64,000 nt of DNA from Bordetella petrii (GTDB taxonomy: Bacteria > Pseudomonadota > Gammaproteobacteria > Burkholderiales > Burkholderiaceae_B), in contig NZ_JAFMZZ010000001.1 in NCBI RefSeq assembly GCF_017356245.1, forward strand, positions 599-64,598, written 5' to 3'. Below are positions 1-64,000 of the stretch, piece after piece. Numbering within the stretch: the first letter of the stretch is position 1; the number at the start of each line of letters is the position of its first letter. Below the pieces are notes generated by a model. That model did no database searches. It saw only the letters and a program-made list of their open reading frames with translations, and was not told the origin of the DNA. Made by a program: the position numbers and the translations under genes.

Positions 1-358
1 TGTTGTAGCCATCGGGGTCGTACACAAACGCGCCGTAGTAATCGGCGTGGTACTCCGGGCGCAGCCCGGGCGCGCCGTTGTCGCGCGCGCCGGCCGCCAG
101 GGCCGCCTGGTAGAAAGCCTGCACTTGTTCCACGCTTTGCGCGCGGAAAGCCACGTGTATGCGCGGGGTGGCGGGGTCTCCCTGGGCCAGCCAGAAATCG
201 CCGCCGGGGTCGCCGCCGTCGTTCGGGTCGCCCGCGCCAAAACCGGCAACGCCGGGATGTTCTTTGCGGATGGCATAGCCCAGCGGGGCCAGGGCGGCCA
301 GGTAGAACTTCCTGCTGGCTTCGAAGTTCGCGACAGTGATGCCGATGTGGTCGATCAT
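1..358 (-). CDS. VOC (glyoxalase/bleomycin-resistance fold) family protein, partial
   Basis: The reading frame starts at the ATG complementary to 356-358 and runs off the left edge, so about 119 N-terminal residues are visible and the C-terminus is missing. The start MIDHIGITVANFEASRKFYL is the usual first beta-alpha unit of a vicinal-oxygen-chelate domain. Further on, RIHVAFRAQSVEQVQAFY and the tail AFVYDPDGYN match the second half of such a domain. The His in MIDHIG is the usual first metal-site residue. Single-domain members are about 125-130 residues, so only a few residues are probably lost. The substrate cannot be told from sequence; members include glyoxalase, dioxygenase and drug-resistance proteins. 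It is divergent from the SulP gene. Confidence 0.85.
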   Translation of the reverse strand, partial: MIDHIGITVANFEASRKFYLAALAPLGYAIRKEHPGVAGFGAGDPNDGGDPGGDFWLAQGDPATPRIHVAFRAQSVEQVQAFYQAALAAGARDNGAPGLRPEYHADYYGAFVYDPDGYN

Positions 359-688
359 GTGGGGCTCCTGGTGAAATCGCGCCAAGGCGGCAAGTTTCGT
401 GCCCGCCCGCCGCAGGTGGGGCGCGGGGGGCAGTCATCTGGCGGAAACCCGGGCGCATGTACAATGCCGGCCTGCACTTTGCTTCCTTACGCCTCTACCC
501 ATGTGACATCGCCTGAATCTTCCACCTGAATAGCTATCGGGCGAAGGTTCGCGCGCCGGCTGTCGTCATGGCGCGCCGGGCAATGTCATGCTGCACAGGG
601 TGCCGGGGCGCCCGGTGCGCCGCGGCAGGCCGGCTTCATCTCCGATGGTATCCGCTGCGCACAGGCAGCACCATCATCTTTCTATTCC
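359..688. other. 330-bp non-coding gap between divergent VOC and SulP genes
   Basis: This stretch must contain the promoters of both divergent genes. I see no convincing protein gene, no repeat copy and no strong hairpin. The only ORFs through it lack a ribosome binding site and have unbiased composition. No clear sigma-70 hexamer pair stands out. Confidence 0.5.
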
Positions 689-2170
689 ATGACATTTTCC
701 ACATTGCGCCGGAATTGGCTCGGCAATGTCCGCGGCGACCTGCTGGCGGGCATCGTAGTGGCCTTGGCGCTGATTCCCGAGGCCTTGGCATTTTCGATCA
801 TTGCGGGGGTGGACCCCCAGGTGGGCCTGTACGCCGCCTTCAGTATCGCCGTGGTCTGCGCCATTGCCGGCGGACGGCCCGGCATGATCTCGGCCGCCAC
901 CGGCGCCGTGGCGCTGGTGATCGCCTCATTGGTAAAAGAGCACGGCGTGCAGTACGTATTCGCCACGGCGGTACTGGCCGGCCTGCTGCAGATCGGCGCG
1001 GGCCTGCTGAAGCTTGGGGTGCTGATGCGGTTTGTATCGCGCTCGGTGATTACCGGCTTCGTCAATGCGCTGGCCATCCTGATCTTCCTGGCGCAAATGC
1101 CGGAACTGATCGGCGCGCACTGGACGGTGTACGCCATGACCGCGGGCGGCCTGGCCATCATTTACCTGTTTCCGCGCCTGACCAGAAGCGTGCCGTCGCC
1201 ACTGGTCTGCATTGTGGTGCTGACCGCCCTGTCCATGTGGCTGCAGCTGCCGATACGCACGGTGGGCGACATGGGCGTCTTTCCCGACCACCTGCCCGTG
1301 CTGGCGCTGCCCGCCGTGCCCATGACGTGGCAGACGCTGTCTATCATCTTTCCGTATGCCGTGACGGTGGCGGCGGTGGGCTTGCTGGAATCGCTGATGA
1401 CAGCTTCCATCATCGACGACTACACCGACACTGCCAGCGACAAGAACCGCGAATGCCGGGGTCAGGGCCTGGCCAATATCGTGGCCGGCCTGCTGGGCGG
1501 CATGCCCGGCTGCGCCATGATCGGGCAGTCGGTCATCAATATGAAATCGGGCGGCCGCGGCCGGCTGTCCACTTTCGCCGCGGGCGCCGTGCTGCTGGTG
1601 CTGGTGGTGTTCCTGGGCCCGTGGGCCCGGCAGATCCCCATGGCCGCGCTGGTGGCCGTGATGATCATGGTGTCGATCAGTACCTTCAACTGGGCGTCGC
1701 TGCGCAATCTTGCCACCCATCCCAAGACCTCGTCGGCCGTGATGCTGGCCACCGTGGCCGTGGTGGTGGCCACGCACAACCTGGCGCTGGGCGTGCTGGT
1801 GGGGGTGCTGCTGAGCGCGGTGTTCTTCGCGTCCAAGGTGCGCGGCGTGCTAAGCGTCGATTCGCGCCTGTCCGGCGAGGACGGCTGCCGCGTCTATACC
1901 GTGCATGGGCAGGTGTTCTTCGCGTCGTCAGAGGCGCTGGTGTCCGAGTTCGATTTCAAGGAAGCCGTGCCGCGCGTGCGCATCGAGCTGGCCCGCGCGC
2001 ATTTCTGGGACATTACCGCGGTCGAGTCGCTCGACCGCATCGTGCACAAGTTCAGGCGCAACGGCATCGACGTGCAGGTATCGGGCCTGAACCGCGCCAG
2101 CACCACCATGGTCGAGCGCTACGGTACCCATCACAGGACGGATGCCCCGGCGGACATGCCGGCCCATTAG
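689..2170 (+). CDS. SulP family anion transporter with C-terminal STAS domain
   Basis: 493 residues. The N-terminal 370-390 residues are strongly hydrophobic with about ten to twelve membrane segments. Near the start, GDLLAGIVVALALIPEALAF and the GVDPQVGLYAA segment match the SulP signature region, in which many members have P-x-x-x-Y/F motifs. After about residue 390 the chain becomes soluble (SVDSRLSGEDGCRVYTVHG, then a beta-alpha pattern to the end), as expected for a STAS domain. SulP proteins move sulfate, bicarbonate, dicarboxylates or other anions in the inner membrane; the substrate is not predictable here. No carbonic anhydrase or sulfate gene is adjacent. It is convergent with the M20 peptidase gene, separated by a GC-rich hairpin. 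Confidence 0.88.
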   Translation: MTFSTLRRNWLGNVRGDLLAGIVVALALIPEALAFSIIAGVDPQVGLYAAFSIAVVCAIAGGRPGMISAATGAVALVIASLVKEHGVQYVFATAVLAGLLQIGAGLLKLGVLMRFVSRSVITGFVNALAILIFLAQMPELIGAHWTVYAMTAGGLAIIYLFPRLTRSVPSPLVCIVVLTALSMWLQLPIRTVGDMGVFPDHLPVLALPAVPMTWQTLSIIFPYAVTVAAVGLLESLMTASIIDDYTDTASDKNRECRGQGLANIVAGLLGGMPGCAMIGQSVINMKSGGRGRLSTFAAGAVLLVLVVFLGPWARQIPMAALVAVMIMVSISTFNWASLRNLATHPKTSSAVMLATVAVVVATHNLALGVLVGVLLSAVFFASKVRGVLSVDSRLSGEDGCRVYTVHGQVFFASSEALVSEFDFKEAVPRVRIELARAHFWDITAVESLDRIVHKFRRNGIDVQVSGLNRASTTMVERYGTHHRTDAPADMPAH

Positions 2171-2178
2171 CGGGGCCG

Positions 2179-2202
2179 GGCCCGCGCCGCCACGCGCGGG
2201 CC
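2179..2202. terminator. GC-rich hairpin between convergent genes
   Basis: A 9-bp perfect stem (GGCCCGCGC / GCGCGGGCC) with a 6-nt loop lies between the SulP stop and the M20 peptidase stop. There is no clear U-tract on either strand, so it is at best a weak or Rho-assisted bidirectional terminator. Confidence 0.4.
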
Positions 2203-2215
2203 GGCGGCGGCGCTG

Positions 2216-3532
2216 TTACTGCATGCCCGTGGTGGCCAGGATGGTGCTCAGCGTGGTGCCCATGGCTTTCACCATCGGGCCTTTCTCGGCATCCAGCCAT
2301 TCGTCCAGGGCATGGGCGCGGCCGTAGGTGCCGGGCGCCATGCGGCCCACGGTGATGGCGGGCACGCCCAGGCTCATGGGCAGGTTCGAATCGGTCGAGC
2401 TGCGGTTCAGGTTGGGTTCATAGCCGCCCGCCTTGATGGCCGATATGGCGTACTGCACGATGTCGGTATCGACCGCCGTGGTGCCGGCCGGGCGGTCGCC
2501 GATGGGGTCGAGCTTGAGCTTGATTTCGCCTTCCTTGGTCGAGCGCGCGAAGTTCTCGGTGGCCACCGCTTCGTTCACGATGGCCAGGAAGCGGTCTTCC
2601 ACGCGCTTGAGCGCGCCGACATCTTCCGAACGCATGTCCACTTCCATCCAGGCGTCGACCGGAATCGAGTTGACCGAGGTGCCGCCGCCCAGGCGGCCGA
2701 TGCTGTAGGTGGTCTTGGGGTGCGCGGGCACGGACATGGTCGAGAACGCGGTGGCGGCCTGCCCCAGCGCGTACATGGGGTTGACCAGGCCGAACGCGCC
2801 GAAACTGTGCCCGCCGGGCCCCTGGAAGGTAGCGCGGTAGCGCTTCGAGCCCACGCCGCCGTGGGTGACGCGCGCCACCGAGCCCGATTCGACCGAATAA
2901 AAAGCCTTGATCTTGCCCTGGTACTTGCCCTTGGTGAACAGGTAGCGCACGCCGCGCAGGTCGCCCGGGCCTTCTTCGCCCACGGTGCCCACGAACAGGA
3001 TGTTGTCGCGGGTGCGAATGCCGGCGGCGTCCATGGCGCGCACATAGCCGGCCAGCACCGCCAGGCTCATGGTGTCGTCGCCGATGCCGGGCGCGGCCAG
3101 GCGGGTGCCGTCGCGCTTGACCTTGACGTCGGTGCCTTCCGGAAACACCGTATCCATGTGGGCCGACACAACCACGACCTGGTCGCCGCCCGCGGTGCCC
3201 GGGCGCAGGCCCAGCACGTTGCCTTCTTCGTCCTGCGTGACGTCTTTCAGGCCGCTGGCGCGCAGCAGTTCCGCGAACGCCTGGGCGCGCCTGGCTTCCT
3301 TGAAGGGCGGGGCGGGAATCTCGGTCAGGGTGATGCCGTCTTCGACAATGCGTCCGTGCTGCTCGTCGAGCACGGCCAGCGCTTTTTTATAGGCGTCGGA
3401 CGACAGGATTTTCTGCACGGCCTGGTCGTGCGCCGCGCTGGATTGCACTGCTTCTTTGGCCAGCGCCGGCGGCGGCGCGAATGCCATCGATACCGCCCAC
3501 ACAACTGCAACACGCCGGATCTCTTGCAACAT
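2216..3532 (-). CDS. exported M20-family metallopeptidase
   Basis: 438 residues with a signal peptide (about residues 1-25, cut after PPALAKEA or nearby). The di-zinc amidohydrolase core is intact: AHMDTV (His125, Asp127), GIGDD (Asp152 bridging), and GEEGPGD (Glu186/187, catalytic base and ligand). A lid/dimerisation segment follows, with GGHSFGAFG and NPMYALGQAA. The family (M20/M25/M40) hydrolyses peptides or acyl-amino acids; the closest feel is the peptidase T/ArgE-like exported group. RBS-like GGAGAG sits just before the start (complement of 3539-3546). A TTGACA-like -35 lies at about 3589-3594 on the minus strand. It is transcribed alone; substrate unknown. Confidence 0.85.
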   Translation of the reverse strand: MLQEIRRVAVVWAVSMAFAPPPALAKEAVQSSAAHDQAVQKILSSDAYKKALAVLDEQHGRIVEDGITLTEIPAPPFKEARRAQAFAELLRASGLKDVTQDEEGNVLGLRPGTAGGDQVVVVSAHMDTVFPEGTDVKVKRDGTRLAAPGIGDDTMSLAVLAGYVRAMDAAGIRTRDNILFVGTVGEEGPGDLRGVRYLFTKGKYQGKIKAFYSVESGSVARVTHGGVGSKRYRATFQGPGGHSFGAFGLVNPMYALGQAATAFSTMSVPAHPKTTYSIGRLGGGTSVNSIPVDAWMEVDMRSEDVGALKRVEDRFLAIVNEAVATENFARSTKEGEIKLKLDPIGDRPAGTTAVDTDIVQYAISAIKAGGYEPNLNRSSTDSNLPMSLGVPAITVGRMAPGTYGRAHALDEWLDAEKGPMVKAMGTTLSTILATTGMQ

Positions 3533-3538
3533 TGCTGT

Positions 3539-3594
3539 CTCTCCTCGGGTTGAAGGCGAGTTTGAACAGTGAGACAGTTTGTTTGTCTTGTCAA
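3539..3594 (-). promoter_or_regulatory. putative promoter and RBS of the M20 peptidase gene
   Basis: On the minus strand, TTGACA (complement of 3589-3594) is a consensus -35. A short AGACA/TGTCT inverted repeat follows and could be a regulator site. The -10 is weak. GAGGAGAG (complement of 3539-3546) is the ribosome binding site. Confidence 0.35.
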
Positions 3595-3618
3595 TTATTT
3601 GCGGGGCGCGGGCGCGCA

Positions 3619-3650
3619 GCGGGCCGGCGCGCTACCGCTGTCCGGCCCGC
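3619..3650 (-). terminator. hairpin downstream of the ypeA-like gene
   Basis: A 9-bp perfect stem (GCGGGCCGG / CCGGCCCGC) with a 14-nt loop begins 14 bp after the stop of the acetyltransferase gene at 3664, in its direction of transcription. No U-tract follows directly, so termination is inferred from position. Confidence 0.4.
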
Positions 3651-3663
3651 CGCGCGGCACTCT

Positions 3664-4098
3664 CTAGCTATCGGGGATCAGGCGCTTGCCCAGGCTGATG
3701 ACTTCGTCCTGCCGAAACGCCAGTTTCTGGTAGAACGCGATCACGGCCTCGTTGCCGCCGCGCACCAGCAGGTTGATCTTGGGGCAGCCCATCGCCACCA
3801 GCTGCCGTTCCACGGCCTGCATCAGCAGCGTGGCGTAGCCGCGCCGCTGGCAGCCGGGCGCCACGGCCAGGTAATTGACCCAGCCGCGGTGCCCGTCGTA
3901 GCCCGCCATTACCGCCGCCGCTACCGCGCCGTCAGCGGTGCCCACCAGGAACAGCTCGGGCTGCACCGTAAGCTTGCGGGCAATATCTTTGTAGGGGTCG
4001 TTCCAGGGGCGCGTCAGGCCGCAGTCGCGCCACAGCTGCACGACGGCGTGGGCATCCGATGGCTGGTACGGTCGGATGGAAAGCGCGGGTGGGTTCAT
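3664..4098 (-). CDS. ypeA: GNAT N-acetyltransferase, YpeA family
   Basis: 144 residues, one GNAT domain over the whole length. The stretches LTRPWNDPYKDIARKL, GYDGHRGWVNYLAV and ISLGKRLI are close to E. coli YpeA as I recall it, which is the reason for the symbol. Motif A (VAPGCQRRGYATLLM) supplies the acetyl-CoA pyrophosphate loop. The family transfers acetyl groups to amines, but the YpeA substrate is not known. AAAGGAA precedes the start by about 6 nt. A perfect rho-independent terminator lies only about 75 nt upstream on the same strand (4171-4197), so transcription from farther upstream would be attenuated or blocked. Confidence 0.85.
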   Translation of the reverse strand: MNPPALSIRPYQPSDAHAVVQLWRDCGLTRPWNDPYKDIARKLTVQPELFLVGTADGAVAAAVMAGYDGHRGWVNYLAVAPGCQRRGYATLLMQAVERQLVAMGCPKINLLVRGGNEAVIAFYQKLAFRQDEVISLGKRLIPDS

Positions 4099-4170
4099 GC
4101 TTCGTTCCTTTCAGGGGTCAGGGAAACGAAGGCCGGTCCGGATGCCTCGGGCACGGCGGAAACGCGCAAC

Positions 4171-4197
4171 AAAAAGGCCACGAGGTATCGTGGCCTT
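4171..4197 (-). terminator. intrinsic terminator reading leftwards, not attached to an annotated gene
   Basis: Perfect 10-bp stem (AAGGCCACGA at 4174-4183, TCGTGGCCTT at 4188-4197) with a 4-nt loop. On the minus strand the stem ends directly in TTTTTG, a proper U-tract; on the plus strand no U-run follows. No minus-strand gene lies upstream to be terminated, so it ends either a small RNA or a leader of ypeA. Confidence 0.8.
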
Positions 4198-4307
4198 CGG
4201 GATAAAACACCGCGGGGGTGTCTGGACAGCGCAAAGCCACTCAACGTCGACGTCGAAGGGTTCGTCGCGAAATCGCGCAGGCAAGCGGGGCAATGGCGTA
4301 ATCCACG
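4171..4307 (-). ncRNA. candidate small RNA or ypeA leader transcript
   Basis: Inferred from an orphan intrinsic terminator at 4171-4197 and a possible sigma-70 promoter on the same strand: TTGCAA at 4336-4341 (-35), 16 bp, TATGCT at 4314-4319 (-10). This would give a transcript of roughly 135 nt starting near 4307. The stretch lies in a 371-bp gap (4099-4469) between the divergent ypeA and DUF3079 genes. No other feature is evident in that gap. No family was recognised. The alternative is an attenuated 5' leader of ypeA. Confidence 0.35.
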
Positions 4308-4469
4308 AGCAGCAGCATACAGGAATCGCAACGCTTTGCAACCTGCTTGACCGGCAACCCCGGCAAGGGGCGCACGTTCTTTCAGCAGATAACTATTGCG
4401 TTCGATCAAAGGGTAGCGGACCGGGCAGCAGTAATTTGATATCTGTTGTCGTAATTGGCGGGCCACGCC

Positions 4470-4679
4470 ATGGCTAAGAAGTTTCCCCTGCACCCCAAGC
4501 ACCCCGAGCGCGTCTGCTGGGGCTGTGACAAATACTGCCCGGCCGAGTCGCTGATGTGCGGCAACGGCTCCAGCCGCACCCTGCACCCCGCCGAACTGCT
4601 GGGCGACGACTGGTACACCGTGGGCGACTGGGGGCTGGAAGAACCCGCCAAGGCCGGCCAGGGCGAGCCGGCCGCGTAG
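4470..4679 (+). CDS. DUF3079 domain protein, small cysteine-rich
   Basis: 69 residues from the ATG at 4470. An in-frame TTG lies five codons earlier but MAKKFPLHPKHPERVCWGCD is the conserved family start. Four cysteines are present in CWGCDKYC and SLMCGNGS, which suggests a small metal-binding fold. HPAELLGDDWY closes the conserved block. The family is common in Beta- and Gammaproteobacteria and has no assigned function. The last 15 residues (after GLEEP) are low-complexity. A GC-rich stretch follows, then the amidase promoter. Confidence 0.82.
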   Translation: MAKKFPLHPKHPERVCWGCDKYCPAESLMCGNGSSRTLHPAELLGDDWYTVGDWGLEEPAKAGQGEPAA

Positions 4680-4771
4680 CGCCGGCCCGGCAGCCGGCCG
4701 GGCGGCCGCCGCGATCCGGCGCCGGCCCGGCTCTATATACTGGGGCCTTCCGAACTCCGCGCAGGCCCGCC

Positions 4772-6238
4772 ATGACCGCTTCCTTTGCTTCCCGCCAGCC
4801 GTCGGACATTATCGGCCTGGACGCCGTGGCATTGTCCGCGGCGATCAAGGCGCGCCAGGTATCGTGCGTGGAAGTTCTGCAGGCCAGCCTGGCGCAGATC
4901 GACCGCCTCAACCCCACGGTCAACGCGATCGTGGCCATGCAGGACCGCGACGCCCTGCGGGCGCAGGCCGGCGAGCTCGACGCGCAGCTGGCGCGCGGCG
5001 CCTGGCTGGGGCCGCTGCACGGGTTTCCGCAGGCGCCCAAAGACATCGCGCCGGCGCGCGGCATGGTCACCACCAAGGGTTCGCCCATTTACGCGGGGCA
5101 GGTCACGCAGGCCGACGCTATCGTGTACGAACGGATGCGGGCCGGCGGGGCGCTGTTCATCGGGCGCACCAACAGCCCCGAGTTCGGCCTGGGCGGCCAT
5201 ACCTACAACCCGGTCTACGGTATTACGTGCAATGCCTTCGATCCGGCCCGTTCGGCCGGCGGCAGCAGCGGCGGCGCGGGCGTGGCGGTGGCGCTGCGCA
5301 TGCTGCCGGTGGCCGACGGGTCCGACATGATGGGGTCGCTGCGCACGCCGGCGGCCTTCAACAACGTGTACGGGCTGCGCACCACGCCGGGCTGCGTGCC
5401 GCACGGCCCCACCGAAGAAGTGTTCTTCCAGCAGTTCAGCGTCAGCGGCCCGATGGCGCGCAATGTGCCCGACCTGGCGCTGCTGCTGGCGGTACAGGCG
5501 GGTTTCGATGCGCGCCTGCCCCTGACGCGCCGGCGCGACGACCCGCGCGAATTCGTTACGGCGCTGGAACGCGATTGCAGCGGGCTGCGCATCGGCTGGC
5601 TGGGCGACCTGGGCGGCCATCTGGCCGCCGAGCCGGGCGTGCTGGACGTGTGCGCCGCCGCGCTGAAGCATTTCGAGGCCATCGGCTGCCGGGTCGAGGC
5701 GGCCGTGCCGGATTTCGACTTGCCGCGGCTGTGGCGGGCCTGGCTGGACCTGCGCAGTTTCACGTTTGCCGGCGGCAATGCCGGGCTGTATCACGACCCA
5801 CGGACACGCCGCCTGCTCAAGCCCGAGGCCGTCTGGGAAATCGAGCGCGGGCTGGGCCTGTCGGGGCAGGACGTCTACCAGGCCGCGGTAGTGCGTAGCG
5901 CCTGGTACGGCGCCTTGCAGCAGTTGTTCGGGCAGTTCGATTTTCTGGTGCTGCCGGCGGCGCAGGTGTTTCCGTTCGAGGCCGGGCAGCACTGGCCCGC
6001 CAGCGTGGACGGCCGCGCCATGGATACCTACCACCGCTGGATGGAAGCCGTGGTGCCGGCCACCATGGCCGGGCTGCCGGCGCTGGCCGCGCCGGCGGGG
6101 TTCGGCGCGGGCGGCCTGCCGGCCGGCATCCAGATCATCGGGCCGGCGCAGCACGATCTGGATGTGCTGCAGATCGGCCTGGCCTATGACCGAGCCAGCG
6201 GCTACAGCAAGCTGGCCAGCCCGCTGCTTCAAGCTTAG
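4772..6238 (+). CDS. amidase signature (AS) family hydrolase
   Basis: 488 residues from ATG 4772. The Ser-cisSer-Lys triad is visible: Lys90 in FPQAPKDIAPARG, Ser165/Ser166 in SAGGSSGGAG and the likely nucleophile Ser189 in MMGSLRTPA. The usual G-T-D-x-G-G-S motif is altered to GSDMMGSLRTPA, which still keeps the serine. Enzymes of this family cleave amides to acid plus ammonia/amine; the substrate is not predictable. A TATACT -10-like hexamer lies at 4736-4741, about 30 bp before the start; the RBS is weak. The stop overlaps by 4 bp the stop of the convergent aldolase-like gene. Confidence 0.88.
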   Translation: MTASFASRQPSDIIGLDAVALSAAIKARQVSCVEVLQASLAQIDRLNPTVNAIVAMQDRDALRAQAGELDAQLARGAWLGPLHGFPQAPKDIAPARGMVTTKGSPIYAGQVTQADAIVYERMRAGGALFIGRTNSPEFGLGGHTYNPVYGITCNAFDPARSAGGSSGGAGVAVALRMLPVADGSDMMGSLRTPAAFNNVYGLRTTPGCVPHGPTEEVFFQQFSVSGPMARNVPDLALLLAVQAGFDARLPLTRRRDDPREFVTALERDCSGLRIGWLGDLGGHLAAEPGVLDVCAAALKHFEAIGCRVEAAVPDFDLPRLWRAWLDLRSFTFAGGNAGLYHDPRTRRLLKPEAVWEIERGLGLSGQDVYQAAVVRSAWYGALQQLFGQFDFLVLPAAQVFPFEAGQHWPASVDGRAMDTYHRWMEAVVPATMAGLPALAAPAGFGAGGLPAGIQIIGPAQHDLDVLQIGLAYDRASGYSKLASPLLQA

Positions 6239-6954
6239 CCCAGCTTGCGGCGCAACGCCTCGAAGAACAGGGTGGCCTGCAGCCGCTCGGACTGCATCTG
6301 CGCGGCCACCTTGGCGGCCATGGCCGCGCTGGCCGGCACCAGCGGCCGGCCGCTGGCCTGCGCCAGCACTTGCGCCTGGCAGGCGCGTTCCAGAAAGAAC
6401 AGGTCGTCGTAGGCGTAGTCGATGCGTTCGGCACAGACCACCACGCCATGATTGCCCAGGAAGGCGATGTCGGCCGTGCCCATGGCGCGCGCGATGCGTT
6501 CGCCCTCGGCGCTGTCGAGCGCCAGGCCGTTGTACTGCGCGTCGATGGCCAGCCGGCCGTGGAACCGCATGGCGTTCTGCGACAGCGTGGTGTCCGGCGC
6601 GCGCGCGTCGGTCAGCGTCAGGGCCGTGGCGTGGGGCATGTGGGTATGCAGCACGCAGTGCTTGCCGGCGATGCGGTGGATGGCGGCGTGGATGAACATT
6701 GCCGTGGGTTCGACTTCGTGGCGCCCGGCCAGCTTGCGGCCCTGGGCATCGACCAGCACGATGTCGTCGGCCCGCACCTCGTCCCACATCAGGCCGCGCG
6801 GGTTCAGCAGGAACAGGCCGTCCTGGCCGGGCAGGGCCACGCTGAAGTGGTTGCACACGCCTTCGCCCAGGCCGTGATGGGCGGCCGCGCGCAGGGCCAG
6901 CGACAGGTCGGCGCGCAGGGCGGCCACGGCGGGGGAATGGAAAAGGTCGTTCAT
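6235..6954 (-). CDS. class II aldolase/adducin family protein
   Basis: 239 residues. The zinc-site and catalytic pattern of the AraD/FucA fold is present: Glu82 in HEVEPTAMFIH as candidate acid/base, the HTHMPHA cluster (His103, His105) as zinc ligands, and a third His in FLGNHGVVV. N-terminal CNHFSVAL and FLLNPRGLMWDEV are the phosphate/substrate-binding loop region. Members cleave sugar phosphates, epimerise pentose phosphates or decarboxylate; this subgroup is usually annotated only at family level. It converges on the amidase gene and is divergent from kdp, with the kdp control region upstream. Confidence 0.87.
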   Translation of the reverse strand: MNDLFHSPAVAALRADLSLALRAAAHHGLGEGVCNHFSVALPGQDGLFLLNPRGLMWDEVRADDIVLVDAQGRKLAGRHEVEPTAMFIHAAIHRIAGKHCVLHTHMPHATALTLTDARAPDTTLSQNAMRFHGRLAIDAQYNGLALDSAEGERIARAMGTADIAFLGNHGVVVCAERIDYAYDDLFFLERACQAQVLAQASGRPLVPASAAMAAKVAAQMQSERLQATLFFEALRRKLG

Positions 6955-7036
6955 GGGGTGCGGGGCGGGGTTCGGGGTGGCGAGAGTCTACCAATTCCGC
7001 GGGCCCGCCGCGCCCGGCGCGGGCCGCCGGCCCATT

Positions 7037-7087
7037 TTTATATCTTGTTTATATCGGCCCCGCGAAACTTTATCCCGTTTTTATCCC
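7037..7087 (+). promoter_or_regulatory. kdp control region: two pairs of 11-bp-phased direct repeats
   Basis: TTTATATC occurs at 7037-7044 and again at 7048-7055; TTTATCCC occurs at 7069-7076 and 7080-7087. Both pairs are spaced exactly 11 bp, one helical turn. KdpE is known to bind T-rich tandem sites upstream of kdpFABC, so these are good candidates for KdpE dimer sites. The assignment to KdpE is inference from position and base composition. Confidence 0.6.
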
Positions 7088-7112
7088 CGCTTTTCTAAGC
7101 TGCGAAGCACAT

Positions 7113-7143
7113 GCCGGCGCGGCGCCATCGCCGCCGCGCCGGC
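7113..7143 (+). promoter_or_regulatory. 12-bp hairpin in the kdp 5' leader
   Basis: A perfect 12-bp GC stem (GCCGGCGCGGCG / CGCCGCGCCGGC) with a 7-nt loop sits between the phased repeats and the ribosome binding site at about 7153-7158. It lies in the untranslated leader and could act as a transcription or translation control structure. No known riboswitch was recognised. Confidence 0.45.
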
Positions 7144-7163
7144 GGCTTTCCAGGGAGAAAAAC

Positions 7164-7262
7164 GTGGATGTCTTGTACTTCGCCGTCTTTGCCGCCATGG
7201 CCGCCGCGCTGGCGGGCCTGCTGCAGTTCTGCGACGCGCTGCTGCCGGGAGACCGGCCATGA
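7164..7262 (+). CDS. 32-residue membrane protein gene leading the kdp operon
   Basis: GTG start at 7164, preceded by CAGGGAGA at a good distance. The product is MDVLYFAVFAAMAAALAG plus 14 more residues ([14 protein letters not shown]), i.e. one membrane helix and a short polar tail. Its stop overlaps the kdpF start by 4 bp, so it is translationally coupled. A short ORF of this kind before kdpF is seen in some other Burkholderiales by my recollection, but it has no name. By position and size it is probably a second KdpF-like accessory peptide. KdpF itself stabilises the KdpABC complex. Confidence 0.6.
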   Translation: MDVLYFAVFAAMAAALAGLLQFCDALLPGDRP

Positions 7263-7348
7263 ACGCCTTTTATAGCCTGGCCGGCGCGCTGGCCGCCTTC
7301 TTGTTCGTGTACCTGCTGGCGGCGTTGTTCAAGCCGGAGAAATTCTGA
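7259..7348 (+). CDS. kdpF: potassium-transporting ATPase subunit F
   Basis: 29 residues: a single helix [20 protein letters not shown] followed by AALFKPEKF. The FxYLxxALxxPExF ending is the KdpF hallmark. It lies in the inner membrane against KdpA and stabilises the complex. Start overlaps the upstream mini-gene, and the stop overlaps the kdpA start (TGATG at 7346-7350), giving tight coupling. Confidence 0.9.
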
Positions 7349-9075
7349 TGAATAGCGGATTCGCCGGCCTGCTGGCCCTGTACCTGGGGCTGTTGCTGAT
7401 CATCGCGCCATTCCTGGGGCGCTACATCCGCCTGGCCATGCAGGGCGGCACCCGGGCGACCGCATGGGGCGCGGCCGTCGAGCGGGGCATCTACCGGCTG
7501 GCGGGCGTGGACGCCGATGCCGGCATGGGGTGGAAGCGCTATGCCATGGCCGTGCTGCTGTTCAACGTGCTGGGCGTGCTGGCCGTGTATATCCTGCAGC
7601 GCGCGCAAGGCGTGCTGCCGCTGAACCCGCAGGGGCTGGGGGCGGTGGCGGTCGACTCGGCCTTCAACACTGCCATCAGTTTCGTCACCAACACCAACTG
7701 GCAGGGCTACGCGGGCGAAAGCACCATGAGCTACCTGACCCAGATGCTGGGCCTGACGGTGCAGAATTTCGTGTCGGCGGCCACCGGCATTTCGGTGCTG
7801 TTCGCGCTGGTGCGCGGGCTGGCCCGGCATGGCGGCGGCACGGTAGGTAATTTCTGGGCCGACCTGGTGCGCAGCACCTTGTACGTATTGCTGCCGCTGT
7901 CGCTGCTGCTGGCCCTGGCGCTGGCCAGCCAGGGGGTCATCCAGAACTTCGACGCGGCCCGCGACGTTTCTACGCTGGAGTCCCTGGCGGGCGCGGCCAA
8001 TGCCGGCGCGCAGCACATCGCCATGGGGCCGGTGGCCTCGCAAGAGGCCATCAAGCTGCTGGGCACCAACGGGGGCGGGTTCTTCAATGCCAATTCCGCG
8101 CATCCGTATGAGAACCCCACGGCGCTGTCCAACCTGCTGCAGATGCTGGCCATTCTGCTGATCCCGGCCGCGCTGTGCTTCAGTTTTGGCGAAATGGTGG
8201 GAGACCGGCGCCAGGGCGCGGCCGTGCTGGCCGCGATGACCCTGCTGTTCGTGCTGTTTGCCGGCGCGACGGCGGGTTTCGAGCAGCAGGCCAATCCCAT
8301 GCTGGCCCAGCCGGGCGTGGATGCCGGCGCGTCGGCGCTGGCGCCCGGGGGCAATATGGAAGGCAAGGAAGCCCGCTTCGGCATTGCCGCCAGCGCCCTG
8401 TTCGCCACGGTGACCACGGCGGCCTCGTGCGGCGCCGTGAACAGCATGCACGATTCGTACAACCCCCTGGGCGGGCTTGCGCCCATGCTGCTGATGCAGC
8501 TGGGCGAAGTGGTGTTCGGGGGCGTGGGCTCGGGCCTGTACGGCATGCTGGCCTTCGCCATTCTGGCGGTGTTCATCGCCGGCCTGATGATCGGCCGCAC
8601 GCCCGAATACCTGGGCAAGAAGATCGAGGCCCATGAAATGAAGATGGTGTCGCTGGTGATCCTGGCGACGCCGCTGCTGGTGCTGCTGGGCACGGCGCTG
8701 GCCGTGCTGGCCGGGCCCGGCCGCGCCGGCGTGTTCAACCCCGGCGCGCATGGGTTTTCCGAGATCCTGTATGCCTTGTCGTCGGCGGCCAACAACAACG
8801 GCAGCGCCTTCGCGGGCTTGTCCGCCAACACGCCTTTCTACAACGTGCTGACCGGCCTGGCCATGTGGTTCGGGCGTTTCGTGGTGATCGTGGCGACGCT
8901 GTCGCTGGCCGGCTCGCTGGCGGCCAAGCGCCGCCTGGCCGCGGGCCCCGGCAGCATGCCCACCGCCGGCCCTCTGTTCGTGGTTCTGCTGGTGGGCGCG
9001 GTGCTGCTGGTGGGCGCGCTGACCTATGTGCCGGCCCTGGCCCTGGGGCCGGTGGCCGAGCAGCTGCAGCCTTGA
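7348..9075 (+). CDS. kdpA: potassium-transporting ATPase, channel-like subunit A
   Basis: 575 residues, about ten membrane helices, comparable with E. coli KdpA at about 557. The four pore-loop regions of the K+ selectivity filter are visible: [13 protein letters not shown] (residues 114-126), [32 protein letters not shown] and NNNGSAFAG. It binds K+ from the periplasm and passes it to KdpB through an intersubunit tunnel. Part of the high-affinity K+ scavenging pump used when external K+ is low. kdpB begins 23 bp downstream. Confidence 0.97.
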
Positions 9076-9098
9076 ATCCTTCATTCTGGAGAACAACG

Positions 9099-11186
9099 AT
9101 GGCGATGCGCCACACTTCGGCCTGGCCGCTGCGCGCCGCCTTGCGCGACACCTTGCGCAAGCTGGCGCCGGCCGCCCAGTTCAGGAACCCGGTCATGTTC
9201 GTGGTGTACCTGGGCAGTATCCTGACCACCATGCTGGGCCTGGCGGCCCTGCGCGAACCCGGCGCCGGCGCCGGCGCCGGCTTCACCCTGGCGATCGCCG
9301 CCTGGCTGTGGTTTACCGTGCTGTTCGCCAATTTCGCCGAGGCGGTCGCCGAAGGCCGCGGCAAGCAGCAGGCGGCGGCGCTGCGGGACCTGCGTTCCAC
9401 CGTGCCCGCCTATGTGCTGGAAGGCTGGAACGACGCCGGCGCGGCGGCGGCCGCGCCGGACGCCTGGCGCCGCGCGGCGGTCGAACGCGCCTCGGCGGAT
9501 CTGCGCCGGCACGATGTGGTGCTGGTCGAGGCCGGCCAGGTCATTCCCGGCGATGGCCAGGTCGTGGCCGGTATCGCCTCGGTGGACGAAAGCGCCATCA
9601 CCGGCGAATCGGCGCCCGTGATCCGCGAGTCGGGCGGCGATTTCTCGTCGGTGACAGGCGGCACGCGCGTGCTGTCGGACTGGCTGGTGGTACGCATCGC
9701 GGCCGACCCCGGACAGGGGTTTCTGGACCGCATGATCTCGATGGTGGAAGGCGCGCGGCGCCAGAAGACGCCCAACGAACTGGCGCTGACCATCCTGCTG
9801 GTGGGCCTGACGCTGGTATTCCTGCTGGTGGTGGCGACGCTGCTGCCGTTTTCCCTGTATTCGGTCGAGGCTGCCGGCGGCGGGGCGGTGGTGGGCCTGG
9901 CGGTGCTGGTGGCGCTGCTGGTGTGCCTGATCCCCACTACCATCGGCGGCCTGCTGTCGGCCATCGGCGTGGCGGGCATGAGCCGCATGATGCGCGCCAA
10001 CGTGGTGGCAACCTCGGGGCGGGCCATCGAGGCGGCCGGCGACGTAGACGTGCTGCTGCTGGACAAGACCGGCACCATCACCTTTGGCAATCGCCAGGCG
10101 TCGGCCTTTCTGCCCGCGCCCGGCGTCGCGGCCGACGGGCTGGCCGCGGCGGCGCTGCTGGCCTCGCTGGCCGACGACACGCCCGAAGGCCGCAGCATCG
10201 TGGCGCTGGCGCAGCGTTCGCCGCACACCGCCCAGGCCGTGCCGGAAAACGTCGAGCGGGTGCCGTTCAGCGCCCACACGCGCATGAGCGGCGTGAACAT
10301 CGGCGGCCGCCGCCTGCGCAAGGGCGCGGTCGACGCCATCGCGGCCTGGCTGGCGCAGCAGGGCGGGGCGCTGCCCGCCGCGGTGGCCCGCGCCGCAGAC
10401 GACGTGGCGCGGCGCGGCAGCACGCCGCTGGCGGTCAGCGACGGCGCGCGCGCGCTGGGCGTGATCGAACTGAAGGACATCGTCAAGCCCGATATCCGCC
10501 AGCGCTTTGCCGCGCTGCGCCGCATGGGCATTCATACGGTGATGGTCACCGGCGACAACAAGCTGACCGCCGCGTCGATTGCCGCCGAAGCCGGCGTGGA
10601 CGATTTCCTGGCGCAGGCCACCCCCGAGGCCAAGCTGGCCCTGATCCGCCAGTACCAGGGCCAGGGGCGGCTGGTGGCCATGACCGGCGACGGCACCAAC
10701 GATGCGCCCGCCCTGGCGCAGGCCGATGTAGCGGTGGCCATGAACTCGGGCACCCAGGCCGCGAAAGAGGCCGGCAACATGGTCGACCTGGATTCCAACC
10801 CCACCAAGCTGATCGAGATCGTCGAGACCGGCAAGCAGATGCTGATGACGCGCGGCGCCCTGACGACCTTCAGCGTGGCCAACGACGTGGCCAAGTATTT
10901 CGCCATTATCCCGGCCGCCTTCGCCGCGGTGTATCCGCAGCTGGGCGCCCTGAACCTGATGCGGCTGGCCACGCCCGATTCCGCCATTCTGTCGGCGGTG
11001 ATTTTCAACGCGCTGATCATCGTGGCGCTGATCCCGCTGGCGTTGCGCGGGGTGCGCTACCGCCCGCTGGGCGCCGCCGCGCTGCTGCGCCGCAACCTGC
11101 TGGTGTATGGCCTGGGCGGCCTGCTGGCGCCGTTCGCCGGCATCAAGCTGATCGACATGGCATTGGCGGCCCTGGGCTGGGCCTGA
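9099..11186 (+). CDS. kdpB: potassium-transporting P-type ATPase, subunit B
   Basis: 695 residues from ATG 9099, preceded by TGGAG. P-type ATPase landmarks: TGES at 168-171 (actuator domain; its Ser is the inhibitory phosphosite in E. coli KdpB), phosphorylated Asp322 in DKTGT, and the hinge [29 protein letters not shown] supplies the membrane helix with the P-x-T motif. A small Gly/Ala run (GAGAGAG, residues 55-61) is encoded by tandem GGCGCC units near 9261-9280. It hydrolyses ATP to drive K+ uptake through KdpA. Confidence 0.97.
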
Positions 11187-11208
11187 AGCAGGATACAGGA
11201 GCTTGATC

Positions 11209-11805
11209 ATGCGTTTGTCATTCCGTTGCGCCGGCCTGCTGCGGCCCGCGCTGGTCATTTTCGTGGCCCTGTCCGCCTTGACCGGGCTGGCATATCCGTA
11301 TGCGGTGACGGGCCTGGCCCGCTGGGCGTTTCCCCACCAGGCGGCGGGGTCGCTGGTCGAGCGCGGGGGCCGGGTGGTCGGGTCCGAACTCATCGGCCAG
11401 GCGTTCACGTCGCCCCGTTATTTCTGGGGGCGGCCGTCCGCCACCGGGCAGGGTCCCTACAACGCGCTGGCGTCGGGCGGTTCGAACCTGGGGCCGCGCA
11501 ACCCGGCCCTGGCCGAAGCGGTGCGCGCGCGCGTGGCGGCCCTGCAGGCCGCCGATCCCGGCAACCGCGCGCCCATTCCGGCAGACCTGGTGTCCGCCTC
11601 GGGCAGCGGACTGGACCCGCACATCAGCCCGGCGGCCGCGCTGTACCAGGTGCCGCGCGTGGCGCGGCTGCGGGGTTTGCCGGCCAGCCAGCTGGAGCAA
11701 TTGGTGCGGGCCCACACCAGCCGGCCCGTGCTGGGGGTGCTGGGCGAGCCGGTGGTCAATGTGCTGGCGCTGAACCTGGCGTTGGACCGCGCGGCGCCGC
11801 GCTGA
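11209..11805 (+). CDS. kdpC: potassium-transporting ATPase, subunit C
   Basis: 198 residues from ATG 11209, with GGAG upstream. One N-terminal membrane helix (about residues 10-33), then a periplasmic domain. Family blocks are visible: [52 protein letters not shown] and a C-terminal [11 protein letters not shown]. KdpC is needed for assembly and for high K+ affinity. An upstream in-frame TTG adds two residues but lacks support. Confidence 0.96.
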
Positions 11806-11846
11806 GCGGCGGCGTATAGTAGCGGTGCCACCCGCCGCGCCCCGCC

Positions 11847-14603
11847 ATGGTCGATCCCGAACAACGCCCCGATCCCGATCTGCTGCTGCGCACGCTGGAC
11901 CAGGCCAGCCGCGAGGCCGAGCGCGGCAGGCTGCGCGTGTATTTCGGCGCCTCGGCGGGCGTGGGCAAAACCTACGCCATGCTGGCCGCCGCGCAGGCGC
12001 TGCGCGGGCAGGGCGCCGATGTCGTGGCCGGCATCGTCGAAACGCACGGCCGCCGCGACACCGCCGCGCTGCTCGACGGCATCGAGCTCCTGCAGCTGAA
12101 GGCGCTGCCGCATCGCGGGCGCGAGCTGGCCGAATTCGACCTCGATGGCGCATTGGCGCGCCGCCCCGGCCTGATCCTGGTCGACGAGCTGGCGCACGCG
12201 AATGCCCCTGGCGCGCGCCATGCCAAGCGCTGGCAGGATGTGCACGAACTGCTGGCCGCGGGCATCGATGTCTGGACCACCCTGAACGTGCAGCACCTGG
12301 ACAGCCTGAATGAGGCGGTGGGCGGCATTACCGGCATACGCGTGGCGGAAACCGTGCCCGACCGCGTGTTCGATGCGGCCGACGAAGTCATCATGGTGGA
12401 TATCCCCACCGACGAACTGCTGCGGCGCCTGCGCGAAGGCAAGGTCTACCTGCCCGAACAGGCCCGCCACGCGGGCCGGCATTTCTTCCGCAAAGGCAAC
12501 CTGATCGCGCTGCGCGAACTGGCGCTGCGGCGCACCGCCGACCATGTCGATGACGATGTGCAGAGCTATCGGCGCGAACGCGCGATACAGGCCGTGTGGC
12601 GCACGCGCGAGGCCATCGTGGCCTGCATCGGCGCCGATGGCGACGCCGGGCATGTGGTGCGCAGCGCGCACCGGCTGGCGCAGGAACTGGAATGCGACTG
12701 GCATGTCATCACGCTGGATCGGCCGCGCCTGGCGCCGGCGCCGCAGGCGGCGCGCGACGCGCTGGGCCGGGCGCTGGCCCTGGCCGAAAGCCTGGGCGCC
12801 CGCACCGAAACCCTGCCCGGCGGCGACCTGGTGCAGGCCGTGGCGCGCTACGCGCGCCGCCACAACATGACCAAGGTGCTGGTGGGCCGCGGTGCGCAGG
12901 GCGCGGCGCAGCGGCCATGGCCCGCCGCCGGGCTGGCGGGCCTGCTGGCGCCGGGGTGGATCTGGCGCCGGCGCAGCTTTGCCGACGCGCTGGCTGCCGG
13001 ATGCCCCGAGGTCGACGTGATCCGGCTCGGCGCGCCGCCGGCCGCCACGGCCGCCGCGGGCAGGAACATGCCCGCGGCGGCTCCGGCCGAACGGCCGGTG
13101 CGCCGCTACGGCGGCTATCTGTGGTCGGTGGCGTATTGCGGCGTGGCCGCGGCGTTGTCGGCCCTGGCGTTTCCCATGCTGCACCAGACCAACATCGTCA
13201 TGCTGTTCCTGCTGGCGGTGGTGGCGGTGGCGCTGCGGCATGGCCGCGGCCCGGCCGCGTTGGCATCCCTGCTCAGCGTGGGGCTGTTCGATTTTTTCTT
13301 CGTGCAGCCGCTGGCCTCGTTCGCCGTTTCCGACGTGCAGTATCTGCTGACGTTCCTGGTGCTGCTGGGCGTCGGGCTGCTGATCGGCCAGCTGACCGCC
13401 GGCCTGCGCATGCAGGCGCGCGCCTCGGTCGAGCGGGCCGCCGAAACGCGCAGCCTGTACGAATTCGCGCGCGAGCTGTCTTCTGCGCTGCAGCCGCAGC
13501 AGATCGTGGCGGCGGCGGGGTCGTTCGTGCACGCGGCCTTCGGTGCGCGCTGCGGCCTGTACATACTGGGGCTGGACGAACGGCTGGCCGCCGCCTTGCC
13601 GCCGGGCCAGGACCTGCCGGCGCTGGATCCGGCGCTGGCGCAATGGGTCTACGATCATGGGCAGCCCGCCGGCGCCGGCACGGCCACGCTGTCGACCAGC
13701 CCGCTGCTGTACCTGCCGCTGAAGGCGTCGATGCGCACGCGCGGCGTGCTGGCTGTCGAGAACACCGGCAATGCGCCCTTTGGCATGCCCGATGCCCGGC
13801 GCCAGATCGACACCTACGCCACGCTGGTCGCCATTGCCCTGGAACGCCTGCATTATGTCGAGGTGGCCCAGCAGGCGCTGGTCAGCATGGAATCGGAAAA
13901 GCTGCGGCATTCCCTGCTGGCCGCCGTGTCGCACGACCTGCGCACCCCGCTGACCGGATTGCTGGGCATGGCCGAGACGCTGGCGCGCCACCCGGCGGGC
14001 CTGCCGCCCGAGGCCCGCGCTACCGTCGCGGCCATGCGGGCGCAGGCGCAGCGCATGCACGCGCTGGTGGTCAACCTGCTGGACATGGCCCGCCTGCAAA
14101 GCCACGCCGCGCCGCTGCGCATGGAATGGCAATCCATCGAAGAGCTGGCCGGCGCCGCGCTGGCGTCCATGCGCGAAGCCCTGGCCGGCCACCATGTCAG
14201 CGTGGCGCCGCTGTCGGCGCTGCCGCTGGTCGAATGCGATGGCGTGCTGGTCGAGCGGGTGCTGTGCAACCTGCTGGAAAATGCCGCCAAGTACGCGGCG
14301 CCGGGCGGCTCGATCCGGCTCGAAGCCCATCCCCGGGACGGCCAGCTGCACGTGTCCGTCACCGACGACGGCCCGGGTGTCGCCGCGGGCGACGAACGGC
14401 GCATCTTCGAGAAGTTCACCCGCGGCGCGCGCGAGTCCGCCACGCCCGGGGTAGGATTGGGCCTGGCCGTTTGCGAGGCCATCGTGCAGGCGCACCGCGG
14501 CCGCATCTGGGTCGAGCCGGCGCCCGGTCAGCCGCACGGGGCGCGCTTCGTGTTTACCCTGCCGCTGGGCGTCGCGCCGGCGGTGCAACCCGACATCGCC
14601 TGA
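11847..14603 (+). CDS. kdpD: osmosensitive K+ channel histidine kinase KdpD
   Basis: 918 residues. Order: N-terminal KdpD domain with Walker A GASAGVGKT (34-42) and LILVDELAHANAPGARH, a USP-like domain (about 245-385), four closely spaced membrane helices (about 425-520), a GAF domain, then the kinase core. His696 in SHDLRTPLTG is the phosphoacceptor; the ATP-binding lobe has NLLENAAKYA, DDGPGV and GVGLGLAVCEAIV. It senses K+ limitation/osmotic state in the inner membrane and phosphorylates KdpE. The gene lies 41 bp after kdpC and belongs to the same transcription unit, or has a weak internal promoter. Confidence 0.97.
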   Translation: MVDPEQRPDPDLLLRTLDQASREAERGRLRVYFGASAGVGKTYAMLAAAQALRGQGADVVAGIVETHGRRDTAALLDGIELLQLKALPHRGRELAEFDLDGALARRPGLILVDELAHANAPGARHAKRWQDVHELLAAGIDVWTTLNVQHLDSLNEAVGGITGIRVAETVPDRVFDAADEVIMVDIPTDELLRRLREGKVYLPEQARHAGRHFFRKGNLIALRELALRRTADHVDDDVQSYRRERAIQAVWRTREAIVACIGADGDAGHVVRSAHRLAQELECDWHVITLDRPRLAPAPQAARDALGRALALAESLGARTETLPGGDLVQAVARYARRHNMTKVLVGRGAQGAAQRPWPAAGLAGLLAPGWIWRRRSFADALAAGCPEVDVIRLGAPPAATAAAGRNMPAAAPAERPVRRYGGYLWSVAYCGVAAALSALAFPMLHQTNIVMLFLLAVVAVALRHGRGPAALASLLSVGLFDFFFVQPLASFAVSDVQYLLTFLVLLGVGLLIGQLTAGLRMQARASVERAAETRSLYEFARELSSALQPQQIVAAAGSFVHAAFGARCGLYILGLDERLAAALPPGQDLPALDPALAQWVYDHGQPAGAGTATLSTSPLLYLPLKASMRTRGVLAVENTGNAPFGMPDARRQIDTYATLVAIALERLHYVEVAQQALVSMESEKLRHSLLAAVSHDLRTPLTGLLGMAETLARHPAGLPPEARATVAAMRAQAQRMHALVVNLLDMARLQSHAAPLRMEWQSIEELAGAALASMREALAGHHVSVAPLSALPLVECDGVLVERVLCNLLENAAKYAAPGGSIRLEAHPRDGQLHVSVTDDGPGVAAGDERRIFEKFTRGARESATPGVGLGLAVCEAIVQAHRGRIWVEPAPGQPHGARFVFTLPLGVAPAVQPDIA

Positions 14604-14612
14604 TGGGCCGCC

Positions 14613-15305
14613 ATGTTCGACTACACGCCCCAGATCCTGCTGATTGAAGACGATCCGCACATCCGCCGCTTCGTGCGCACGGCGCTCGAGGGCGAAGGCT
14701 GCCAGGTGTTCGAAGCGGAAACCGTGCGGCGCGGATTGATCGAGGCGGGCACGCGGCAGCCCGATGCCGTCATCCTGGACCTGGGACTGCCCGATGCCGA
14801 TGGAATGGTGCTGATCCGCGAGCTGCGCGGCTGGACCGAGGTGCCCGTGCTGGTGCTGTCGGCGCGCAGCGCCGAAGCCGACAAGATCGCCGCGCTGGAT
14901 GCGGGCGCCGACGATTATCTGGCCAAGCCTTTCGGGGTCGGCGAACTGCTGGCCCGCCTGCGCGTGCTGCTGCGCCGCCACGGGCGCGGCGGCGCCGGCC
15001 AGCCTGCCGAAGCGGTGTTCGGGCCGGTGCGGGTCGACCTGGCGCGCCGGGAGGTGACGCGCGATGGGCGTCCGGTGCACCTGACGGTCATCGAATACCG
15101 TCTGCTGGCGCTGCTGCTGTCGCATCGCGGCAAGGTCATGACCCACCGGGAACTGCTGCGCGAGGTCTGGGGGCCCGCCCATGTCGAACAGGCCCATTAC
15201 TTGCGCATCTACATGGGGCACCTGCGCCAGAAGCTGGAAGCCGACCCGGCCCAGCCGCGCTACCTCCTGACCGAAGTCGGCGTGGGGTACCGGTACGCGG
15301 GCTAG
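14613..15305 (+). CDS. kdpE: KDP operon response regulator KdpE
   Basis: 230 residues, OmpR/PhoB type. Receiver domain: acidic pair in LLIEDDPHIRRF, phosphoacceptor Asp56 in VILDLGLPDADG, Lys in YLAKPFGVGELLAR. The winged-helix domain has REVTRDGRPVHLT, RGKVMTHRELLREVWGP and YLRIYMGHLRQKLE. It begins 9 bp after kdpD. It is expected to bind the phased repeats at 7037-7087 and activate kdpFABC. Confidence 0.96.
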   Translation: MFDYTPQILLIEDDPHIRRFVRTALEGEGCQVFEAETVRRGLIEAGTRQPDAVILDLGLPDADGMVLIRELRGWTEVPVLVLSARSAEADKIAALDAGADDYLAKPFGVGELLARLRVLLRRHGRGGAGQPAEAVFGPVRVDLARREVTRDGRPVHLTVIEYRLLALLLSHRGKVMTHRELLREVWGPAHVEQAHYLRIYMGHLRQKLEADPAQPRYLLTEVGVGYRYAG

Positions 15306-15435
15306 CTTTCCATCCGCGGTTGCGCCGCTCCCGGCCTGCAGGCATATTCTTACAATAACTTGAATATCCGTTCGCCGGTCCATGCACTTGGCGTGCGCGC
15401 ATGGTGGCGCGCGCAGCCGCCTTCAGGAGCCTTTG

Positions 15436-16017
15436 ATGAAGCCGATCTTTCCCCTGCTGTTTTCCGCCGCGGCCGCGTTGTGCCTGCCTGCCGCGGCGGC
15501 GCCCGTCACTTACGACATCGACCCTTCACACACGTATCCCAGCTTCGAGGCCGACCACATGGGCGGCCTGTCGACCTGGCGCGGCAAGTTCAACCAGACC
15601 TCGGGCGTGATCGTGCTGGACCGCGCGGCGCGCAGCGGCACCATCGACGTCACCGTGCAGATCGCTTCCATCGACTTCGGCCACGACGAACTGAACCGCC
15701 ATGCCGTGGCGCCCGACATCTTCGATGCGGCGCGCTATCCCACCGCCACTTTCAAGGGCCGCTTTACCGAGTTCGACGGCGACCGCCCCGAAGAAGCCGT
15801 GGGCCAGTTCACCCTGCGCGGCGTCACGCGCACCCTGAAGCTGGACATCGACGACTTCAAGTGCATACAGCATCCGATGGAAAAGCGCGAAGCCTGCGGC
15901 GCCGATGTCTCGGCTTCGTTCAACCGCGGCGACTACGGGCTGGACTTCGGCCTGGACATGGGCTTCAAGCCGAAGGTCGAGCTCGAGATCCAGGTCGAGG
16001 CGCTGCGCCGGCCCTGA
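15436..16017 (+). CDS. YceI family periplasmic protein
   Basis: 193 residues from ATG 15436 with CAGGAG upstream. A signal peptide (about 1-22, ending AAAA) is followed by a lipocalin-like YceI domain: YDIDPSHTYPSFEADHMGG, TSGVIVLDRAARSGTIDVTV, FDAARYPTATFKG and FTLRGVTRTLKLDI. YceI proteins bind polyisoprenoids or amphiphiles in the periplasm and are often induced by alkaline or osmotic stress. Likely monocistronic; 130 bp separates it from kdpE. Confidence 0.92.
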   Translation: MKPIFPLLFSAAAALCLPAAAAPVTYDIDPSHTYPSFEADHMGGLSTWRGKFNQTSGVIVLDRAARSGTIDVTVQIASIDFGHDELNRHAVAPDIFDAARYPTATFKGRFTEFDGDRPEEAVGQFTLRGVTRTLKLDIDDFKCIQHPMEKREACGADVSASFNRGDYGLDFGLDMGFKPKVELEIQVEALRRP

Positions 16018-16080
16018 CGCCCGGCGTCCGTGCGCGGGTATGGCGCTTGCTGCGCCGCGGGCTCCCTCCAAGGAGACAGC

Positions 16081-16473
16081 ATGATTTCAGAACGACTGCG
16101 CCGGCTGCGCCACATCGCGGAATTCGCGGCCGACCGCTGCGGCGATTACCTGGAACTGGCGGGCATCGAGCTGTCGCTGTACCGTTCGGCCCTGGTTACC
16201 ACGCTGCTCAGTTGCGTGGCGCTGCTGTTTTGCGCGCTGGGCACCCTGGCATTCGTATCGGTGGCCATCGTGGTCAGCTTCTGGGACAGCGAATACCGCG
16301 GGCTGGCGGCCTGGCTGGTGGCCGGCGCCTGGCTGCTGATCACCCTGGCCGCGCTGGCCGTCGCCAGCCGGAATGCGCCCAGGGCTTCGCCCTTTGCCGA
16401 ACTGAGCCGCCAGGTGCGGCTGGATACCGCCGCCGCCCGGAGCCACTATGCCCAAGACCACCACCCAGGCTGA
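16081..16473 (+). CDS. YqjE/phage-holin superfamily membrane protein
   Basis: 130 residues from ATG 16081 with AAGGAGAC upstream. Two membrane helices (about 38-63 and 73-96) between a basic amphipathic N-terminus and a C-terminal soluble tail. This is the layout of the YqjE or holin-X superfamily, which are general membrane proteins and not phage lysis genes here. It overlaps the next gene by 26 bp, as yqjE and its partner do in enterobacteria. Function unknown; YqjD-type partners bind ribosomes in stationary phase. Confidence 0.75.
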   Translation: MISERLRRLRHIAEFAADRCGDYLELAGIELSLYRSALVTTLLSCVALLFCALGTLAFVSVAIVVSFWDSEYRGLAAWLVAGAWLLITLAALAVASRNAPRASPFAELSRQVRLDTAAARSHYAQDHHPG

Positions 16474-16870
16474 CAAGCAGGCCCTGCTGGCCAAGATGGA
16501 GCGCGACCGGCGCGAGCTGGCCGATGCATTCGGCCGCGCGGCGGCGCTGGCGAACGCTCCGGGGGCCAAAGGATGGGCCTCGACCGCCGCGCTGGCGGCC
16601 GGCGCCGCGCTGGGCTGGCCGCGGTTCCTGAAGCAGCCGCTGCGCGCCATGGCCGCGGTGGCGGTGCGGGACCGGCTGGCCTCGGTGTTGAAGCGGCGCC
16701 ACGTGCGGCGCGCCAGCGCCCCGCTGCCCGACGCCGAGGCCGCCAGCCTGGCGCAACGGGTGGCCGGCCTGCGCGCGGCCGCCGAGCGCTCGGCCGATGC
16801 ACAGGAAATCGAAGCGCTGCGCCGCGAGCTCGACGAGCAGGTGCAGCGCCTGCGGTCGCGGCAGCCTTAG
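16448..16870 (+). CDS. hypothetical protein paired with the YqjE-like gene
   Basis: 140 residues. Basic, helix-rich N-terminus (KQALLAKMERDRRELADAF), a short central hydrophobic stretch (GWASTAALAAGAALGW) and a C-terminal coiled-coil-like segment (SADAQEIEALRRELDEQVQRL). No family recognised with confidence; it occupies the place of yqjK-like genes. Translation is coupled to the upstream gene by a 26-bp overlap. The stop overlaps the stop of the convergent CGNR gene by 4 bp. Confidence 0.7.
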   Translation: MPKTTTQADKQALLAKMERDRRELADAFGRAAALANAPGAKGWASTAALAAGAALGWPRFLKQPLRAMAAVAVRDRLASVLKRRHVRRASAPLPDAEAASLAQRVAGLRAAAERSADAQEIEALRRELDEQVQRLRSRQP

Positions 16871-17478
16871 TGCGCCGTGGCCCGATAGTGGCGGCGCGCT
16901 TTGGCGCGGTTGCCGCAGGTGGCCATCGAGCACCAGCGCCGCCGGCCGCCGCGCGAAGTGTCCAGAAACAGCCAGGTGCAGGCCTCGCATTCGCGCAGGC
17001 GGGGCAGCAGCCCGTCGGCGATCAGGCCTTGGGCGGACAGCGCCAGCCGATGGCGCGGCAGTTCCAGGCCGGCGGCCTCGGCATCGACCTGCCAGGCCGG
17101 CTGGCGGCCGGGAAACAAGGGCAAGCTGGCCTGCTGCAGGGCCAGGCGGATGTCGTTCTCGAAACGCAGGCGTCCGGCTTCGGGCACGGCCAGGTCGCGG
17201 GCGACGGCGGACAGTACCGCATAACCGTTTTCGCGCTGTGCCATCAAGCGGTTCAATGCTTTGCCCGCGTCGCTGCCGCGCGCCAAGCGTTGCAGGCGGC
17301 GCTGTTCCGCGGGGCTGGCCAGGCCCGCCATGGCCAGCCAGTGCAGCGCATCGGCCCAGTCTTCGAAGGGCAAGGCATCGCGTGCCTTGGTGGAGCCGCC
17401 GCCGGTATTCAGGAAATCAAGGTAGGGATGCCCGCCGACAAAAGCCTCGGGCCGCCAGCGGGTATGGGATGCGGACAT
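16867..17478 (-). CDS. CGNR zinc-finger/ABATE domain putative stress-response regulator
   Basis: 203 residues. The N-terminal two-thirds is an ABATE (DUF1470) domain starting FVGGHPYLDFLNTGGG. The C-terminus has the treble-clef CGNR finger: CEACTWLFLDTSRGGRRRWC then ATCGNRAKARRHY. Members are thought to be RNA/DNA-binding regulators but have few characterised examples. A consensus TATAAT on the minus strand (complement of 17500-17505) lies about 25 bp before the start. Divergent from the alpha/beta hydrolase. Confidence 0.88.
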   Translation of the reverse strand: MSASHTRWRPEAFVGGHPYLDFLNTGGGSTKARDALPFEDWADALHWLAMAGLASPAEQRRLQRLARGSDAGKALNRLMAQRENGYAVLSAVARDLAVPEAGRLRFENDIRLALQQASLPLFPGRQPAWQVDAEAAGLELPRHRLALSAQGLIADGLLPRLRECEACTWLFLDTSRGGRRRWCSMATCGNRAKARRHYRATAH

Positions 17479-17492
17479 GTCGGTTAACCGTA

Positions 17493-17521
17493 TTGACCAA
17501 TTATAAAGGTTAGATTAAGGT
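17493..17521. promoter_or_regulatory. overlapping divergent promoters of CGNR and hydrolase genes
   Basis: Plus strand: TTGACC (17493-17498), 17 bp, TAAGGT (17516-17521), leading to the hydrolase start at 17559. Minus strand: a perfect TATAAT at 17500-17505 serves the CGNR gene. The two overlap, so polymerases would compete; a GGTTAACC palindrome at 17482-17489 could be an operator. Confidence 0.5.
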
Positions 17522-17558
17522 GGCTGAAAAATAACTGTTTAAACGCATTTAAGAGGTT

Positions 17559-18458
17559 ATGATGGATTTCGTCAAGCCCGGCGCGGCGCCTTTGCTCGCG
17601 CATCGTTTCGACTTCGAAGGGCAGGCCGTGCGCTACGGCGTGTGGGGGCAGGGCCGGCCGCTGGTGCTGGTGCACGGCACCCCGTTTTCCACCGCGGTGT
17701 GGCGCCGCATGATCCCGCTGCTGGCGCGCGGCAGGCAGGTGCATGCCTATGACCTGCTGGGCTACGGCCAGTCGGAGCAGCGCGCCGGACAAGACGTCTC
17801 GCTGGCGGTGCAAGGCCGCCTGTTCGCGGCGCTGCTGCGCCATTGGAACCTGGCGCGGCCCGACGTGGTGGCGCACGATTTCGGCGGGGCCACCGTATTG
17901 CGCGCGGCTCTGCTGGAAAGCTGCGCCTATGGCAGCCTGGCCCTGATCGATGCCGTGGCATTGGCGCCCTGGGGCTCGCCCTTTGCCCGCCATGCGCGCC
18001 AGCATCAGGCCGCGTTTGCAGGCATGCCGCCCTACATTCACGCCGCCATCCTGAAAACCTATATTCAAGGCGCCGCGCACCGGCCGTTGGACGAAGACAC
18101 CATGGCGCTGTACACCCTGCCATGGACCGGAACCGTCGGCCAGGCCGCGTTCTATCGCCAAGCGGGCCAGGCCGACCAGCGTTATACCGACGACATCGAG
18201 CATCGCTATGCCGAGATCGACTGCCCCGTCATGATTCTGTGGGGCGAGGCCGACGCCTGGCTGCCGATCGAGCGTGGCCGCGTACTGGCGGCGCGCTTCC
18301 GGCAGGCCGATTTCCATTCTGTGCCGGGGGCGGGCCACTTGATGCAGGAAGATGCGCCCGAGGCCATCATGGCGCACCTGGCCGAATTCCTGGCGGCGGT
18401 TTCCCCGCCGGCGCGCCAGGCTGGCCAGGCGTCTCTACAATACGAGTCGACCCTGTAG
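17559..18458 (+). CDS. alpha/beta hydrolase with Asp nucleophile (haloalkane dehalogenase/epoxide hydrolase type)
   Basis: 299 residues (a second ATG three bases later is an equally good start behind AAGAGG). Oxyanion motif HGTPFS (39-44); nucleophile elbow AHDFGGA with Asp107 where lipases and esterases have Ser; acid in GEADAWLP and His in GAGHLMQED near the C-terminus. An Asp nucleophile points to dehalogenase or epoxide hydrolase chemistry through a covalent alkyl ester. The residue after the elbow is Phe (HDF), not the halide-binding Trp (HDW) of classical haloalkane dehalogenases, so the subclass is open. tpm follows after 21 bp. Confidence 0.82.
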   Translation: MMDFVKPGAAPLLAHRFDFEGQAVRYGVWGQGRPLVLVHGTPFSTAVWRRMIPLLARGRQVHAYDLLGYGQSEQRAGQDVSLAVQGRLFAALLRHWNLARPDVVAHDFGGATVLRAALLESCAYGSLALIDAVALAPWGSPFARHARQHQAAFAGMPPYIHAAILKTYIQGAAHRPLDEDTMALYTLPWTGTVGQAAFYRQAGQADQRYTDDIEHRYAEIDCPVMILWGEADAWLPIERGRVLAARFRQADFHSVPGAGHLMQEDAPEAIMAHLAEFLAAVSPPARQAGQASLQYESTL

Positions 18459-18479
18459 ACCCAACTTGTAGAGGCACGT

Positions 18480-19154
18480 ATGGATGCGGATTTCTGGCTC
18501 GAGCGCTGGCGCGACGGGCGTACCCATTTTCACCAGGCCCACGTCACGCCGCTGCTGGCCAAATACTGGCCCACGCTGCAATTGCCGGCCGGCAGCCGGG
18601 TGCTGGTGCCGCTGTGCGGCAAGTCGCTCGACATGGTGTGGCTGGCGCAGCAGGGGCACCAGGTGCTGGGCGTCGAGCTTTCCTCGCTGGCGGTCGAGCA
18701 GTTCTACGCCGAGAACGGCCTGCAGGCCACGGTGCGCGAAGCCGGGCCGGGCAGGTATTACACGGCCGGCGCCATCAGCATTTATTGCGGCGACATCTTC
18801 GACCTGGGCGCCGATGTGCTGGGCGAGTGCGTGGGCGCCTTCGACCGCGCCGCGCTGGTCGCGCTGCCGGCCGCGATGCGCGCGCGTTATGCACAGCACG
18901 TGTATGGCCAGTTGGCCGATGCGTATCGCGGCTTGCTGATCACGCTGGACTACGAGCAAAGCCAGATGGACGGACCGCCGTTTTCGGTGCGCGACGACGA
19001 AGTGCAGGCCATTTATGCGGGCCATTCCGAAGCCGAGCTGATCGACCGCCGCGACATCCTGGCCAAAGAGCCGAAGTTCGCCGAACGCGGCCTGGCGCAG
19101 CTGGACACCCTGGTGTACCGGCTGCGGCGGAATTCTTCACGAGGCGGATCATGA
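18480..19154 (+). CDS. tpm: thiopurine S-methyltransferase family protein
   Basis: 224 residues. Begins [19 protein letters not shown], the usual bacterial Tpm opening. SAM-binding segment: [19 protein letters not shown] followed by [13 protein letters not shown]. Later [11 protein letters not shown] and [10 protein letters not shown] complete the Rossmann core. Bacterial Tpm transfers methyl groups to thiopurines and can methylate selenium or tellurium oxyanions. The next gene overlaps by 4 bp, so they are co-translated. Confidence 0.93.
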
Positions 19155-19537
19155 GCGTCAGGATCGTAAGGCTGGGGTCGCCGCGCGCGGCCGGCGAGGG
19201 CCTGCGCATCGGCACGGTGCGCAGGCCGCCGCGCGGCGTGCCCAAGGCCGATTTCGCCCGCCGCGACTTCTACGACGTGTGGCTGCCCATTCTGTCGCCC
19301 AGCCCCGAGCTGGTCAGCCAGGCCCTGGCGGTGGCCACCGATGCCGAATGGCGCAAAGTGGCGCGCAAGATCCGCTCCGAACTCCACGGCGGCGAAGCGG
19401 GCAAGGTGCTGGACCTGCTCGCGGCTTTGTCGGCCACCGCCGATTTTTCCGTGGGCTGCTATTGCGAAGACGAGAACCGCTGCCATCGCAGCGTGCTGCG
19501 CGAGCTGCTGCGCGAGCGCGGGGCCACGCTGGCATAG
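19151..19537 (+). CDS. DUF488 family protein
   Basis: 128 residues, ATG overlapping the tpm stop. The opening [25 protein letters not shown] and the C-terminal block [22 protein letters not shown] match DUF488, a small alpha/beta family with a conserved Cys/His pair near the end ([11 protein letters not shown]). Function unknown, though family members sit beside redox and DNA-repair genes. Coupled to tpm. Confidence 0.85.
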
Positions 19538-19543
19538 CGCGCC

Positions 19544-19563
19544 GGCGCGGCCAGCGCCGCGCC
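19544..19563 (+). terminator. GC hairpin after the tpm-DUF488 unit
   Basis: An 8-bp perfect stem (GGCGCGGC / GCCGCGCC) with a 4-nt loop directly after the DUF488 stop. No U-tract; a Rho-independent role is only possible, not shown. Confidence 0.35.
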
Positions 19564-19572
19564 GCACGGGGC

Positions 19573-19604
19573 TTGCCAGAATCTCATATTTGAGAGAATA
19601 TCTC
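19573..19604 (+). promoter_or_regulatory. promoter with embedded palindromes; likely leaderless XRE gene
   Basis: TTGCCA (19573-19578), 17 bp, GAATAT (19596-19601). The expected start site near 19608 coincides with the ATG at 19609, and no ribosome binding site is present. Two palindromes cover the promoter: TCTCATATTTGAGA (19582-19595) and GAGAATATCTC (19594-19604). They are probable self-repression sites of the XRE regulator. Confidence 0.6.
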
Positions 19605-19608
19605 TTAT

Positions 19609-20184
19609 ATGGAAAATACTGGCAGCCCCGCAACCGACCCCATCGACCGCCAGATCGCGCAGCGCCTGCGGGCGTTGCGCGCCGAGCGCGGCTGGTCGCT
19701 CGATGAGCTGGCCCAGCGCAGCCAGGTCAGCCGGGCCACCCTGTCGCGCCTGGAAAACGCCGCGGTCAGCGCCACCGCCAGCGTGCTGGGCAAGCTTTGC
19801 GGGGCCTACGGCATGACCGTGTCGCGCCTGATGCGCCTGGCCGAAGCAGACTATGCCCCGCTGGTGGCCCGCGACGACCAGCCCGTCTGGACCGATGCCA
19901 GCGTGGGCTTCGAGCGCCGCTCGGTGTCGCCGCCGGCGCAGCGCCTGGCGGGCGAGGTGCTGGAATGCCGCCTGGCGCCCGGCGCGCGCATCGACTACGA
20001 CAAGCCGCCCCGGCCGGGGCTGGAACATCATCTGCTGCTGCTGGAAGGCCGGCTGCAGGTCATTCTGGACGGCCAGCCGCAAGCGCTGCAGCCCGGCGAT
20101 TGCCTGCGCTACCAGCTGGCCGGGCCCAACACCTTCATCACGCCCGCCCGCCACGGCGCGCGCTATCTGTTGTTCATTGTTTGA
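19609..20184 (+). CDS. XRE family regulator with C-terminal cupin domain
   Basis: 191 residues. Helix-turn-helix at about 16-75 (IAQRLRALRAERGWSLDELA, SRATLSRLENAAVSATASVL), then a cupin domain at about 110-190 (GLEHHLLLLEGRLQVILDG, LQPGDCLRY). This class senses a small ligand with the cupin and usually controls its neighbour. The next gene is an acetyltransferase 9 bp downstream, which makes an autoregulated two-gene operon likely. The mRNA appears leaderless. Confidence 0.9.
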   Translation: MENTGSPATDPIDRQIAQRLRALRAERGWSLDELAQRSQVSRATLSRLENAAVSATASVLGKLCGAYGMTVSRLMRLAEADYAPLVARDDQPVWTDASVGFERRSVSPPAQRLAGEVLECRLAPGARIDYDKPPRPGLEHHLLLLEGRLQVILDGQPQALQPGDCLRYQLAGPNTFITPARHGARYLLFIV

Positions 20185-20193
20185 GAGACCACC

Positions 20194-20730
20194 GTGCAGA
20201 CATCCATCGTGCTCGAAGCGCTGTCGCCCGACGAGGCCGCCGCCCACCTGGCCGAGCTTGGCGCGCTGTTGCACGCCTGCGTGCACGACGGCGCCAGCCT
20301 GGGCTTCATCCTGCCGCATGCGCCGGCGCAGGCCGAGGCTTTCTGGTCGGCCAAGGTGCTGCCGGCCATGCGCGACGGCACGCGCACCGTGCTGGTGGCG
20401 CGGGTCGGCGGCCGCATCGCGGGCACGGTGCAGCTGGATTGCGACATGCCGCCCAACCAGCCGCACCGCGCCGAGGTGCGCAAGCTGCTGGTGCACCCGC
20501 GGCAGCGCCGCCAGGGCATCGGGCGCGCCTTGATGCTGGGCCTGGAACAGCGCGCGCGGGCCCTGCGCCGCCGCCTGCTGACGCTGGACACGCGCACCGG
20601 CGACCAGGCCGAGCCGCTATATGCCGCGCTGGGCTACCAGCGCGCGGGCGTCATTCCGGAATTCTGCCTGGACGTCGCGGGGCAGCGCGTCGATTCGACC
20701 ACCATCATGTACAAGCTGCTGCAAGGGTAA
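20194..20730 (+). CDS. GNAT N-acetyltransferase
   Basis: 178 residues from GTG 20194, 9 bp after the XRE-cupin gene. Acetyl-CoA motif: VRKLLVHPRQRRQGIGRALM at about residues 90-110, then a beta-bulge LLTLDTRTGDQAEPLYAALGY. Resembles the tabtoxin/fosfinothricin-resistance-like and general amine acetyltransferases. The N-terminal part (LHACVHDGASLGFILPH) fits that subgroup. Substrate unknown; the regulator upstream suggests it is induced by a specific small molecule. Confidence 0.85.
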   Translation: MQTSIVLEALSPDEAAAHLAELGALLHACVHDGASLGFILPHAPAQAEAFWSAKVLPAMRDGTRTVLVARVGGRIAGTVQLDCDMPPNQPHRAEVRKLLVHPRQRRQGIGRALMLGLEQRARALRRRLLTLDTRTGDQAEPLYAALGYQRAGVIPEFCLDVAGQRVDSTTIMYKLLQG

Positions 20731-20826
20731 GCCCAGGCGCAGCCGTTGCGGCCCCGTGGCGGGCATGGCAATTGCGCCTGCCGGGCCAGGGGCGGCAGGC
20801 GCCGCCCTGCAAACCGGAGAATCGCC

Positions 20827-21135
20827 ATGACGCAGGACGACAAGCAGCCGGACGCCAAGGCCGGCTCCCGCCGCACTTTGCCCCAGCCCGATCCCAACCG
20901 CGGCGCGCCGCGGCCGCGCCATGTGTCGGATGACGACCCGCCCCGTCCCGACATGGATCACCCGCCATCCGCGCGGGGCGGCGACCGTCCCGTTTTCGAC
21001 CGCGGCACCGCCGCGGCGGATGCGGCGGCGCGCACAGGCGGCATTACCGATGAAGGCAATTTCACGCCCCCCGACACCGGCCGCGACGATCCGGGGCGCA
21101 AGGGCGGGCGCACGCCGCCACGCGGCGAAGACTGA
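20827..21135 (+). CDS. disordered hypothetical protein
   Basis: 102 residues from ATG 20827 with CCGGAGA upstream. Rich in Pro, Asp, Arg and Gly; no hydrophobic core is visible, so the chain is probably disordered. Repeated short blocks of the DDPPRPDMDHPP and RKGGRTPP kind occur. The good RBS, acidic/basic balance and close spacing to the next gene support a real gene. No family recognised. Confidence 0.55.
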   Translation: MTQDDKQPDAKAGSRRTLPQPDPNRGAPRPRHVSDDDPPRPDMDHPPSARGGDRPVFDRGTAAADAAARTGGITDEGNFTPPDTGRDDPGRKGGRTPPRGED

Positions 21136-21148
21136 CAGGAGCCCGCGC

Positions 21149-21499
21149 ATGCGCCCAGCTCTTGTCTTATTGCTGCGCGGCGGGCTGCTGGGGGGCGCGC
21201 TGGCGACGGCGGCCGCCTGCTGGGGCCACGATCACGGCGGCCAGGCGCCCCCGCGGCGGGAGCCGCCCGCAAGCCCCGACCAGCGGCCGTTGCTGCCAGA
21301 GCAGCAGAAAATGCACGAGTCCGGCCACAAGCAGATTCCCTCGCCGCGCCAGCCAGCCGAAGGCCGGAAGGGCGATGACGGCAGTGCCGCCGGCCCGGCG
21401 GCCCGCGGCTCGAAGGCGCAGCCCGGCGATGGCACCCAGCAGACTCGCCCGCCCGGCCAGGCGCCGGGTTCAGAGGCGCGCGGGGCGTTTCCTCACTGA
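21149..21499 (+). CDS. small exported low-complexity protein
   Basis: 116 residues from ATG 21149 with CAGGAG upstream. A hydrophobic leader MRPALVLLLRGGLLGGALAT ends in AAAC, a poor match to a lipobox, so it may be a lipoprotein or a secreted protein. The rest is Pro/Gln/Gly-rich and likely unstructured, with a HDHGG motif just after the leader. It follows the previous gene by 13 bp. The last 7 bp overlap the stop of the convergent EamA gene. Function unknown. Confidence 0.55.
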   Translation: MRPALVLLLRGGLLGGALATAAACWGHDHGGQAPPRREPPASPDQRPLLPEQQKMHESGHKQIPSPRQPAEGRKGDDGSAAGPAARGSKAQPGDGTQQTRPPGQAPGSEARGAFPH

Positions 21500-22392
21500 T
21501 GCCCCCGGCCGCGCGCCGCCGGACCCGGCTGCAGGGCCAGCATGAACACCGAAGCCAGCACGCAGGCAACGCCCAGCAGCTGGCGCGGCGTCACGGGTTC
21601 GCCCAGCACGCCGGCCGCCAACAGCAGCGCGGCGACCGGCGCCACGGCGGTGAACAGCGCGGCCTCGGCTCCGCTGACGCGTTCCGCGCCCGCATACCAG
21701 AGCAGGAAACCCGCCACCGTGGGCACTACCGCGTAGTAGGCCACGGCTGTCAGCGCGCCGGACGGCAGGCCGCCCGCCCAGGGGGCTTCGAGCAGCGCGG
21801 CGGGCGCCGCCACGGCCAGTCCCAGGGCGCTCATGCAGGCGGATTGGGCCAGCGGGCGCAGCGGCTGGCGCAGGCGCTTGTTCAGCAGGATGAACAGGCT
21901 TTCGCACACGATGGCGCCGAAGATCAGCAGGTTGCCCAGCCAGGACTGCGGCTGCCCGGGTCCTGCCTGCATGGCGATGAACAGCACCCCGGCCGCCGCC
22001 AGCGCGATGGCGGCCAGTGTGGCCGGCCGGGGCCGTTCGCCCAGCACCAGGGTGGCCGTGGCCGTGGACACCACGGGCATGGTGCCGATGATGATGCCGG
22101 CATCGGCTGCCGAGGTGTAGCGCAGCCCGAGGATCAGCAGGGCGGTGTAGCCCACGCTGCCCGCGCCGGCCTGCAGCAGCAGCACCAGGCCGTCGCGCCG
22201 GTCCGGGCGCGGCCAGGGCGTGCGCGTGCCGGCCATCAGGGCCGCGAACAAGGGCAGGGCCACGGCGAAGCGCAGCGCGGTGGCGGTAAACGGCGGCAGG
22301 CCCGCGGCGATCAGCTTGCTGGCCACCACCGTGCTGCCCACGGTGGCCATGGCCAGGGCCAGGTACAGATATCCCTGCGTGCGTCGTGTCAT
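21493..22392 (-). CDS. EamA/DMT superfamily transporter
   Basis: 299 residues with ten membrane helices arranged as two EamA repeats. Family segments include VASKLIAAGLPPFTATALRF in repeat 1, and VAPVAALLLAAGVLGEPVTP with QLLGVACVLASVFML in repeat 2. These inner-membrane carriers usually export amino acids, nucleosides or other metabolites. No partner gene is adjacent. A palindromic repeat lies about 135 bp upstream of the start. Confidence 0.9.
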   Translation of the reverse strand: MTRRTQGYLYLALAMATVGSTVVASKLIAAGLPPFTATALRFAVALPLFAALMAGTRTPWPRPDRRDGLVLLLQAGAGSVGYTALLILGLRYTSAADAGIIIGTMPVVSTATATLVLGERPRPATLAAIALAAAGVLFIAMQAGPGQPQSWLGNLLIFGAIVCESLFILLNKRLRQPLRPLAQSACMSALGLAVAAPAALLEAPWAGGLPSGALTAVAYYAVVPTVAGFLLWYAGAERVSGAEAALFTAVAPVAALLLAAGVLGEPVTPRQLLGVACVLASVFMLALQPGPAARGRGHQ

Positions 22393-22525
22393 GGCTGCCG
22401 GTTCGTGTGGATCATGGCCGCAGCATAGAAGCGTGCCGGCGCGGGGTCTTGTACGTTATTGCAGGGTGCTGCCGCAGGCGCCGGACATCCATGGCACTGC
22501 CTTGAAGCGGAAGACGGCTATAGCC

Positions 22526-22624
22526 CAGGTGTCAGGCTCCGCCAGGTGCCTGACACCGCACTGTTGAGACAGTCGCTGCGCACTTCGGGTGTCTGGCACC
22601 TTGTATCTTGGCGCCTGGCACCTG
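22526..22624. repeat. dispersed two-hairpin palindromic element, copy A
   Basis: Hairpin 1: perfect 10-bp arms GGTGTCAGGC (22528-22537) and GCCTGACACC (22548-22557). Hairpin 2: imperfect 13-bp arms at 22588-22600 and 22610-22622. The spacer contains TTGAGACAG (22564-22572). It lies between the start of the EamA gene and the 3' end of the AraC gene, and has no ORF of its own. Copies B, C and D share the GGTGTC arms. Confidence 0.85.
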
Positions 22625-22635
22625 CGCAGTCCGGA

Positions 22636-23439
22636 TCAGGGGCGCGCGTAGGCGCCCGGGGTCAGGCCGTACAGGCGCACGAAAATGCGGGCCATGTGGC
22701 TCTGGTCGGCGAAGCCGCTGGCCGCGGCCGCGTCGGTCAGGGCGGCGCCGTGGCGGATCAGGCGGCGCGCCAGGGCGGCGCGGCGCTGTATCTGGTAGGC
22801 ATGCGGCGTCAGGCCGGTGGCCCGGCTGAAGCCGCGCAGCACCTGGAAGCGGCTCAGGCCGCTGGCGCGCGCCAGGTCGGCCAGCGACAGCGGCGCGGCC
22901 GGGTCGTCGTCGATCAGGGCGCAGGCCTGGGCGATGGCCGCCGGCACCGCTGCGCAGCGGCTTGCCGCGGGCAGGTCGAGCGTGCCGGCCAGCAGCGCCA
23001 GCAGCAAGGATTCGCGCGCGGGCGTGGCCGCGCCGGCGCGCGTGGCCGTGGCGGCCGCATACAGGCGGTGAAAGCGGCCGGCCAGCGCGGCGTCCCGGAT
23101 CACGGGCCGCGCGAATTCGCGCCAGCCGTGGCGGCCCGCGCTGATATCGGCCACGGCGTCCGCCACCCGGCCGGGCTCGACATACAGGATCATCCACTGC
23201 CGGCCGCCATCGCCGATGGGGCTGCCGTCATGGACTTCGCCGGGGTTGACGGTGATGAGATCGCCCGCGCCGGCCTGCACCATGCCCCGTCCGCTGCGGG
23301 ACTGCTGCGCGCCGCGCGTGATCAGGCCGATGCCGAACTGGTCGTGCGTGTGGCGGCCGAACGCATGGCGCGAGTCGGCTTCGATGGCCTCGGCGCCCGC
23401 CAGGCCGCAGGGCACGCGCCGGAACTCGCCGCGCGCCAT
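22636..23439 (-). CDS. AraC family transcriptional regulator with N-terminal cupin
   Basis: 267 residues. N-terminal AraC-binding cupin: HAFGRHTHDQFGIGLITRG and GDLITVNPGEVHDGSP. Two helix-turn-helix motifs at the C-terminus: LSLADLARASGLSRFQVLRG with FSRATGLTPHAYQIQRR, then DAAAASGFADQSHMARIFVR and LTPGAYARP. Effector unknown. The upstream nitronate monooxygenase gene ends 2 bp before this start, so the two are co-transcribed and the regulator may control the enzyme. Confidence 0.9.
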   Translation of the reverse strand: MARGEFRRVPCGLAGAEAIEADSRHAFGRHTHDQFGIGLITRGAQQSRSGRGMVQAGAGDLITVNPGEVHDGSPIGDGGRQWMILYVEPGRVADAVADISAGRHGWREFARPVIRDAALAGRFHRLYAAATATRAGAATPARESLLLALLAGTLDLPAASRCAAVPAAIAQACALIDDDPAAPLSLADLARASGLSRFQVLRGFSRATGLTPHAYQIQRRAALARRLIRHGAALTDAAAASGFADQSHMARIFVRLYGLTPGAYARP

Positions 23440-23441
23440 GA

Positions 23442-24554
23442 TCAGCCGCGCGCGTTGCCGTAAGCGGCCAGCCCGCCCGCGGCGGCGGCCAATTCGTCTT
23501 TCAGGCGCCGCATCAGTTCAGCGGCCGGCAGGCCGCGCGACAGCGCCGCCGCCTGACCGGCCCACTGGGCGGCGAAGTCGGCGCTGCCGTGCGCCTTGGC
23601 GGCGGCGTTCAGGGCCTTGCCGGCGTCGTAGGTAAAGGGGTAGCCCGGCGTGGGCGGGCAGTCGGCGGCGGCCCCCAGCGCGGTCAGGCGGTTGGCGATG
23701 CCGCGCGCCGGCCGGCCCGAGATGGCGCGGGTCGAAATGGTGGAAACGGGGCCGGCCAGCAGGGCCTGGCGATAGGCCGGATCGGCCGCCGATTCGGGGC
23801 AGGACACGAATGCGGTGCCCAGCTGCGCGGCCTGCGCGCCCAGCGCCAGCACCGCCGCGATGCCGGCGCCGTCCATGATGCCGCCGGCGGCGACCACGGG
23901 CAGCGGGAATTGCGTGGCCAGCAGGCGCGTCAGCGCCAGGGTGCCCAGCTGTTCATCGTGTCCGTCGGGATGAAAGATGCCGCGGTGGCCGCCCGCTTCC
24001 ACGCCCTGGGCCACGATGGCGTCCAGGCCCGCGTCGGCAATGCGCGCGGCCTCTTCGGGGCTGGTGGCGCTGGCCATCAGGTAGATGCCGGCCTGGCGTA
24101 GCGCGGCGATGCGCGCCGCGTCGGGCAGCCCGAAATGGAAGCTGACCACCGCGGGGCGCTCGGCCAGCAGCACGTCCAGCATGGCGTCGTCGGCCACGAA
24201 GCTGGTGTAGATCTCGCGCAGGGCGGCGGGCGGCTGGGCGCCGAATTCGGCGAAGGCGGGGGCCAGGTATTCGATCCAGCGGGCCTGGCGCGCCGCGTCG
24301 GAAACGTCGGGCGCATGGCAGAACAGGTTGACGCCGAACGGGCGCGCCGTAAGCGCGCGCGTCTGCGCGATGGCCTGGCGCGCGCCGTCGGCGTTGGTGG
24401 CGCCCAGGCCCAGCGAGCCCAGGCCGCCGGCATTGGACACGGCGGCGGCCAGGGCCGGCGTGCTGGTGCCCGCCATGGGCGCCTGGATGATGGGCGCCGA
24501 CAGGCCCAGGCGGGCCATCAGGGCGGGGGCGGCGGTTGCGGAAGCAGTGGGCAT
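23442..24554 (-). CDS. nitronate monooxygenase family flavoprotein
   Basis: 370 residues from ATG at 24554. The frame stays open further upstream but that part has no family match. TIM-barrel FMN enzyme: [40 protein letters not shown], then [10 protein letters not shown], which carries the catalytic His of class I nitronate monooxygenases, and [20 protein letters not shown] for FMN phosphate. It oxidises alkyl nitronates (propionate 3-nitronate) to carbonyls and nitrite; some relatives act as enoyl reductases. Leads an operon with the AraC gene. Confidence 0.9.
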
Positions 24555-24734
24555 GGGCGATTTCCGGTGGTGGAATTTGCAAGCAACGGTACTTGAATGC
24601 GGGCCGGCTGCAAAGCGCGCCGGCCCGCCATGCTGTACGTATCGAAACAATCCTGCAATTTACGCCATTGGGGGCGGGCAGCTACGATGCCCGACTGTCC
24701 AGCATTGCCCGCCCACTCGCACAGAGGAGCGCAG

Positions 24735-25325
24735 ATGCGCACTGCATTCGGCAAGATCAAGACCAGGCTGGCCGCCGGCGTCGGTTCGACGGTGGCGGTG
24801 GGCGCCGCGGCGGTCTACAGCGTTTTCGGGGCCGGCCCGCCGCCGCCCGTGGCGCAGTACGGGGCCGGCAGCGCCATCGAGGCCGGCCGCTGGCGGGTGA
24901 CGCCGCAGCGCGCCTGGGTCAGCCACAAGCGGGTCTACGGCGTGCCGATCAAGCCGGGCCAGCAGGCGCTGGTGCTCGAGGCCGATCTCAGCAACCGCAC
25001 GCGAACGTCCACCGGCAGTTATTCCGATCTGCTGCGGCTGCAGCCCGTGCCGGGCGCCAAGCCGGAAGATCCGGTCGTCGCGCAGGTGCGCGATCCGCAG
25101 ATCGCGCCCTTGCTGCATCCCGGCATGCCCGAGCGCGTGGTCTATGTCTGGATGATGCCCGGTTCGGCAACGCCGCCCGCCTCGCTGAGCGTCGATGTGG
25201 TGGCCGAGACCTACAAGCCGGTCGACAATCTGTTCGGCACGCCGGGCTGGTTCAACCCGGCGGTGATCGGCCGGGTGACGTTGCCGCTCGGCCAGCCGCC
25301 CGCCGGCGCGGAGCAGGCTTCGTGA
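24735..25325 (+). CDS. uncharacterised membrane-anchored protein 1 of a coupled trio
   Basis: 196 residues from ATG 24735 behind AGAGGAG. One N-terminal helix (about 10-33) anchors a beta-rich extracytoplasmic domain (AGRWRVTPQRAWVSHKRVYG, QQALVLEADLSNRTRTSTGS, SLSVDVVAETYKP). The pattern suggests an immunoglobulin-like fold such as DUF4352, but no family match is certain. The stop overlaps the GTG start of the next gene by 4 bp. Confidence 0.65.
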   Translation: MRTAFGKIKTRLAAGVGSTVAVGAAAVYSVFGAGPPPPVAQYGAGSAIEAGRWRVTPQRAWVSHKRVYGVPIKPGQQALVLEADLSNRTRTSTGSYSDLLRLQPVPGAKPEDPVVAQVRDPQIAPLLHPGMPERVVYVWMMPGSATPPASLSVDVVAETYKPVDNLFGTPGWFNPAVIGRVTLPLGQPPAGAEQAS

Positions 25326-25909
25326 AGCGCCGGCTGGCCACGCTGTTGCTGCTGATCGCGGCCGCGGCGGTGCTGTTCGCCATGCAGCGCAGCACGCCGC
25401 GCTATGACGAGCTGACCGGCCCGCTGGTCGTGTCCGGGCGCATGGGCCAGGCTGTGCGCACGCGCCTGTTCGACGCCAATGTCGAACGCGTGCAGTTCGC
25501 CCGCCGGCTGGTCTACCAACGCTTCGGCCGCGAAACCGAGCGCACGACATCGGGGCTGTGGGCCATTGTCACGGTCGAGCTGTCGGCGCGGTCGCGTTCG
25601 GTGAATGTGGGCCAGGCCAGCTGGGTCGGGCCGCGGGGCTTCCAGTATCTGCAGACGGACCGCCTGGCGCTGGCGCCGGGGCAGTCGCCGCCCGCGGCAG
25701 AGCCGGGCCTGCCGCGGCGCGCCCGGTACATTTTCGAGATCCGCCCCGACCAGGCGGGCGGCGCCGTGCTGCGATTGTCGGAGCGCTTTGCGCCGCGCCT
25801 GGACTCCGAAGCCCGCATCAAGCTGGACGCGCTGCCGCGCAAGGCCGATGGCGCGCTGGACATCATGGATACATTCGATATGAACCCGGCCCGCAAGGAA
25901 CCGTCATGA
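25322..25909 (+). CDS. uncharacterised membrane-anchored protein 2 of a coupled trio
   Basis: 195 residues from GTG 25322, overlapping the previous stop. A basic MKRR start and helix LATLLLLIAAAAVLFAMQ anchor a domain with alternating beta strands (GPLVVSGRMGQAVRTRLFDA, LWAIVTVELSARSRSVNVG, RARYIFEIRPDQAGGAVLRL). Similar in size and layout to its neighbours, which suggests ancient duplication. Function unknown. Confidence 0.68.
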   Translation: MKRRLATLLLLIAAAAVLFAMQRSTPRYDELTGPLVVSGRMGQAVRTRLFDANVERVQFARRLVYQRFGRETERTTSGLWAIVTVELSARSRSVNVGQASWVGPRGFQYLQTDRLALAPGQSPPAAEPGLPRRARYIFEIRPDQAGGAVLRLSERFAPRLDSEARIKLDALPRKADGALDIMDTFDMNPARKEPS

Positions 25910-26481
25910 CCGGCCGCGGCGATGACCGCGGCGCCGGCGAAAAGCGCTGGCGGCGGCGCAGCATGGTCTTGCTGGTGATCCTGCTGCCGCTGGTGATGGC
26001 CTTCAGCACGCACGAGAACATCGAGCGCTGGTGGAAGAGCCGCGACCTGCTCGCGCGCGAGGTCGCGGCGGGCGAGCAGGCCGACTTCGGCGGCGCGCGC
26101 TGGCAGCTGCATGCGCTGCGCATGGCGCCGCTGCCGGCGGGCGGCAATATTCCCGGCCATGCCATGGGCGTGGTGGCCGATTTCCGCGTCCAGATCCAGG
26201 ACGCGGACCTGCCCGGCAACTGGCGCGGCTGCACCATTGCGCTGCAGGACGGGCAGGGGCGCCGCTGGCTGCCTACCCATGTATTGCGATTGCCGCGCTC
26301 GGATGCGCAGGAATGTGTGTCGGCCATTTTCTCGGGCGCGAAGGCCGGCGCCACGCTGCGCATACGCCAGGCTTTCCTGGTGCCGCGCGAAGCCGCTGGC
26401 GTGCTGCGCGTGACCGTGTCGCTGCTGCAGCAGAAACCCCATTACCTGCGCTTCGCGCAGCATCCGCGGCTGGTGCAGTAG
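25906..26481 (+). CDS. uncharacterised membrane-anchored protein 3 of a coupled trio
   Basis: 191 residues, ATG overlapping the previous stop. Cytoplasmic Arg-rich start (KRWRRRS), one helix (SMVLLVILLPLVMAFS), then a domain with WQLHALRMAPLPAGG, GVVADFRVQIQDADLPG and ATLRIRQAFLVPREAAG; two Cys could form a disulfide. The stop lies 13 bp from the stop of the convergent polytopic membrane protein, which may be a partner. Function unknown. Confidence 0.68.
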   Translation: MTGRGDDRGAGEKRWRRRSMVLLVILLPLVMAFSTHENIERWWKSRDLLAREVAAGEQADFGGARWQLHALRMAPLPAGGNIPGHAMGVVADFRVQIQDADLPGNWRGCTIALQDGQGRRWLPTHVLRLPRSDAQECVSAIFSGAKAGATLRIRQAFLVPREAAGVLRVTVSLLQQKPHYLRFAQHPRLVQ

Positions 26482-26494
26482 GCGCCGCGGGCGT

Positions 26495-27778
26495 TCAGGC
26501 GGGCTGTCCGGCCGCCGCGGCCGGCGCAGGGCGGCGCGCCGGCTGCCCGAACGCGGTTTCCAGAATGGCGGCCAGAAAGCAGATGCGCAGCGGCTCGATC
26601 AGCAGCCCGGTGGATGAGTCGCGGAACGGGCTGCCGAACAGCAGCGACAGGCCCTGGGCCAGCACTTGCCAGGTATCCAGGTCGTGCGGCCCGATCAGGT
26701 AGCTGGCGCCGCGCCACAGCCAGGCGCTGCTCCAGTCGATCAGCCGGTAGCCCACGATCAGCGTCACCAGCAGCACCACGCCGGCATTGAGCGTCAGCCG
26801 GATGCCGTTGGCCACCGGCAGGTAGCGCGAGCGGTAGCCGCCGATGAAGTGGGTAATGAAGTCGCGCAGGAACTTCGGGATGGCGCGGTAGCGTTCGCCG
26901 AAGCGTTCGACGCGGCGATGCATGCGCAGCAGTTCCTGGTCGCTGCGCACGTCATAGCCGTAGACTAGCGCCGCCATCACCAGCCAGACCACCGGCAGCA
27001 GCGCGTAGAAAAACAGGTTTACCAGCAGCGTGCCGGGCGTGGTTGCCAGGGATTCGACGGCCACCATCGGCGCCGCCCATGCCGTCGAGATGGGCGCGGC
27101 CGCCATGTCCAGGATGCCGCGCAGGCTATCCCACAGGCGGTGATTGGCCAGCCATTCCCACACATGGCTTTTCCAGCGGCTGATGACATACAGGCCGACC
27201 AGGATCCAGTTGGTTTCGCACACCACCACCACCACTTGCCAGACCGGCCGGCCGGTGGATTCGCGCAGCCGCTTGGCCAGCTTGCGCACCGCCCACGATA
27301 TGGCCACCGACACCAGCAGCCAGCGCGAGTCGAGCGCGTCCAGGATCATGCCGTGCTCGCCGAAGGGATCCAGGTCGAGCGCCAGGCGCGAGTATTGCCG
27401 CACGGTGTTGCCCAGGAAGCCCCAGGCGGCGTAGTAGGCAAAGAAGGGCAGCAGCGCGATGGTGACCGCCGACAGCAGCCTGCGCGAACCGGCCTCTTCG
27501 GCGCCGGCATCGCCGCGCGCGGCGGCCTGCGCGGCGCGCAGGGCCGGCATGCCGGGCAGCAGCACCTGGAACATGGTCACGGTGACCACCAGCTGGGCCA
27601 GCGCAACCAGCGTCAGCATGGCCAGCCCGGCCAGGTGGTTGGCGAAGCCGGTGCGCACCGCCAGCAACAGCAGCACGTTGTGGGCCAGCACGCCGGCCAG
27701 CACCAGGGCCATCAGCTGTGGCCAGAAACGTCCCCACAGGCGAAACGTCAGTACGAACGGCGCGGCGATCCCCTGCAT
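26495..27778 (-). CDS. uncharacterised polytopic membrane protein
   Basis: 427 residues with about seven to eight membrane helices: three near the N-terminus (RFWPQLMALVLAGVLAHN onward), several in the middle (LLPFFAYYAAWGFLG, WQVVVVVCETNWILVG, LFFYALLPVVWLVMA), and two near the C-terminus. A cytosolic basic loop (LLRMHRRVERFGERYRAIPK) lies between. Tail Ala/Pro-rich. No family recognised. Faces the trio of anchored proteins and may form an envelope complex with them. Confidence 0.7.
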   Translation of the reverse strand: MQGIAAPFVLTFRLWGRFWPQLMALVLAGVLAHNVLLLLAVRTGFANHLAGLAMLTLVALAQLVVTVTMFQVLLPGMPALRAAQAAARGDAGAEEAGSRRLLSAVTIALLPFFAYYAAWGFLGNTVRQYSRLALDLDPFGEHGMILDALDSRWLLVSVAISWAVRKLAKRLRESTGRPVWQVVVVVCETNWILVGLYVISRWKSHVWEWLANHRLWDSLRGILDMAAAPISTAWAAPMVAVESLATTPGTLLVNLFFYALLPVVWLVMAALVYGYDVRSDQELLRMHRRVERFGERYRAIPKFLRDFITHFIGGYRSRYLPVANGIRLTLNAGVVLLVTLIVGYRLIDWSSAWLWRGASYLIGPHDLDTWQVLAQGLSLLFGSPFRDSSTGLLIEPLRICFLAAILETAFGQPARRPAPAAAAGQPA

Positions 27779-27856
27779 TCCGGTCCTCCCGTGGATGGAA
27801 CCGGCGATCTTAGCAAGCAGCCGGGGCGCGGCGCTGTATCTTTTTCCTTCGGGATG

Positions 27857-28420
27857 TCAGGGCGCGGGCCGCATGCCGCGCGTCAGCGCGTAGATCCAGA
27901 AATCGCGCGGCTGTCCGCGCACCATGCGATAGTGCGTCAGCAGGCCCTCGGGCTTGAATCCGCAGCGCTGCAGGACGCGCTGCGAGGCCAGGTTGGAATC
28001 CAGCACCGTGGCCTGCACGCGCCACAGCCCCAGCGACTGCAGCGCCCAGCCGCTGACCGCCGCGCAGGCCCGCGAGGCGATGCCGCGATTCCACAGCGCC
28101 GGCGCCAGGTCGTAGGCGATTTCCGCCCGGCCGTGCGCGGCGGCGATTTCGTTGAACCCGATGGTGCCATGCAGCCGGCCGGTATCCGTGTCGCCGATGG
28201 CCAGCCGCACGCAATTGCCGGTGCCCGACAGGCAGGCGGCGATGAGCTGGTCCAGGTCGGACTGGCCCGCCAGTTGCCAGCTGGTATGGCGCGTGACGGT
28301 CTCGTCGCGCAGATAGGCATACCAATCCGCGGCGTCCTGCCGCCGCAGGCGGCGCAGCGCCAGGCCCTGCGAGCCGATGTCGGGCAGCGGCCCGCCGCTG
28401 AGAAACGGTTGCAGGTCCAT
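27857..28420 (-). CDS. GNAT acetyltransferase, RimJ/RimL type
   Basis: 187 residues. RimL-type features: LALRRLRRQDAADWYAYL at the start, GTIGFNEIAAAHGRAEIAYD in the core, LWNRGIASRACAAVSGWA as the acetyl-CoA motif and VLDSNLASQRVLQRCGFKPE at the end. These enzymes acetylate protein N-termini or small amines. Follows the VOC gene by 9 bp on the same strand, so the pair is one operon. Confidence 0.88.
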   Translation of the reverse strand: MDLQPFLSGGPLPDIGSQGLALRRLRRQDAADWYAYLRDETVTRHTSWQLAGQSDLDQLIAACLSGTGNCVRLAIGDTDTGRLHGTIGFNEIAAAHGRAEIAYDLAPALWNRGIASRACAAVSGWALQSLGLWRVQATVLDSNLASQRVLQRCGFKPEGLLTHYRMVRGQPRDFWIYALTRGMRPAP

Positions 28421-28429
28421 GCCGCGCCT

Positions 28430-28780
28430 TCAGCGGTGCACCAGGATGTTGACCAGCTTGCCGAAGGGGTCGCGCACATAGAAGCGGCGCACGCCCCAGG
28501 GTTCGTCGGCGGGGCCGTATTCGATGGCGAAGCCGCCCGCGCGCAGGCGCCGCAGGGCTTCGTCCAGGTCGTCGACTTCGATGGAAAGATCCGGGGTGGG
28601 GGTGTCCGAGCCGCCCTGGGTGGCGACGCTGACCTGCACCGTCATGCTGCGCGGCGCGCCGTAGGTGGCAAGCCAGCCGTGATCCATCAGGATGTCCAGG
28701 CCCAGCGCGTCGCCATAGAACCGCTGGGCCGCCGCGATGTTGGTGGCGTGGATGTTGGCGACGATGCGCTTGACTTGCAT
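28430..28780 (-). CDS. VOC family protein
   Basis: 116 residues from ATG at 28780 with GGAG upstream. The frame is open for 11 further codons that do not match the family. Typical halves: VKRIVANIHATNIAAAQRFY and PDLSIEVDDLDEALRRLRAG, ending RRFYVRDPFGKLVNILVH, which carries the usual Glu/His-type metal-site region. Could be a glyoxalase-like or antibiotic-binding protein; substrate unknown. Co-transcribed with the RimL-like gene. Confidence 0.85.
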   Translation of the reverse strand: MQVKRIVANIHATNIAAAQRFYGDALGLDILMDHGWLATYGAPRSMTVQVSVATQGGSDTPTPDLSIEVDDLDEALRRLRAGGFAIEYGPADEPWGVRRFYVRDPFGKLVNILVHR

Positions 28781-28886
28781 GGGGGCTCCTGGGGCGGCCG
28801 CGCGCCGCGGCACGGCAGGCCGCGGACGTGGCGGGGGCTGTCTGCGTACGATACCGCAGCCGCAGCGGGGCCGCCGCCGCGGCGCC

Positions 28887-28973
28887 CTAGAAATACACCT
28901 GCGCGTTCAGGCTGACCGTGCGCGCCGGCGCCGGCAGGATGCTGTTTTCCGGATCCAGCCACATGGCGTTGCC
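28887..28973 (-). pseudogene. 3' remnant of a TonB-dependent outer-membrane receptor gene
   Basis: Reading the minus strand to the TAG at 28887-28889 gives GNAMWLDPENSILPAPARTV and then SLNAQVYF before the stop. A PxRTV-x-LNAQ-(aromatic) ending with a terminal Phe is the C-terminal beta strand and Omp signature of TonB-dependent siderophore receptors. The frame cannot be extended upstream: it enters repeat copy B and meets a stop there. The rest of the receptor (normally about 700 residues) is absent, so this is a deletion remnant. Confidence 0.65.
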
Positions 28974-29069
28974 CAGGTGTCTGACTCCCAAAGGGTGTCA
29001 GACACCGTGCTATTGAGACAGCCTCTGCACCCGTCGGTGTCCGGCACCCTGCGGGAGCCGGACACCTGC
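28974..29069. repeat. dispersed two-hairpin palindromic element, copy B
   Basis: Hairpin 1: perfect arms GGTGTCTGAC (28976-28985) and GTCAGACACC (28997-29006), extended inward by CCC/GGG around an AAA loop. Hairpin 2: perfect arms GGTGTCCGGC (29036-29045) and GCCGGACACC (29057-29066), extended by CCC/GGG around TGC. Spacer has TTGAGACAG (29013-29021). A 9-bp inverted repeat, GGCGTTGCC (28965-28973) and GGCAACGCC (29071-29079), flanks the whole element. It abuts the receptor remnant. Confidence 0.9.
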
Positions 29070-29110
29070 TGGCAACGCCCCCTGACCTGCACGCTGTGCG
29101 GGACTGCGCG

Positions 29111-31660
29111 TCAGGATGCGTGCCGGCCCAGCCGTTTCACCAGGCCCTGCGTGCCGTCGACCTGCACGGTTTCGCCCGCCTGCAACTGCCCGAGAATGCC
29201 GGGCATGTTGGCGACGGCCGGGATGCCGAACTCGCGCGCGACGATGGCGCCGTGCGACAGGTAGCCGCCCGTTTCCATGATGAGCGCGCCCGCTTTCAGG
29301 AACAGCGGCGTCCAGGCCGGGTCGGTGGACGGCACCGCCAGCACGTCGCCCGCGGCCATGCCCAGGCCGTCGGCGGGGCTGCGGGCGATGTGGATCCGGC
29401 CCTGCGCCTGCCCGCTGCCAACGGGCGTGCCCTGCCAGGCGCCGGCCCGGCCGCCGGGCGCCGCGGGCGCCTGGTCCGGCGGGGCAGCCGCGGCGGGCGG
29501 GGCATCGGCGGCGGCAATGACGGCCGGCTCGGCTTGCGCGGCCCAGTCTTGCAGGCGCATGCGCCGCTGGGCGGCGCGGCTGGCGGCGGCGGCGGGCGCC
29601 AGCCGCTCTTCGGCCAGGGCCTGGAGCTCGGCCGCGGTCAGGTTGAAGATGTCGTCGGGGCGCTGCAGGCCATCGGTGCCGCTGAAGCGCCGCGCCAGCG
29701 CCAGCGCGTCGCCGCGCAGCACTTCCAGGTAGGCGGCCAGCGCGCTGCGCGCCGCTTCGCGGTGCCTGCTGTCGGCCTGCGCCGCCTGCAGCAACCGACG
29801 GGCCAGCGGCCGCAGCCACAGCGGCAGCGCGCCGCGCACGCGCTGCCAGGCCTGCGTGCCGGCCTGCTGCTGGCGCAGGCGCAGGGCGGCGTCGTCGTAG
29901 CCGAGCAGGCCGGCGATGTGGTCCAGCAGGTAGCCGGGGGATTCGCGCCAGCGCGGGCTGCGCAGATAAGTTTCATACAGGCCGCGGTGGCCATGGCGTT
30001 TCAGGAAAGCGCTGAAAGCCTGCCGGAACGGGCTGCTGCGGGCCAGCTGATGCCGCCATTCGGCACTATGCCGGCCGGGCTGGCGCAGCCAGGCCAGCGC
30101 GGGGCCGTCGGCGGCGGCGATGCGCGCCAGGTCCAGCAGTTCGTAGGCCTGCTGCGCCGTGACGCTGGGCGGGCCGCCCGCCATCAGGGCCGCGGCCAAG
30201 GCGTGGCCCTGGCCCGGGCAGTACTTGTCGATGAGCTGCACCAGGTTGTACAGCGTGCCGCCGCCCGAGCCCTGCAGAAAGAACAGGTCGTCGGCGCCGC
30301 GCACTGCCGCGAATCGCTGGCGCAGGCGCGCGCCCCAGGCCGCGGGCGTTTCCGGCAGGGGCTGCGCGCGCCAGCCGGCGGCCTGCCGCAAGGCGCTTGC
30401 CAGCACCGCCGGCGCGGCGCGGCGCTGCCGGCCTGCCGCGCGCAGATAGCGCAGCAGGCGCAGACCGCGCGCGCAGCGCTGGCGCAGCGATGGCGCCGGC
30501 ACGGTAATTTCCGGTTGTTCGCCGCCCAGCAGCCGGTTCATGTCGCGCGGCGCAATGCCCAGCGCGTCGTAGCCTTCCCATTGCATCAGCGAGGTTTGCA
30601 GATACAGGCGCCCGTAGAACAGCGCGGCGTGCGCGGCGCCCGGCAGGACGGGGTAGCCGGCCAGTTCGTAGCCGCGCGTAAGCATGCGGTCGGCCATCGC
30701 GCGGCACAGGGTCCAGTCCAGCGGCGACAGGGGGTCGGGAAGAATTTCGCGGGTATTGCCGCGCGACCAATAGGCGGGCTGCCCGGCCAGTGCCGCATAA
30801 GTGCGGTGCGCCCGGGTGGTCACCGGCCGGGCCTGCACGATCCAGTGGCGCCGGCCGTCCCAGGCCCATTCCAGGTCGTAGCCCGCCTGGGCGTAGTCGA
30901 GCGCGGCCGCGGCGTCGCGTGCGATCTCGCCCAGCGACACCGCCTGCGCCGGCGTCAGCACGGGTTGCGCGGCCCGCGCGGCAGGCAGGGGCAGCAGTTC
31001 GGTGCCGCCGCCGGGCGACACCGCGGTGTGGCGCGCTTTGGCGCCCAGCCGCCGGCCCGCCAGGCGCAGGCTGCCGTCGACGCGGTCTTCCTGCAGCCGG
31101 TATTCGTCGCCGTCGGCCTGGCCGCTTACCAGTGCTTCGCCCAGGCCCCAGTTGGCATGGATGACGAGCTGGTCGTCGCGGCCCGAGACCGGGTCGCAGG
31201 TGAAGATGATGCCGGCGGACTCGGCCTGCAATAGAGGCATTACGACCACCGCCATGCCGGCCGCCGCATCGGCCAGCCCCAGGCGCTGCCGATACGCCCG
31301 CGCCTGGGGTGTCCAGGCGGAATCCCGGATGTCGCGCACGGCCTGCAGCACGGCCGCCTGGCCGCGCACGTTCAGCCGCGACAAATGGATGCCGGCGAAC
31401 GAAGCGCCGGCCGAATCTTCCATCGGGGCCGACGAACGCAGGGCCAGCGGCAGGTCTTGCCAGCCGCGGCGCTCGAGCTCGGCGGCCAGTGCGGCCTGCA
31501 TGTCGGCCGGCACCGCGACGCCCGCCTGCGCGGCAATGACAAAACCCGGCGGCACCGGCACGCCCAGGCTGGCCATGCGCCCCAATTGCCAGCCCTTGCC
31601 GCCGGCTATCGCCGGGCCGGCCTGGGCGGCGGCGGCCCAGTCGAGCAGCAGGGCGCTCAT
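29111..31660 (-). CDS. PEP-synthase-like / rifampicin phosphotransferase-like enzyme
   Basis: 849 residues. Order: ATP-grasp nucleotide-binding domain (GGKGWQLGRMASLGVPVPPG, then LALRSSAPMEDSAGASFAGI), ending at about residue 305 with WIVQARPVTTR; a long helical central domain (about 320-740); and a C-terminal swivelling phosphohistidine domain with METGGYLSHGAIVAREFGIP, whose His803 is the phosphoacceptor. Length and order match rifampin phosphotransferases (about 865 residues) better than PEP synthase (about 790 with a PEP-binding C-terminal barrel, absent here). The start overlaps the stop of a TetR regulator by 4 bp. Substrate could be rifamycin or another hydroxylated compound. Confidence 0.8.
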   Translation of the reverse strand: MSALLLDWAAAAQAGPAIAGGKGWQLGRMASLGVPVPPGFVIAAQAGVAVPADMQAALAAELERRGWQDLPLALRSSAPMEDSAGASFAGIHLSRLNVRGQAAVLQAVRDIRDSAWTPQARAYRQRLGLADAAAGMAVVVMPLLQAESAGIIFTCDPVSGRDDQLVIHANWGLGEALVSGQADGDEYRLQEDRVDGSLRLAGRRLGAKARHTAVSPGGGTELLPLPAARAAQPVLTPAQAVSLGEIARDAAAALDYAQAGYDLEWAWDGRRHWIVQARPVTTRAHRTYAALAGQPAYWSRGNTREILPDPLSPLDWTLCRAMADRMLTRGYELAGYPVLPGAAHAALFYGRLYLQTSLMQWEGYDALGIAPRDMNRLLGGEQPEITVPAPSLRQRCARGLRLLRYLRAAGRQRRAAPAVLASALRQAAGWRAQPLPETPAAWGARLRQRFAAVRGADDLFFLQGSGGGTLYNLVQLIDKYCPGQGHALAAALMAGGPPSVTAQQAYELLDLARIAAADGPALAWLRQPGRHSAEWRHQLARSSPFRQAFSAFLKRHGHRGLYETYLRSPRWRESPGYLLDHIAGLLGYDDAALRLRQQQAGTQAWQRVRGALPLWLRPLARRLLQAAQADSRHREAARSALAAYLEVLRGDALALARRFSGTDGLQRPDDIFNLTAAELQALAEERLAPAAAASRAAQRRMRLQDWAAQAEPAVIAAADAPPAAAAPPDQAPAAPGGRAGAWQGTPVGSGQAQGRIHIARSPADGLGMAAGDVLAVPSTDPAWTPLFLKAGALIMETGGYLSHGAIVAREFGIPAVANMPGILGQLQAGETVQVDGTQGLVKRLGRHAS

Positions 31661-32304
31661 GTGCGGCGCGCCCTGGGCGCCGCCGCGACGCCTCCCAGGA
31701 AGACGCCGAGTGTGGCGTCGAACTCGCGGCGCAGCGTGCCGCCCTGGCCGCCGAGCCAGCGGGTCAGGGTGGCCAGGTACATGTACTGGAACATGTGCGC
31801 CAGCTGCGCTGGCGGCAGGTCGGCGCGCACTTCGCCGGCCTGCTGGCCGGTCTCGATCAATGCTTCCACGATCCGGTCCAGCCCGCTGCGCGGCGCCGCG
31901 GCGCCCGCGCCTACATCGGCATATGCCAGCCGGAAACGCAGATAGTGCGGCAGGTAGGCGCGATGCGACTCGGCCCAGTGGCTGGTGGCCTGCAGCAAGT
32001 ACGCCATGCGCGCGGCAAAGCCGGGCAGCGCCCGCATGGCCTCGAGCAGTCCGGGCGCGTGCCCCGCCAGGTCGCGGTGCACGTGATACGCCAGCAGCGC
32101 CTCTTTGACCGGAAAGTGGTTGTACAGCGTGCCCTTGGCCACATCCGCCTGCGCCGCAATCTGTTCCATCGTGACCGCGTCATACCCCAAGGCCTCGAAC
32201 AGCCGCAGCGCGGTGTCGGCCAGATGATCCAGCGTCTGCTGCCGCTTGCGCTCACGCCGCCCCGGCCTGGGCGTGTCGGTATCCAGCTCAGTCATGTTTG
32301 CCAC
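31657..32304 (-). CDS. TetR family regulator coupled to the phosphotransferase-like gene
   Basis: 215 residues. N-terminal HTH: RKRQQTLDHLADTALRLFEA, VTMEQIAAQADVAKGTLYNH and FPVKEALLAYHVHRDLAG. Ligand domain at the C-terminus is of unknown specificity. Its stop overlaps the start of the downstream enzyme gene, so one transcript encodes both; a ligand that inactivates TetR would induce both. It is divergent from narG with 274 bp between. Confidence 0.9.
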   Translation of the reverse strand: MANMTELDTDTPRPGRRERKRQQTLDHLADTALRLFEALGYDAVTMEQIAAQADVAKGTLYNHFPVKEALLAYHVHRDLAGHAPGLLEAMRALPGFAARMAYLLQATSHWAESHRAYLPHYLRFRLAYADVGAGAAAPRSGLDRIVEALIETGQQAGEVRADLPPAQLAHMFQYMYLATLTRWLGGQGGTLRREFDATLGVFLGGVAAAPRARRT

Positions 32305-32489
32305 TTTTTAATATACGATGAGCAAAATTATACGTCGTTCAAAAATAAATGAAAGCGGCGCCACAAGAACCAATTTCCCCCTGCAACAGAGCCAATCCCC
32401 AGAACTGTTGCCAATATTGACGCCATCTTGCATACGCTGTACGGTAGTCCGACATTGTCTGCAGGCTGATCGTCGATAAGGAAACTTCG

Positions 32490-32549
32490 ATGGCATCTCT
32501 CCAGTGCAAGCTCCCCAGGCCGCCCCCCAGCCGGCCCAGCGCGTCGTAG
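32490..32549 (+). other. possible 19-codon leader ORF upstream of narG
   Basis: ATG 32490 preceded by AAGGA at about 7 nt gives MASLQCKLPRPPPSRPSAS and a stop at 32547-32549, 29 bp before the narG start. It carries a Pro-Pro-Pro stretch, which often stalls ribosomes. The RBS is better than that of narG itself. No conservation can be checked here, so it may be chance. Confidence 0.25.
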
Positions 32550-32578
32550 CCCCTGCCAACGCCATCTGGAGCCTGACC

Positions 32579-35500
32579 GTGAGCCATTTCGTCGACCGCC
32601 TCAAGTACTTCACCCGTGCCAAAGAGTCATTCGCCGATGGGCACGGCAGTGTTGTCCAAGAAGACCGCAGCTGGGAAAAGGCCTATCGCGACCGGTGGCA
32701 GCACGACAAGATCGTGCGCTCGACCCACGGCGTGAATTGCACGGGCTCCTGTTCCTGGAAAATCTACGTGAAGGGCGGCATCGTCACGTGGGAAACCCAG
32801 CAGACCGACTACCCCCGCACGCGCGCCGGCATGCCCAACCACGAGCCGCGCGGCTGTTCGCGCGGCGCGTCGTATTCGTGGTACCTGTACAGCGCCAACC
32901 GCATCAAGTACCCCATGCTGCGCGGCCGCCTGGCGCGCCTGTGGCGCGAGGCCCGCAAGACCATGGCGCCGCTGGCGGCATGGGAACACATCTGCGCCAC
33001 CCCGGGGCTGGCCGACGAATACAAGCGCGTGCGCGGCATGGGCGGGTTCGTGCGCGCCACCTGGGACGAAGTCAACGAGCTGGTGGCCGCCGCCAACGTA
33101 CACACGGTCAAGCGCTACGGGCCCGACCGCGTGGTGGGGTTCTCGCCGATCCCGGCCATGTCGATGGTGTCGTTCGCGGCCGGCAGCCGGTATCTGTCGC
33201 TGCTGGGCGGCACCATTCTCAGCTTCTACGACTGGTATTGCGACCTGCCGCCGTCCAGCCCGCAAACCTGGGGCGAACAGACCGACGTGGCCGAATCGGC
33301 CGATTGGTACAACTCCAGCTTCATCATGCTGTGGGGCTCGAACGTGCCGCAGACGCGCACGCCCGACGCCCACTTCATGGTCGAGGCGCGCTACCGCGGC
33401 GCCAAGATCGTGTCGATCTTTCCCGACTACGCCGAGGGGGCGAAGTTCGGCGACCTGTGGCTGCACCCCAAGCAGGGCACCGACGCCGCGCTGGCGCTGG
33501 CCATGGGCCATGTGATCCTGAAAGAATTTCACCTCGAGGGCAAGAGCGAATACTTCCGCGAATACTGCCGCCGCTATTCCGACATGCCCTTCCTGGTGCG
33601 CCTGGTGCGGCAGGGCGACCGGTATGTGCCCGAACGCATGCTGCGCGCCGCCGATTTTCCGGACGGGCTGGGGCAGGCCAACAACCCGGCCTGGAAGACC
33701 GTGGCTTGCGACGACGCCACCGGGCAGGTGGTGGTGCCGGCCGGGTCGATCGGCTTTCGCTGGGGCCAGCAGGAAGGCGGCGACCAGGGCAAGTGGAACC
33801 TGGAAGCCAAGGACGCGCAGGGCGGCGCGGTAACGCTGCGCCTGTCGCTGGTGGGCAGCCACGACGACGTGGTGCCGGTGGCGTTCCCGTATTTCGGCGG
33901 CCGCCAGCACGATTACTTCCAGGGCACCGACCACGCCGAGGTGCTCGAGCGCAACATGGCGGTGCGCCGCCTGCAGACCACCGAGGGCGAGGTGCTGGCC
34001 GTGACGGTGTACGACCTGCTGATGGCCAACTACGGACTGGACCGCGGGCTGGGCGGCGCCAACGTGGCCGCCTCGTACGACGACGACGTGCCCTATACGC
34101 CGGCCTGGCAAGAGCGCATCACGGGCGTCAAGCGCGACGACGTCATCACCGTGGCGCGGCAGTTCGCGCTGAACGCCGACAAGACCCAGGGCAAGTCCAT
34201 GGTGATTCTGGGGGCGGGCCTGAACCACTGGTATCACATGGACATGGCCTACCGCGGCATCATCAACCTGGTGGTGATGTGCGGCTGCGTGGGGCAGTCG
34301 GGCGGCGGCTGGTGCCACTATGTGGGCCAGGAAAAGCTGCGGCCCCAGACCGGCTGGACCACGCTGGCGTTCGGCCTGGACTGGTGCCGTCCGCCGCGCC
34401 ACATGAACGGCACGTCGTTCTTCTACGCGCACACCGACCAGTGGCGCTACGAGCGGCTGAAAGTGTCCGAGATCCTGTCGCCGCTGGCCGACCCGGGCGC
34501 GTTCCAGGGCTCGCTGATCGATTTCAACGTGCGCGCCGAGCGCATGGGCTGGCTGCCGTCTGCGCCGCAGCTGCAGACCAACCCGCTGCAGGTGGTGCGC
34601 GACGCGCGCCAGGCGGGGCAGGAGCCCGCGGCCTACGCCGTGCAGGCGCTGCGCGACGGGCGCCTGAAACTGTCCTGTGAAGACCCCGATCATCCCGACA
34701 ACCATCCGCGCAACATGTTTGTGTGGCGTTCCAACCTGCTGGGTTCGTCGGGCAAGGGCCACGAATATTTCCTGAAGCACCTGCTGGGAACCGAGCACGG
34801 CGTGCAGGGCAAGGACCTGGGCCAGGCCGGCGAAGACAAGCCGCAGGAAGTGGCCTGGCATGACGAGGCGCCGCGCGGCAAACTCGACCTGCTGGTGACG
34901 CTGGACTTCCGCATGTCCACCACCTGTGTGTATTCCGATGTGGTGCTGCCCACCGCCACCTGGTACGAAAAGAACGACCTGAACACCTCGGACATGCATC
35001 CGTTCATCCACCCGCTGTCGGCCGCCGTCGACCCGGTGTGGGAATCGCGCAGCGACTGGGAAATCTACAAGGGCATCGCGCGGGCGTTCTCGGCCATCGC
35101 CGAGACCGAACTGCCCGCCGCGCAAGACCTGGTGCTGACGCCGCTGCAGCACGACAGCCCCGCCGAACTGGGCGACCCGTACGACGTGCGCGACTGGAAG
35201 CACGGCCAGGCCGAGATGATTCCCGGCAAGACCATGCCGTCGATGGCGGTGGTAGAGCGCAACTACCCGGGCCTGTACAAGCAGTTCACGTCGCTGGGGC
35301 CGCTGACGCGCAAGCTGGGCGTGGGCGGCAAGGGCATCAACTGGCCGGCGGGTGACGAATGCGACCTGCTGGCGCAGCTGAACTACCAGGTGGACGAGCA
35401 GGGCGTCAGCCACGGCCTGCCGCGCCTGGACACCGACATCGACGCGGCCGAGACCATCCTGGCGCTGGCGCCCGAGACCAACGGCCACGTGGCGGTGAAG

Positions 35501-36337
35501 GCCTGGCAGGCGCTGTCGGCCATGACGGGCCGCGACCACGCGCACCTGGCGCTGCCGCGCGAGCACGAGAAAATCCGCTACCGCGACCTGCAGGCGCAGC
35601 CGCGCAAGATCATCTCGTCGCCGACCTGGTCGGGGCTGGAATCGGATCATGTCAGCTACAACGCCGGCTACACCAATGTGCATGAGCTGATTCCCTGGCG
35701 CACCCTGACAGGCCGCCAGCAGCTCTACCAGGACCACACCTGGATGCGCGCCTTCGGCGAAGCGCTGTGCGTGTACCGCCCGCCGGTGGACACCAAGTCG
35801 ATCACGCCCATGCTGGAAGAGCGCTACGGCAATGGCAACCCCCAGGTGGTGCTGAACTTCATCACCCCGCACCAGAAGTGGGGCATCCATTCCACCTACA
35901 CCGACAACCTGATCATGCTGACCCTGTCGCGCGGCGGGCCGATATTGTGGGTGTCGGAAAAAGACGCCGCCCGCGCCGGCCTGGTGGACAACGACTGGAT
36001 CGAGGCCTACAACGTGAACGGCGCCCTGGTGGCGCGGGTGGTGGTCAGCCAGCGCGTGCCCGAAGGCATGACCATGATGTACCACGCGCAGGAAAAGATC
36101 GTGAATGTGCCTGGCTCGGAAATCACCGGCGCGCGCGGCGGCATCCACAATTCGGTGACGCGCGCGGTGCTCAAGCCCACCCACATGATCGGCGGCTACG
36201 CCCAGCTGTCGTACGGGCTGAATTACTACGGCACGGTGGGTTCCAACCGCGATGAATTCGTGATCGTGCGCAAGATGAACCAGATCGACTGGCTGGAAAG
36301 GCCGCGTGCGGCCCAACCCGAAACCCCCCACGTCTAG
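32579..36337 (+). CDS. narG: respiratory nitrate reductase alpha subunit
   Basis: 1252 residues from GTG 32579, chosen because MSHFVDRLKYF matches known NarG starts and TGGAG lies 7 nt before it; a GTG 25 codons earlier is also open. Ligands of the N-terminal [4Fe-4S] cluster: His50, Cys54, Cys58, Cys93 (RSTHGVNCTGSCSWKIY, PRGCSRGAS). Mo ligand Asp in SFYDWYCDLPP. Strong NarG blocks continue to TVGSNRDEFVIVRKM. It reduces nitrate to nitrite at the cytoplasmic face using quinol electrons from NarHI. First gene of the operon narGHJI-ppiC-narK. Confidence 0.98.
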   Translation: MSHFVDRLKYFTRAKESFADGHGSVVQEDRSWEKAYRDRWQHDKIVRSTHGVNCTGSCSWKIYVKGGIVTWETQQTDYPRTRAGMPNHEPRGCSRGASYSWYLYSANRIKYPMLRGRLARLWREARKTMAPLAAWEHICATPGLADEYKRVRGMGGFVRATWDEVNELVAAANVHTVKRYGPDRVVGFSPIPAMSMVSFAAGSRYLSLLGGTILSFYDWYCDLPPSSPQTWGEQTDVAESADWYNSSFIMLWGSNVPQTRTPDAHFMVEARYRGAKIVSIFPDYAEGAKFGDLWLHPKQGTDAALALAMGHVILKEFHLEGKSEYFREYCRRYSDMPFLVRLVRQGDRYVPERMLRAADFPDGLGQANNPAWKTVACDDATGQVVVPAGSIGFRWGQQEGGDQGKWNLEAKDAQGGAVTLRLSLVGSHDDVVPVAFPYFGGRQHDYFQGTDHAEVLERNMAVRRLQTTEGEVLAVTVYDLLMANYGLDRGLGGANVAASYDDDVPYTPAWQERITGVKRDDVITVARQFALNADKTQGKSMVILGAGLNHWYHMDMAYRGIINLVVMCGCVGQSGGGWCHYVGQEKLRPQTGWTTLAFGLDWCRPPRHMNGTSFFYAHTDQWRYERLKVSEILSPLADPGAFQGSLIDFNVRAERMGWLPSAPQLQTNPLQVVRDARQAGQEPAAYAVQALRDGRLKLSCEDPDHPDNHPRNMFVWRSNLLGSSGKGHEYFLKHLLGTEHGVQGKDLGQAGEDKPQEVAWHDEAPRGKLDLLVTLDFRMSTTCVYSDVVLPTATWYEKNDLNTSDMHPFIHPLSAAVDPVWESRSDWEIYKGIARAFSAIAETELPAAQDLVLTPLQHDSPAELGDPYDVRDWKHGQAEMIPGKTMPSMAVVERNYPGLYKQFTSLGPLTRKLGVGGKGINWPAGDECDLLAQLNYQVDEQGVSHGLPRLDTDIDAAETILALAPETNGHVAVKAWQALSAMTGRDHAHLALPREHEKIRYRDLQAQPRKIISSPTWSGLESDHVSYNAGYTNVHELIPWRTLTGRQQLYQDHTWMRAFGEALCVYRPPVDTKSITPMLEERYGNGNPQVVLNFITPHQKWGIHSTYTDNLIMLTLSRGGPILWVSEKDAARAGLVDNDWIEAYNVNGALVARVVVSQRVPEGMTMMYHAQEKIVNVPGSEITGARGGIHNSVTRAVLKPTHMIGGYAQLSYGLNYYGTVGSNRDEFVIVRKMNQIDWLERPRAAQPETPHV

Positions 36338-36346
36338 GAGACAGGC

Positions 36347-37897
36347 ATGAAGGTGCGTGCGCAAATCGCAATGGTGCTGAACCTGGACAAATGCATCGGC
36401 TGTCATACCTGTTCGGTCACCTGTAAAAACGTCTGGACCTCGCGCGGCGGCATGGAATACGCCTGGTTCAACAATGTGGAAACCAAGCCCGGCATCGGCT
36501 ACCCCAAAGACTGGGAAAACCAGAAGCGCTGGAACGGCGGCTGGAAACGCACGGCGGCGGGCAAGATCGAGCCGCGCCAGGGCGGCAAGCTGCGGCTGCT
36601 GGCCAATATCTTCGCCAATCCCAACCTGCCCGAGATCGACGACTACTACGAGCCGTTCACGTTCGACTACGAGCACCTGCACAACGCGCCGGAACTGCAG
36701 GCCGCGCCCACGGCGCGGCCGCGCTCGCTGATCACCGGCCAGCGCATGGAAAAGATCGAGTGGGGCCCCAACTGGGAAGAGATCCTGGGGGGCGAGTTCT
36801 CGAAGCGCTCTCAGGACTACAACTTCGAAGACGTGCAGAAAGACATCTACGGGCAGTTCGAGAACACCTTCATGATGTACCTGCCCCGGCTGTGCGAACA
36901 CTGCCTGAACCCCAGCTGCGTGGCCAGCTGTCCGTCCGGGTCGATCTACAAGCGCGAGGAAGACGGCATCGTGCTGATCGACCAGGACAAGTGCCGCGGT
37001 TGGCGCATGTGCGTGTCGGGCTGCCCGTACAAGAAAATCTACTACAACTGGCAAAGCGGCAAGGCCGAAAAGTGCATCTTCTGCTATCCGCGCATCGAGG
37101 CCGGCCAGCCCACCGTGTGTTCCGAAACCTGCGTGGGCCGCATCCGCTACCTGGGCGTGCTGCTGTACGACGCCGACCGCATCGAGCAGGCCGCGTCCGT
37201 ACAGGACGAGAAAGCCCTGTACGAGGCCCAGCTGGGCGTGTTCCTGGATCCGGAAGACCCGGCCGTGATCGCGCAGGCGCTGGCCGACGGCGTGCCGCAG
37301 GGCTGGCTGGACGCGGCGCGCCAGTCGCCCACCTACAAAATGGCGGTGCAGTGGCGCATTGCCTTCCCGCTGCATCCCGAATACCGCACGCTGCCCATGG
37401 TGTGGTACGTGCCGCCGCTGTCGCCGATCCAGTCGGCAGCCAATAGCGGCCACATCGGCGCCTTCGGCGAAATTCCCGATGTGCGCTCGCTGCGCATCCC
37501 GCTGCGCTACCTGGCCAATATGCTGACCGCCGGCGACGAGGCGCCGGTGGCGCTGGCGCTGGAGCGCCTGCTGGCCATGCGCGCCTTCATGAGGGCCCGC
37601 ACGGTCGACGGCGAAGAGCGCGGCGACATCCTGAGCCAGGTGGGTTTAAGCACGGCCCAGGTCGAGGACATGTACCGCTACCTGGCCATCGCCAACTACG
37701 AAGACCGCTTCGTCATCCCGACCTCGCATCGCGAGTATGCCGAAGACGCCTTCGACATGCGCGGCGGCTGCGGCTTCTCGTTCGGCAATGGCTGTTCCGA
37801 CGGCGTATCGAAGGGCAGCCTGTTCGGCAACAAGCCGCGCGGCAACGAGCAGCAGGTGGTGTTCATGGAAGTGCAGCGCGACAAAGTGGCGGGGTAG
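36347..37897 (+). CDS. narH: respiratory nitrate reductase beta subunit
   Basis: 516 residues, ATG behind TAGGAG, 9 bp after narG. Four cysteine groups for Fe-S clusters: CIGCHTCSVTCKNVW, CEHCLNPSCVASCPSG, CRGWRMCVSGCPYKK (Trp in place of one Cys, as usual for the [3Fe-4S] cluster) and CIFCYPRIEAGQPTVCSETC. Passes electrons from NarI hemes to NarG. Full length and undamaged. Confidence 0.98.
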   Translation: MKVRAQIAMVLNLDKCIGCHTCSVTCKNVWTSRGGMEYAWFNNVETKPGIGYPKDWENQKRWNGGWKRTAAGKIEPRQGGKLRLLANIFANPNLPEIDDYYEPFTFDYEHLHNAPELQAAPTARPRSLITGQRMEKIEWGPNWEEILGGEFSKRSQDYNFEDVQKDIYGQFENTFMMYLPRLCEHCLNPSCVASCPSGSIYKREEDGIVLIDQDKCRGWRMCVSGCPYKKIYYNWQSGKAEKCIFCYPRIEAGQPTVCSETCVGRIRYLGVLLYDADRIEQAASVQDEKALYEAQLGVFLDPEDPAVIAQALADGVPQGWLDAARQSPTYKMAVQWRIAFPLHPEYRTLPMVWYVPPLSPIQSAANSGHIGAFGEIPDVRSLRIPLRYLANMLTAGDEAPVALALERLLAMRAFMRARTVDGEERGDILSQVGLSTAQVEDMYRYLAIANYEDRFVIPTSHREYAEDAFDMRGGCGFSFGNGCSDGVSKGSLFGNKPRGNEQQVVFMEVQRDKVAG

Positions 37898-37901
37898 CGC
37901 A

Positions 37902-38615
37902 ATGACGACCCAGCCTTCCGCCGCCGCGCCCGGCGTGTCCGTCTACAGCGTGCTGTCGGCCCTGCTGGCGTATCCCGACGCCGACCAGCTGGCGGCGCTG
38001 CCCGAGTTGCGCGCCGCCCTGGACGCGCCGCGCCGCGCCCAGCTGGCCCCGGTGTTCGACCTGCTGGGCGGCAACGGCGACCTGATCGCCCTGCAGGAAC
38101 AGTATGTGGCCACCTTCGACCGGCGCCCGGCGCATTCGCTGCACCTGTTCGAGCATATCCACGGCGAGTCGCGCGACCGCGGCCAGGCCATGGTGGACCT
38201 GCGCGAGGAATACCTGCGCCACGGGCTGCTGCTGGACACCAGCGAGCTGCCCGACTACGTGCCGCTGTTCCTGGAATTCCTGGGCCAGATCGCGCCCGCC
38301 GACGCGGCGGCGCTGCTGGGCGACGCCATTCATGTGCTGGCGCGCATCGGCGACAAGCTGGCCGAAAACGGCAGCCCCTACGCGGCGGTGTTCGGCGTGC
38401 TGCGCACGCTGACCGACATCGTGCCCCGGCAGCTGCCCGAGCCGCCGGAAGGCGAGATGGAAGAAACCATGGTCACCTTCGGCCCCGGCGCCGACGGCAC
38501 CGAGCCGGCGCTGCGCGCCCGCGGCCAGGCGGCCCAGCCCGTGCACTTTTACGAAACCGACCCCCGGCGGACGCAGGCGGCGCCCCAGGCCGCGCAAGGA
38601 GAGCGACATGGCTGA
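37902..38615 (+). CDS. narJ: nitrate reductase molybdenum cofactor assembly chaperone
   Basis: 237 residues from ATG 37902, 4 bp after narH. Matches the NarJ/TorD-like chaperone fold: SVLSALLAYPDADQLAALPE, QEQYVATFDRRPAHSLHLFE, HIHGESRDRGQAMVDL and LPDYVPLFLEFLGQ. It binds the NarG N-terminus and guides cofactor insertion and membrane attachment. The long C-terminal tail (after about 190) is Ala/Gln-rich. Overlaps narI by 8 bp. Confidence 0.95.
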   Translation: MTTQPSAAAPGVSVYSVLSALLAYPDADQLAALPELRAALDAPRRAQLAPVFDLLGGNGDLIALQEQYVATFDRRPAHSLHLFEHIHGESRDRGQAMVDLREEYLRHGLLLDTSELPDYVPLFLEFLGQIAPADAAALLGDAIHVLARIGDKLAENGSPYAAVFGVLRTLTDIVPRQLPEPPEGEMEETMVTFGPGADGTEPALRARGQAAQPVHFYETDPRRTQAAPQAAQGERHG

Positions 38616-39294
38616 TCATGTGCACTATTTCTTCTTTGGCGTGTACCCGTACATTGCCCTGGCGGTATTCCTGCTGGGCAGCCTGGCGCGCTTCGAGCGC
38701 GAACAGTACACCTGGAAAAGCGATTCCAGCCAGCTGCTCAAGCGCGGCGCGCTGCGCTGGGGCAGCAACCTGTTTCACCTGGGCATCATCGCGCTGTTCT
38801 TCACCCACCTGGTGGGCCTGTTGACGCCGCCGGCGGTGTACCACGCGCTGGGCCTGTCCACGCATGCCAAGCAGGCCATGGCCGTGTTCGTGGGCGCGAT
38901 ACTGGGCATCGTATGCATGGTGGGCCTGCTGATCCTGATCTACCGGCGCATTTCCGAGCCCCGCCTGCACGCGACCTCGCGGTTTTCCGACTGGCTGACG
39001 CTGTTCTGGATACTGATCGTGCTGTCGCTGGGCCTGCTGTCCATCCTGACCTCGGCCAAGCACGAAGACGGCGCGCTGATGGTGCTGCTGGGCGAATGGG
39101 CGCAGCGCATCGTCACGTTCCGTTCGGGCGCCGCCGACATCATGCAAGGCGTGCCCTGGGTGTACCAGTGGCACATGGTGCTGGGCATGACGCTGTTCCT
39201 GATCTTTCCGTTCACGCGGCTGGTCCATGTATGGAGCGGCTTCGCCTCGGTGGGCTACCTGACCCGGGCCTGGCAGCTGGTGCGGTCGCGCTGA
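38608..39294 (+). CDS. narI: respiratory nitrate reductase gamma subunit (cytochrome b)
   Basis: 228 residues, five membrane helices. Opening HYFFFGVYPYIALAVFLLGS and the His residues in SNLFHLGIIALFFTHLVGLL and WVYQWHMVLGMTLF are the usual heme b ligands region. It oxidises quinol at the periplasmic face and passes electrons to NarH. ATG overlaps narJ. Confidence 0.97.
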   Translation: MADHVHYFFFGVYPYIALAVFLLGSLARFEREQYTWKSDSSQLLKRGALRWGSNLFHLGIIALFFTHLVGLLTPPAVYHALGLSTHAKQAMAVFVGAILGIVCMVGLLILIYRRISEPRLHATSRFSDWLTLFWILIVLSLGLLSILTSAKHEDGALMVLLGEWAQRIVTFRSGAADIMQGVPWVYQWHMVLGMTLFLIFPFTRLVHVWSGFASVGYLTRAWQLVRSR

Positions 39295-39308
39295 CCGGAG
39301 GGACGGAC

Positions 39309-40055
39309 ATGATCTCGGTGAACGGCGTTGCCATCGACGAAACCCGGCTGCAGGCAGAACTGCCGCGCCACCAGCACGAACCCGACCCCGAGCAGAGCGC
39401 CAGCCATGAGCTGGTGCTGCGCGAACTGCTGCTGCAGCGGGCCCGCGCCCTGGGCGTGGCCCAGGGCGACGACGATGCCGCGGTGCGGGCGGTGCTGGCC
39501 GCCGAAGTGCGCACACCCAAGGCCGACCAGGCCGCCTGCCGCCGCTACTACGAACAGCATCCCGGGCAGTTCATGAGCGGGGCGCTGGTCGAAGTGTGGC
39601 ACATCCTCTTCCAGCTGACGCCGCGGGTCGACCCGCAGCGCCTGCGCGCGCGGGCCGGCGAGGTGCTGCAGGAAGTGCATCGCGCCGCGCCCGACGCCTT
39701 CGCCGGCTATGCGCGCCAGTATTCCAACTGCATGTCGGCCCAGGAAGGCGGCCGGCTGGGCGATATCGGCCGCGGCGATACGCTGCCCGAGTTCGAGCAG
39801 ACCGTGTTCGCCATGCCGGCCCACACGCTGCTGGATCGCCTGGTGCAGACGCGCCACGGCTTCCATATCGTACGCACCGGCCGCAAGGTCGAAGGCACGC
39901 TGATGGCATTCGACGCCGTGCACGCGCGCATCGCCGCCTGGCTGGCGCAGGCCTCGGAACGCCGCGCCACGCACCAGTACCTGCAATGGTTGGTGGGCCA
40001 GGCGCGCATCGAGGGCCTGGACATGCCCGGCGCCGACTCGCCGCTGCTGCAGTAA
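39309..40055 (+). CDS. parvulin-type peptidyl-prolyl isomerase (PpiC/NifM-like)
   Basis: 248 residues from ATG 39309, 14 bp after narI. N-terminal helical region (about 1-95), then a rotamase domain: VEVWHILFQLTPRVDPQRLR, FAGYARQYSNCMS, EGGRLGDIGRGDTLPEFEQT, VQTRHGFHIVRTGRK. No signal peptide, so it acts in the cytoplasm. A parvulin gene follows narGHJI in Pseudomonas aeruginosa and others, which suggests help in folding the reductase. It has C-terminal NifM-like helices after the domain. Confidence 0.88.
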   Translation: MISVNGVAIDETRLQAELPRHQHEPDPEQSASHELVLRELLLQRARALGVAQGDDDAAVRAVLAAEVRTPKADQAACRRYYEQHPGQFMSGALVEVWHILFQLTPRVDPQRLRARAGEVLQEVHRAAPDAFAGYARQYSNCMSAQEGGRLGDIGRGDTLPEFEQTVFAMPAHTLLDRLVQTRHGFHIVRTGRKVEGTLMAFDAVHARIAAWLAQASERRATHQYLQWLVGQARIEGLDMPGADSPLLQ

Positions 40056-40088
40056 GCCGATTCCCTTCCGTCTCGACTGGAGAGCTCG

Positions 40089-41330
40089 ATGAGCAATCAC
40101 CCCAGGGCCTACGCGGTGTTGTACAGCAGCACGTTTGCTTTCATGGTCTGCTTCGTGGTGTGGATGATGTTCGGCGTGCTGGGTATCCGCATCCGCCAGG
40201 AACTCGGGCTGAACGCCTTCCAGTTCGGCCTGCTGACGTCCACCCCGGTGCTGACCGGCGCCGTCTTCCGCCTGCCGCTGGGTATATGGACCGACCGCTA
40301 CGGCGGACGGGTGGTGATGACGGTGCTGCTGGTGGGCTGCGCGATCCCGGTGTACCTGGTCAGCTACGCGCAGGAGCTGTGGCAGTTTCTGCTGATCGGC
40401 CTGTTCCTGGGGCTGGTGGGGGCCTCGTTCGCGGTGGGCACGCCTTATGTGTCGCGCTTTTTCTCGGCCGAGCGCAAGGGCTTCGCCATGGGGTTCTTCG
40501 GCGCCGGCACGGTGGGCGCGGCGGTCAACCTGTTCATCACGCCGGTGCTGCTTGAAACCTACGGCTGGCGGGCCGTGCCCAAGATCTACGCGGTGGCGCT
40601 GCTGGTGACGGCGGTGCTGTTCTGGTTCGTGGCGGCGCCCGATCCCGGGGCCGGCAAATCCGGCGGCAAGTTGCTGGACCAGTTCAAGGTGCTGAAGAAC
40701 CCCCGCGTATGGCGCTACTGCCAGTATTACTCGATTACCTTCGGCGGGTTCACCGCGCTGTCGTTGTGGATTCCCCAGTATTTCCAGGCCGAATACGGCC
40801 TGGCCCTGGTGGCCGCCTCGGCGCTGGCGGCCGGTTTTTCCCTGCCGGGGGCGGTGCTGCGCGCTGTGGGCGGCGGCCTGGCCGACCGCTACGGCGCGCA
40901 CAAGATGACCTGGTGGTGCCTGTGGGTGGCCTGGATATGCCTGTTCATCCTGTCGTACCCCAACACTACGCTGACAGTGCAGACCCTGCACGGCTCGGAG
41001 TCCTTCCACATCTACCTGCCGATCTGGCTGTTCACGCTGCTGCTGTTCGTGCTGGGGGCGATGTTCGCCTTCGGCATGGCTTCCACGTTCAAGTACGTGG
41101 CGGACGATTTCCCCGAGAACATGGGCGTGGTGACCGGCATCGTGGGCCTGGCCGGCGGGCTGGGCGGGTTCCTGCTGCCGCTGTTGTTCGGCGCCATGGC
41201 CGACGCGCTGCAGATCCGCTCCAGCTGCTTCATGCTGCTCTACGGCGTGGTGTGGGTGTCGCTGATCGTGATGTACCTGGGCGAGGTAAGGCGGGTGGAG
41301 ATCTCGGGCGAGGTGGCGCCGGAACGCTGA
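40089..41330 (+). CDS. narK: nitrate/nitrite transporter, NNP family of MFS
   Basis: 413 residues, twelve membrane helices. NNP landmarks: MMFGVLGIRIRQELGLNAFQ, LTSTPVLTGAVFRLPLGIW (arginine in helix 2), GLFLGLVGASFAVGTPYVS, the nitrate signature GFFGAGTVGAAVNLFITPV and the second signature GIVGLAGGLGGFLLPLLFG. Carries nitrate in and/or nitrite out. Located last in the nar operon, 33 bp after the parvulin gene. Single, not fused, so NarK1 or NarK2 mode cannot be fixed. Confidence 0.93.
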   Translation: MSNHPRAYAVLYSSTFAFMVCFVVWMMFGVLGIRIRQELGLNAFQFGLLTSTPVLTGAVFRLPLGIWTDRYGGRVVMTVLLVGCAIPVYLVSYAQELWQFLLIGLFLGLVGASFAVGTPYVSRFFSAERKGFAMGFFGAGTVGAAVNLFITPVLLETYGWRAVPKIYAVALLVTAVLFWFVAAPDPGAGKSGGKLLDQFKVLKNPRVWRYCQYYSITFGGFTALSLWIPQYFQAEYGLALVAASALAAGFSLPGAVLRAVGGGLADRYGAHKMTWWCLWVAWICLFILSYPNTTLTVQTLHGSESFHIYLPIWLFTLLLFVLGAMFAFGMASTFKYVADDFPENMGVVTGIVGLAGGLGGFLLPLLFGAMADALQIRSSCFMLLYGVVWVSLIVMYLGEVRRVEISGEVAPER

Positions 41331-41343
41331 TTCCGGCCGTCGC

Positions 41344-41378
41344 CAGGTGTCTGACACCCTGCGGGTGTCAGACACCTG
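41344..41378. repeat. dispersed palindromic element, copy C (single perfect hairpin)
   Basis: Perfect 16-bp arms, CAGGTGTCTGACACCC at 41344-41359 and its complement at 41363-41378, with a TGC loop. It stands alone between the convergent ends of narK and the flavin oxidoreductase gene, where it can act as a bidirectional hairpin terminator. It matches one half of the two-hairpin copies. Confidence 0.88.
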
Positions 41379-41393
41379 ATAATACCGGCAGGC

Positions 41394-42470
41394 TCAAGTC
41401 CGCGCCGACACCGCCCGCAGGTATTGCACCGGCCATTCCGCCTGCGCGTCCAGCTCGGCCGCCGCCCGCAGCGGCCAGTAGGGGTCCCGCAGCAGTTCGC
41501 GCGCCAGCAGCACCATGTCGGCGCTGCCATGGCGCAAGATCTCTTCGGCCTGCGCGGCCTGGGTAATCAGCCCCACCGCGGCGGTGGCAATATCGGCTTC
41601 GCGGCGGATCTGGTCGGCAAAGGGCACCTGGTAGCCCGGCACGGCCTGCCCCTGCGAGCCCGGCACGATGGATCCGCTGGAGCAATCCACCAGGTCCACG
41701 CCCAGGGCCTTCATGCGCCGCGCCAGCTCCACCGACTGCGCCACGTCCCAGCCGCCTTCCAGCCAGTCGGTGGCCGACAGCCGCACGAACAGCGGCAGGT
41801 CGCGCGGCCAGGCTTCGCGCACCGCGGCCGCCACCCGCAGCGGCGCCCGCGCGCGCCCGTCGAACGAGCCGCCGTAGGCGTCGGTGCGCCGGTTGCTCAG
41901 GGGCGACAGGAACTGGTGCATCAGGTAGCCATGGCCCATGTGCAGCTCTACCACCTGCATGCCGGCGGCGCGGCTGCGCTGCGCCGCCGCGGCGAAATCG
42001 TCGACCACTTGCGCGATGTCGGCCTCGCTCATTTCGGCGGGCAGCGGATAGACATCGTTGAAGGGCACGGGGCTGGGCGCGCGCACCGGCCAGCCGCCCT
42101 GTTCCGGCGGCACGGCCTGGCGGCCCTGCCAGGGCACTTGCGTCGAGCCCTTGCGGCCGGCGTGGGCCAGCTGGATGGCGGGCACCGCGCCCTGTTCGGC
42201 GATGAATTGCGCAATGGGCGCCAGCGCGGCCGCGTGCGCGTCGCTCCAGATACCCAGGTCGGCCGGGCTGATGCGGCCCGCGGCCGACACGGCCGAGGCT
42301 TCCACCATGACCATGCCCGCGCCGCCCACCGCGCGGCTGCCCAGGTGCACCAGGTGCCAGTTGCTGGCCAGGCCGTCGCGGCACGAATATTGGCACATCG
42401 GCGCCACGCCGATGCGGTTCTTGAAGACGACGCTGCGCAGTTGCAGCGGGGTAAACAACAGACTGGGCAT
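41394..42470 (-). CDS. old-yellow-enzyme family NADH:flavin oxidoreductase (YqjM class)
   Basis: 358 residues from ATG at 42470. FMN TIM barrel of the thermophilic-like/YqjM class: Cys26 in APMCQYS, the active-site His177/His180 in ELHMGHGYLMHQF, LSPLSNRRTDAYGGSFDGRA, and a C-terminal DMVLLARELLRDPYW. Reduces C=C bonds of alpha,beta-unsaturated carbonyls or related electrophiles with NAD(P)H. The Bug gene starts upstream and its stop overlaps this start region with 2 bp between, so the two are co-transcribed. Confidence 0.9.
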   Translation of the reverse strand: MPSLLFTPLQLRSVVFKNRIGVAPMCQYSCRDGLASNWHLVHLGSRAVGGAGMVMVEASAVSAAGRISPADLGIWSDAHAAALAPIAQFIAEQGAVPAIQLAHAGRKGSTQVPWQGRQAVPPEQGGWPVRAPSPVPFNDVYPLPAEMSEADIAQVVDDFAAAAQRSRAAGMQVVELHMGHGYLMHQFLSPLSNRRTDAYGGSFDGRARAPLRVAAAVREAWPRDLPLFVRLSATDWLEGGWDVAQSVELARRMKALGVDLVDCSSGSIVPGSQGQAVPGYQVPFADQIRREADIATAAVGLITQAAQAEEILRHGSADMVLLARELLRDPYWPLRAAAELDAQAEWPVQYLRAVSART

Positions 42471-42472
42471 GC

Positions 42473-43465
42473 TCAGTTCACTGTAACGTGGGCGTTGTGC
42501 ACGACTTCGCGCCATTTGGCGGTTTCGCTGGCCAGGTACTTGCCGAACTCGGCCGGCGTGCCGCCGCGCGGTTCCAGCCCCATTTCGGCAAAGCGTTTGC
42601 TCAGCGCATCGCCGCGCAGCGCGCGGTTGATTGCCTGGTTCATGGCGTCGACCACCGCGGCCGGCGTGTCGCGCGGCGCCACCATGCCATACCATGGCGT
42701 CACATCGTACCCGGGGGCGCCGGCTTCGGCCAGCGTGGGCACATCGGGCAGCACCGGCACGCGCCTGGGGCTGGTAACGCCCAGCGCGCGCACCTGGCCC
42801 GATTCGATGCGCGGCAGGGCCGCGCCCACGCCGTCGATCATGACGGCCACCCGGCCGGGAATCAGGTCGCTGTAGGCGGGGGCGGTGCCTTTGTACGGCA
42901 CGTGCGCCATGTCCATGCCCGTCATGTAGCGCAGCACTTCGGTGGCCAGGTGCGCCGAACTGCCGGCGCCGGCCGATGCATACGACAGTTCGCCGGGATG
43001 CGCCTTGGCATACGCGATCAGTTCGCCCAGCGTCTTGAACGGCGACTGCGCGCTGGCCAGCAGCACGTGCGGCGCCGCCGCCACCAGCGCCACCGGCGCG
43101 AAATCGCGCAGGTTGTCGTACGGCAGGTTCTTGTGCAGGCTGGCGTTCACCGCCAGCACGCTGAACGGCGCCATCATGTAGGTATAGCCGTCGGGCGTGG
43201 CCTTGGCGGTGGCGTCGGCGCCGATGATGCCGCTGGCGCCGGGCCGGTTTTCCACGATGACCTGCTGGCCCAGTTCGCCCGTCAGCTGTTCGGCCACCGC
43301 GCGCGTCATCAGGTCCAGCGTGGCGCCGGCCGAAAAGGGCACGATGATGCGTATGGGGTGCTCGGGATAAGCGGCGCGGGCGGCGGGCAGCATGGCGCCG
43401 GCAGCCAGCAGACAGGCGCAGGCGCGCAGCAGGCGGCTCCACGGCCGCGAGGCGTGTGTATTCAT
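42473..43465 (-). CDS. Bug/TctC periplasmic substrate-binding protein 1
   Basis: 330 residues from ATG at 43465 with AAGAGGAG upstream. Signal peptide about 1-28 (ending AARA). Bug motifs: YPEHPIRIIVPFSAGATLDL, VIVENRPGASGIIGADATAK, SPFKTLGELIAYAKAHPGEL and VPYKGTAPAYSDLIPG. Captures carboxylates in the periplasm for tripartite carriers, but no TctA/TctB genes are nearby, so it is an orphan receptor. Operon with the old-yellow-enzyme gene suggests an unsaturated acid ligand. Confidence 0.93.
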   Translation of the reverse strand: MNTHASRPWSRLLRACACLLAAGAMLPAARAAYPEHPIRIIVPFSAGATLDLMTRAVAEQLTGELGQQVIVENRPGASGIIGADATAKATPDGYTYMMAPFSVLAVNASLHKNLPYDNLRDFAPVALVAAAPHVLLASAQSPFKTLGELIAYAKAHPGELSYASAGAGSSAHLATEVLRYMTGMDMAHVPYKGTAPAYSDLIPGRVAVMIDGVGAALPRIESGQVRALGVTSPRRVPVLPDVPTLAEAGAPGYDVTPWYGMVAPRDTPAAVVDAMNQAINRALRGDALSKRFAEMGLEPRGGTPAEFGKYLASETAKWREVVHNAHVTVN

Positions 43466-43539
43466 CTTGGCTCCTCTTAGTGGGGCTCCGGCGGAATGCC
43501 GGGGCCGTGCGCCTGTGGCCGGCGCTGTTCTCCGGCGGC

Positions 43540-43589
43540 AGTATAGGAACGCGTCCGGCCCCGGCATAGGGCCGGATCAAGAACTTGAT
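43540..43589 (-). promoter_or_regulatory. promoter and palindromic operator of the Bug/OYE operon
   Basis: On the minus strand TATACT (complement of 43540-43545) is a good -10 but no -35 is evident, which fits an activator-dependent promoter. The 14-bp palindrome ATCAAGAACTTGAT (43576-43589) lies about 50 bp upstream of the expected start site. The LysR gene next door is a candidate activator. Confidence 0.45.
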
Positions 43590-43605
43590 GTTTCCGCTGT
43601 GGAAA

Positions 43606-44523
43606 CTATGGCGGCCCGACGCCGGTCCAGTCGGGCCGCCTGAACCATTCCTTCAGGAAGTCCAGGAAGGTGCGCACCCGCAGCGGCAGGTTGCGCCGGC
43701 TGGGAAACACGGCGTAGATGTCCAGCCCGGTGGGCCGGTACGCCGGCAGCACGATGTCGAGCCGCCCATGCCGGATGTCGTCGGCCACCATGTAGGTGGG
43801 GTGCATCGAAATGCCGTGGCCCAGCAGCGCCGCGTGGCGCAGGGGTTCGCCGAAGTTGGCGCGGATGGTGCCGCCCACGCGCACCGAGTACGGCTTGCCC
43901 TTGGCGTCCCGGAAGGTCCAGGTGTTGGTGGGCGCCTTCAGTGCATGCACCATGCAGTCGTGCGCGGCCAGGTCGGCCACGCCGGCGGGGCGGCCGCGCC
44001 GCTTCAGGTAGGCGCGGGTGGCCACCAGCACCTGGGGCGCCACGGCCAGCCGATGCGCCATCTGGCTGGTGTCTTTCAGGCCCGAAGCAATGCGCACCGA
44101 CATGTCCAGCCCTTCGGCCACCAGGTCGGTGCGGCCGTCGTCCAGGTACAGCACCACCTGGATGTCGGGGTGCGCGGCGGAAAACGCCGTGATCACCGGC
44201 ACCAGGTGGAACGCGCCGAACGACGGGGGCGTGCCCACCCGCAGCATGCCCTTGGGCTCTTTGGCCGAGCGCCGCGCCGCGGACTCGACGTTCTCGACGC
44301 GCTCGAGCAGTTCGCGGCCGTTTTCCAGCAAGGCCAGCCCGGATTCGGTCAGGCTGACGCTCTTGGTGGTGCGCATCAGCAGCTGCACGCCCAGGTGGTG
44401 CTCCAGCCAGTTCACGTGCTTGGTCACGTTGCCCTTGGCCATGCCCAGGCGCTGCGCGGCCCCCGAGAAGCTCAGGCCCTGGGCCACTTCGATGAACACT
44501 TCAATGCAGCGCAGCTTGTCCAT
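43606..44523 (-). CDS. LysR family transcriptional regulator
   Basis: 305 residues. HTH: MDKLRCIEVFIEVAQGLSFS, AAQRLGMAKGNVTKHVNWLE and HLGVQLLMRTTKSVSLTE. The effector domain starts at about 90 and has LRVGTPPSFGAFHLVPVITA. It belongs to the large CrgA-like group. Transcribed away from the alcohol dehydrogenase gene, with an inverted repeat between them (44545-44568), so it is the likely controller of the flanking catabolic genes. Confidence 0.92.
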   Translation of the reverse strand: MDKLRCIEVFIEVAQGLSFSGAAQRLGMAKGNVTKHVNWLEHHLGVQLLMRTTKSVSLTESGLALLENGRELLERVENVESAARRSAKEPKGMLRVGTPPSFGAFHLVPVITAFSAAHPDIQVVLYLDDGRTDLVAEGLDMSVRIASGLKDTSQMAHRLAVAPQVLVATRAYLKRRGRPAGVADLAAHDCMVHALKAPTNTWTFRDAKGKPYSVRVGGTIRANFGEPLRHAALLGHGISMHPTYMVADDIRHGRLDIVLPAYRPTGLDIYAVFPSRRNLPLRVRTFLDFLKEWFRRPDWTGVGPP

Positions 44524-44544
44524 GGCGGCGTCCGTTTGTTTTCA

Positions 44545-44568
44545 ATCGGGAAACGATGATTTTCCGAT
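44545..44568. promoter_or_regulatory. inverted repeat between LysR and alcohol dehydrogenase genes
   Basis: ATCGG (44545-44549) and CCGAT (44564-44568) flank an AT-rich core with GAAA/TTTTC, giving an imperfect 24-bp dyad. The size and place fit a LysR recognition site that controls its own gene and the divergent operon. Confidence 0.45.
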
Positions 44569-44650
44569 CCGATTCTATCCCGGCCGGGCGGGCGTCGATA
44601 CACTGCCCTTCGATTGCCGATGCCGGATTGCCGGCCGCTGTATCCCGACG

Positions 44651-45823
44651 ATGCCGACCATGCCGAGTGAACCCGACCGCTATATCCACCAGGCCCTGCG
44701 CACCCGCCTGGTGTTCGGCCCCGGCGTGCTGGCCGAGGCCGGGCGGGAACTGGCCGCGCTGGGCTGTCGCCGGCCGCTGCTGCTGACCAGCAGCCGGGCG
44801 CGCGCCATGCCGGCCTACGCCGCGTTGCGCGCCGCGCTGGCCGGCGCCGACTGCGCCGAAAGCGGCGACGTGCCCGCGCATTCTTCGCCAGAAACGGTGC
44901 AGGCCGCGGCGCGCGAGCTGGCCGCGCACGGCGCCGACTGCCTGGTGGCCTTCGGCGGCGGCAGCGTGGCCGACACGGCCAAGGCGGCCGCCCTGCTGGC
45001 GGCCGAAGGCGGCGAACTGGCCGCGCATGCCTCGCGCTTCACGCCGCCCGCCACTGTCCATATGCCGCCGCTGCTGCGCCCCAAGCTGCCCATTCTGGCG
45101 GTGCCGCTGACGGCATCCGGCGCCGAGGCCACGCCGTCATTCGGTATCCGCACCGACGCGGGCGAAAAGCTGCTGTTCTGGGATGCGCAATTGGCCAGCC
45201 GGGTAGTGCTGCTGGACCCGCAACTGAACGCGGCCATGCCCGCCGCGGTCATGCTGGAGACCGGCATGAACGCGCTGGCCCATTGCATCGAGGGCCTGTA
45301 TTCCAGGCAGGGTTCGCCCATTGCCACGGCATTGGCCCTGGACGGCGCGCGGCGGCTGCGCGGCGCGCTGCGCCGGGTGGCGGCCAGCCCCGGCGACGTG
45401 CATGCGCGCGGCGAGCTGCTGGGGGCCGCGCACGTGGCCGGCATGGTGCTGGCCTCGGCGCGCAGCTGCCTGCACCACGCCTTGTGCCATGTGCTGGGCG
45501 CCAGCAGCGGAGCGGCCCACGGCGCCCTTAATGCGGTGATGCTGCCGCATGCGCTGCGCTACAACCTGCCCGCCGCGCGCGAGCCGCTGGCCGCGCTGGC
45601 GGCGGCCTGGTCGGCCGGCGCGCAGGCCGAGGCCGCCATCGGCCAGGTGGCCGCGCTGCAGGCCGAGCTTCGGGTGCCGCGGCGGCTGCGCGACCTGGGC
45701 ATCGCGCGCGGCCTGCTGCCGCAGGTGGCCCGGCGCGCGCTGCGCGAGCGCGGCCTGGCCTGCAACCCGCGTCAGGTGGGCGGGGCCGACGAACTTGAAG
45801 CCTTGCTGGATGCCGCCTGGTAG
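44651..45823 (+). CDS. iron-type alcohol dehydrogenase, maleylacetate reductase-like
   Basis: 390 residues from ATG 44651 (a second ATG at 44660 is also possible). NAD-binding GGGSVADTAKAAAL at about 97-110. Metal region ETGMNALAHCIEGLYS and HHALCHVLGASSGAAHGALN. The SGMNAxAHxxE pattern, with Asn where many iron alcohol dehydrogenases have Asp, is typical of maleylacetate reductases, which reduce maleylacetate to 3-oxoadipate. Next genes encode a dioxygenase and an FAH-family hydrolase, consistent with aromatic or chloroaromatic catabolism, but no ring-cleavage hydroxyquinol dioxygenase is seen. Confidence 0.8.
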   Translation: MPTMPSEPDRYIHQALRTRLVFGPGVLAEAGRELAALGCRRPLLLTSSRARAMPAYAALRAALAGADCAESGDVPAHSSPETVQAAARELAAHGADCLVAFGGGSVADTAKAAALLAAEGGELAAHASRFTPPATVHMPPLLRPKLPILAVPLTASGAEATPSFGIRTDAGEKLLFWDAQLASRVVLLDPQLNAAMPAAVMLETGMNALAHCIEGLYSRQGSPIATALALDGARRLRGALRRVAASPGDVHARGELLGAAHVAGMVLASARSCLHHALCHVLGASSGAAHGALNAVMLPHALRYNLPAAREPLAALAAAWSAGAQAEAAIGQVAALQAELRVPRRLRDLGIARGLLPQVARRALRERGLACNPRQVGGADELEALLDAAW

Positions 45824-45855
45824 CGGCGCCGGCCAGTTCTATTACGGAGAGAGCA

Positions 45856-46737
45856 ATGTTGAACGTCGTCGAAAGCGGATACAGCCTGGGCGCGCGGGTG
45901 GAAGGCCTGGACTTGTCGCGGCCCATGGCGCCAGAGACCTTCCGGCAGGTTGAAAGCCTGCTGGGCCGCTACGGAGTACTGAGTTTTCCCCGCCAGGCCC
46001 TGACGCCGGCGCAGCTGAAAGCCTATGCGCAGCAGTTCGGCACGCTGGAGGTCAACGTGGCCAACAGCTACCAGGAGCCCGGCCTGCCCGAGGTGATGAT
46101 CCTGTCGAACAAGGTCGAGAACGGCAGGCCGGTGGGCCTGGCCGACGCCGGGCAGGACTGGCACACCGACATGTCGTACAGCCGCATGATCGCCTTTACC
46201 AACATCCTGTACGGCATCGAGATTCCGATGCGCGACGGCGAACCGCTGGGCTGCACCGAGTTCTGCAACATGCACGCCGCCTACGACGAACTGCCCGATG
46301 CGCTGAAGCAGAGGCTGGACGGCATGACGGTGCTGCACGATTTCAACAAGTTCTGGGAACGCATGCGCCAGGAAAAGGGCAGCACCCGTCCGCCCCTGAC
46401 CGAAGCGCAGCGCCGCGCCAAGCCGCCGGTGTCGCACCCGGTTTTCCTGACGCATCCCATTACCGGGCGCAAGGTGCTGTACGCCAACCCCGGCTATTCG
46501 ATGCGCATCAACGAACTGCCGCCCGACGAAAGCGACCGCACGCTGGAATTCCTGTTCCGGCACCAGCTGCAGGACAAGTTCCGCTACCGGCACCGGTGGA
46601 GCGTGGGCGATGTGCTGATGTGGGACAACATGGGCACCATCCACAACGCGGTGGCCGACTATGCACCGCACGAGCATCGCCTGATCAAGCGCTGCCAGGT
46701 CATGGCCGACCGATTTTTCGGCGAGGTGGCGCCATGA
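45856..46737 (+). CDS. TauD/TfdA family Fe(II)/2-oxoglutarate-dependent dioxygenase
   Basis: 293 residues, GGAGAG upstream, 32 bp after the dehydrogenase gene. Facial triad: His103-x-Asp105 in DWHTDMSY and His263 in TIHNAVADY; Arg275 (EHRLIK) binds 2-oxoglutarate. These enzymes hydroxylate or cleave sulfonates, aryloxyacetates and other acids with loss of succinate and CO2. TfdA-type activity upstream of a maleylacetate reductase-like gene recalls aryloxyalkanoate pathways. Stop overlaps the next start by 4 bp. Confidence 0.9.
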   Translation: MLNVVESGYSLGARVEGLDLSRPMAPETFRQVESLLGRYGVLSFPRQALTPAQLKAYAQQFGTLEVNVANSYQEPGLPEVMILSNKVENGRPVGLADAGQDWHTDMSYSRMIAFTNILYGIEIPMRDGEPLGCTEFCNMHAAYDELPDALKQRLDGMTVLHDFNKFWERMRQEKGSTRPPLTEAQRRAKPPVSHPVFLTHPITGRKVLYANPGYSMRINELPPDESDRTLEFLFRHQLQDKFRYRHRWSVGDVLMWDNMGTIHNAVADYAPHEHRLIKRCQVMADRFFGEVAP

Positions 46738-47657
46738 AGCTGGTCAGCTATCGCGGCGCCGGCGGCCGGCCCGCCGTGGGGGCCGTGCGCGACGGCCGCG
46801 TGCTGGACCTGGGCGGCTGGCTGGGCGATGTGGTGCCCGATGCCGCCGCGCAGGCCTGCCTGGCGCAGGCGGGGCTGCTGCCGGCCGCGCACGGCATGCT
46901 GCGGCTGCTGCAGGGCGGCCCGCGGGCGCTGGACGATTTGCGGCGCCATCTGGCCGGCCGGCCCGCCGACGATGGCGGACCGCGGCTGGCCGACATCGAA
47001 CTGCTGGCGCCGGTGCCCCGCCCGGGCAAGATCGTGGCGGTGGGGCGCAACTACGCCGATCACGCCAAGGAAACCGGCGTCGGCCCATTCGAACAGCCCC
47101 GCATCGTCAGCAAGCTGCCGTCCAGCGTGTGCGCGCCGGGGCAGGCCGTGCCGCGGCCGGCCGGCGTGGCCAAGCTGGACTTCGAGGCCGAACTCGCGGT
47201 GGTGATCGGGCGCCCGGCGCGCGCCGTGGCCGAGTCCGACGCGCTGGCCTGCGTGGCGGGCTATACGGTGCTGGACGATGTCAGCGCGCGCGAATTCCAG
47301 TTCGACGTGTCGCCGGCCCAGACCACGTTCGCCAAAAGCATGGACAGCTTCGCGCCCATGGGGCCGTGGCTGGTCACCGCCGACGAGGTGGGCGACCCGC
47401 AGGCGCTGACGGTGCGCAGCTGGCTGAACGACGAACTGATGCAGCAGGCCAGCACCGCCGACATGCTGTTCCCGGTGGCGACGCTGATCGCCTATGTGTC
47501 GCGCTACATGACGCTGGAGCCGGGCGATGTGCTGGCCACCGGCACGCCGGCCGGCATCGGCGCGTTCCGCGACCCGCCGCGCTATCTGCAGCCGGGCGAC
47601 CGGCTGCGCATGGAGGTGTCGCGCGTGGGCGTGCTGCAGCACTCGATCGCGCCCTGA
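46734..47657 (+). CDS. fumarylacetoacetate hydrolase (FAH) family protein
   Basis: 307 residues, ATG overlapping the TauD stop. N-terminal cap (about 1-95), then the FAH core: KIVAVGRNYADHAKETG, metal ligand Glu in KLDFEAELAVVIG, YTVLDDVSAREFQFD, SMDSFAPMGPWLVTADE and LEPGDVLATGTPAGIG. Family members cleave C-C bonds or decarboxylate/hydrate ring-cleavage products. Coupled to TauD, so they act in one path. Confidence 0.93.
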   Translation: MKLVSYRGAGGRPAVGAVRDGRVLDLGGWLGDVVPDAAAQACLAQAGLLPAAHGMLRLLQGGPRALDDLRRHLAGRPADDGGPRLADIELLAPVPRPGKIVAVGRNYADHAKETGVGPFEQPRIVSKLPSSVCAPGQAVPRPAGVAKLDFEAELAVVIGRPARAVAESDALACVAGYTVLDDVSAREFQFDVSPAQTTFAKSMDSFAPMGPWLVTADEVGDPQALTVRSWLNDELMQQASTADMLFPVATLIAYVSRYMTLEPGDVLATGTPAGIGAFRDPPRYLQPGDRLRMEVSRVGVLQHSIAP

Positions 47658-47702
47658 CCAGGTAGTACCTGCATAACACCAACAACCACCAAGGAGAGAC
47701 CC

Positions 47703-48686
47703 ATGAGCAGACCCATCATCCGGGCGGCCTGCGCCGCCCTGTTCGCCGCCGCGGCGCTGCCCGCCGTGCCGGCCTCGGCCGACAGCTATCCCACCCAGCC
47801 GGTGCGCATGATCGTCGGCTTCGCGGCGGGCGGCCCCACCGATGTCATCGCGCGCCTGCTGGCGCAGGACATGAGCCAGACGCTGGGCCAGTCGGTGGTG
47901 GTGGAAAACAAGACCGGCGCCAATTCGCTGATCGCCACGCGCGAGGTGGCGGAGGCGCCCGCCGACGGCTATACCGTGCTGTTCGCCTCGCTGTCGCACA
48001 ACGTCAATTGGCTGCTGCTGGGGGACAAGGCCGGCTACGACCCGCTGAAAGACTTCGCGCCCATTTCCAACGCGGCGTCGCTGCCCATGGTGGCGGTCAC
48101 CGCCTACGATTCGCCGATCCGTTCGATGCAGCAGCTGATCGACCAGGCGCGCGCCAAGCCCGACAGCATCAGCTATGGCTCGGCCGGCAACGGCGGCTCG
48201 GCCCACCTGGCCGCCGCCATGATGGGCACCATGGCGCACCTGAAGATGCTCCACGTGCCGTTTCGCGGCAATGGCCCGGCGCTGACCGAGGTGATGGCCG
48301 GGCGAGTGTCGTTCATGTTCTATCCCATTATCGGGGTGGCCGAGAACGTGCAGGCCAAGCGCGTGCGCGTGCTGGCGCTGGGCAGCCCCGAGGCCCGCGC
48401 GGATTTTCCCGGCGTGCCGGCTATGTCCGACATCGGCTTTCCCGACTTCCAGGACACGGCGCCGTGGGTCGGCCTGCTGGCGCCGGCCGGCGTGCCCGAT
48501 GCGGTGGTGCGGAAGCTGAACCAGGCCATGGTGCACGCGTTGAAACAGCCGCAGATCCAGTCGCGCCTGAAAGACCTGGGGGCGCTGGCCATCGGCGACA
48601 GTCCGCAGCACTTCCGCGACTTTCTGCTGCAAGACCAGAAGCGCTGGGCCGCCGTGATCAAGGCGGCCGGCATTTCGGCCCAGTAG
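47703..48686 (+). CDS. Bug/TctC periplasmic substrate-binding protein 2
   Basis: 327 residues, AAGGAGAGAC upstream, 45 bp after the FAH-family gene. Signal peptide about 1-25 (PAVPASADS). Bug motifs: YPTQPVRMIVGFAAGGPTDV, VVVENKTGANSLIATREVAE, SPIRSMQQLIDQARAKPDSI and VPFRGNGPALTEVMAG. It probably binds the acid degraded by the cluster. Orphan: no TctAB partner here. Confidence 0.93.
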   Translation: MSRPIIRAACAALFAAAALPAVPASADSYPTQPVRMIVGFAAGGPTDVIARLLAQDMSQTLGQSVVVENKTGANSLIATREVAEAPADGYTVLFASLSHNVNWLLLGDKAGYDPLKDFAPISNAASLPMVAVTAYDSPIRSMQQLIDQARAKPDSISYGSAGNGGSAHLAAAMMGTMAHLKMLHVPFRGNGPALTEVMAGRVSFMFYPIIGVAENVQAKRVRVLALGSPEARADFPGVPAMSDIGFPDFQDTAPWVGLLAPAGVPDAVVRKLNQAMVHALKQPQIQSRLKDLGALAIGDSPQHFRDFLLQDQKRWAAVIKAAGISAQ

Positions 48687-48691
48687 GCGCC

Positions 48692-49843
48692 ATGGCCACA
48701 GCAGCAAGCCGCGCCCAGAGTATCGAAGACTTGCGGCGCATCGCGCGGCGCCGCCTGCCGCGCGCCATCTTCGATTTTTTCGATGGCGGCGCGGAAGACG
48801 AGCTGGCGCTGGCGGGCAATTGCGCCGCCTTCGCCAGGCTGCGCCTGGCGCCGCGCGCGCTGGTGGATGTGTCGCAGGTGCAGACGCAGGCCGACGTGCT
48901 GGGCGGCCCGGCGGCGCTGCCGCTGGCGGTGGCCCCTACCGGCGCCGTGGGCTATGGGCGCCCGGGCGGCGACATTGCCATCGCGCGCGCCGCGGCAGCT
49001 GCGGGCGTGCCGTACACCTTGTCGACCTCGGCCACCGCGTCGATCGAGCAGATTGCCCGGGCGGCGCCAGGCCGCCTGTGGTTCCAGGCGTACATTTTGC
49101 GCAACCGCGAATTGCTGGACGCGCTGATCGCCCGCGCCCGCGCCGCCGATTATGAAGCGCTGATGATCACGGTAGACCTGCCGGTGGGCGGCAAGCGCGA
49201 GCGCGATGCCCGCAATCACCTGTCGTTTCCGTTCCGCTATACCGCGCGCAATGTGCTGGACTTCGGCAGCCGGCCCGCCTGGGCGCTGGCGATGCTGCGC
49301 CGCGGCCTGCCGGTGATGGAAAACCTGAAGGGGCTGGAGGCGCCGGCCGCCAGCGCGACCCGGCTGGCTTCATCGGTGGGCCGCAGCTACGATCCTTCGT
49401 TCGACTGGAGCCGCCTGCGGGCCATTCGCGACGCGTGGCCGCGCAAACTGATCGTCAAGGGCATCCTGCGCCCCGACGATGCCGAACGCCTGGTGGCGCT
49501 GGGTTGCGACGCGGTGGTGGTGTCCAACCATGGCGGGCGCCAGCTGGACAGCGCCGCGGCCACGCTGGATGCCTTGCCCGCCGTGGTGCGGGCCGTGAAT
49601 GGCCGCGTGCCGGTGCTGGTGGACGGCGGCGTGCGGCGCGGCGCCGACCTGCTGAAAGCGCGCGTGCTGGGCGCGCAGGCGGTGCTGGTGGGCCGCGCCA
49701 CGCTGTGGGGCGCGGTGGCCGCAGGCCAGCCCGGCGCCGAGCGCGCCCTGGCCATCCTGCGCGACGAACTGCAGCGCACCATGCAGCTGTGCGGCGCACA
49801 GAACGTGGCCGACATCGGCGCCGATCTGCTGTTCCAGCCTTGA
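48692..49843 (+). CDS. FMN-dependent alpha-hydroxyacid oxidase/dehydrogenase
   Basis: 383 residues from ATG 48692, 5 bp after the Bug gene. Typical of lactate/mandelate/glycolate oxidoreductases: SIEDLRRIARRRLPRAIFDF with FDGGAEDE, LPLAVAPTGAVGYGRPGGDI, STSATASIEQIA, ITVDLPVGGKRERDARN, KLIVKGILRPDDAERLV and the active-site block VVSNHGGRQLDSAAATLDAL (His base, Arg). Oxidises an L-2-hydroxyacid to the 2-oxoacid. No membrane anchor evident. Last gene of the operon before repeat D. Confidence 0.92.
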   Translation: MATAASRAQSIEDLRRIARRRLPRAIFDFFDGGAEDELALAGNCAAFARLRLAPRALVDVSQVQTQADVLGGPAALPLAVAPTGAVGYGRPGGDIAIARAAAAAGVPYTLSTSATASIEQIARAAPGRLWFQAYILRNRELLDALIARARAADYEALMITVDLPVGGKRERDARNHLSFPFRYTARNVLDFGSRPAWALAMLRRGLPVMENLKGLEAPAASATRLASSVGRSYDPSFDWSRLRAIRDAWPRKLIVKGILRPDDAERLVALGCDAVVVSNHGGRQLDSAAATLDALPAVVRAVNGRVPVLVDGGVRRGADLLKARVLGAQAVLVGRATLWGAVAAGQPGAERALAILRDELQRTMQLCGAQNVADIGADLLFQP

Positions 49844-49851
49844 TGCGCCGC

Positions 49852-49962
49852 CCAGGTGTCAGGCTCCGCAAGGTGCCTGACACCGAAGTAAGCCGCAGCC
49901 GTCTCAGTCGTACGGTGTCCGACACCCTGCGGGAGCCAGACACCTAGACACCTAGACACCTG
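49852..49962. repeat. dispersed two-hairpin palindromic element, copy D (inverted spacer) with tandem tail
   Basis: Hairpin 1: perfect arms GGTGTCAGGC (49855-49864) and GCCTGACACC (49875-49884). Hairpin 2: 10-bp arms at 49914-49923 and 49935-49944 with two mismatches. The spacer holds the complement of the TTGAGACAG-type motif (as GTCTCAG, 49901-49907), so this copy is inverted relative to A and B. The right end carries GACACCTA-type 8-bp units in tandem up to 49962. No ORF. Located between the hydroxyacid oxidase and HD genes. Confidence 0.87.
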
Positions 49963-50022
49963 GCCGCAATCCTGGCACAGCAGGACGTGGCCGGCGGCCG
50001 GTGACAAGCGGTAATGGCGGCC

Positions 50023-50679
50023 CTACGCGGCAGCGTCGGCGCCCCACTCTTGCACGAAAGTATCGCGGAACGCGCGCAGCCAGGCCAGCCGCGATTCGGC
50101 CAGGGTGCGCGCGGCCGCCGTGTGCATGGCGGCGGGCAGGGCGGCCAGCTTGACTTCGATGTGGTCCAGCGCATAGGCGCGGTCGTCCAGCGGACGCGCC
50201 CGCGCCAGCGGGTCGGCGGGATGCGCGAAGGCCGAGCCCATGCGGCCGGCCGTGTAGAACAGTCGCGCCAGGCCCACTGCGCCCAGCGCGTCGAGCCGGT
50301 CGGCATCCTGCACGATCCTGGCTTCGATGGTGGTGGGCGCGATGCCGGCCGAAAAACTGTGGGCCTCGATGGCGTGCGCCACCGCATCCAGCCTGCCGGC
50401 GGGAAAGCCGGCGCGCGCCAGCTGATCGCGCGCCTGCGCGGTGGCCATGCGCGAAGCCTGGGCGCGTTCCGGATGGTTCTTGGGAAGATTGACGAGGTCG
50501 TGCAGATAGCACGCGGCCTGCACCACCAGCGGGTCGGCTTCGGGATGGCTGGCCAGCAGGTTGCGCGCCAGCTGCCAGACGCGGTGCAGGTGGTTCAGGT
50601 CGTGCGCGCCGTCGTCCTGGCTGTCCGCCGTGGCAATGGCGATCAGGCGGGGCGTCCAGGCGGCAAGAAGATCGGGCAT
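50023..50679 (-). CDS. HD domain phosphohydrolase, YedJ type
   Basis: 218 residues. HD motif residues: HDLNHLHRVWQLARNLL, AACYLHDLVNLPKNHPER (the HD pair), QARDQLARAGF, EARIVQDADRLDALGAVGLA and FYTAGRMG. This set fits the YedJ/YpgQ metal-dependent phosphohydrolases of nucleotides. Divergent from the TetR gene. Substrate unknown. Confidence 0.9.
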   Translation of the reverse strand: MPDLLAAWTPRLIAIATADSQDDGAHDLNHLHRVWQLARNLLASHPEADPLVVQAACYLHDLVNLPKNHPERAQASRMATAQARDQLARAGFPAGRLDAVAHAIEAHSFSAGIAPTTIEARIVQDADRLDALGAVGLARLFYTAGRMGSAFAHPADPLARARPLDDRAYALDHIEVKLAALPAAMHTAAARTLAESRLAWLRAFRDTFVQEWGADAAA

Positions 50680-50781
50680 GAAGCGTTCCAGTCAGGGGGA
50701 CAGAACCCGCGATGCTGCGGGCGAGCCGCAAGCATACGCTGCCCGCGGCCGAAGGCCGGCCGCGTCCGGGATGACCCCGGC

Positions 50782-50811
50782 TTGACCCCCAATCTACTAG
50801 TAGGTAACAAT
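50782..50811 (+). promoter_or_regulatory. promoter with CTACTAGTAG operator; leaderless TetR gene
   Basis: TTGACC (50782-50787), 17 bp, TAACAA (50805-50810). The start site would fall at or next to the ATG (50818), and no ribosome binding site is present. CTACTAGTAG (50794-50803), a perfect 10-bp palindrome in the spacer, is a likely TetR self-operator. It resembles the sites at 55.8-56.3 kb. Confidence 0.6.
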
Positions 50812-50817
50812 CGCGGC

Positions 50818-51384
50818 ATGAATACCGCCACTACCCGCGAACAGCTCCTGGGCCATGCCCAGGCCCTTATCCGGCAGCGAGGCTACAACGGCTTCAGCTA
50901 CCGGGACCTGGCCGACCGGGTGGGGGTCAAGACGGCCAGCATCCATTATTACTTTCCCTGCAAAGACGACCTGCTCATCGAGGCCATCGACAACTATGCC
51001 GCGCACGTCGCCGGCCTGGTGCAGGGCATCGACGCCACGCTGCCCGCCAAAGAGCGGCTGGACCGCTACGCGGCGCTGTTCGAGGGCGGGCCCACCGATC
51101 AGGTGTGCCTGTGCGGCATGCTGGCGGCCGATTTCGCCTCGCTGTCCGACCGGGCGCGCCAGTCGCTGCAGGGGTTCTTCTGCATGCACGAAACCTGGCT
51201 GGCCCAGGTCATCGCCGATGGCCAGCGCGACGGCACCCTGAAGTGGTCGGGCTGCCCCGACGCCGCCGGGCGCTGCCTGTTCGCGGCATTCCAGGGCGCT
51301 CTGATGGGGTCGCGCCTGTTCCAGAACCCGGCCCGGCTGCACGACGTCGTGGCTTCGGTGCAGGGCCGGCCCGCGGCCCACTGA
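50818..51384 (+). CDS. TetR family regulator (leaderless)
   Basis: 188 residues. HTH: TTREQLLGHAQALIRQRGYN, GFSYRDLADRVGVKTASIHY and YFPCKDDLLIEAIDNYA. C-terminal part has VCLCGMLAADFASLSDRARQ, like the AcuR/YxaF-type group. A close paralogue lies at 54748-55320 in this window (same MNTxTT start and SYRDLA core). It converges on the fumarase-type gene; 10 bp separates their stops. Its target may be itself or an unlinked operon. Confidence 0.92.
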   Translation: MNTATTREQLLGHAQALIRQRGYNGFSYRDLADRVGVKTASIHYYFPCKDDLLIEAIDNYAAHVAGLVQGIDATLPAKERLDRYAALFEGGPTDQVCLCGMLAADFASLSDRARQSLQGFFCMHETWLAQVIADGQRDGTLKWSGCPDAAGRCLFAAFQGALMGSRLFQNPARLHDVVASVQGRPAAH

Positions 51385-51394
51385 TCCCTGTCGC

Positions 51395-52894
51395 CTAGTC
51401 CGGCCTGATGCCGATGCGGCGGTGCGCGCAGCGGCCCTGCGCGTCCACCGCCACGGTCACCGGCATGTCGCGCACTTCGAATTCATAAATGGCTTCCATG
51501 CCCAGGTCGGCAAAGGCCACCACGCGCGCGGCCTTGACCGCGCGCGCCACCAGATAGGCGGCTCCGCCCACCGCGCTCAGGTAGGCGGCCCGCGCATCGC
51601 GGATGGCGTCGACGGCCTGCCGGCCGCGCTCGGCCTTGCCGATGGTGACCAGCAAGCCTGTCTGCGCCAGCAGCTCGGGCATGAATTTGTCCATGCGCGT
51701 GGCGGTGGTCGGGCCGGCGGGGCCGACCGCTTCATCGCCGACCGCATCGACCGGCCCCACGTAATACAGGGCGCGGCCGCGCAGCGCCACCGGCAGGGGC
51801 GCGCCCTGGCGCAGCAGGTCGGACAGCCGTTTATGCGCGGCGTCGCGCGCGGTCAGCAGGCGCCCCGACAGCAGCAGCTGCTGGCCGGCGCGCCAGCCGG
51901 CCACCTGCCGCGGCGTCAGGGCGTCCAGGTCGACGCGCGTGCCGGCCAGCGGCATGGCGTCGGGGATGCCGTCCCACAATGCCGGATCGGCCGGCGTGAA
52001 CACCGCCGGGCCGGCGTCGCCCTGTTCGAACGACACGTGACGCGTGGCGGCGCAGCCCGGCACGATGGCCACCGGCAGCAGCGCGGCATGCGAGGGCAGG
52101 GCCGCTACCTTGACGTCCAGCACCGTGGTGTCGCCGCCCAGGCCCTGGGCGCCGATGCCCAGCGCATTGATGCGCTGGTACAGGTCCAGGCGCAACTGCT
52201 GCTGCGCGTCGGCGGCGCCGCGCGCCTGCAGGGTATGGATGTCGATGGGCTGGAACAGGGCCTGCTTGGCCGCCTGCATGGCCTGTTCGGGCGTGCCGCC
52301 CACGCCCACGCCCAATACGGCCGGCGGACACCAGCCCGCGCCCATGCCGGGCAGCTGGGCCACCACCCAGTCGGCCACCGAATCGCTGGGGTTCAGCATC
52401 GCATAGCGCGCCTTGGCGTCGCCCCCGCCGCCCTTGGCGGCCACGGTGATGTCCAGGCGGTCGCCCTCTACCAGCTCGACCTGCACGATGGCCGGGGTGT
52501 TGTCGCGCGTATTGGCTCGCCGGCCCAGCGGGTCGCGGATCATCGAGGCGCGCAGCGGGTTGGCGCGGCAGGTGTAGGCGCGCGCCGCCGCCCGGTCGGC
52601 CAGCGCCTGCAGGCTGGGCGTGCGAGGCTGCCCGGCGGCCTGGATGCGCACGTCCATGCCCATTCTGAAATACACGTGCGCCAGGCCCGTGTCCTGGCAG
52701 ACGGGCCGCCGCGCCTGTGCCGCCAGTTTGCTGTTGACCAGCAGCTGCAGCAGGGCGTTGGCGGCCGGGGCATGCGTCTCGGCCTGGTAGGCGCGCTTGA
52801 GCGCCTGGACGAAATCCGCCGGATGGTGGTGGCTGATGAACTGCAGCGCGTTGGCGATGCTGTCGACAATGTGCTCGGCCTCGATAAGACGCAT
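51395..52894 (-). CDS. class I fumarate hydratase family protein (4Fe-4S hydro-lyase)
   Basis: 499 residues, alpha and beta parts fused in one chain. Three cysteines fit the cluster ligands: Cys66 in VCQDTG, Cys189 in GWCPPAVLGVG and Cys281 in GCAATRH. LGIGAQGLGGDTTVLDVKV, GPTTATRMDKFMPELL and FADLGMEAIYEFEVRDMPV are family blocks. E. coli FumA is somewhat longer (548). Could hydrate fumarate, mesaconate or tartrate; the Bug gene upstream (25 bp gap) and GntR regulator make a dedicated C4/C5 acid pathway likely. Confidence 0.9.
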   Translation of the reverse strand: MRLIEAEHIVDSIANALQFISHHHPADFVQALKRAYQAETHAPAANALLQLLVNSKLAAQARRPVCQDTGLAHVYFRMGMDVRIQAAGQPRTPSLQALADRAAARAYTCRANPLRASMIRDPLGRRANTRDNTPAIVQVELVEGDRLDITVAAKGGGGDAKARYAMLNPSDSVADWVVAQLPGMGAGWCPPAVLGVGVGGTPEQAMQAAKQALFQPIDIHTLQARGAADAQQQLRLDLYQRINALGIGAQGLGGDTTVLDVKVAALPSHAALLPVAIVPGCAATRHVSFEQGDAGPAVFTPADPALWDGIPDAMPLAGTRVDLDALTPRQVAGWRAGQQLLLSGRLLTARDAAHKRLSDLLRQGAPLPVALRGRALYYVGPVDAVGDEAVGPAGPTTATRMDKFMPELLAQTGLLVTIGKAERGRQAVDAIRDARAAYLSAVGGAAYLVARAVKAARVVAFADLGMEAIYEFEVRDMPVTVAVDAQGRCAHRRIGIRPD

Positions 52895-52919
52895 GCGCGG
52901 ACTCCGGTAAGCGTGGCGC

Positions 52920-53900
52920 CTACTGCAGGCTGATGCCGGCTTTCTTGATGACCTGGGCCCAGCGCGCGCCTTCGTCTTTCGTGTGCTGCTGCAGGGCCTG
53001 CGGGGCGTAGTCGCCGTCGGCCAGCAGCAGGATGCCCTGGTCGCTCATCTGGCGGGTGAAGTCCTGGTTCTGCATGGCCCGGCGATACGCGGCATACAGG
53101 GTGTCGATCATCTTCGGCGGCGTGCCGTGCGGCGCGTACAGGCCATACCAGGTCGACACCTGGAAGCCCGGGATGGCCTGCGCGCCGATGGCCGGCACGC
53201 CGGGAAACTGCGCCATCGGCTTGGCCGCGGTCAGCCCCAGCGCGCGGACCTTGCCGCCGCGCGTTTGCGGCAGCGAGGTGTTGGTCTGGTCGAACATGGC
53301 GTCCACCTGCCCGCCCATCAGGTCGTTCAAGGCCGGCCCCGCGCCTTTGTAGGCAATGGGCGTGATCTCGATATCGGCCTGGCTGGCGAACAGCGACGCC
53401 ACCAGGTGCGAGGTCGAGCCCACGCCGGCATTGCTGAAGTTCAGCTTGCCGGGGTTGGCCTTGCCGTGCGCGATCAGCTCCTGCACGCTGCGATAAGGCG
53501 AATTGGCGCCCACCAGCAGCACCAGCGGGGTGTCCGGAAAGCGGAATACGGCGTCGAAGTCCTTGACCGGGTCGTACGGCAGGCGCGGGTACAGCGTAGG
53601 CGCGGCCGCCATGTAGCCGATGTGCCCCACCAGGAAGGTGTAGCCGTCCGGCGTGGCGCGCGCCACGCGGGTGGCGCCGATGGTGCCGCCCGCGCCCGGC
53701 ACGTTTTCGATCAGGATGGTCTGCTTGAGCTGCTTCGAGACTTCGTTGGCGATATTGCGCGCCATGGCATCGGTGGGGCCGCCGGCCGAGAAGGGCACGA
53801 TCCAGGTGATGGCGCGGTCGGGATAGGCGGCATCCGCCGCCAGGGCGGCGGGCGGGGTCAGGACGAACGCGGCCGACAGGGCCGCAAGCCATTTATTCAC
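52920..53900 (-). CDS. Bug/TctC periplasmic substrate-binding protein 3
   Basis: 326 residues. Signal peptide about 1-22 (ALAADA). Bug motifs: YPDRAITWIVPFSAGGPTDA, ILIENVPGAGGTIGATRVAR, SPYRSVQELIAHGKANPGKL, IAYKGAGPALNDLMGG. In an operon with the hydratase, so a C4/C5 dicarboxylate ligand is probable. No membrane subunits in the window. A GntR regulator is divergent, with an operator between. Confidence 0.93.
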   Translation of the reverse strand: MNKWLAALSAAFVLTPPAALAADAAYPDRAITWIVPFSAGGPTDAMARNIANEVSKQLKQTILIENVPGAGGTIGATRVARATPDGYTFLVGHIGYMAAAPTLYPRLPYDPVKDFDAVFRFPDTPLVLLVGANSPYRSVQELIAHGKANPGKLNFSNAGVGSTSHLVASLFASQADIEITPIAYKGAGPALNDLMGGQVDAMFDQTNTSLPQTRGGKVRALGLTAAKPMAQFPGVPAIGAQAIPGFQVSTWYGLYAPHGTPPKMIDTLYAAYRRAMQNQDFTRQMSDQGILLLADGDYAPQALQQHTKDEGARWAQVIKKAGISLQ

Positions 53901-53919
53901 TGTTGTCTCCGGGTTATAA

Positions 53920-53949
53920 ATGTACGATCTATAGTAAAAGTACGTACAT
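53920..53949. promoter_or_regulatory. inverted repeat between Bug and GntR genes
   Basis: Perfect 7-bp arms ATGTACG (53920-53926) and CGTACAT (53943-53949). The right arm also forms GTACGTAC (53940-53947). Such GTAC-centred dyads are typical of HutC-type GntR regulators. The position controls both divergent units. Confidence 0.55.
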
Positions 53950-54047
53950 ATTAAAAGGCCGCGGAGCCAACGTCAACCTGTGCCGGCCAGGCCCGCCGGC
54001 CGGGCGGCAGCAGATAGAATGGCGTGTCGTCCCTACCTTGCCGCCTC

Positions 54048-54770
54048 ATGCCGATCTCGCTCTATACCCGGATATCCGAAGAACTTGCGCGCCGCATCGC
54101 GAACCACGAATATCCAGTGGGCAGCCTCATCCCCGCCGAGAACGCGCTGGCCGAAGAGTTCGGCGCCAGCCGGCATACCGTGCGGGCCGCCTTGCGGCAG
54201 CTGCAGGACCTGGGCCTGATCGCGCGGCGGCGCGGCAGCGGCACCACGGTCGAGGCCGCAAGCCCCAAGTCCGGATTCAGCCAGTCGCTGGCGTCGCTGG
54301 AAGACCTGGTCCAGCTGGCCGCCCGCACGCCGCGGCACATCCAGAAAATGCAGGAAATCGTGGCCGACATCGAGTTGGCCGCGCAGCTGCGCGTGGGCGC
54401 CGGCACGCGCTGGCTGCGCATCAGCTCCACGCGCGGCGAGACGGGCCAGCCGCCCATCGTCTGGACCGATCTATATGTAGACGCGCACTACCGGGGCATA
54501 CGCAAGCTGGCGCAGCAGTTTCCCGACCGCCTGGTGTCGGAACTGATCGAAAGCCATTACGGGCGGCGCATCGCGGCGGTCGAGCAGACCATCGATGCGC
54601 GGGCGATTCCGGCCGCCATTGCGCGCGAGCTCGGCGTGCCGCCCGAGTCGCCGGGCCTGTTCATCTTGCGCCAGTATCGCGACCAGGCCGGCAAAGTGGT
54701 CGAAGCTTCTGTTTCGTACCACCCCGCCGGCCGCTACCAGTTTTCTTTCACGCTGATTCGTGAAGGCTGA
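54048..54770 (+). CDS. GntR family regulator, HutC subfamily (UTRA domain)
   Basis: 240 residues from ATG 54048; the frame is open 8 codons earlier but MPISLYTRISEELARRI is the usual start. Winged helix about 1-75 (YPVGSLIPAENALAEEFGAS, RHTVRAALRQLQDLGLIARR). UTRA ligand domain about 95-236. It probably represses the Bug-hydratase operon in the absence of the substrate. The stop overlaps the 3' end of the convergent TetR gene by 23 bp. Confidence 0.93.
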   Translation: MPISLYTRISEELARRIANHEYPVGSLIPAENALAEEFGASRHTVRAALRQLQDLGLIARRRGSGTTVEAASPKSGFSQSLASLEDLVQLAARTPRHIQKMQEIVADIELAAQLRVGAGTRWLRISSTRGETGQPPIVWTDLYVDAHYRGIRKLAQQFPDRLVSELIESHYGRRIAAVEQTIDARAIPAAIARELGVPPESPGLFILRQYRDQAGKVVEASVSYHPAGRYQFSFTLIREG

Positions 54771-55320
54771 GCGTGGCGGGCAGCAGGTCTTCCACGCGCT
54801 CGCTGTTCTTGAACAGGCGCGCGCTGACCAGGCTGCCCTGCAGCGCCGCGAAAGTCGAGCGCGCCGCGGTGCGCAGGTCGCCGGGCACGCGCAGGCTGCC
54901 CTCGCGCGCGCCTTGCTCCAGCACCTGGGCCAGCCAGTCTTCATTGGCGCGATAAAAATCCTGCACGGCCTGCCGCACGCCGGCGGGCAGTGAGGCCAGC
55001 TCGGCCGCCAGCGCGGCCGCCAGGCAGATGCGTTCGGTGCCGCAGAAGGCCTGCCGGTGCACGTCGACATAGGCGCGCAGCTTGGCGTCGGCGCTCAGGC
55101 CGGCGTCGATGGCCTGTATGGCCGCCTGCCAGCGCGCGTGGTATTGCTGCACAACGGCCATCAGCAAGTCTTCTTTCTGCGGAAAGTAATAGTGGATGCT
55201 GGATGTCTTGATGCCGATCAGCGCGGCCAGGTCGCGGTAGCTGAAGCCGTTGCAGCCGCGCTCCTGGATCAGGCGCTGGGCATGTTGCATGATCTGTGTG
55301 CGGGTGGTTTCGGTGTTCAT
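54748..55320 (-). CDS. TetR family regulator, paralogue of the 50.8-kb regulator
   Basis: 190 residues from ATG at 55320. The frame continues upstream through Phe-rich codons that are not family-like. HTH: TTRTQIMQHAQRLIQERGCN, GFSYRDLAALIGIKTSSIHY and YFPQKEDLLMAVVQQYH. Matches the 50.8-kb paralogue nearly throughout the N-terminal domain. The 3' ends of this and the GntR gene overlap. Target unknown; no operator like those nearby seen in its upstream sequence. Confidence 0.9.
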   Translation of the reverse strand: MNTETTRTQIMQHAQRLIQERGCNGFSYRDLAALIGIKTSSIHYYFPQKEDLLMAVVQQYHARWQAAIQAIDAGLSADAKLRAYVDVHRQAFCGTERICLAAALAAELASLPAGVRQAVQDFYRANEDWLAQVLEQGAREGSLRVPGDLRTAARSTFAALQGSLVSARLFKNSERVEDLLPATLSLHESA

Positions 55321-55445
55321 GTCGGGAATGCTTCCGGGTGGCAAAGGGGCTGAAGGGCTCCTGTCAGTCAAAGAAAAGAAAAAGAACAAGGCGGGCCGCC
55401 ATGCCGGGGGCAGGGCGGCGCCGCGGGGCGAAACATGCGCCGTCC

Positions 55446-55784
55446 TTAGCTGTTCGACGCGTCGAACGGGTTGTAGCTGGCCTGGTAGTCCTGTTCGCCG
55501 AACGCATCGGCACCGCTGTCGCGGGCGGCTTGCGCGTCGGCCCGCACTTCGGCACGGCTGGGAACGGGGCCGGCAGCGTAGGCGGCGGGCTGTTCCAGTT
55601 CGCCGAAGGTGACCTGGCCGGCGGCCTTGGCGGCCTGCAGTTCAGCCTGGATCTGGGCGCGCGTGACCGTGCTGGCGGTGTTCTGCACCGGCGGGTAATC
55701 CAGTTCGCCCGAGGGTTCGCCGGCGTAGGCGGCGGCGCCGATCATGGTCATCGACAACATCATGGCGGATACGAGGGTCTTCAT
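55446..55784 (-). CDS. DUF4148 domain secreted protein 1
   Basis: 112 residues. Signal peptide about 1-21 (MIGAAAYAGE). Two short helical repeats of the family: VTRAQIQAELQAAKAAGQVT and VPSRAEVRADAQAARDSGAD. DUF4148 proteins are small exported proteins of Burkholderiales with unknown role. Operator-like palindrome just upstream (55820-55839). Starts GEPSGELDYPP as in its neighbour, so the two are tandem paralogues. Confidence 0.85.
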   Translation of the reverse strand: MKTLVSAMMLSMTMIGAAAYAGEPSGELDYPPVQNTASTVTRAQIQAELQAAKAAGQVTFGELEQPAAYAAGPVPSRAEVRADAQAARDSGADAFGEQDYQASYNPFDASNS

Positions 55785-55819
55785 GGCAATGCTCCAGAAA
55801 AAAGTGGCAGTATGTAAAA

Positions 55820-55845
55820 CTATCTATTTATAGGTAGATGAACAA
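55820..55845 (-). promoter_or_regulatory. operator 1 and promoter of DUF4148 gene 1
   Basis: CTATCTATTTATAGGTAGAT (55820-55839) matches operator 2 at 19 of 20 positions. On the minus strand TTGTTC (complement of 55840-55845), a 17-bp spacer and TAGTTT form a promoter that the palindrome overlaps, consistent with repression. Confidence 0.65.
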
Positions 55846-55862
55846 ATAAAATAAAAAGCGGG

Positions 55863-56180
55863 TCAGGCGCCGGTGTCAGGGTAGCCTTCGCCACCGAAGG
55901 CGACCGGGCCATGTTCACGGGCAGCTTCGGCTTCGGCACGGACTTGTTCGCGGGTAACGGTGCTGGCGGCGGCCTGGATGGCGGGCTCTTCGGTTTCACC
56001 GAAGGTGACCTGGCCGGCGGCCTTGGCGGCTTGCAGTTCGGCCACGACCTGGGCGCGGGTCAGCGAGCTGGTCTGGCTGATGGCGGGCGGGTAGTCCAGT
56101 TCGCCCGAGGGTTCCTGGGCGTAGGCGGCGGTGCCGGCGAAAGTGGCGGAAATCAGCAGCAGGGAAGCAAGGGTTTTCAT
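55863..56180 (-). CDS. DUF4148 domain secreted protein 2
   Basis: 105 residues from ATG at 56180; the frame stays open upstream over the operator but that is not translated plausibly. Signal peptide about 1-22 (GTAAYAQE). Repeats: LTRAQVVAELQAAKAAGQVT and VTREQVRAEAEAAREHGPVA. Same EPSGELDYPPA mature start as paralogue 1. Operator 2 is about 45 bp upstream. Confidence 0.85.
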   Translation of the reverse strand: MKTLASLLLISATFAGTAAYAQEPSGELDYPPAISQTSSLTRAQVVAELQAAKAAGQVTFGETEEPAIQAAASTVTREQVRAEAEAAREHGPVAFGGEGYPDTGA

Positions 56181-56223
56181 GATGGGTTCCTGATCGATTA
56201 AAGGTAAGTGGGAGCCTGCAAAA

Positions 56224-56243
56224 CTATCTATGTATAGGTAGAT
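56224..56243 (-). promoter_or_regulatory. operator 2 upstream of DUF4148 gene 2
   Basis: CTATCTATGTATAGGTAGAT at 56224-56243 differs from operator 1 in one base. It lies at the same distance range from its gene and overlaps an analogous TAGTTT -10. Confidence 0.65.
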
Positions 56244-56321
56244 AACCGGGGTCATAAAAACGCGCTTTTCGGCGCGGGTGGTTGGGAAATACTGCTTGCT
56301 CCCCATCCATGAGGCGTATCT

Positions 56322-56337
56322 TATCTACTACTAGATA
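56322..56337. promoter_or_regulatory. operator 3 between DUF4148 and TetR genes
   Basis: TATCTA (56322-56327), CTAC, TAGATA (56332-56337): a perfect 6-bp dyad with the same ATCTA/TAGAT half-sites as operators 1 and 2. It lies about 120 bp upstream of the TetR start in the divergent region. Confidence 0.6.
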
Positions 56338-56460
56338 GATGAGTCAAGTTCTTTTTGTGTGAATTTGTATCTGCAGGGGGGCAATAACGGATGGGAACAC
56401 GGACGGTAAACGGAAAGTCGTATTTTCAGCGTGTACCATCCGCCTGTACTTGTGCCTTTC

Positions 56461-57138
56461 ATGTCCGACAGTCACGTGTCTTCAGAACCCGCGATCGCTC
56501 ACCGGCGGCCCCTTACCAAAGGCGCCCGCACCCGGCAGCGGCTGCTTGAAATCGCCAGCGCCGAATTCGCGCGGCACGGCTACGAGCGCACCCGCGTATC
56601 CGACGTTGCGGCCAAGGCGGCGGTTACCCAGCCGGTGTTCTATCAGTATTTCAGCAGCAAGAAGGCCATTTACGACGAGCTGGTGGAACTGTTCGCCAAG
56701 CGCCTGCGCGCCGCCGTGGAACAGGCCCGCATGCCGGACGATACGCCCATGGGCCGGGTGGATGAGCGGGTCCGCAACAGCGTGCACGGCATGCTGGCCA
56801 TGCTGCAGGACAACCCCAGCCTGACCAAGATCGGCTTCCAGCAGTCGGCGCACGCCGAGGCGCTGAAAGACGAGCTGGTGGATCTGATCGCCGCGAAGGT
56901 CAAGAGCGAACAGCAGGCCGGCCTGCTGCGCCGCGATGTGTCGCCGTTCTGGTTCTCGCAGGCTTTCATGGGGATACTCGAACGCTACGCCATGCTGGAA
57001 CAAAGCGCCGCCGACAGCCGCGACCTGGCGGTATTCATTGCCGATTTGCTGATGGACGGCATACGCGTGCCCGGCAGCCGCGCGGCCGCCAACGGCGCCG
57101 GCAGCCCCGGCGGCGCCGTGCGCCAGATCCGGCGCTAG
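56461..57138 (+). CDS. TetR family regulator, probable controller of the DUF4148 pair
   Basis: 225 residues from ATG 56461. HTH: TRQRLLEIASAEFARHGYER, TRVSDVAAKAAVTQPVFYQY and FSSKKAIYDELVELFAKR. C-terminal ligand domain about 90-210, then a Gly/Ala-rich tail. Divergent from the DUF4148 genes, with three related palindromes among them, so it is the best candidate for their repressor. Ligand unknown; TetR proteins of this size often sense hydrophobic compounds. Confidence 0.9.
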   Translation: MSDSHVSSEPAIAHRRPLTKGARTRQRLLEIASAEFARHGYERTRVSDVAAKAAVTQPVFYQYFSSKKAIYDELVELFAKRLRAAVEQARMPDDTPMGRVDERVRNSVHGMLAMLQDNPSLTKIGFQQSAHAEALKDELVDLIAAKVKSEQQAGLLRRDVSPFWFSQAFMGILERYAMLEQSAADSRDLAVFIADLLMDGIRVPGSRAAANGAGSPGGAVRQIRR

Positions 57139-57159
57139 CAGCGGCGGGCCGGCTGCGGG

Positions 57160-57849
57160 TCAGGCGGCCGCCTGGGCCTGCGCGCCCATATAGATCTGCG
57201 CGTAGCCTTCGCGGATGGCCGACGTGATCTGGTCCAGGCGCCGTTCGATGTGCTTTTCCAGCAGCGCCGCGCAGGCGGCTTCGTCGCGGGCCTGCAGCGC
57301 CTCTACGATGCGCCGGTGTTCGAGCTGGGAATTGCGCCGGTCGCCCCGCTTCATGTCGATCCAGCGCACGAAGCGGATACGCGCATTGATGTTGCGCAGC
57401 ACGCGCAGCATTTCCGTGTTGCCGGACATGGCCAACAGGCTTTCATGGAAGCTTTCGTCCAGATCGACCAGTTCGGCCACGCTGCGGTCGCCGGGCTCGG
57501 GGCCGGTGGTGTCCAGGAAGTCCAGCAGCTTGCCGATGTCTTCGTCGCGGGCGCGCACGATGGACAGGCGCGCGCCGGCAACTTCCACGACCTTGCGCAG
57601 TTCGTACAGGTGGAAGATTTCGTGCACGTCGAGGTCGCGGCAGAAAAATCCCTTGCCGGGCTGGAAGCGCAACAGGCCCTCGATGCCCAGCCGGTTCAGC
57701 GCCTCGCGCAGCGGCGTGCGGCTGACTTCCATGCGCTTGGCCAGCGCGACTTCGTTCAGTTTTTCGCCGGGCTTGAACTCATAGCCGATGGCCATGGATC
57801 GCAGCTGGCTGTAGACACGGTCGACGGTGCTGTCGGATGCGGCGCTCAC
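57160..57849 (-). CDS. GntR family regulator, FadR subfamily (FCD domain), 1
   Basis: 229 residues from GTG at 57849 with GGAGA upstream; the longer open frame has a Pro/Arg-rich start that is unlikely. Winged helix: YEFKPGEKLNEVALAKRMEV then SRTPLREALNRLGIEGLL. FCD domain with helices and metal-type His: LYELRKVVEVAGARLSIVRA, DLDESFHESLLAMSGNTEML, HRRIVEALQARDEAACAALL. A paralogue lies at 61205. Sits downstream of the oxidase gene in the same direction, 237 bp away, and probably controls the island. Confidence 0.88.
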   Translation of the reverse strand: MSAASDSTVDRVYSQLRSMAIGYEFKPGEKLNEVALAKRMEVSRTPLREALNRLGIEGLLRFQPGKGFFCRDLDVHEIFHLYELRKVVEVAGARLSIVRARDEDIGKLLDFLDTTGPEPGDRSVAELVDLDESFHESLLAMSGNTEMLRVLRNINARIRFVRWIDMKRGDRRNSQLEHRRIVEALQARDEAACAALLEKHIERRLDQITSAIREGYAQIYMGAQAQAAA

Positions 57850-58086
57850 GGGATCTCCGAAAAGAGGGGCCGCCCTGGGTGTGGCGGCACGCGGCCGCGC
57901 CATGCCGCCTGGTGGGCCGGCCGGCGCGTCTTGTGATGCTGCGCCGCCAGCCGAAAGCGCGCGGCGGCTGGCCGGCATGGAACCCATGTGATCATCGAGT
58001 AGATGCCGTACACGGGCTGCCCGGTCGCGGCCCGCGGGGCGGCGGCGCAAGGGGGCATATTAGTACATTCGAGCACGATGGCGCGC

Positions 58087-59355
58087 TCAGCGGAAGCGCC
58101 GCGGGTCGAAGGGCGCCAGCGCGATCGACGGCGGCTGGCCCTGCAGCAGTTGTACAACCAGTTCGCCGGTGCGGGCCGACCCCACCAAACCCGTGTGCCC
58201 GTGGCCGAAGGCATGCACGATGTCGGCGCTGCCGGAGGCCGGGCCGATGCAGGGCAGCCCGTCGGGCATGCTGGGCCGCGCGCCCTGCCAGTAATCGACG
58301 CGCGTCTCGGGCAGCGCGGCCGGCAGCGCCGGGTAGATCGAGACCAGCAGGTCGCGCAGGATGTGGGCGCGCCGCCAGTCGGGCGCGGCGTCGATGGCGG
58401 CGATCTCGACCTGGCCGGCCACGCGCAGGCCGTCTTCCATGGTGTGGGCCACCACCTTGCAGTCGGCGAACATGGTGGAAGTGCGCGCGCCCGCTTCGGG
58501 CTGGCTGACGACGGCGTGGTAGCCGCGCTCGGCGGCCAGCGGCACCGCGTCGCCGGCCTGGCGGGCCAGCGCGCGCGAGCGCACGCCGGCGGCGATGACT
58601 GCCTTGTCGCAGGCGATGTCGCCGTCAGCGGTGCGCACGGCGCACAGGCGCCCGCCGCGGATGTCGAAACCGGTGGCGCGGGTGCGGCGCAGGTCGGCGC
58701 CCAGCGATTGCGCCAGCCGCACCAGCGCCGCCACATAGGCGCCGGGATTGCGGCAGTGGCCGGTTTCGGGCACCAGCACGCCGAAGGTGTAGCGCGGGTG
58801 CAGGTCGGGTTCCAGCGCGCGCAGCGCCTGCGCGTCGAGTTCCTGCCAGCGGATGCCTTCCTGGCGGCGGATGTTCCAGGCGCGGTGGTCGGCGCGGAAC
58901 TGTTGCTCCGACAGGTAGGCATGCAGCAGCCCGCGTTGCTCGATCAATTGCGGCACGCCCGCCTGGCGGGCCAGCGCCTGGTGCAGCGCGGGGGCGCCGG
59001 CCAGCAGGGTGCGCAGGGCTTGCGCGGTGCGTTCCACGCGCGGCCAGCTGCGCGCCGCGGCCAGGTAGCGCACCAGCCAGGGCAGTGCGCGCGGCAGGTA
59101 GCCCCAGCGGATCGCCAGCGGGCCCAGCGGGTCTTTCAGCCACCGGGGCACCTGCTTCCAGGCCCCCGGCGCGGCCGGCGGCAGGATGGAGTGCGACGAC
59201 AGCCAGCCGGAATTGCCGTAGCTGGCGGCCTGCGGGCCGCCCGGCTCGCCCGGTTCGACCAGCGTGACGCGCCAGCCGGCGTTCAGCGCCTGCACGGCCG
59301 TGGCCGCGCCGACCACACCGGCCCCGATGATGACGACGTGCCCGGGCGCGTTCAT
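58087..59355 (-). CDS. FAD-dependent D-amino acid dehydrogenase-like oxidase (DAO family)
   Basis: 422 residues from ATG at 59355. FAD-binding GAGVVGAATA at 11-20; then AASYGNSGWLSSHSILPPA, the DadA-like start of the substrate domain, and GARPSMPDGLPCIGPASGSA with HAFGHGHTGLVGSARTGELV at the end. Oxidises an amino acid or amine to the imine. Start overlaps the ThDP gene stop by 1 bp within ATGA, so translation is coupled. With RidA, which hydrolyses imines, it makes a coherent path. Confidence 0.9.
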   Translation of the reverse strand: MNAPGHVVIIGAGVVGAATAVQALNAGWRVTLVEPGEPGGPQAASYGNSGWLSSHSILPPAAPGAWKQVPRWLKDPLGPLAIRWGYLPRALPWLVRYLAAARSWPRVERTAQALRTLLAGAPALHQALARQAGVPQLIEQRGLLHAYLSEQQFRADHRAWNIRRQEGIRWQELDAQALRALEPDLHPRYTFGVLVPETGHCRNPGAYVAALVRLAQSLGADLRRTRATGFDIRGGRLCAVRTADGDIACDKAVIAAGVRSRALARQAGDAVPLAAERGYHAVVSQPEAGARTSTMFADCKVVAHTMEDGLRVAGQVEIAAIDAAPDWRRAHILRDLLVSIYPALPAALPETRVDYWQGARPSMPDGLPCIGPASGSADIVHAFGHGHTGLVGSARTGELVVQLLQGQPPSIALAPFDPRRFR

Positions 59356-61019
59356 CAGCCTGCCGCCGGCGGCGTGAAGTCGCGCGCGTGCGACTGGGCG
59401 CGCGGGTCCAGCCGGCAGTGCAGAATGGCCGGCTTGCCCGACGCCAGCGCGCGCTCGAAGGCCGGCGCGAAATCTTCCGTGCGCTCGACCCGCTCGCCAT
59501 GCCCGCCGAAGGCCACCGCCATGGCGGCGAAGTCCGGGTTGCGCAGCTGCGTGCCCACCACGCGGCCGGGGTAGTCGCGTTCCTGGTGCATGCGGATGGT
59601 GCCGTACTGGCTGTTGTCGAGCACGATCACAATGATGGCGGCCTGGTACTGGACCGCCGTGGCGAATTCCTGCCCGTTCATCAAGAAGCAGCCGTCGCCG
59701 GCGAAGGCCAGCACCGGGCGCTGCGGGAATTGCAGCTTGGCCAGCACCGCGGCCGGCACGCCGTAGCCCATGGAGCCGCTGGTGGGCGCCAGCTGGGTGC
59801 CGAACGTATGGAAGCGGTGGTGGCGGTGCAGCCAGCCGGCGTAGTTGCCCGCGCCGTTGCACACCATGGCGTCGCGCGGCAGGCGCTCGCGCAGCCAGGC
59901 CAGCACCTGGCCGTACTGGAAGTCGCCCGGCAGGGCGCGCGGCGTTTCGGTCCAGTCCAGATATTCGGCGTGCGCCTGGCCGGCGCTGCCCTGCCAGGCC
60001 GGCTGCGGCGGCACGGCCAGCTGCGCCAGCGCGGCGCAGAAGGCGCGCGGCCCGGCCTGGATGGCCAGCGCCGGCTGGTACACGCGGCCCAGTTCTTCGG
60101 CGCCCGGATGCACGTGTACCAGCTGCTGGCGCGGCACGGGGATGTCGAGCAGGGTGTACGACGAGGACGGCATTTCCGACAGCCGGCCGCCCACCAGCAG
60201 CACCAGGTCGGCCTGGGCCACGCGCGCTTTCAGGCGGGCATCCGGGCCGATGCCCAGGTCGCCCGCATAGCAGGGGTGATCGGCGGGGAACAGCGAGGCG
60301 CGCCGGAACGAGGTGGCCACCGGCAGGCCGGCGCGCTGCGCGAAATCGGCGAACTGCTCGCAGGCGGCGGCGTCCCAGCCCGAGCCGCCCAGCACGGCGA
60401 TGGGGTTGCGGGCCTGCGCCAGCAGGCCTTCGAGCGCCTGCAGGTCGGCCGGGGCGGGCCAGGCCTGGGCCGGCTCGACGCGCGGCGCGTCGGCCACCGC
60501 GCAGGTGTCGACCAGCATGTCTTCGGGCAGGGCGATCACTACCGGGCCGGGGCGGCCCTGCATGGCCACGCGGTAGGCGCGGGCCACCAGTTCGGGAATG
60601 CGCTCGGCGCGGTCGATCTCGACCACCCACTTGGCCATCGAGCCGAACATGGCGCGGTAATCGATTTCCTGGAAGGCCTCGCGCTCGCGCATCGACCGGT
60701 CCACCTGGCCGATGAACAGCAGCATGGGCGTGGAATCCTGCATGGCGATGTGCACGCCGTGGCTGGCGTTGGTGGCGCCCGGGCCGCGCGTGACAAAGCA
60801 CACGCCGGGCCGGCCGGTCAGCTTGCCATAGGCCTCGGCCATCATGGCCGCGCCGCCTTCGTTGCGGCAGATGACCACATCGACGCCGCTGTCATACAGC
60901 GCATCGAGAGCCGCCAGATAGCTTTCGCCGGGCACGCAGGTAACCCGTTCGACGCCCTGGCGCCGCAATTGATCGATCAGGATTTGCCCGCCGGTGCGGA
61001 CGGGGTGGCCATTGGTCAT
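59355..61019 (-). CDS. thiamine-diphosphate enzyme, acetolactate synthase/benzoylformate decarboxylase superfamily
   Basis: 554 residues from ATG at 61019. Pyr domain: GGQILIDQLRRQGVERVTCV then CRNEGGAAMMAEAYGKLTGR with the catalytic Glu54; FVTRGPGATNASHGVHIAMQ. Middle domain about 190-330. PP domain: SMGYGVPAAVLAKLQF and the ThDP motif GDGCFLMNGQEFATAVQY ending ..LDNSQYG. It acts on a 2-oxoacid, either decarboxylating or carboligating. No small subunit of acetolactate synthase is present, so it is a catabolic enzyme. Operon with the oxidase. Confidence 0.88.
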   Translation of the reverse strand: MTNGHPVRTGGQILIDQLRRQGVERVTCVPGESYLAALDALYDSGVDVVICRNEGGAAMMAEAYGKLTGRPGVCFVTRGPGATNASHGVHIAMQDSTPMLLFIGQVDRSMREREAFQEIDYRAMFGSMAKWVVEIDRAERIPELVARAYRVAMQGRPGPVVIALPEDMLVDTCAVADAPRVEPAQAWPAPADLQALEGLLAQARNPIAVLGGSGWDAAACEQFADFAQRAGLPVATSFRRASLFPADHPCYAGDLGIGPDARLKARVAQADLVLLVGGRLSEMPSSSYTLLDIPVPRQQLVHVHPGAEELGRVYQPALAIQAGPRAFCAALAQLAVPPQPAWQGSAGQAHAEYLDWTETPRALPGDFQYGQVLAWLRERLPRDAMVCNGAGNYAGWLHRHHRFHTFGTQLAPTSGSMGYGVPAAVLAKLQFPQRPVLAFAGDGCFLMNGQEFATAVQYQAAIIVIVLDNSQYGTIRMHQERDYPGRVVGTQLRNPDFAAMAVAFGGHGERVERTEDFAPAFERALASGKPAILHCRLDPRAQSHARDFTPPAAG

Positions 61020-61109
61020 GTGCAAGGTCTCGCTTTCAGGAGTGCGTTCGGAAATCGGCGCCCGCCGGGCTTGCCGGCGGGAAAAAGCAGTGTGCCGGCA
61101 GCATAACAC

Positions 61110-61162
61110 TTGACTGTATACAAAACAATATTCATCATATGTGGACAATTTGGTGTACAAAC
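61110..61162. promoter_or_regulatory. divergent control region with two GTRTAC sites
   Basis: TTGACT (61110-61115) can serve the plus-strand regulator. TGTATACAAAAC (61115-61126) and GTGTACAAAC (61153-61162) share a GTNNACAAA(A)C core spaced 38 bp. GTNNAC cores are typical of FadR-type binding sites. The area lies between the ThDP gene and the FCD regulator. Confidence 0.5.
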
Positions 61163-61204
61163 AAGCCAGGCCATCAGACCGTTTCCGTGCCGCCCGCCAC
61201 TGCA

Positions 61205-61951
61205 ATGAATTCCGCGCTATCCGATACGCCCGCCGCGCCCAGCCATGTCTACGATCGCATCAAGGCCATGGCCACCACCTTTCGCCTGCGGCCGGGCGAA
61301 CGGGTCAACGAGCTGGAACTGGCGCGCCAGCTGGGCGTCAGCCGCACGCCGGTGCGCGAGGCGCTGAACCGCATCGCCGCCGAAGGCTTCCTGGTGGCCA
61401 CCCACCACCGCGGCTATACCGTGCGGGCGCTGGACGCCCAGCAACTGATGGCCCTGTACGAATACCGGGCCACGGTCGAACTGGGGGTGGTGCGGCTGGT
61501 GTGCGCGCGCGCGTCCGACCAGGCGCTGGCCGAACTGGCCCGCTACGTCGAGGGCAGCCGCGACGAAGTCGAAACCGACGCGCAGGCGCTGCGCCTGCTG
61601 TCGCGCGACGAGGCGTTCCACGAGCACCTGGCCGCCCTGGCAGGCAACCCCGAATTCCTGCGCTCGGTGCGCTCGCTGAACGAGCGCATCCGCTTTCCGC
61701 GCTGGATCGACCTGAAAGCCCGCCGCAGCCAGACGCGCAACGACCACCCCGACATCGTGCGCGCCCTGCAGGCGCGCGATGTGGCCACGGTACAGGCGCT
61801 GATGAGCCAGCATATAGACAAGCACCTGGACCACGTCGTCGAGCTGGCGCGCGCCGGCTTTGCCGAGATCTACATGGGCAACGCGCTGGCCGACTATGCC
61901 GAATCGCGCTTCATTCAGGCCAGCAACGAATCGGCCGCTGCCGCGCCCTGA
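61205..61951 (+). CDS. GntR family regulator, FadR subfamily (FCD domain), 2
   Basis: 248 residues from ATG 61205. Winged helix: FRLRPGERVNELELARQLGV then SRTPVREALNRIAAEGFLVA. FCD domain: ALYEYRATVELGVVRLVCAR, DEAFHEHLAALAGNPEFLRS, LNERIRFPRWIDLKARRSQT and HPDIVRALQARDVATVQALM. Paralogue of the 57.2-kb regulator (shared NERIRF/NARIRF..RWIDLK/RWIDMK and ..GYAQIYMG / ..GFAEIYMG endings). Divergent from the ThDP-oxidase operon; likely responds to an acid intermediate. Confidence 0.92.
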   Translation: MNSALSDTPAAPSHVYDRIKAMATTFRLRPGERVNELELARQLGVSRTPVREALNRIAAEGFLVATHHRGYTVRALDAQQLMALYEYRATVELGVVRLVCARASDQALAELARYVEGSRDEVETDAQALRLLSRDEAFHEHLAALAGNPEFLRSVRSLNERIRFPRWIDLKARRSQTRNDHPDIVRALQARDVATVQALMSQHIDKHLDHVVELARAGFAEIYMGNALADYAESRFIQASNESAAAAP

Positions 61952-61991
61952 TCCTTTTCCGTCGAACCCTTACCCAGGATTCCCCTCCGCC

Positions 61992-62915
61992 ATGAAAGCT
62001 ATTTTTGTTGATGCCAATCCCACCCTGTCGGCCGTGGCCGAGCGGCTGCACCGCGCCGGCGACCTGCCGCTGACCATCAACCGCCAGCCCGACATCACCT
62101 CCGACCAGCTGCCGGGGGTGCTGGGCGATGCCGAGATTGCCATCATCGACCATACCCACCTGCCCACCGACATCGCGCGCCAGTGCGCCGGCCTGAAGCA
62201 CGTGGTGTTCCTGGGCACCGGCCCGCGCTCTTATATGAACCCGGAAGAGCTGGCCGAGGCCGGCATCCAGGTGCACATCATCAAGGGCTACGGCGACACG
62301 GCGGTGGCCGAATGCGCCTACGCCCTGATGTGGGCGGCGGCCCGCGGCTTCGGCCGCATGGACCGCGGCATGCGGGCCGGCAACTGGCTGCGTTCCGACG
62401 CCGTGCAGCTTACCGGCAAGACGCTGGGGCTGGTGGGCTTCGGCGGCATCGCGGCCGAAGTGGCGCGGCTGGCGGGCGGCGCCGGCATGGACGTCATTGC
62501 CTGGAACCGCAGCCCCAAGTCGCATCCGGGCGTGCGCTTCGTCGAGCTCGATGAACTGCTGGCGGCCAGCCACGTGGTGTCGATGCACCTGCTGCTGACC
62601 GACGAAACGCGCGGCATCATTTCGCGCGAGCGCATCGCGCGCATGCGCGACGGCGCCATCCTGGTCAATACCGCGCGCGGCGCGCTGGTCGACGAAGACG
62701 CCATGATCCAGGCGCTGGAGTCGGGCAAGCTGGGCCATGCCGGCCTGGATGTGTACGTAACCGAGCCCATGCCCGCGGGCCACCCCCTGACCCGGCTGGA
62801 CAACGTGACGCTGTCGGCGCATTCGGCCTTCCGCACGCCCGAGGCCAGCGACAACCTGATCCAGGCGGCGCTGAACCACTGCCGCCGCATCTCGGGCCAG
62901 GGAGAACAGCAATGA
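61992..62915 (+). CDS. D-isomer-specific 2-hydroxyacid dehydrogenase
   Basis: 307 residues from ATG 61992. NAD-binding LGLVGFGGIAAEVARLAG, catalytic Arg229 (NTARGALVDE), Glu258 (VTEPMPAGHPL), His277 (TLSAHSAF). Reduces a 2-oxoacid or oxidises a D-2-hydroxyacid. It sits between the regulator and the RidA gene with 4-bp overlap to the latter, so it is part of the same operon. Substrate unknown. Confidence 0.92.
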   Translation: MKAIFVDANPTLSAVAERLHRAGDLPLTINRQPDITSDQLPGVLGDAEIAIIDHTHLPTDIARQCAGLKHVVFLGTGPRSYMNPEELAEAGIQVHIIKGYGDTAVAECAYALMWAAARGFGRMDRGMRAGNWLRSDAVQLTGKTLGLVGFGGIAAEVARLAGGAGMDVIAWNRSPKSHPGVRFVELDELLAASHVVSMHLLLTDETRGIISRERIARMRDGAILVNTARGALVDEDAMIQALESGKLGHAGLDVYVTEPMPAGHPLTRLDNVTLSAHSAFRTPEASDNLIQAALNHCRRISGQGEQQ

Positions 62916-63262
62916 CCGCCATCACCCGGCTGGACCAGAACGCCCGCCGTTCGCGCGCGGTCATCCATAACGGCACCGTGTACCTGGCCGGCCACACGGC
63001 CGACGACCGCGGCGCCGACGCGGCCGGCCAGACGCGCCAGGTGCTGGCCAAGATCGACGAGATGCTGGCCGCCGCCGGCACCGACAAGTCCAAGGCGCTG
63101 AACGTCACCATCTGGCTGCAGCGCATGGCCGACTTCCAGGCCATGAACGAGGTTTACGATGCATGGATCGCGCCGGGCCAGGCGCCGGCGCGCTGTTGCG
63201 GCGCCATCGAGCTGGCGGCGCCCGACATCCTGGTCGAGATCATGGTCACGGCCGCGCTGTAG
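62912..63262 (+). CDS. RidA family protein (enamine/imine deaminase type)
   Basis: 116 residues. RidA fold with NARRSRAVIHNGTVYLAGHT at the start and the conserved Arg in APARCCGAIELAAPDILVEI. RidA hydrolyses 2-imino acids formed by PLP enzymes or oxidases to 2-oxoacids. Two cysteines next to the Arg are unusual. Overlaps the dehydrogenase gene by 4 bp. Confidence 0.9.
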   Translation: MTAITRLDQNARRSRAVIHNGTVYLAGHTADDRGADAAGQTRQVLAKIDEMLAAAGTDKSKALNVTIWLQRMADFQAMNEVYDAWIAPGQAPARCCGAIELAAPDILVEIMVTAAL

Positions 63263-63294
63263 GCGCGGCGGTTTTTCACACGGATCAAACAAGC

Positions 63295-64000
63295 ATGTCC
63301 AACGATCTTTCACAGGTGCCCGCTTTCCGGCGGGCCGGCCGCATCGCCAGCATCGCGGTGTCCGAGATTCTGCGCATCGGCGCGAGCGCCGCGCAGCTCA
63401 AGCGCGAAGGGCGCGATGTCATCGTGCTGGGCGCGGGCGAGCCCGACTTCGACACGCCCGACAACGTCAAGGAAGCCGCCATCCGCGCGGTGCGCGCCGG
63501 CGACACCAAGTACACGCTGCTGGACGGCACCCTGGCGCTGAAGGCCGCCATCGCGCGCAAGTTCGAGCGCGACAACGGCCTGTCGTACGGCCTGGACGAA
63601 ATCACGGTGGGGGCCGGCGCCAAGCAGGTCATCCACAATGCGCTGATGGCCACGCTGGATGACGGCGACGAAGTCGTGGTCGGCGTGCCTTACTGGACCT
63701 CGTACGCCGACATGATCGCCATTGCCGGCGGCAAGACGGTCGAGGTGGCCTGCCGCGAAGACAACGGCTTCCGCATGGCCGCGGCCGACCTGGAACAGGC
63801 CATCACGCCGCGCACGCGCTGGGTGATGCTGAATTCGCCGTCCAATCCCACCGGCGCGGCCTACGCCGAGGTCGACCTGCGCGCGCTGGCCGATGTGCTG
63901 CTGCGCCATCCGCACGTGTGGCTGATCTGCGACGACATCTACGAGCACCTGATCTACGGCGATTTCGCCTTCCGCACCATGGCGCAGGTCGAGCCGCGCC
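63295..64000 (+). CDS. class I PLP aminotransferase (aspartate aminotransferase family), partial
   Basis: About 235 residues from ATG 63295 run off the right edge. GAGEPDFDTPDNVKEAA, KYTLLDGTLALKAAIARKFE, VGAGAKQVIHNALMATLDDG, NSPSNPTGAAYAEVDL and CDDIYEHLIYGDFAFRTM are typical. The catalytic Lys lies beyond the window. Transfers an amino group between an amino acid and 2-oxoacid; 32 bp after RidA. With the neighbours it suggests amino-acid turnover through imine and 2-oxoacid. Confidence 0.92.
   Translation, partial: MSNDLSQVPAFRRAGRIASIAVSEILRIGASAAQLKREGRDVIVLGAGEPDFDTPDNVKEAAIRAVRAGDTKYTLLDGTLALKAAIARKFERDNGLSYGLDEITVGAGAKQVIHNALMATLDDGDEVVVGVPYWTSYADMIAIAGGKTVEVACREDNGFRMAAADLEQAITPRTRWVMLNSPSNPTGAAYAEVDLRALADVLLRHPHVWLICDDIYEHLIYGDFAFRTMAQVEPR

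What the first reader, a model, noticed from the sequence alone, without database searches (positions are those of the whole stretch)
22526..49962. Four copies of a mobile-looking two-hairpin palindromic repeat
Seen: copies at 22526-22624, 28974-29069, 41344-41378 and 49852-49962. Full copies have two hairpins with GGTGTC.../...GACACC arms flanking an asymmetric ~30-nt spacer that contains a TTGAGACAG-like motif. Copy D has the spacer in reverse orientation, and copy C is a lone perfect 16-bp hairpin with a TGC loop. Stems are conserved while sequences differ by compensated changes (TCTGAC/GTCAGA, TCCGGC/GCCGGA, TCAGGC/GCCTGA). All are intergenic. This is like a BIME/REP-type element, possibly moved by a REP-associated transposase elsewhere, or a terminator cassette. 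No ORF inside. Inference: selection acts on structure.
Basis: partly seen in the sequence, partly recalled or inferred. Interest (0 to 1): 0.75.

Follow-up and report, generated by a model that had tools for sequence, protein, structure and literature searches.

The report
Orphaned mobile hairpin repeats in Bordetella
A Bordetella-type genome carries more than a hundred small two-hairpin DNA repeats of a mobile kind but seems to have lost the enzyme that copies them, and relatives that still have the enzyme suggest the hairpins grew out of the simpler end-repeats of an older transposase.

Summary
The four repeats are real members of a genome-wide family (strict hairpin pattern: 142 plus-strand and 143 minus-strand matches, some hairpins counted on both; backwards control 0). 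A full copy is a ~95-bp REPIN-like element: hairpin, 29-30-nt spacer, inverted hairpin, with covarying stems and a conserved mismatch. Copy D is the whole element inserted the other way round. Of 9 congeners (named relatives are Bordetella), six carry one REP-associated tyrosine transposase (RAYT) gene beside these repeats, and two have neither. The window's genome has repeats but no cognate RAYT, only a RAYT-like paralogue without HUH motif and catalytic tyrosine. Its sister species and two others share a RAYT locus; here that locus keeps a decayed repeat cluster. In Bordetella sp. BOR01 the RAYT sits in the gap where the window has lone hairpin C. Best reading: RAYT-mobilised elements, orphaned by RAYT loss. 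The twist: this RAYT has the motifs of subclass 2.1 (group 1), reported to lack REPs, and longer-tailed relatives carry inverted repeats with the same GGTGTCAGAC core, suggesting REPs that evolved from terminal inverted repeats. New variant of a known kind.

The parts
22526..22624 (+). Copy A, full REPIN-like element: hairpin 1 22528-22557, spacer 22558-22587, degenerate hairpin 2 22588-22622; spacer orientation +. Between an EamA-type transporter gene (21493-22392, -) and an AraC-type regulator gene (22636-23439, -)
   Evidence: flanking genes; absent from the orthologous gap in G001, G006 and G008
28974..29069 (+). Copy B, full element: hairpin 1 28976-29006, spacer 29007-29035, hairpin 2 29036-29066; spacer orientation +. 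Between a glyoxalase-like gene (28430-28780, -) and a PPDK/PEP-utiliser-domain gene (29111-31660, -)
41344..41378 (.). Copy C, lone perfect 16-bp hairpin with TGC loop, between an MFS transporter gene (40089-41330, +) and an ORF on the other strand. Same gap holds the RAYT cassette in Bordetella sp. BOR01 (G008), a lone hairpin in G006, no repeat in G003
   Evidence: comparison
49852..49962 (-). Copy D, full element in the opposite orientation (hairpins 49855-49884 and 49914-49944, spacer 49885-49913) with a short tandem duplication at 49945-49962. Between an FMN-dehydrogenase gene (stop at 49843, +) and an HD-domain gene (50023-50679, -)
   Evidence: absent from the orthologous gap in G008

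Best explanation
The repeats are non-autonomous REPIN-like elements that were spread in trans by a RAYT, a Y1 HUH single-strand DNA transposase. Inferred mechanism, by analogy with studied TnpAREP systems: when the strand is single-stranded the two inverted hairpins fold, the RAYT recognises stem, mismatch and foot, cuts beside them and joins the piece to a new site; surviving insertions lie mostly just after stop codons. Shown here: anatomy, covariation, conserved mismatch, copy number, intergenic placement, RAYT-repeat association in congeners, empty orthologous sites, and no catalytic RAYT found in this genome. Inferred: the cutting and joining, and that the window's lineage once had the RAYT and lost it, leaving an orphan population in which C and the cluster at the sister species' RAYT locus are remnants or landing sites.
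For: Family: 142+/143- strict hairpins, control 0; 46 repeat loci in 522 kb sampled, of which 33 are at least 80 bp, 8 are 45-79 bp and 5 are shorter (264 kb contiguous plus 20 regions chosen around pattern hits). Structure. RAYT association: PF01797 in 6 of 9 congeners, one match each; strict repeats within 1.5 kb of the gene in 6 of 6; repeats in 7 of 9: 6 have both, 2 neither, G000 repeats only. NCBIfam calls two of three tested RAYTs REP_Tyr_transpos above cut-off, the third 77.4 against 80 bits; catalytic motifs are kept in the 5 intact genus RAYTs. Mobility: site A absent in 3 of 3 congeners with anchors (G001, G006, G008), D absent in 1 of 1 (G008); two further sites in 264 kb: one absent in G001, one an array of 9 there. 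RAYT loss: G000 is sister to G001 (support 99.9/100); the RAYT is at locus X in G001, G005 and G002 (in G002 the contig ends at the RAYT, so only one flank is seen); G000 keeps a decayed repeat cluster at X. Placement: 43 of 45 loci intergenic; 23 convergent, 19 tandem, 1 divergent against 56/176/68 gaps; 33 within 30 nt of a stop, 0 within 30 nt of a start.
Against: No movement was seen directly; presence/absence compares species, not strains, and 15 of 18 sites in 264 kb could not be anchored in G001. G000 is a 14-contig assembly, so a RAYT in an unassembled gap is not excluded. No GTAG/GTGG foot was found. Direction at site C (RAYT lost here or gained in BOR01) is unresolved: G006 has a lone hairpin there and G003 none.
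Confidence: 0.84

Rival explanations
1. The repeats are ordinary transcription terminators or mRNA 3'-end hairpins kept by selection at gene ends.
For: 33 of 43 intergenic loci lie within 30 nt of a stop codon and convergent gaps are over-represented; stems covary.
Against: No terminator-like hit at C or D (A and B not scanned). Near-identical 95-bp units with a shared spacer motif and the same mismatch occur at unrelated genes. They lie beside a transposase gene in 6 of 6 RAYT-bearing congeners and are missing from orthologous gaps. A secondary role at mRNA ends is not excluded.
Confidence: 0.06
2. The population is still mobile: a cognate RAYT exists in this genome but fell into an assembly gap.
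For: 14 contigs; RAYT genes sit in repeat arrays that break assemblies, as in G002.
Confidence: 0.1
3. They are MITEs of a different transposon family and the RAYT association is secondary.
For: Near-symmetric inverted-repeat ends; the RAYT is missing here.
Against: The repeat core GG[T/G]GTC[A/T]GAC lies forward upstream and reversed downstream of the transposase in 20 of 44 RAYT-type loci, including long-tailed relatives in other genera, while shuffled flanks average at most 0.12 hits per locus; 8 of 9 dead-paralogue loci have none. No target-site duplication was recognised at A or D (by eye).
Confidence: 0.03

Closest known systems
REPINs of Pseudomonas fluorescens SBW25 (PMC3116915, passages seen)
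   Same: Two inverted REPs with a spacer, intergenic, many copies, singlets beside doublets, RAYT gene flanked by the same REPs.
   Different: No GTAG/GTGG-type foot; long stem with one mismatch; and the RAYT carries subclass 2.1 (group 1) motifs, whereas the REP-bearing Pseudomonas/Xanthomonas RAYTs are subclass 2.5 (group 3) in PMC6006769.
GTAG-tagged REPs and E. coli REP/TnpAREP (PMC3733652; PMC8266576; PDB 4er8)
   Same: Hairpin with a conserved mismatch region; RAYT is a sequence relative of 4er8 (E 2e-05).
   Different: Foot before the stem here is CA, not GTAG. Aligned to 4er8, the GTAG-contact residues Q95, E100, H101, R104 are E, S, R, D (residue numbers from PMC8266576 and PMC6006769); long-tailed relatives share E and S too, so this is a trait of the wider group.
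TIRtrons/TIRYTs (PMC3733652 section 16) = subclass 2.1 / group 1 (PMC6006769)
   Same: RAYT motifs NHVH, WE, YIELNP match the subclass 2.1 row of Table 1; a related core (GGGGWSAS in print; GGGGTCAGAC and GGTGTCAGAC here) flanks the genes.
   Different: The ~48-residue C-terminal tail is missing (median tail 56.5 vs 104 residues) and the flanking repeats are hairpins spread as REPIN-like elements; Table 1 gives 'no' REP for subclass 2.1.
RAYT loss with REPs left behind (PMC3686654, passages; also PMC3733652 on E. coli)
   Same: Abundant REPs without cognate RAYT where related strains have it.
   Different: Here the sister's RAYT locus can be compared and keeps a decayed repeat cluster.
Bor-1 stem-loop family of B. 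bronchiseptica / B. pertussis (PMC2267715, table passages)
   Same: Intergenic, structured; model length 117 and 93, 196 and 128 members.
   Different: Its sequence was not seen, so identity with this family is untested.

Membership tests
REPIN | two REPs in inverted orientation around a spacer | tested here: met
   33 of 46 sampled loci are 80 bp or longer
REPIN | many copies, extragenic | tested here: met
   43 of 45 loci intergenic (crude gene calls)
REPIN | cognate RAYT flanked by the same REPs | tested here: met
   met in 6 of 6 RAYT-bearing congeners; in the window's own genome no such gene was found
REPIN | movement or excision | tested here: inconclusive
   empty orthologous sites between species; no strain-level or read data
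GTAG-tagged REP super-family | GTAG/GTGG-type tetranucleotide foot | tested here: not met
   foot is CA in 23 of 29, TA in 1, not captured in full in 5
TIRtron / subclass 2.1 RAYT | NHVH, W[EQ], YIELNP motifs | tested here: met
   7 of 7 tested, the YIELNP test allowing L or M against Table 1 of PMC6006769
TIRtron / subclass 2.1 RAYT | C-terminal tail domain | tested here: not met
   54-73 residues follow the Tyr motif in the 7 genus/Achromobacter-type RAYTs, about 100 in 6 of 7 longer-tailed relatives, 72 in the seventh, L062
TIRtron / subclass 2.1 RAYT | no REP-like hairpins near the gene | tested here: not met
intrinsic terminator | hairpin followed by a T tract | tested here: not met
   C and D by scan; A and B by reading

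The most novel reading that the evidence does not exclude
A RAYT lineage of subclass 2.1 (group 1, held to have no REPs) shed its C-terminal tail and turned the core of its terminal inverted repeat (G[G/T]GTCAGAC) into palindromes: short 13-mers in Achromobacter, 30-nt hairpins in Bordetella. It thereby founded its own REPIN-like population, a second origin of REPINs, and the window's lineage then lost the enzyme while keeping the population.
Probability: 0.5. Interest if true: 0.66.

Novelty: new variant of a known kind. Interest (0 to 1): 0.5.

Why it matters
If right, it links two things treated as separate, terminal inverted repeats and REPs, in one gene lineage with extant intermediates, and gives a system in which the DNA step (one motif becoming a hairpin) and the protein step (loss of a tail) can be tested. 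It also gives a sister-species pair, one with the RAYT and one apparently without, for asking what happens to a REPIN population after its enzyme is gone, a case that PMC8049555 states its model does not cover (passage seen).

Tried and rejected
Rfam: no family reached gathering score in the window. Terminators: rejected for C and D. The paralogue as mobiliser: rejected as a Y1 enzyme, because none of 120 listed homologues (of 2078 found) keeps a histidine at the two HUH columns and 120 of 120 have Trp at the Tyr column; it could still bind DNA. 'GTAG-contact residues lost together with the tag': weakened, since long-tailed relatives share Q95E and E100S. Deletion-scar reading of C: kept only as one option, because G006 has a lone hairpin and G003 nothing there.

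Failed or replaced steps: the gene caller chose shadow ORFs and was replaced; trees suffered from unoriented or empty alignments and were replaced; the anchor protein proved to be an antisense shadow of narG, usable only as a place marker. The tree of short-tailed RAYTs is weak at the key node (support 0.59 for 29 rows; 1.0 for the next node, 30 rows) and four other short-tailed rows lie outside that node, one of them a named partial sequence. The covariance-model tools were not used.

Full report
Observation. They belong to a family spread over the whole genome: BLAST with copy B gave 191 first-look candidates, of which 40 were scored, giving 72 matches, each element often matching on both strands. 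A strict hairpin pattern gave 142 matches on one strand and 143 on the other, with 0 for the pattern read backwards; hairpins without the mismatch, such as C, count on both strands. In 264 kb of contiguous sequence including the window a profile found 18 repeat loci; adding 20 regions picked around pattern hits gave 46 loci in 522 kb.

Anatomy. A full copy is CAGGTGTC..., a 12-pair stem with one internal mismatch, a short loop, a 29-30-nt spacer with a TTGAGACAG-like motif, and the inverted hairpin. On 29 copies 98.3% of cells pair and 46 cells change on both sides against 14.9 in shuffles (0 of 500), while sliding the partner by 1-3 columns drops pairing to 29-44%. The mismatch is T.T in 28 of 29 first hairpins and A.A in 27 of 29 second ones, as expected if hairpin 2 is the reverse complement of hairpin 1. 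Hence copy D is the element in the other orientation. C is a lone, perfectly paired hairpin.

Who moves it. Pfam Y1_Tnp has no match in this genome but one match in each of six of the nine congeners. In all six the gene lies within 1.5 kb of strict repeats. Repeats occur in those six and in G000, and are absent from G004 and G007, which also lack the gene. In 250 genomes of the family the strict pattern hit 7 of the 9 congeners and one other genome, with two odd-looped hits. Named records of the congeners' RAYT loci are Bordetella petrii strains, Bordetella sp. BOR01, B. genomosp. 2 and 7. 7 by identity over 3552 bases; the other handle-to-name links and the window's own species are inferred or unknown. 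NCBIfam names the protein REP-associated tyrosine transposase for two of three tested, the third falling just short.

The window's genome as an orphan. A search with the G001 RAYT finds in G000 only a 30%-identical, 260-aa paralogue that all nine genomes have. It lacks HxH and the catalytic tyrosine. G000 and G001 are sisters (99.9/100; four genes; the deeper nodes are weaker, down to 49.5/46). The RAYT lies at locus X (ugpC/hydrolase gap) in G001 and G005, and in G002 as far as its contig goes. G000 has there a 183-nt gap with decayed repeat pieces; G003 has a repeat there; G004, G006, G007 and G008 have none. In BOR01 the RAYT cassette with a repeat array (about 1.57 kb) occupies the gap that holds hairpin C here. 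G006 has its RAYT at locus Y and G003 at locus Z; in G000 there is no repeat by the pattern at Y and a repeat at Z. So RAYT position changes between species and RAYT sites tend to be repeat sites in relatives. Loss by recombination between flanking repeats, or relocation into repeats, would explain this; the direction at C is open.

Mobility. Site A is empty in three of three congeners with anchors and D in one of one; B and the other congeners could not be compared. Of 18 sites in 264 kb, three could be compared with G001: two absent, one present as an array of nine. No target duplication was evident at A or D.

Placement. Of 45 loci with both neighbours called, 43 are intergenic: 23 convergent, 19 tandem, 1 divergent, against 56, 176 and 68 of 300 gaps; 33 lie within 30 nt of a stop and none within 30 nt of a start. 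The gene calls are crude and 20 of the regions were chosen for holding a hit. PMC3733652 (abstract seen) reports the same placement for REPs.

What kind of RAYT. The proteins carry NHVH, WE and YIELNP, the subclass 2.1 (Bertels group 1) signature in Table 1 of PMC6006769 (sections 13 and 17 and passages seen), whose REP column reads 'no'; a passage says neither automatic nor manual searches found REP-like sequences near these genes and equates them probably with TIRYTs. Here the tail after the Tyr motif is 54-73 residues in seven genus/Achromobacter-type proteins; among database hits the nearest 22 have a median of 56.5 and the other 98 a median of 104. Achromobacter-type loci show GGTGTCAGACACC palindromes in inverted pairs about 35 nt apart. 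Four long-tailed or more distant loci examined with the repeat finder (L057, L058, L060, L064) show inverted repeats with GGTGTCAGAC or GGGGTCAGAC around the gene. The core lies forward upstream and reversed downstream in 20 of 44 RAYT-type loci (L054/L085 and L055/L084 look like the same sequences), with shuffled means of at most 0.12 per locus; L039 and L040 score zero because their hairpins read GGTGTCAGGC or similar; 8 of 9 dead-paralogue loci have none, the ninth having a repeat nearby. L064 and L062 already show hairpin forms of GGGGTCAGAC, so hairpins may have arisen more than once.

Literature. Searches: REPIN+RAYT (25), B. petrii+repetitive extragenic palindromic (33: 0), Bordetella+RAYT (34: 1, unrelated), Bordetella+palindromic repeats+intergenic (38), REP-associated tyrosine transposase+Bordetella (39: 1), orphan/loss (76), REPIN+domesticated (77), TIRYT (104: 2), RAYT+Achromobacter+palindromic (105: 0), REPINs+group 1 (106). 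None of the listings or passages seen describes this family with its RAYT, but PMC3733652 mentions untagged REP-like sequences in Bordetellae and PMC2267715 lists Bor-1; their sequences were not seen. RAYT loss with REPs left is in print (PMC3686654 passages).

Noticed in passing
G000:C4:918951-919361 (L045 1315-2094); L043-L051; P0001-P0120: A RAYT-like single gene in all nine congeners and many relatives has lost the HUH histidines (0 of 120 listed homologues keep one) and the tyrosine (Trp in 120 of 120), yet a model of P0005 still matches TnpAREP 4er8 (TM 0.71 by target, 0.44 by query; mean pLDDT 85). It looks like a conserved, catalytically dead RAYT.
   Followed up: partly
G001, rc of 3810000-4057999, positions 148305-149875: Tandem array of nine copies of the element, mostly about 181-204 nt apart; the corresponding G000 site has one partial copy. 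G001 has further arrays in the listing.
   Followed up: no
window 49945-49962: The end of copy D is repeated in tandem (CTAGACAC units), like slippage at the element's edge.
   Followed up: no
window 32627-37453 (-): A 1608-aa open frame is an antisense shadow of a nitrate reductase alpha (narG-type) gene at 32504-36337 (+) and the gene after it; it has no Pfam match.
   Followed up: yes
G005 RAYT (L034/L042): The RAYT frame of G005 has one in-frame TGA, so that genome may be on the way to losing it.
   Followed up: no
L095 (Candidatus Sumerlaeota MAG) 3661 and 4732: Even this distant RAYT gene is flanked by inverted GGGGTCAGAC repeats, so the TIR core may be very old.
   Followed up: no
RAYT loci C (G008), X (G001, G002, G005), Y (G006), Z (G003): The RAYT gene sits at four different places in six congeners, although RAYTs are described as vertically inherited single genes.
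   Followed up: partly
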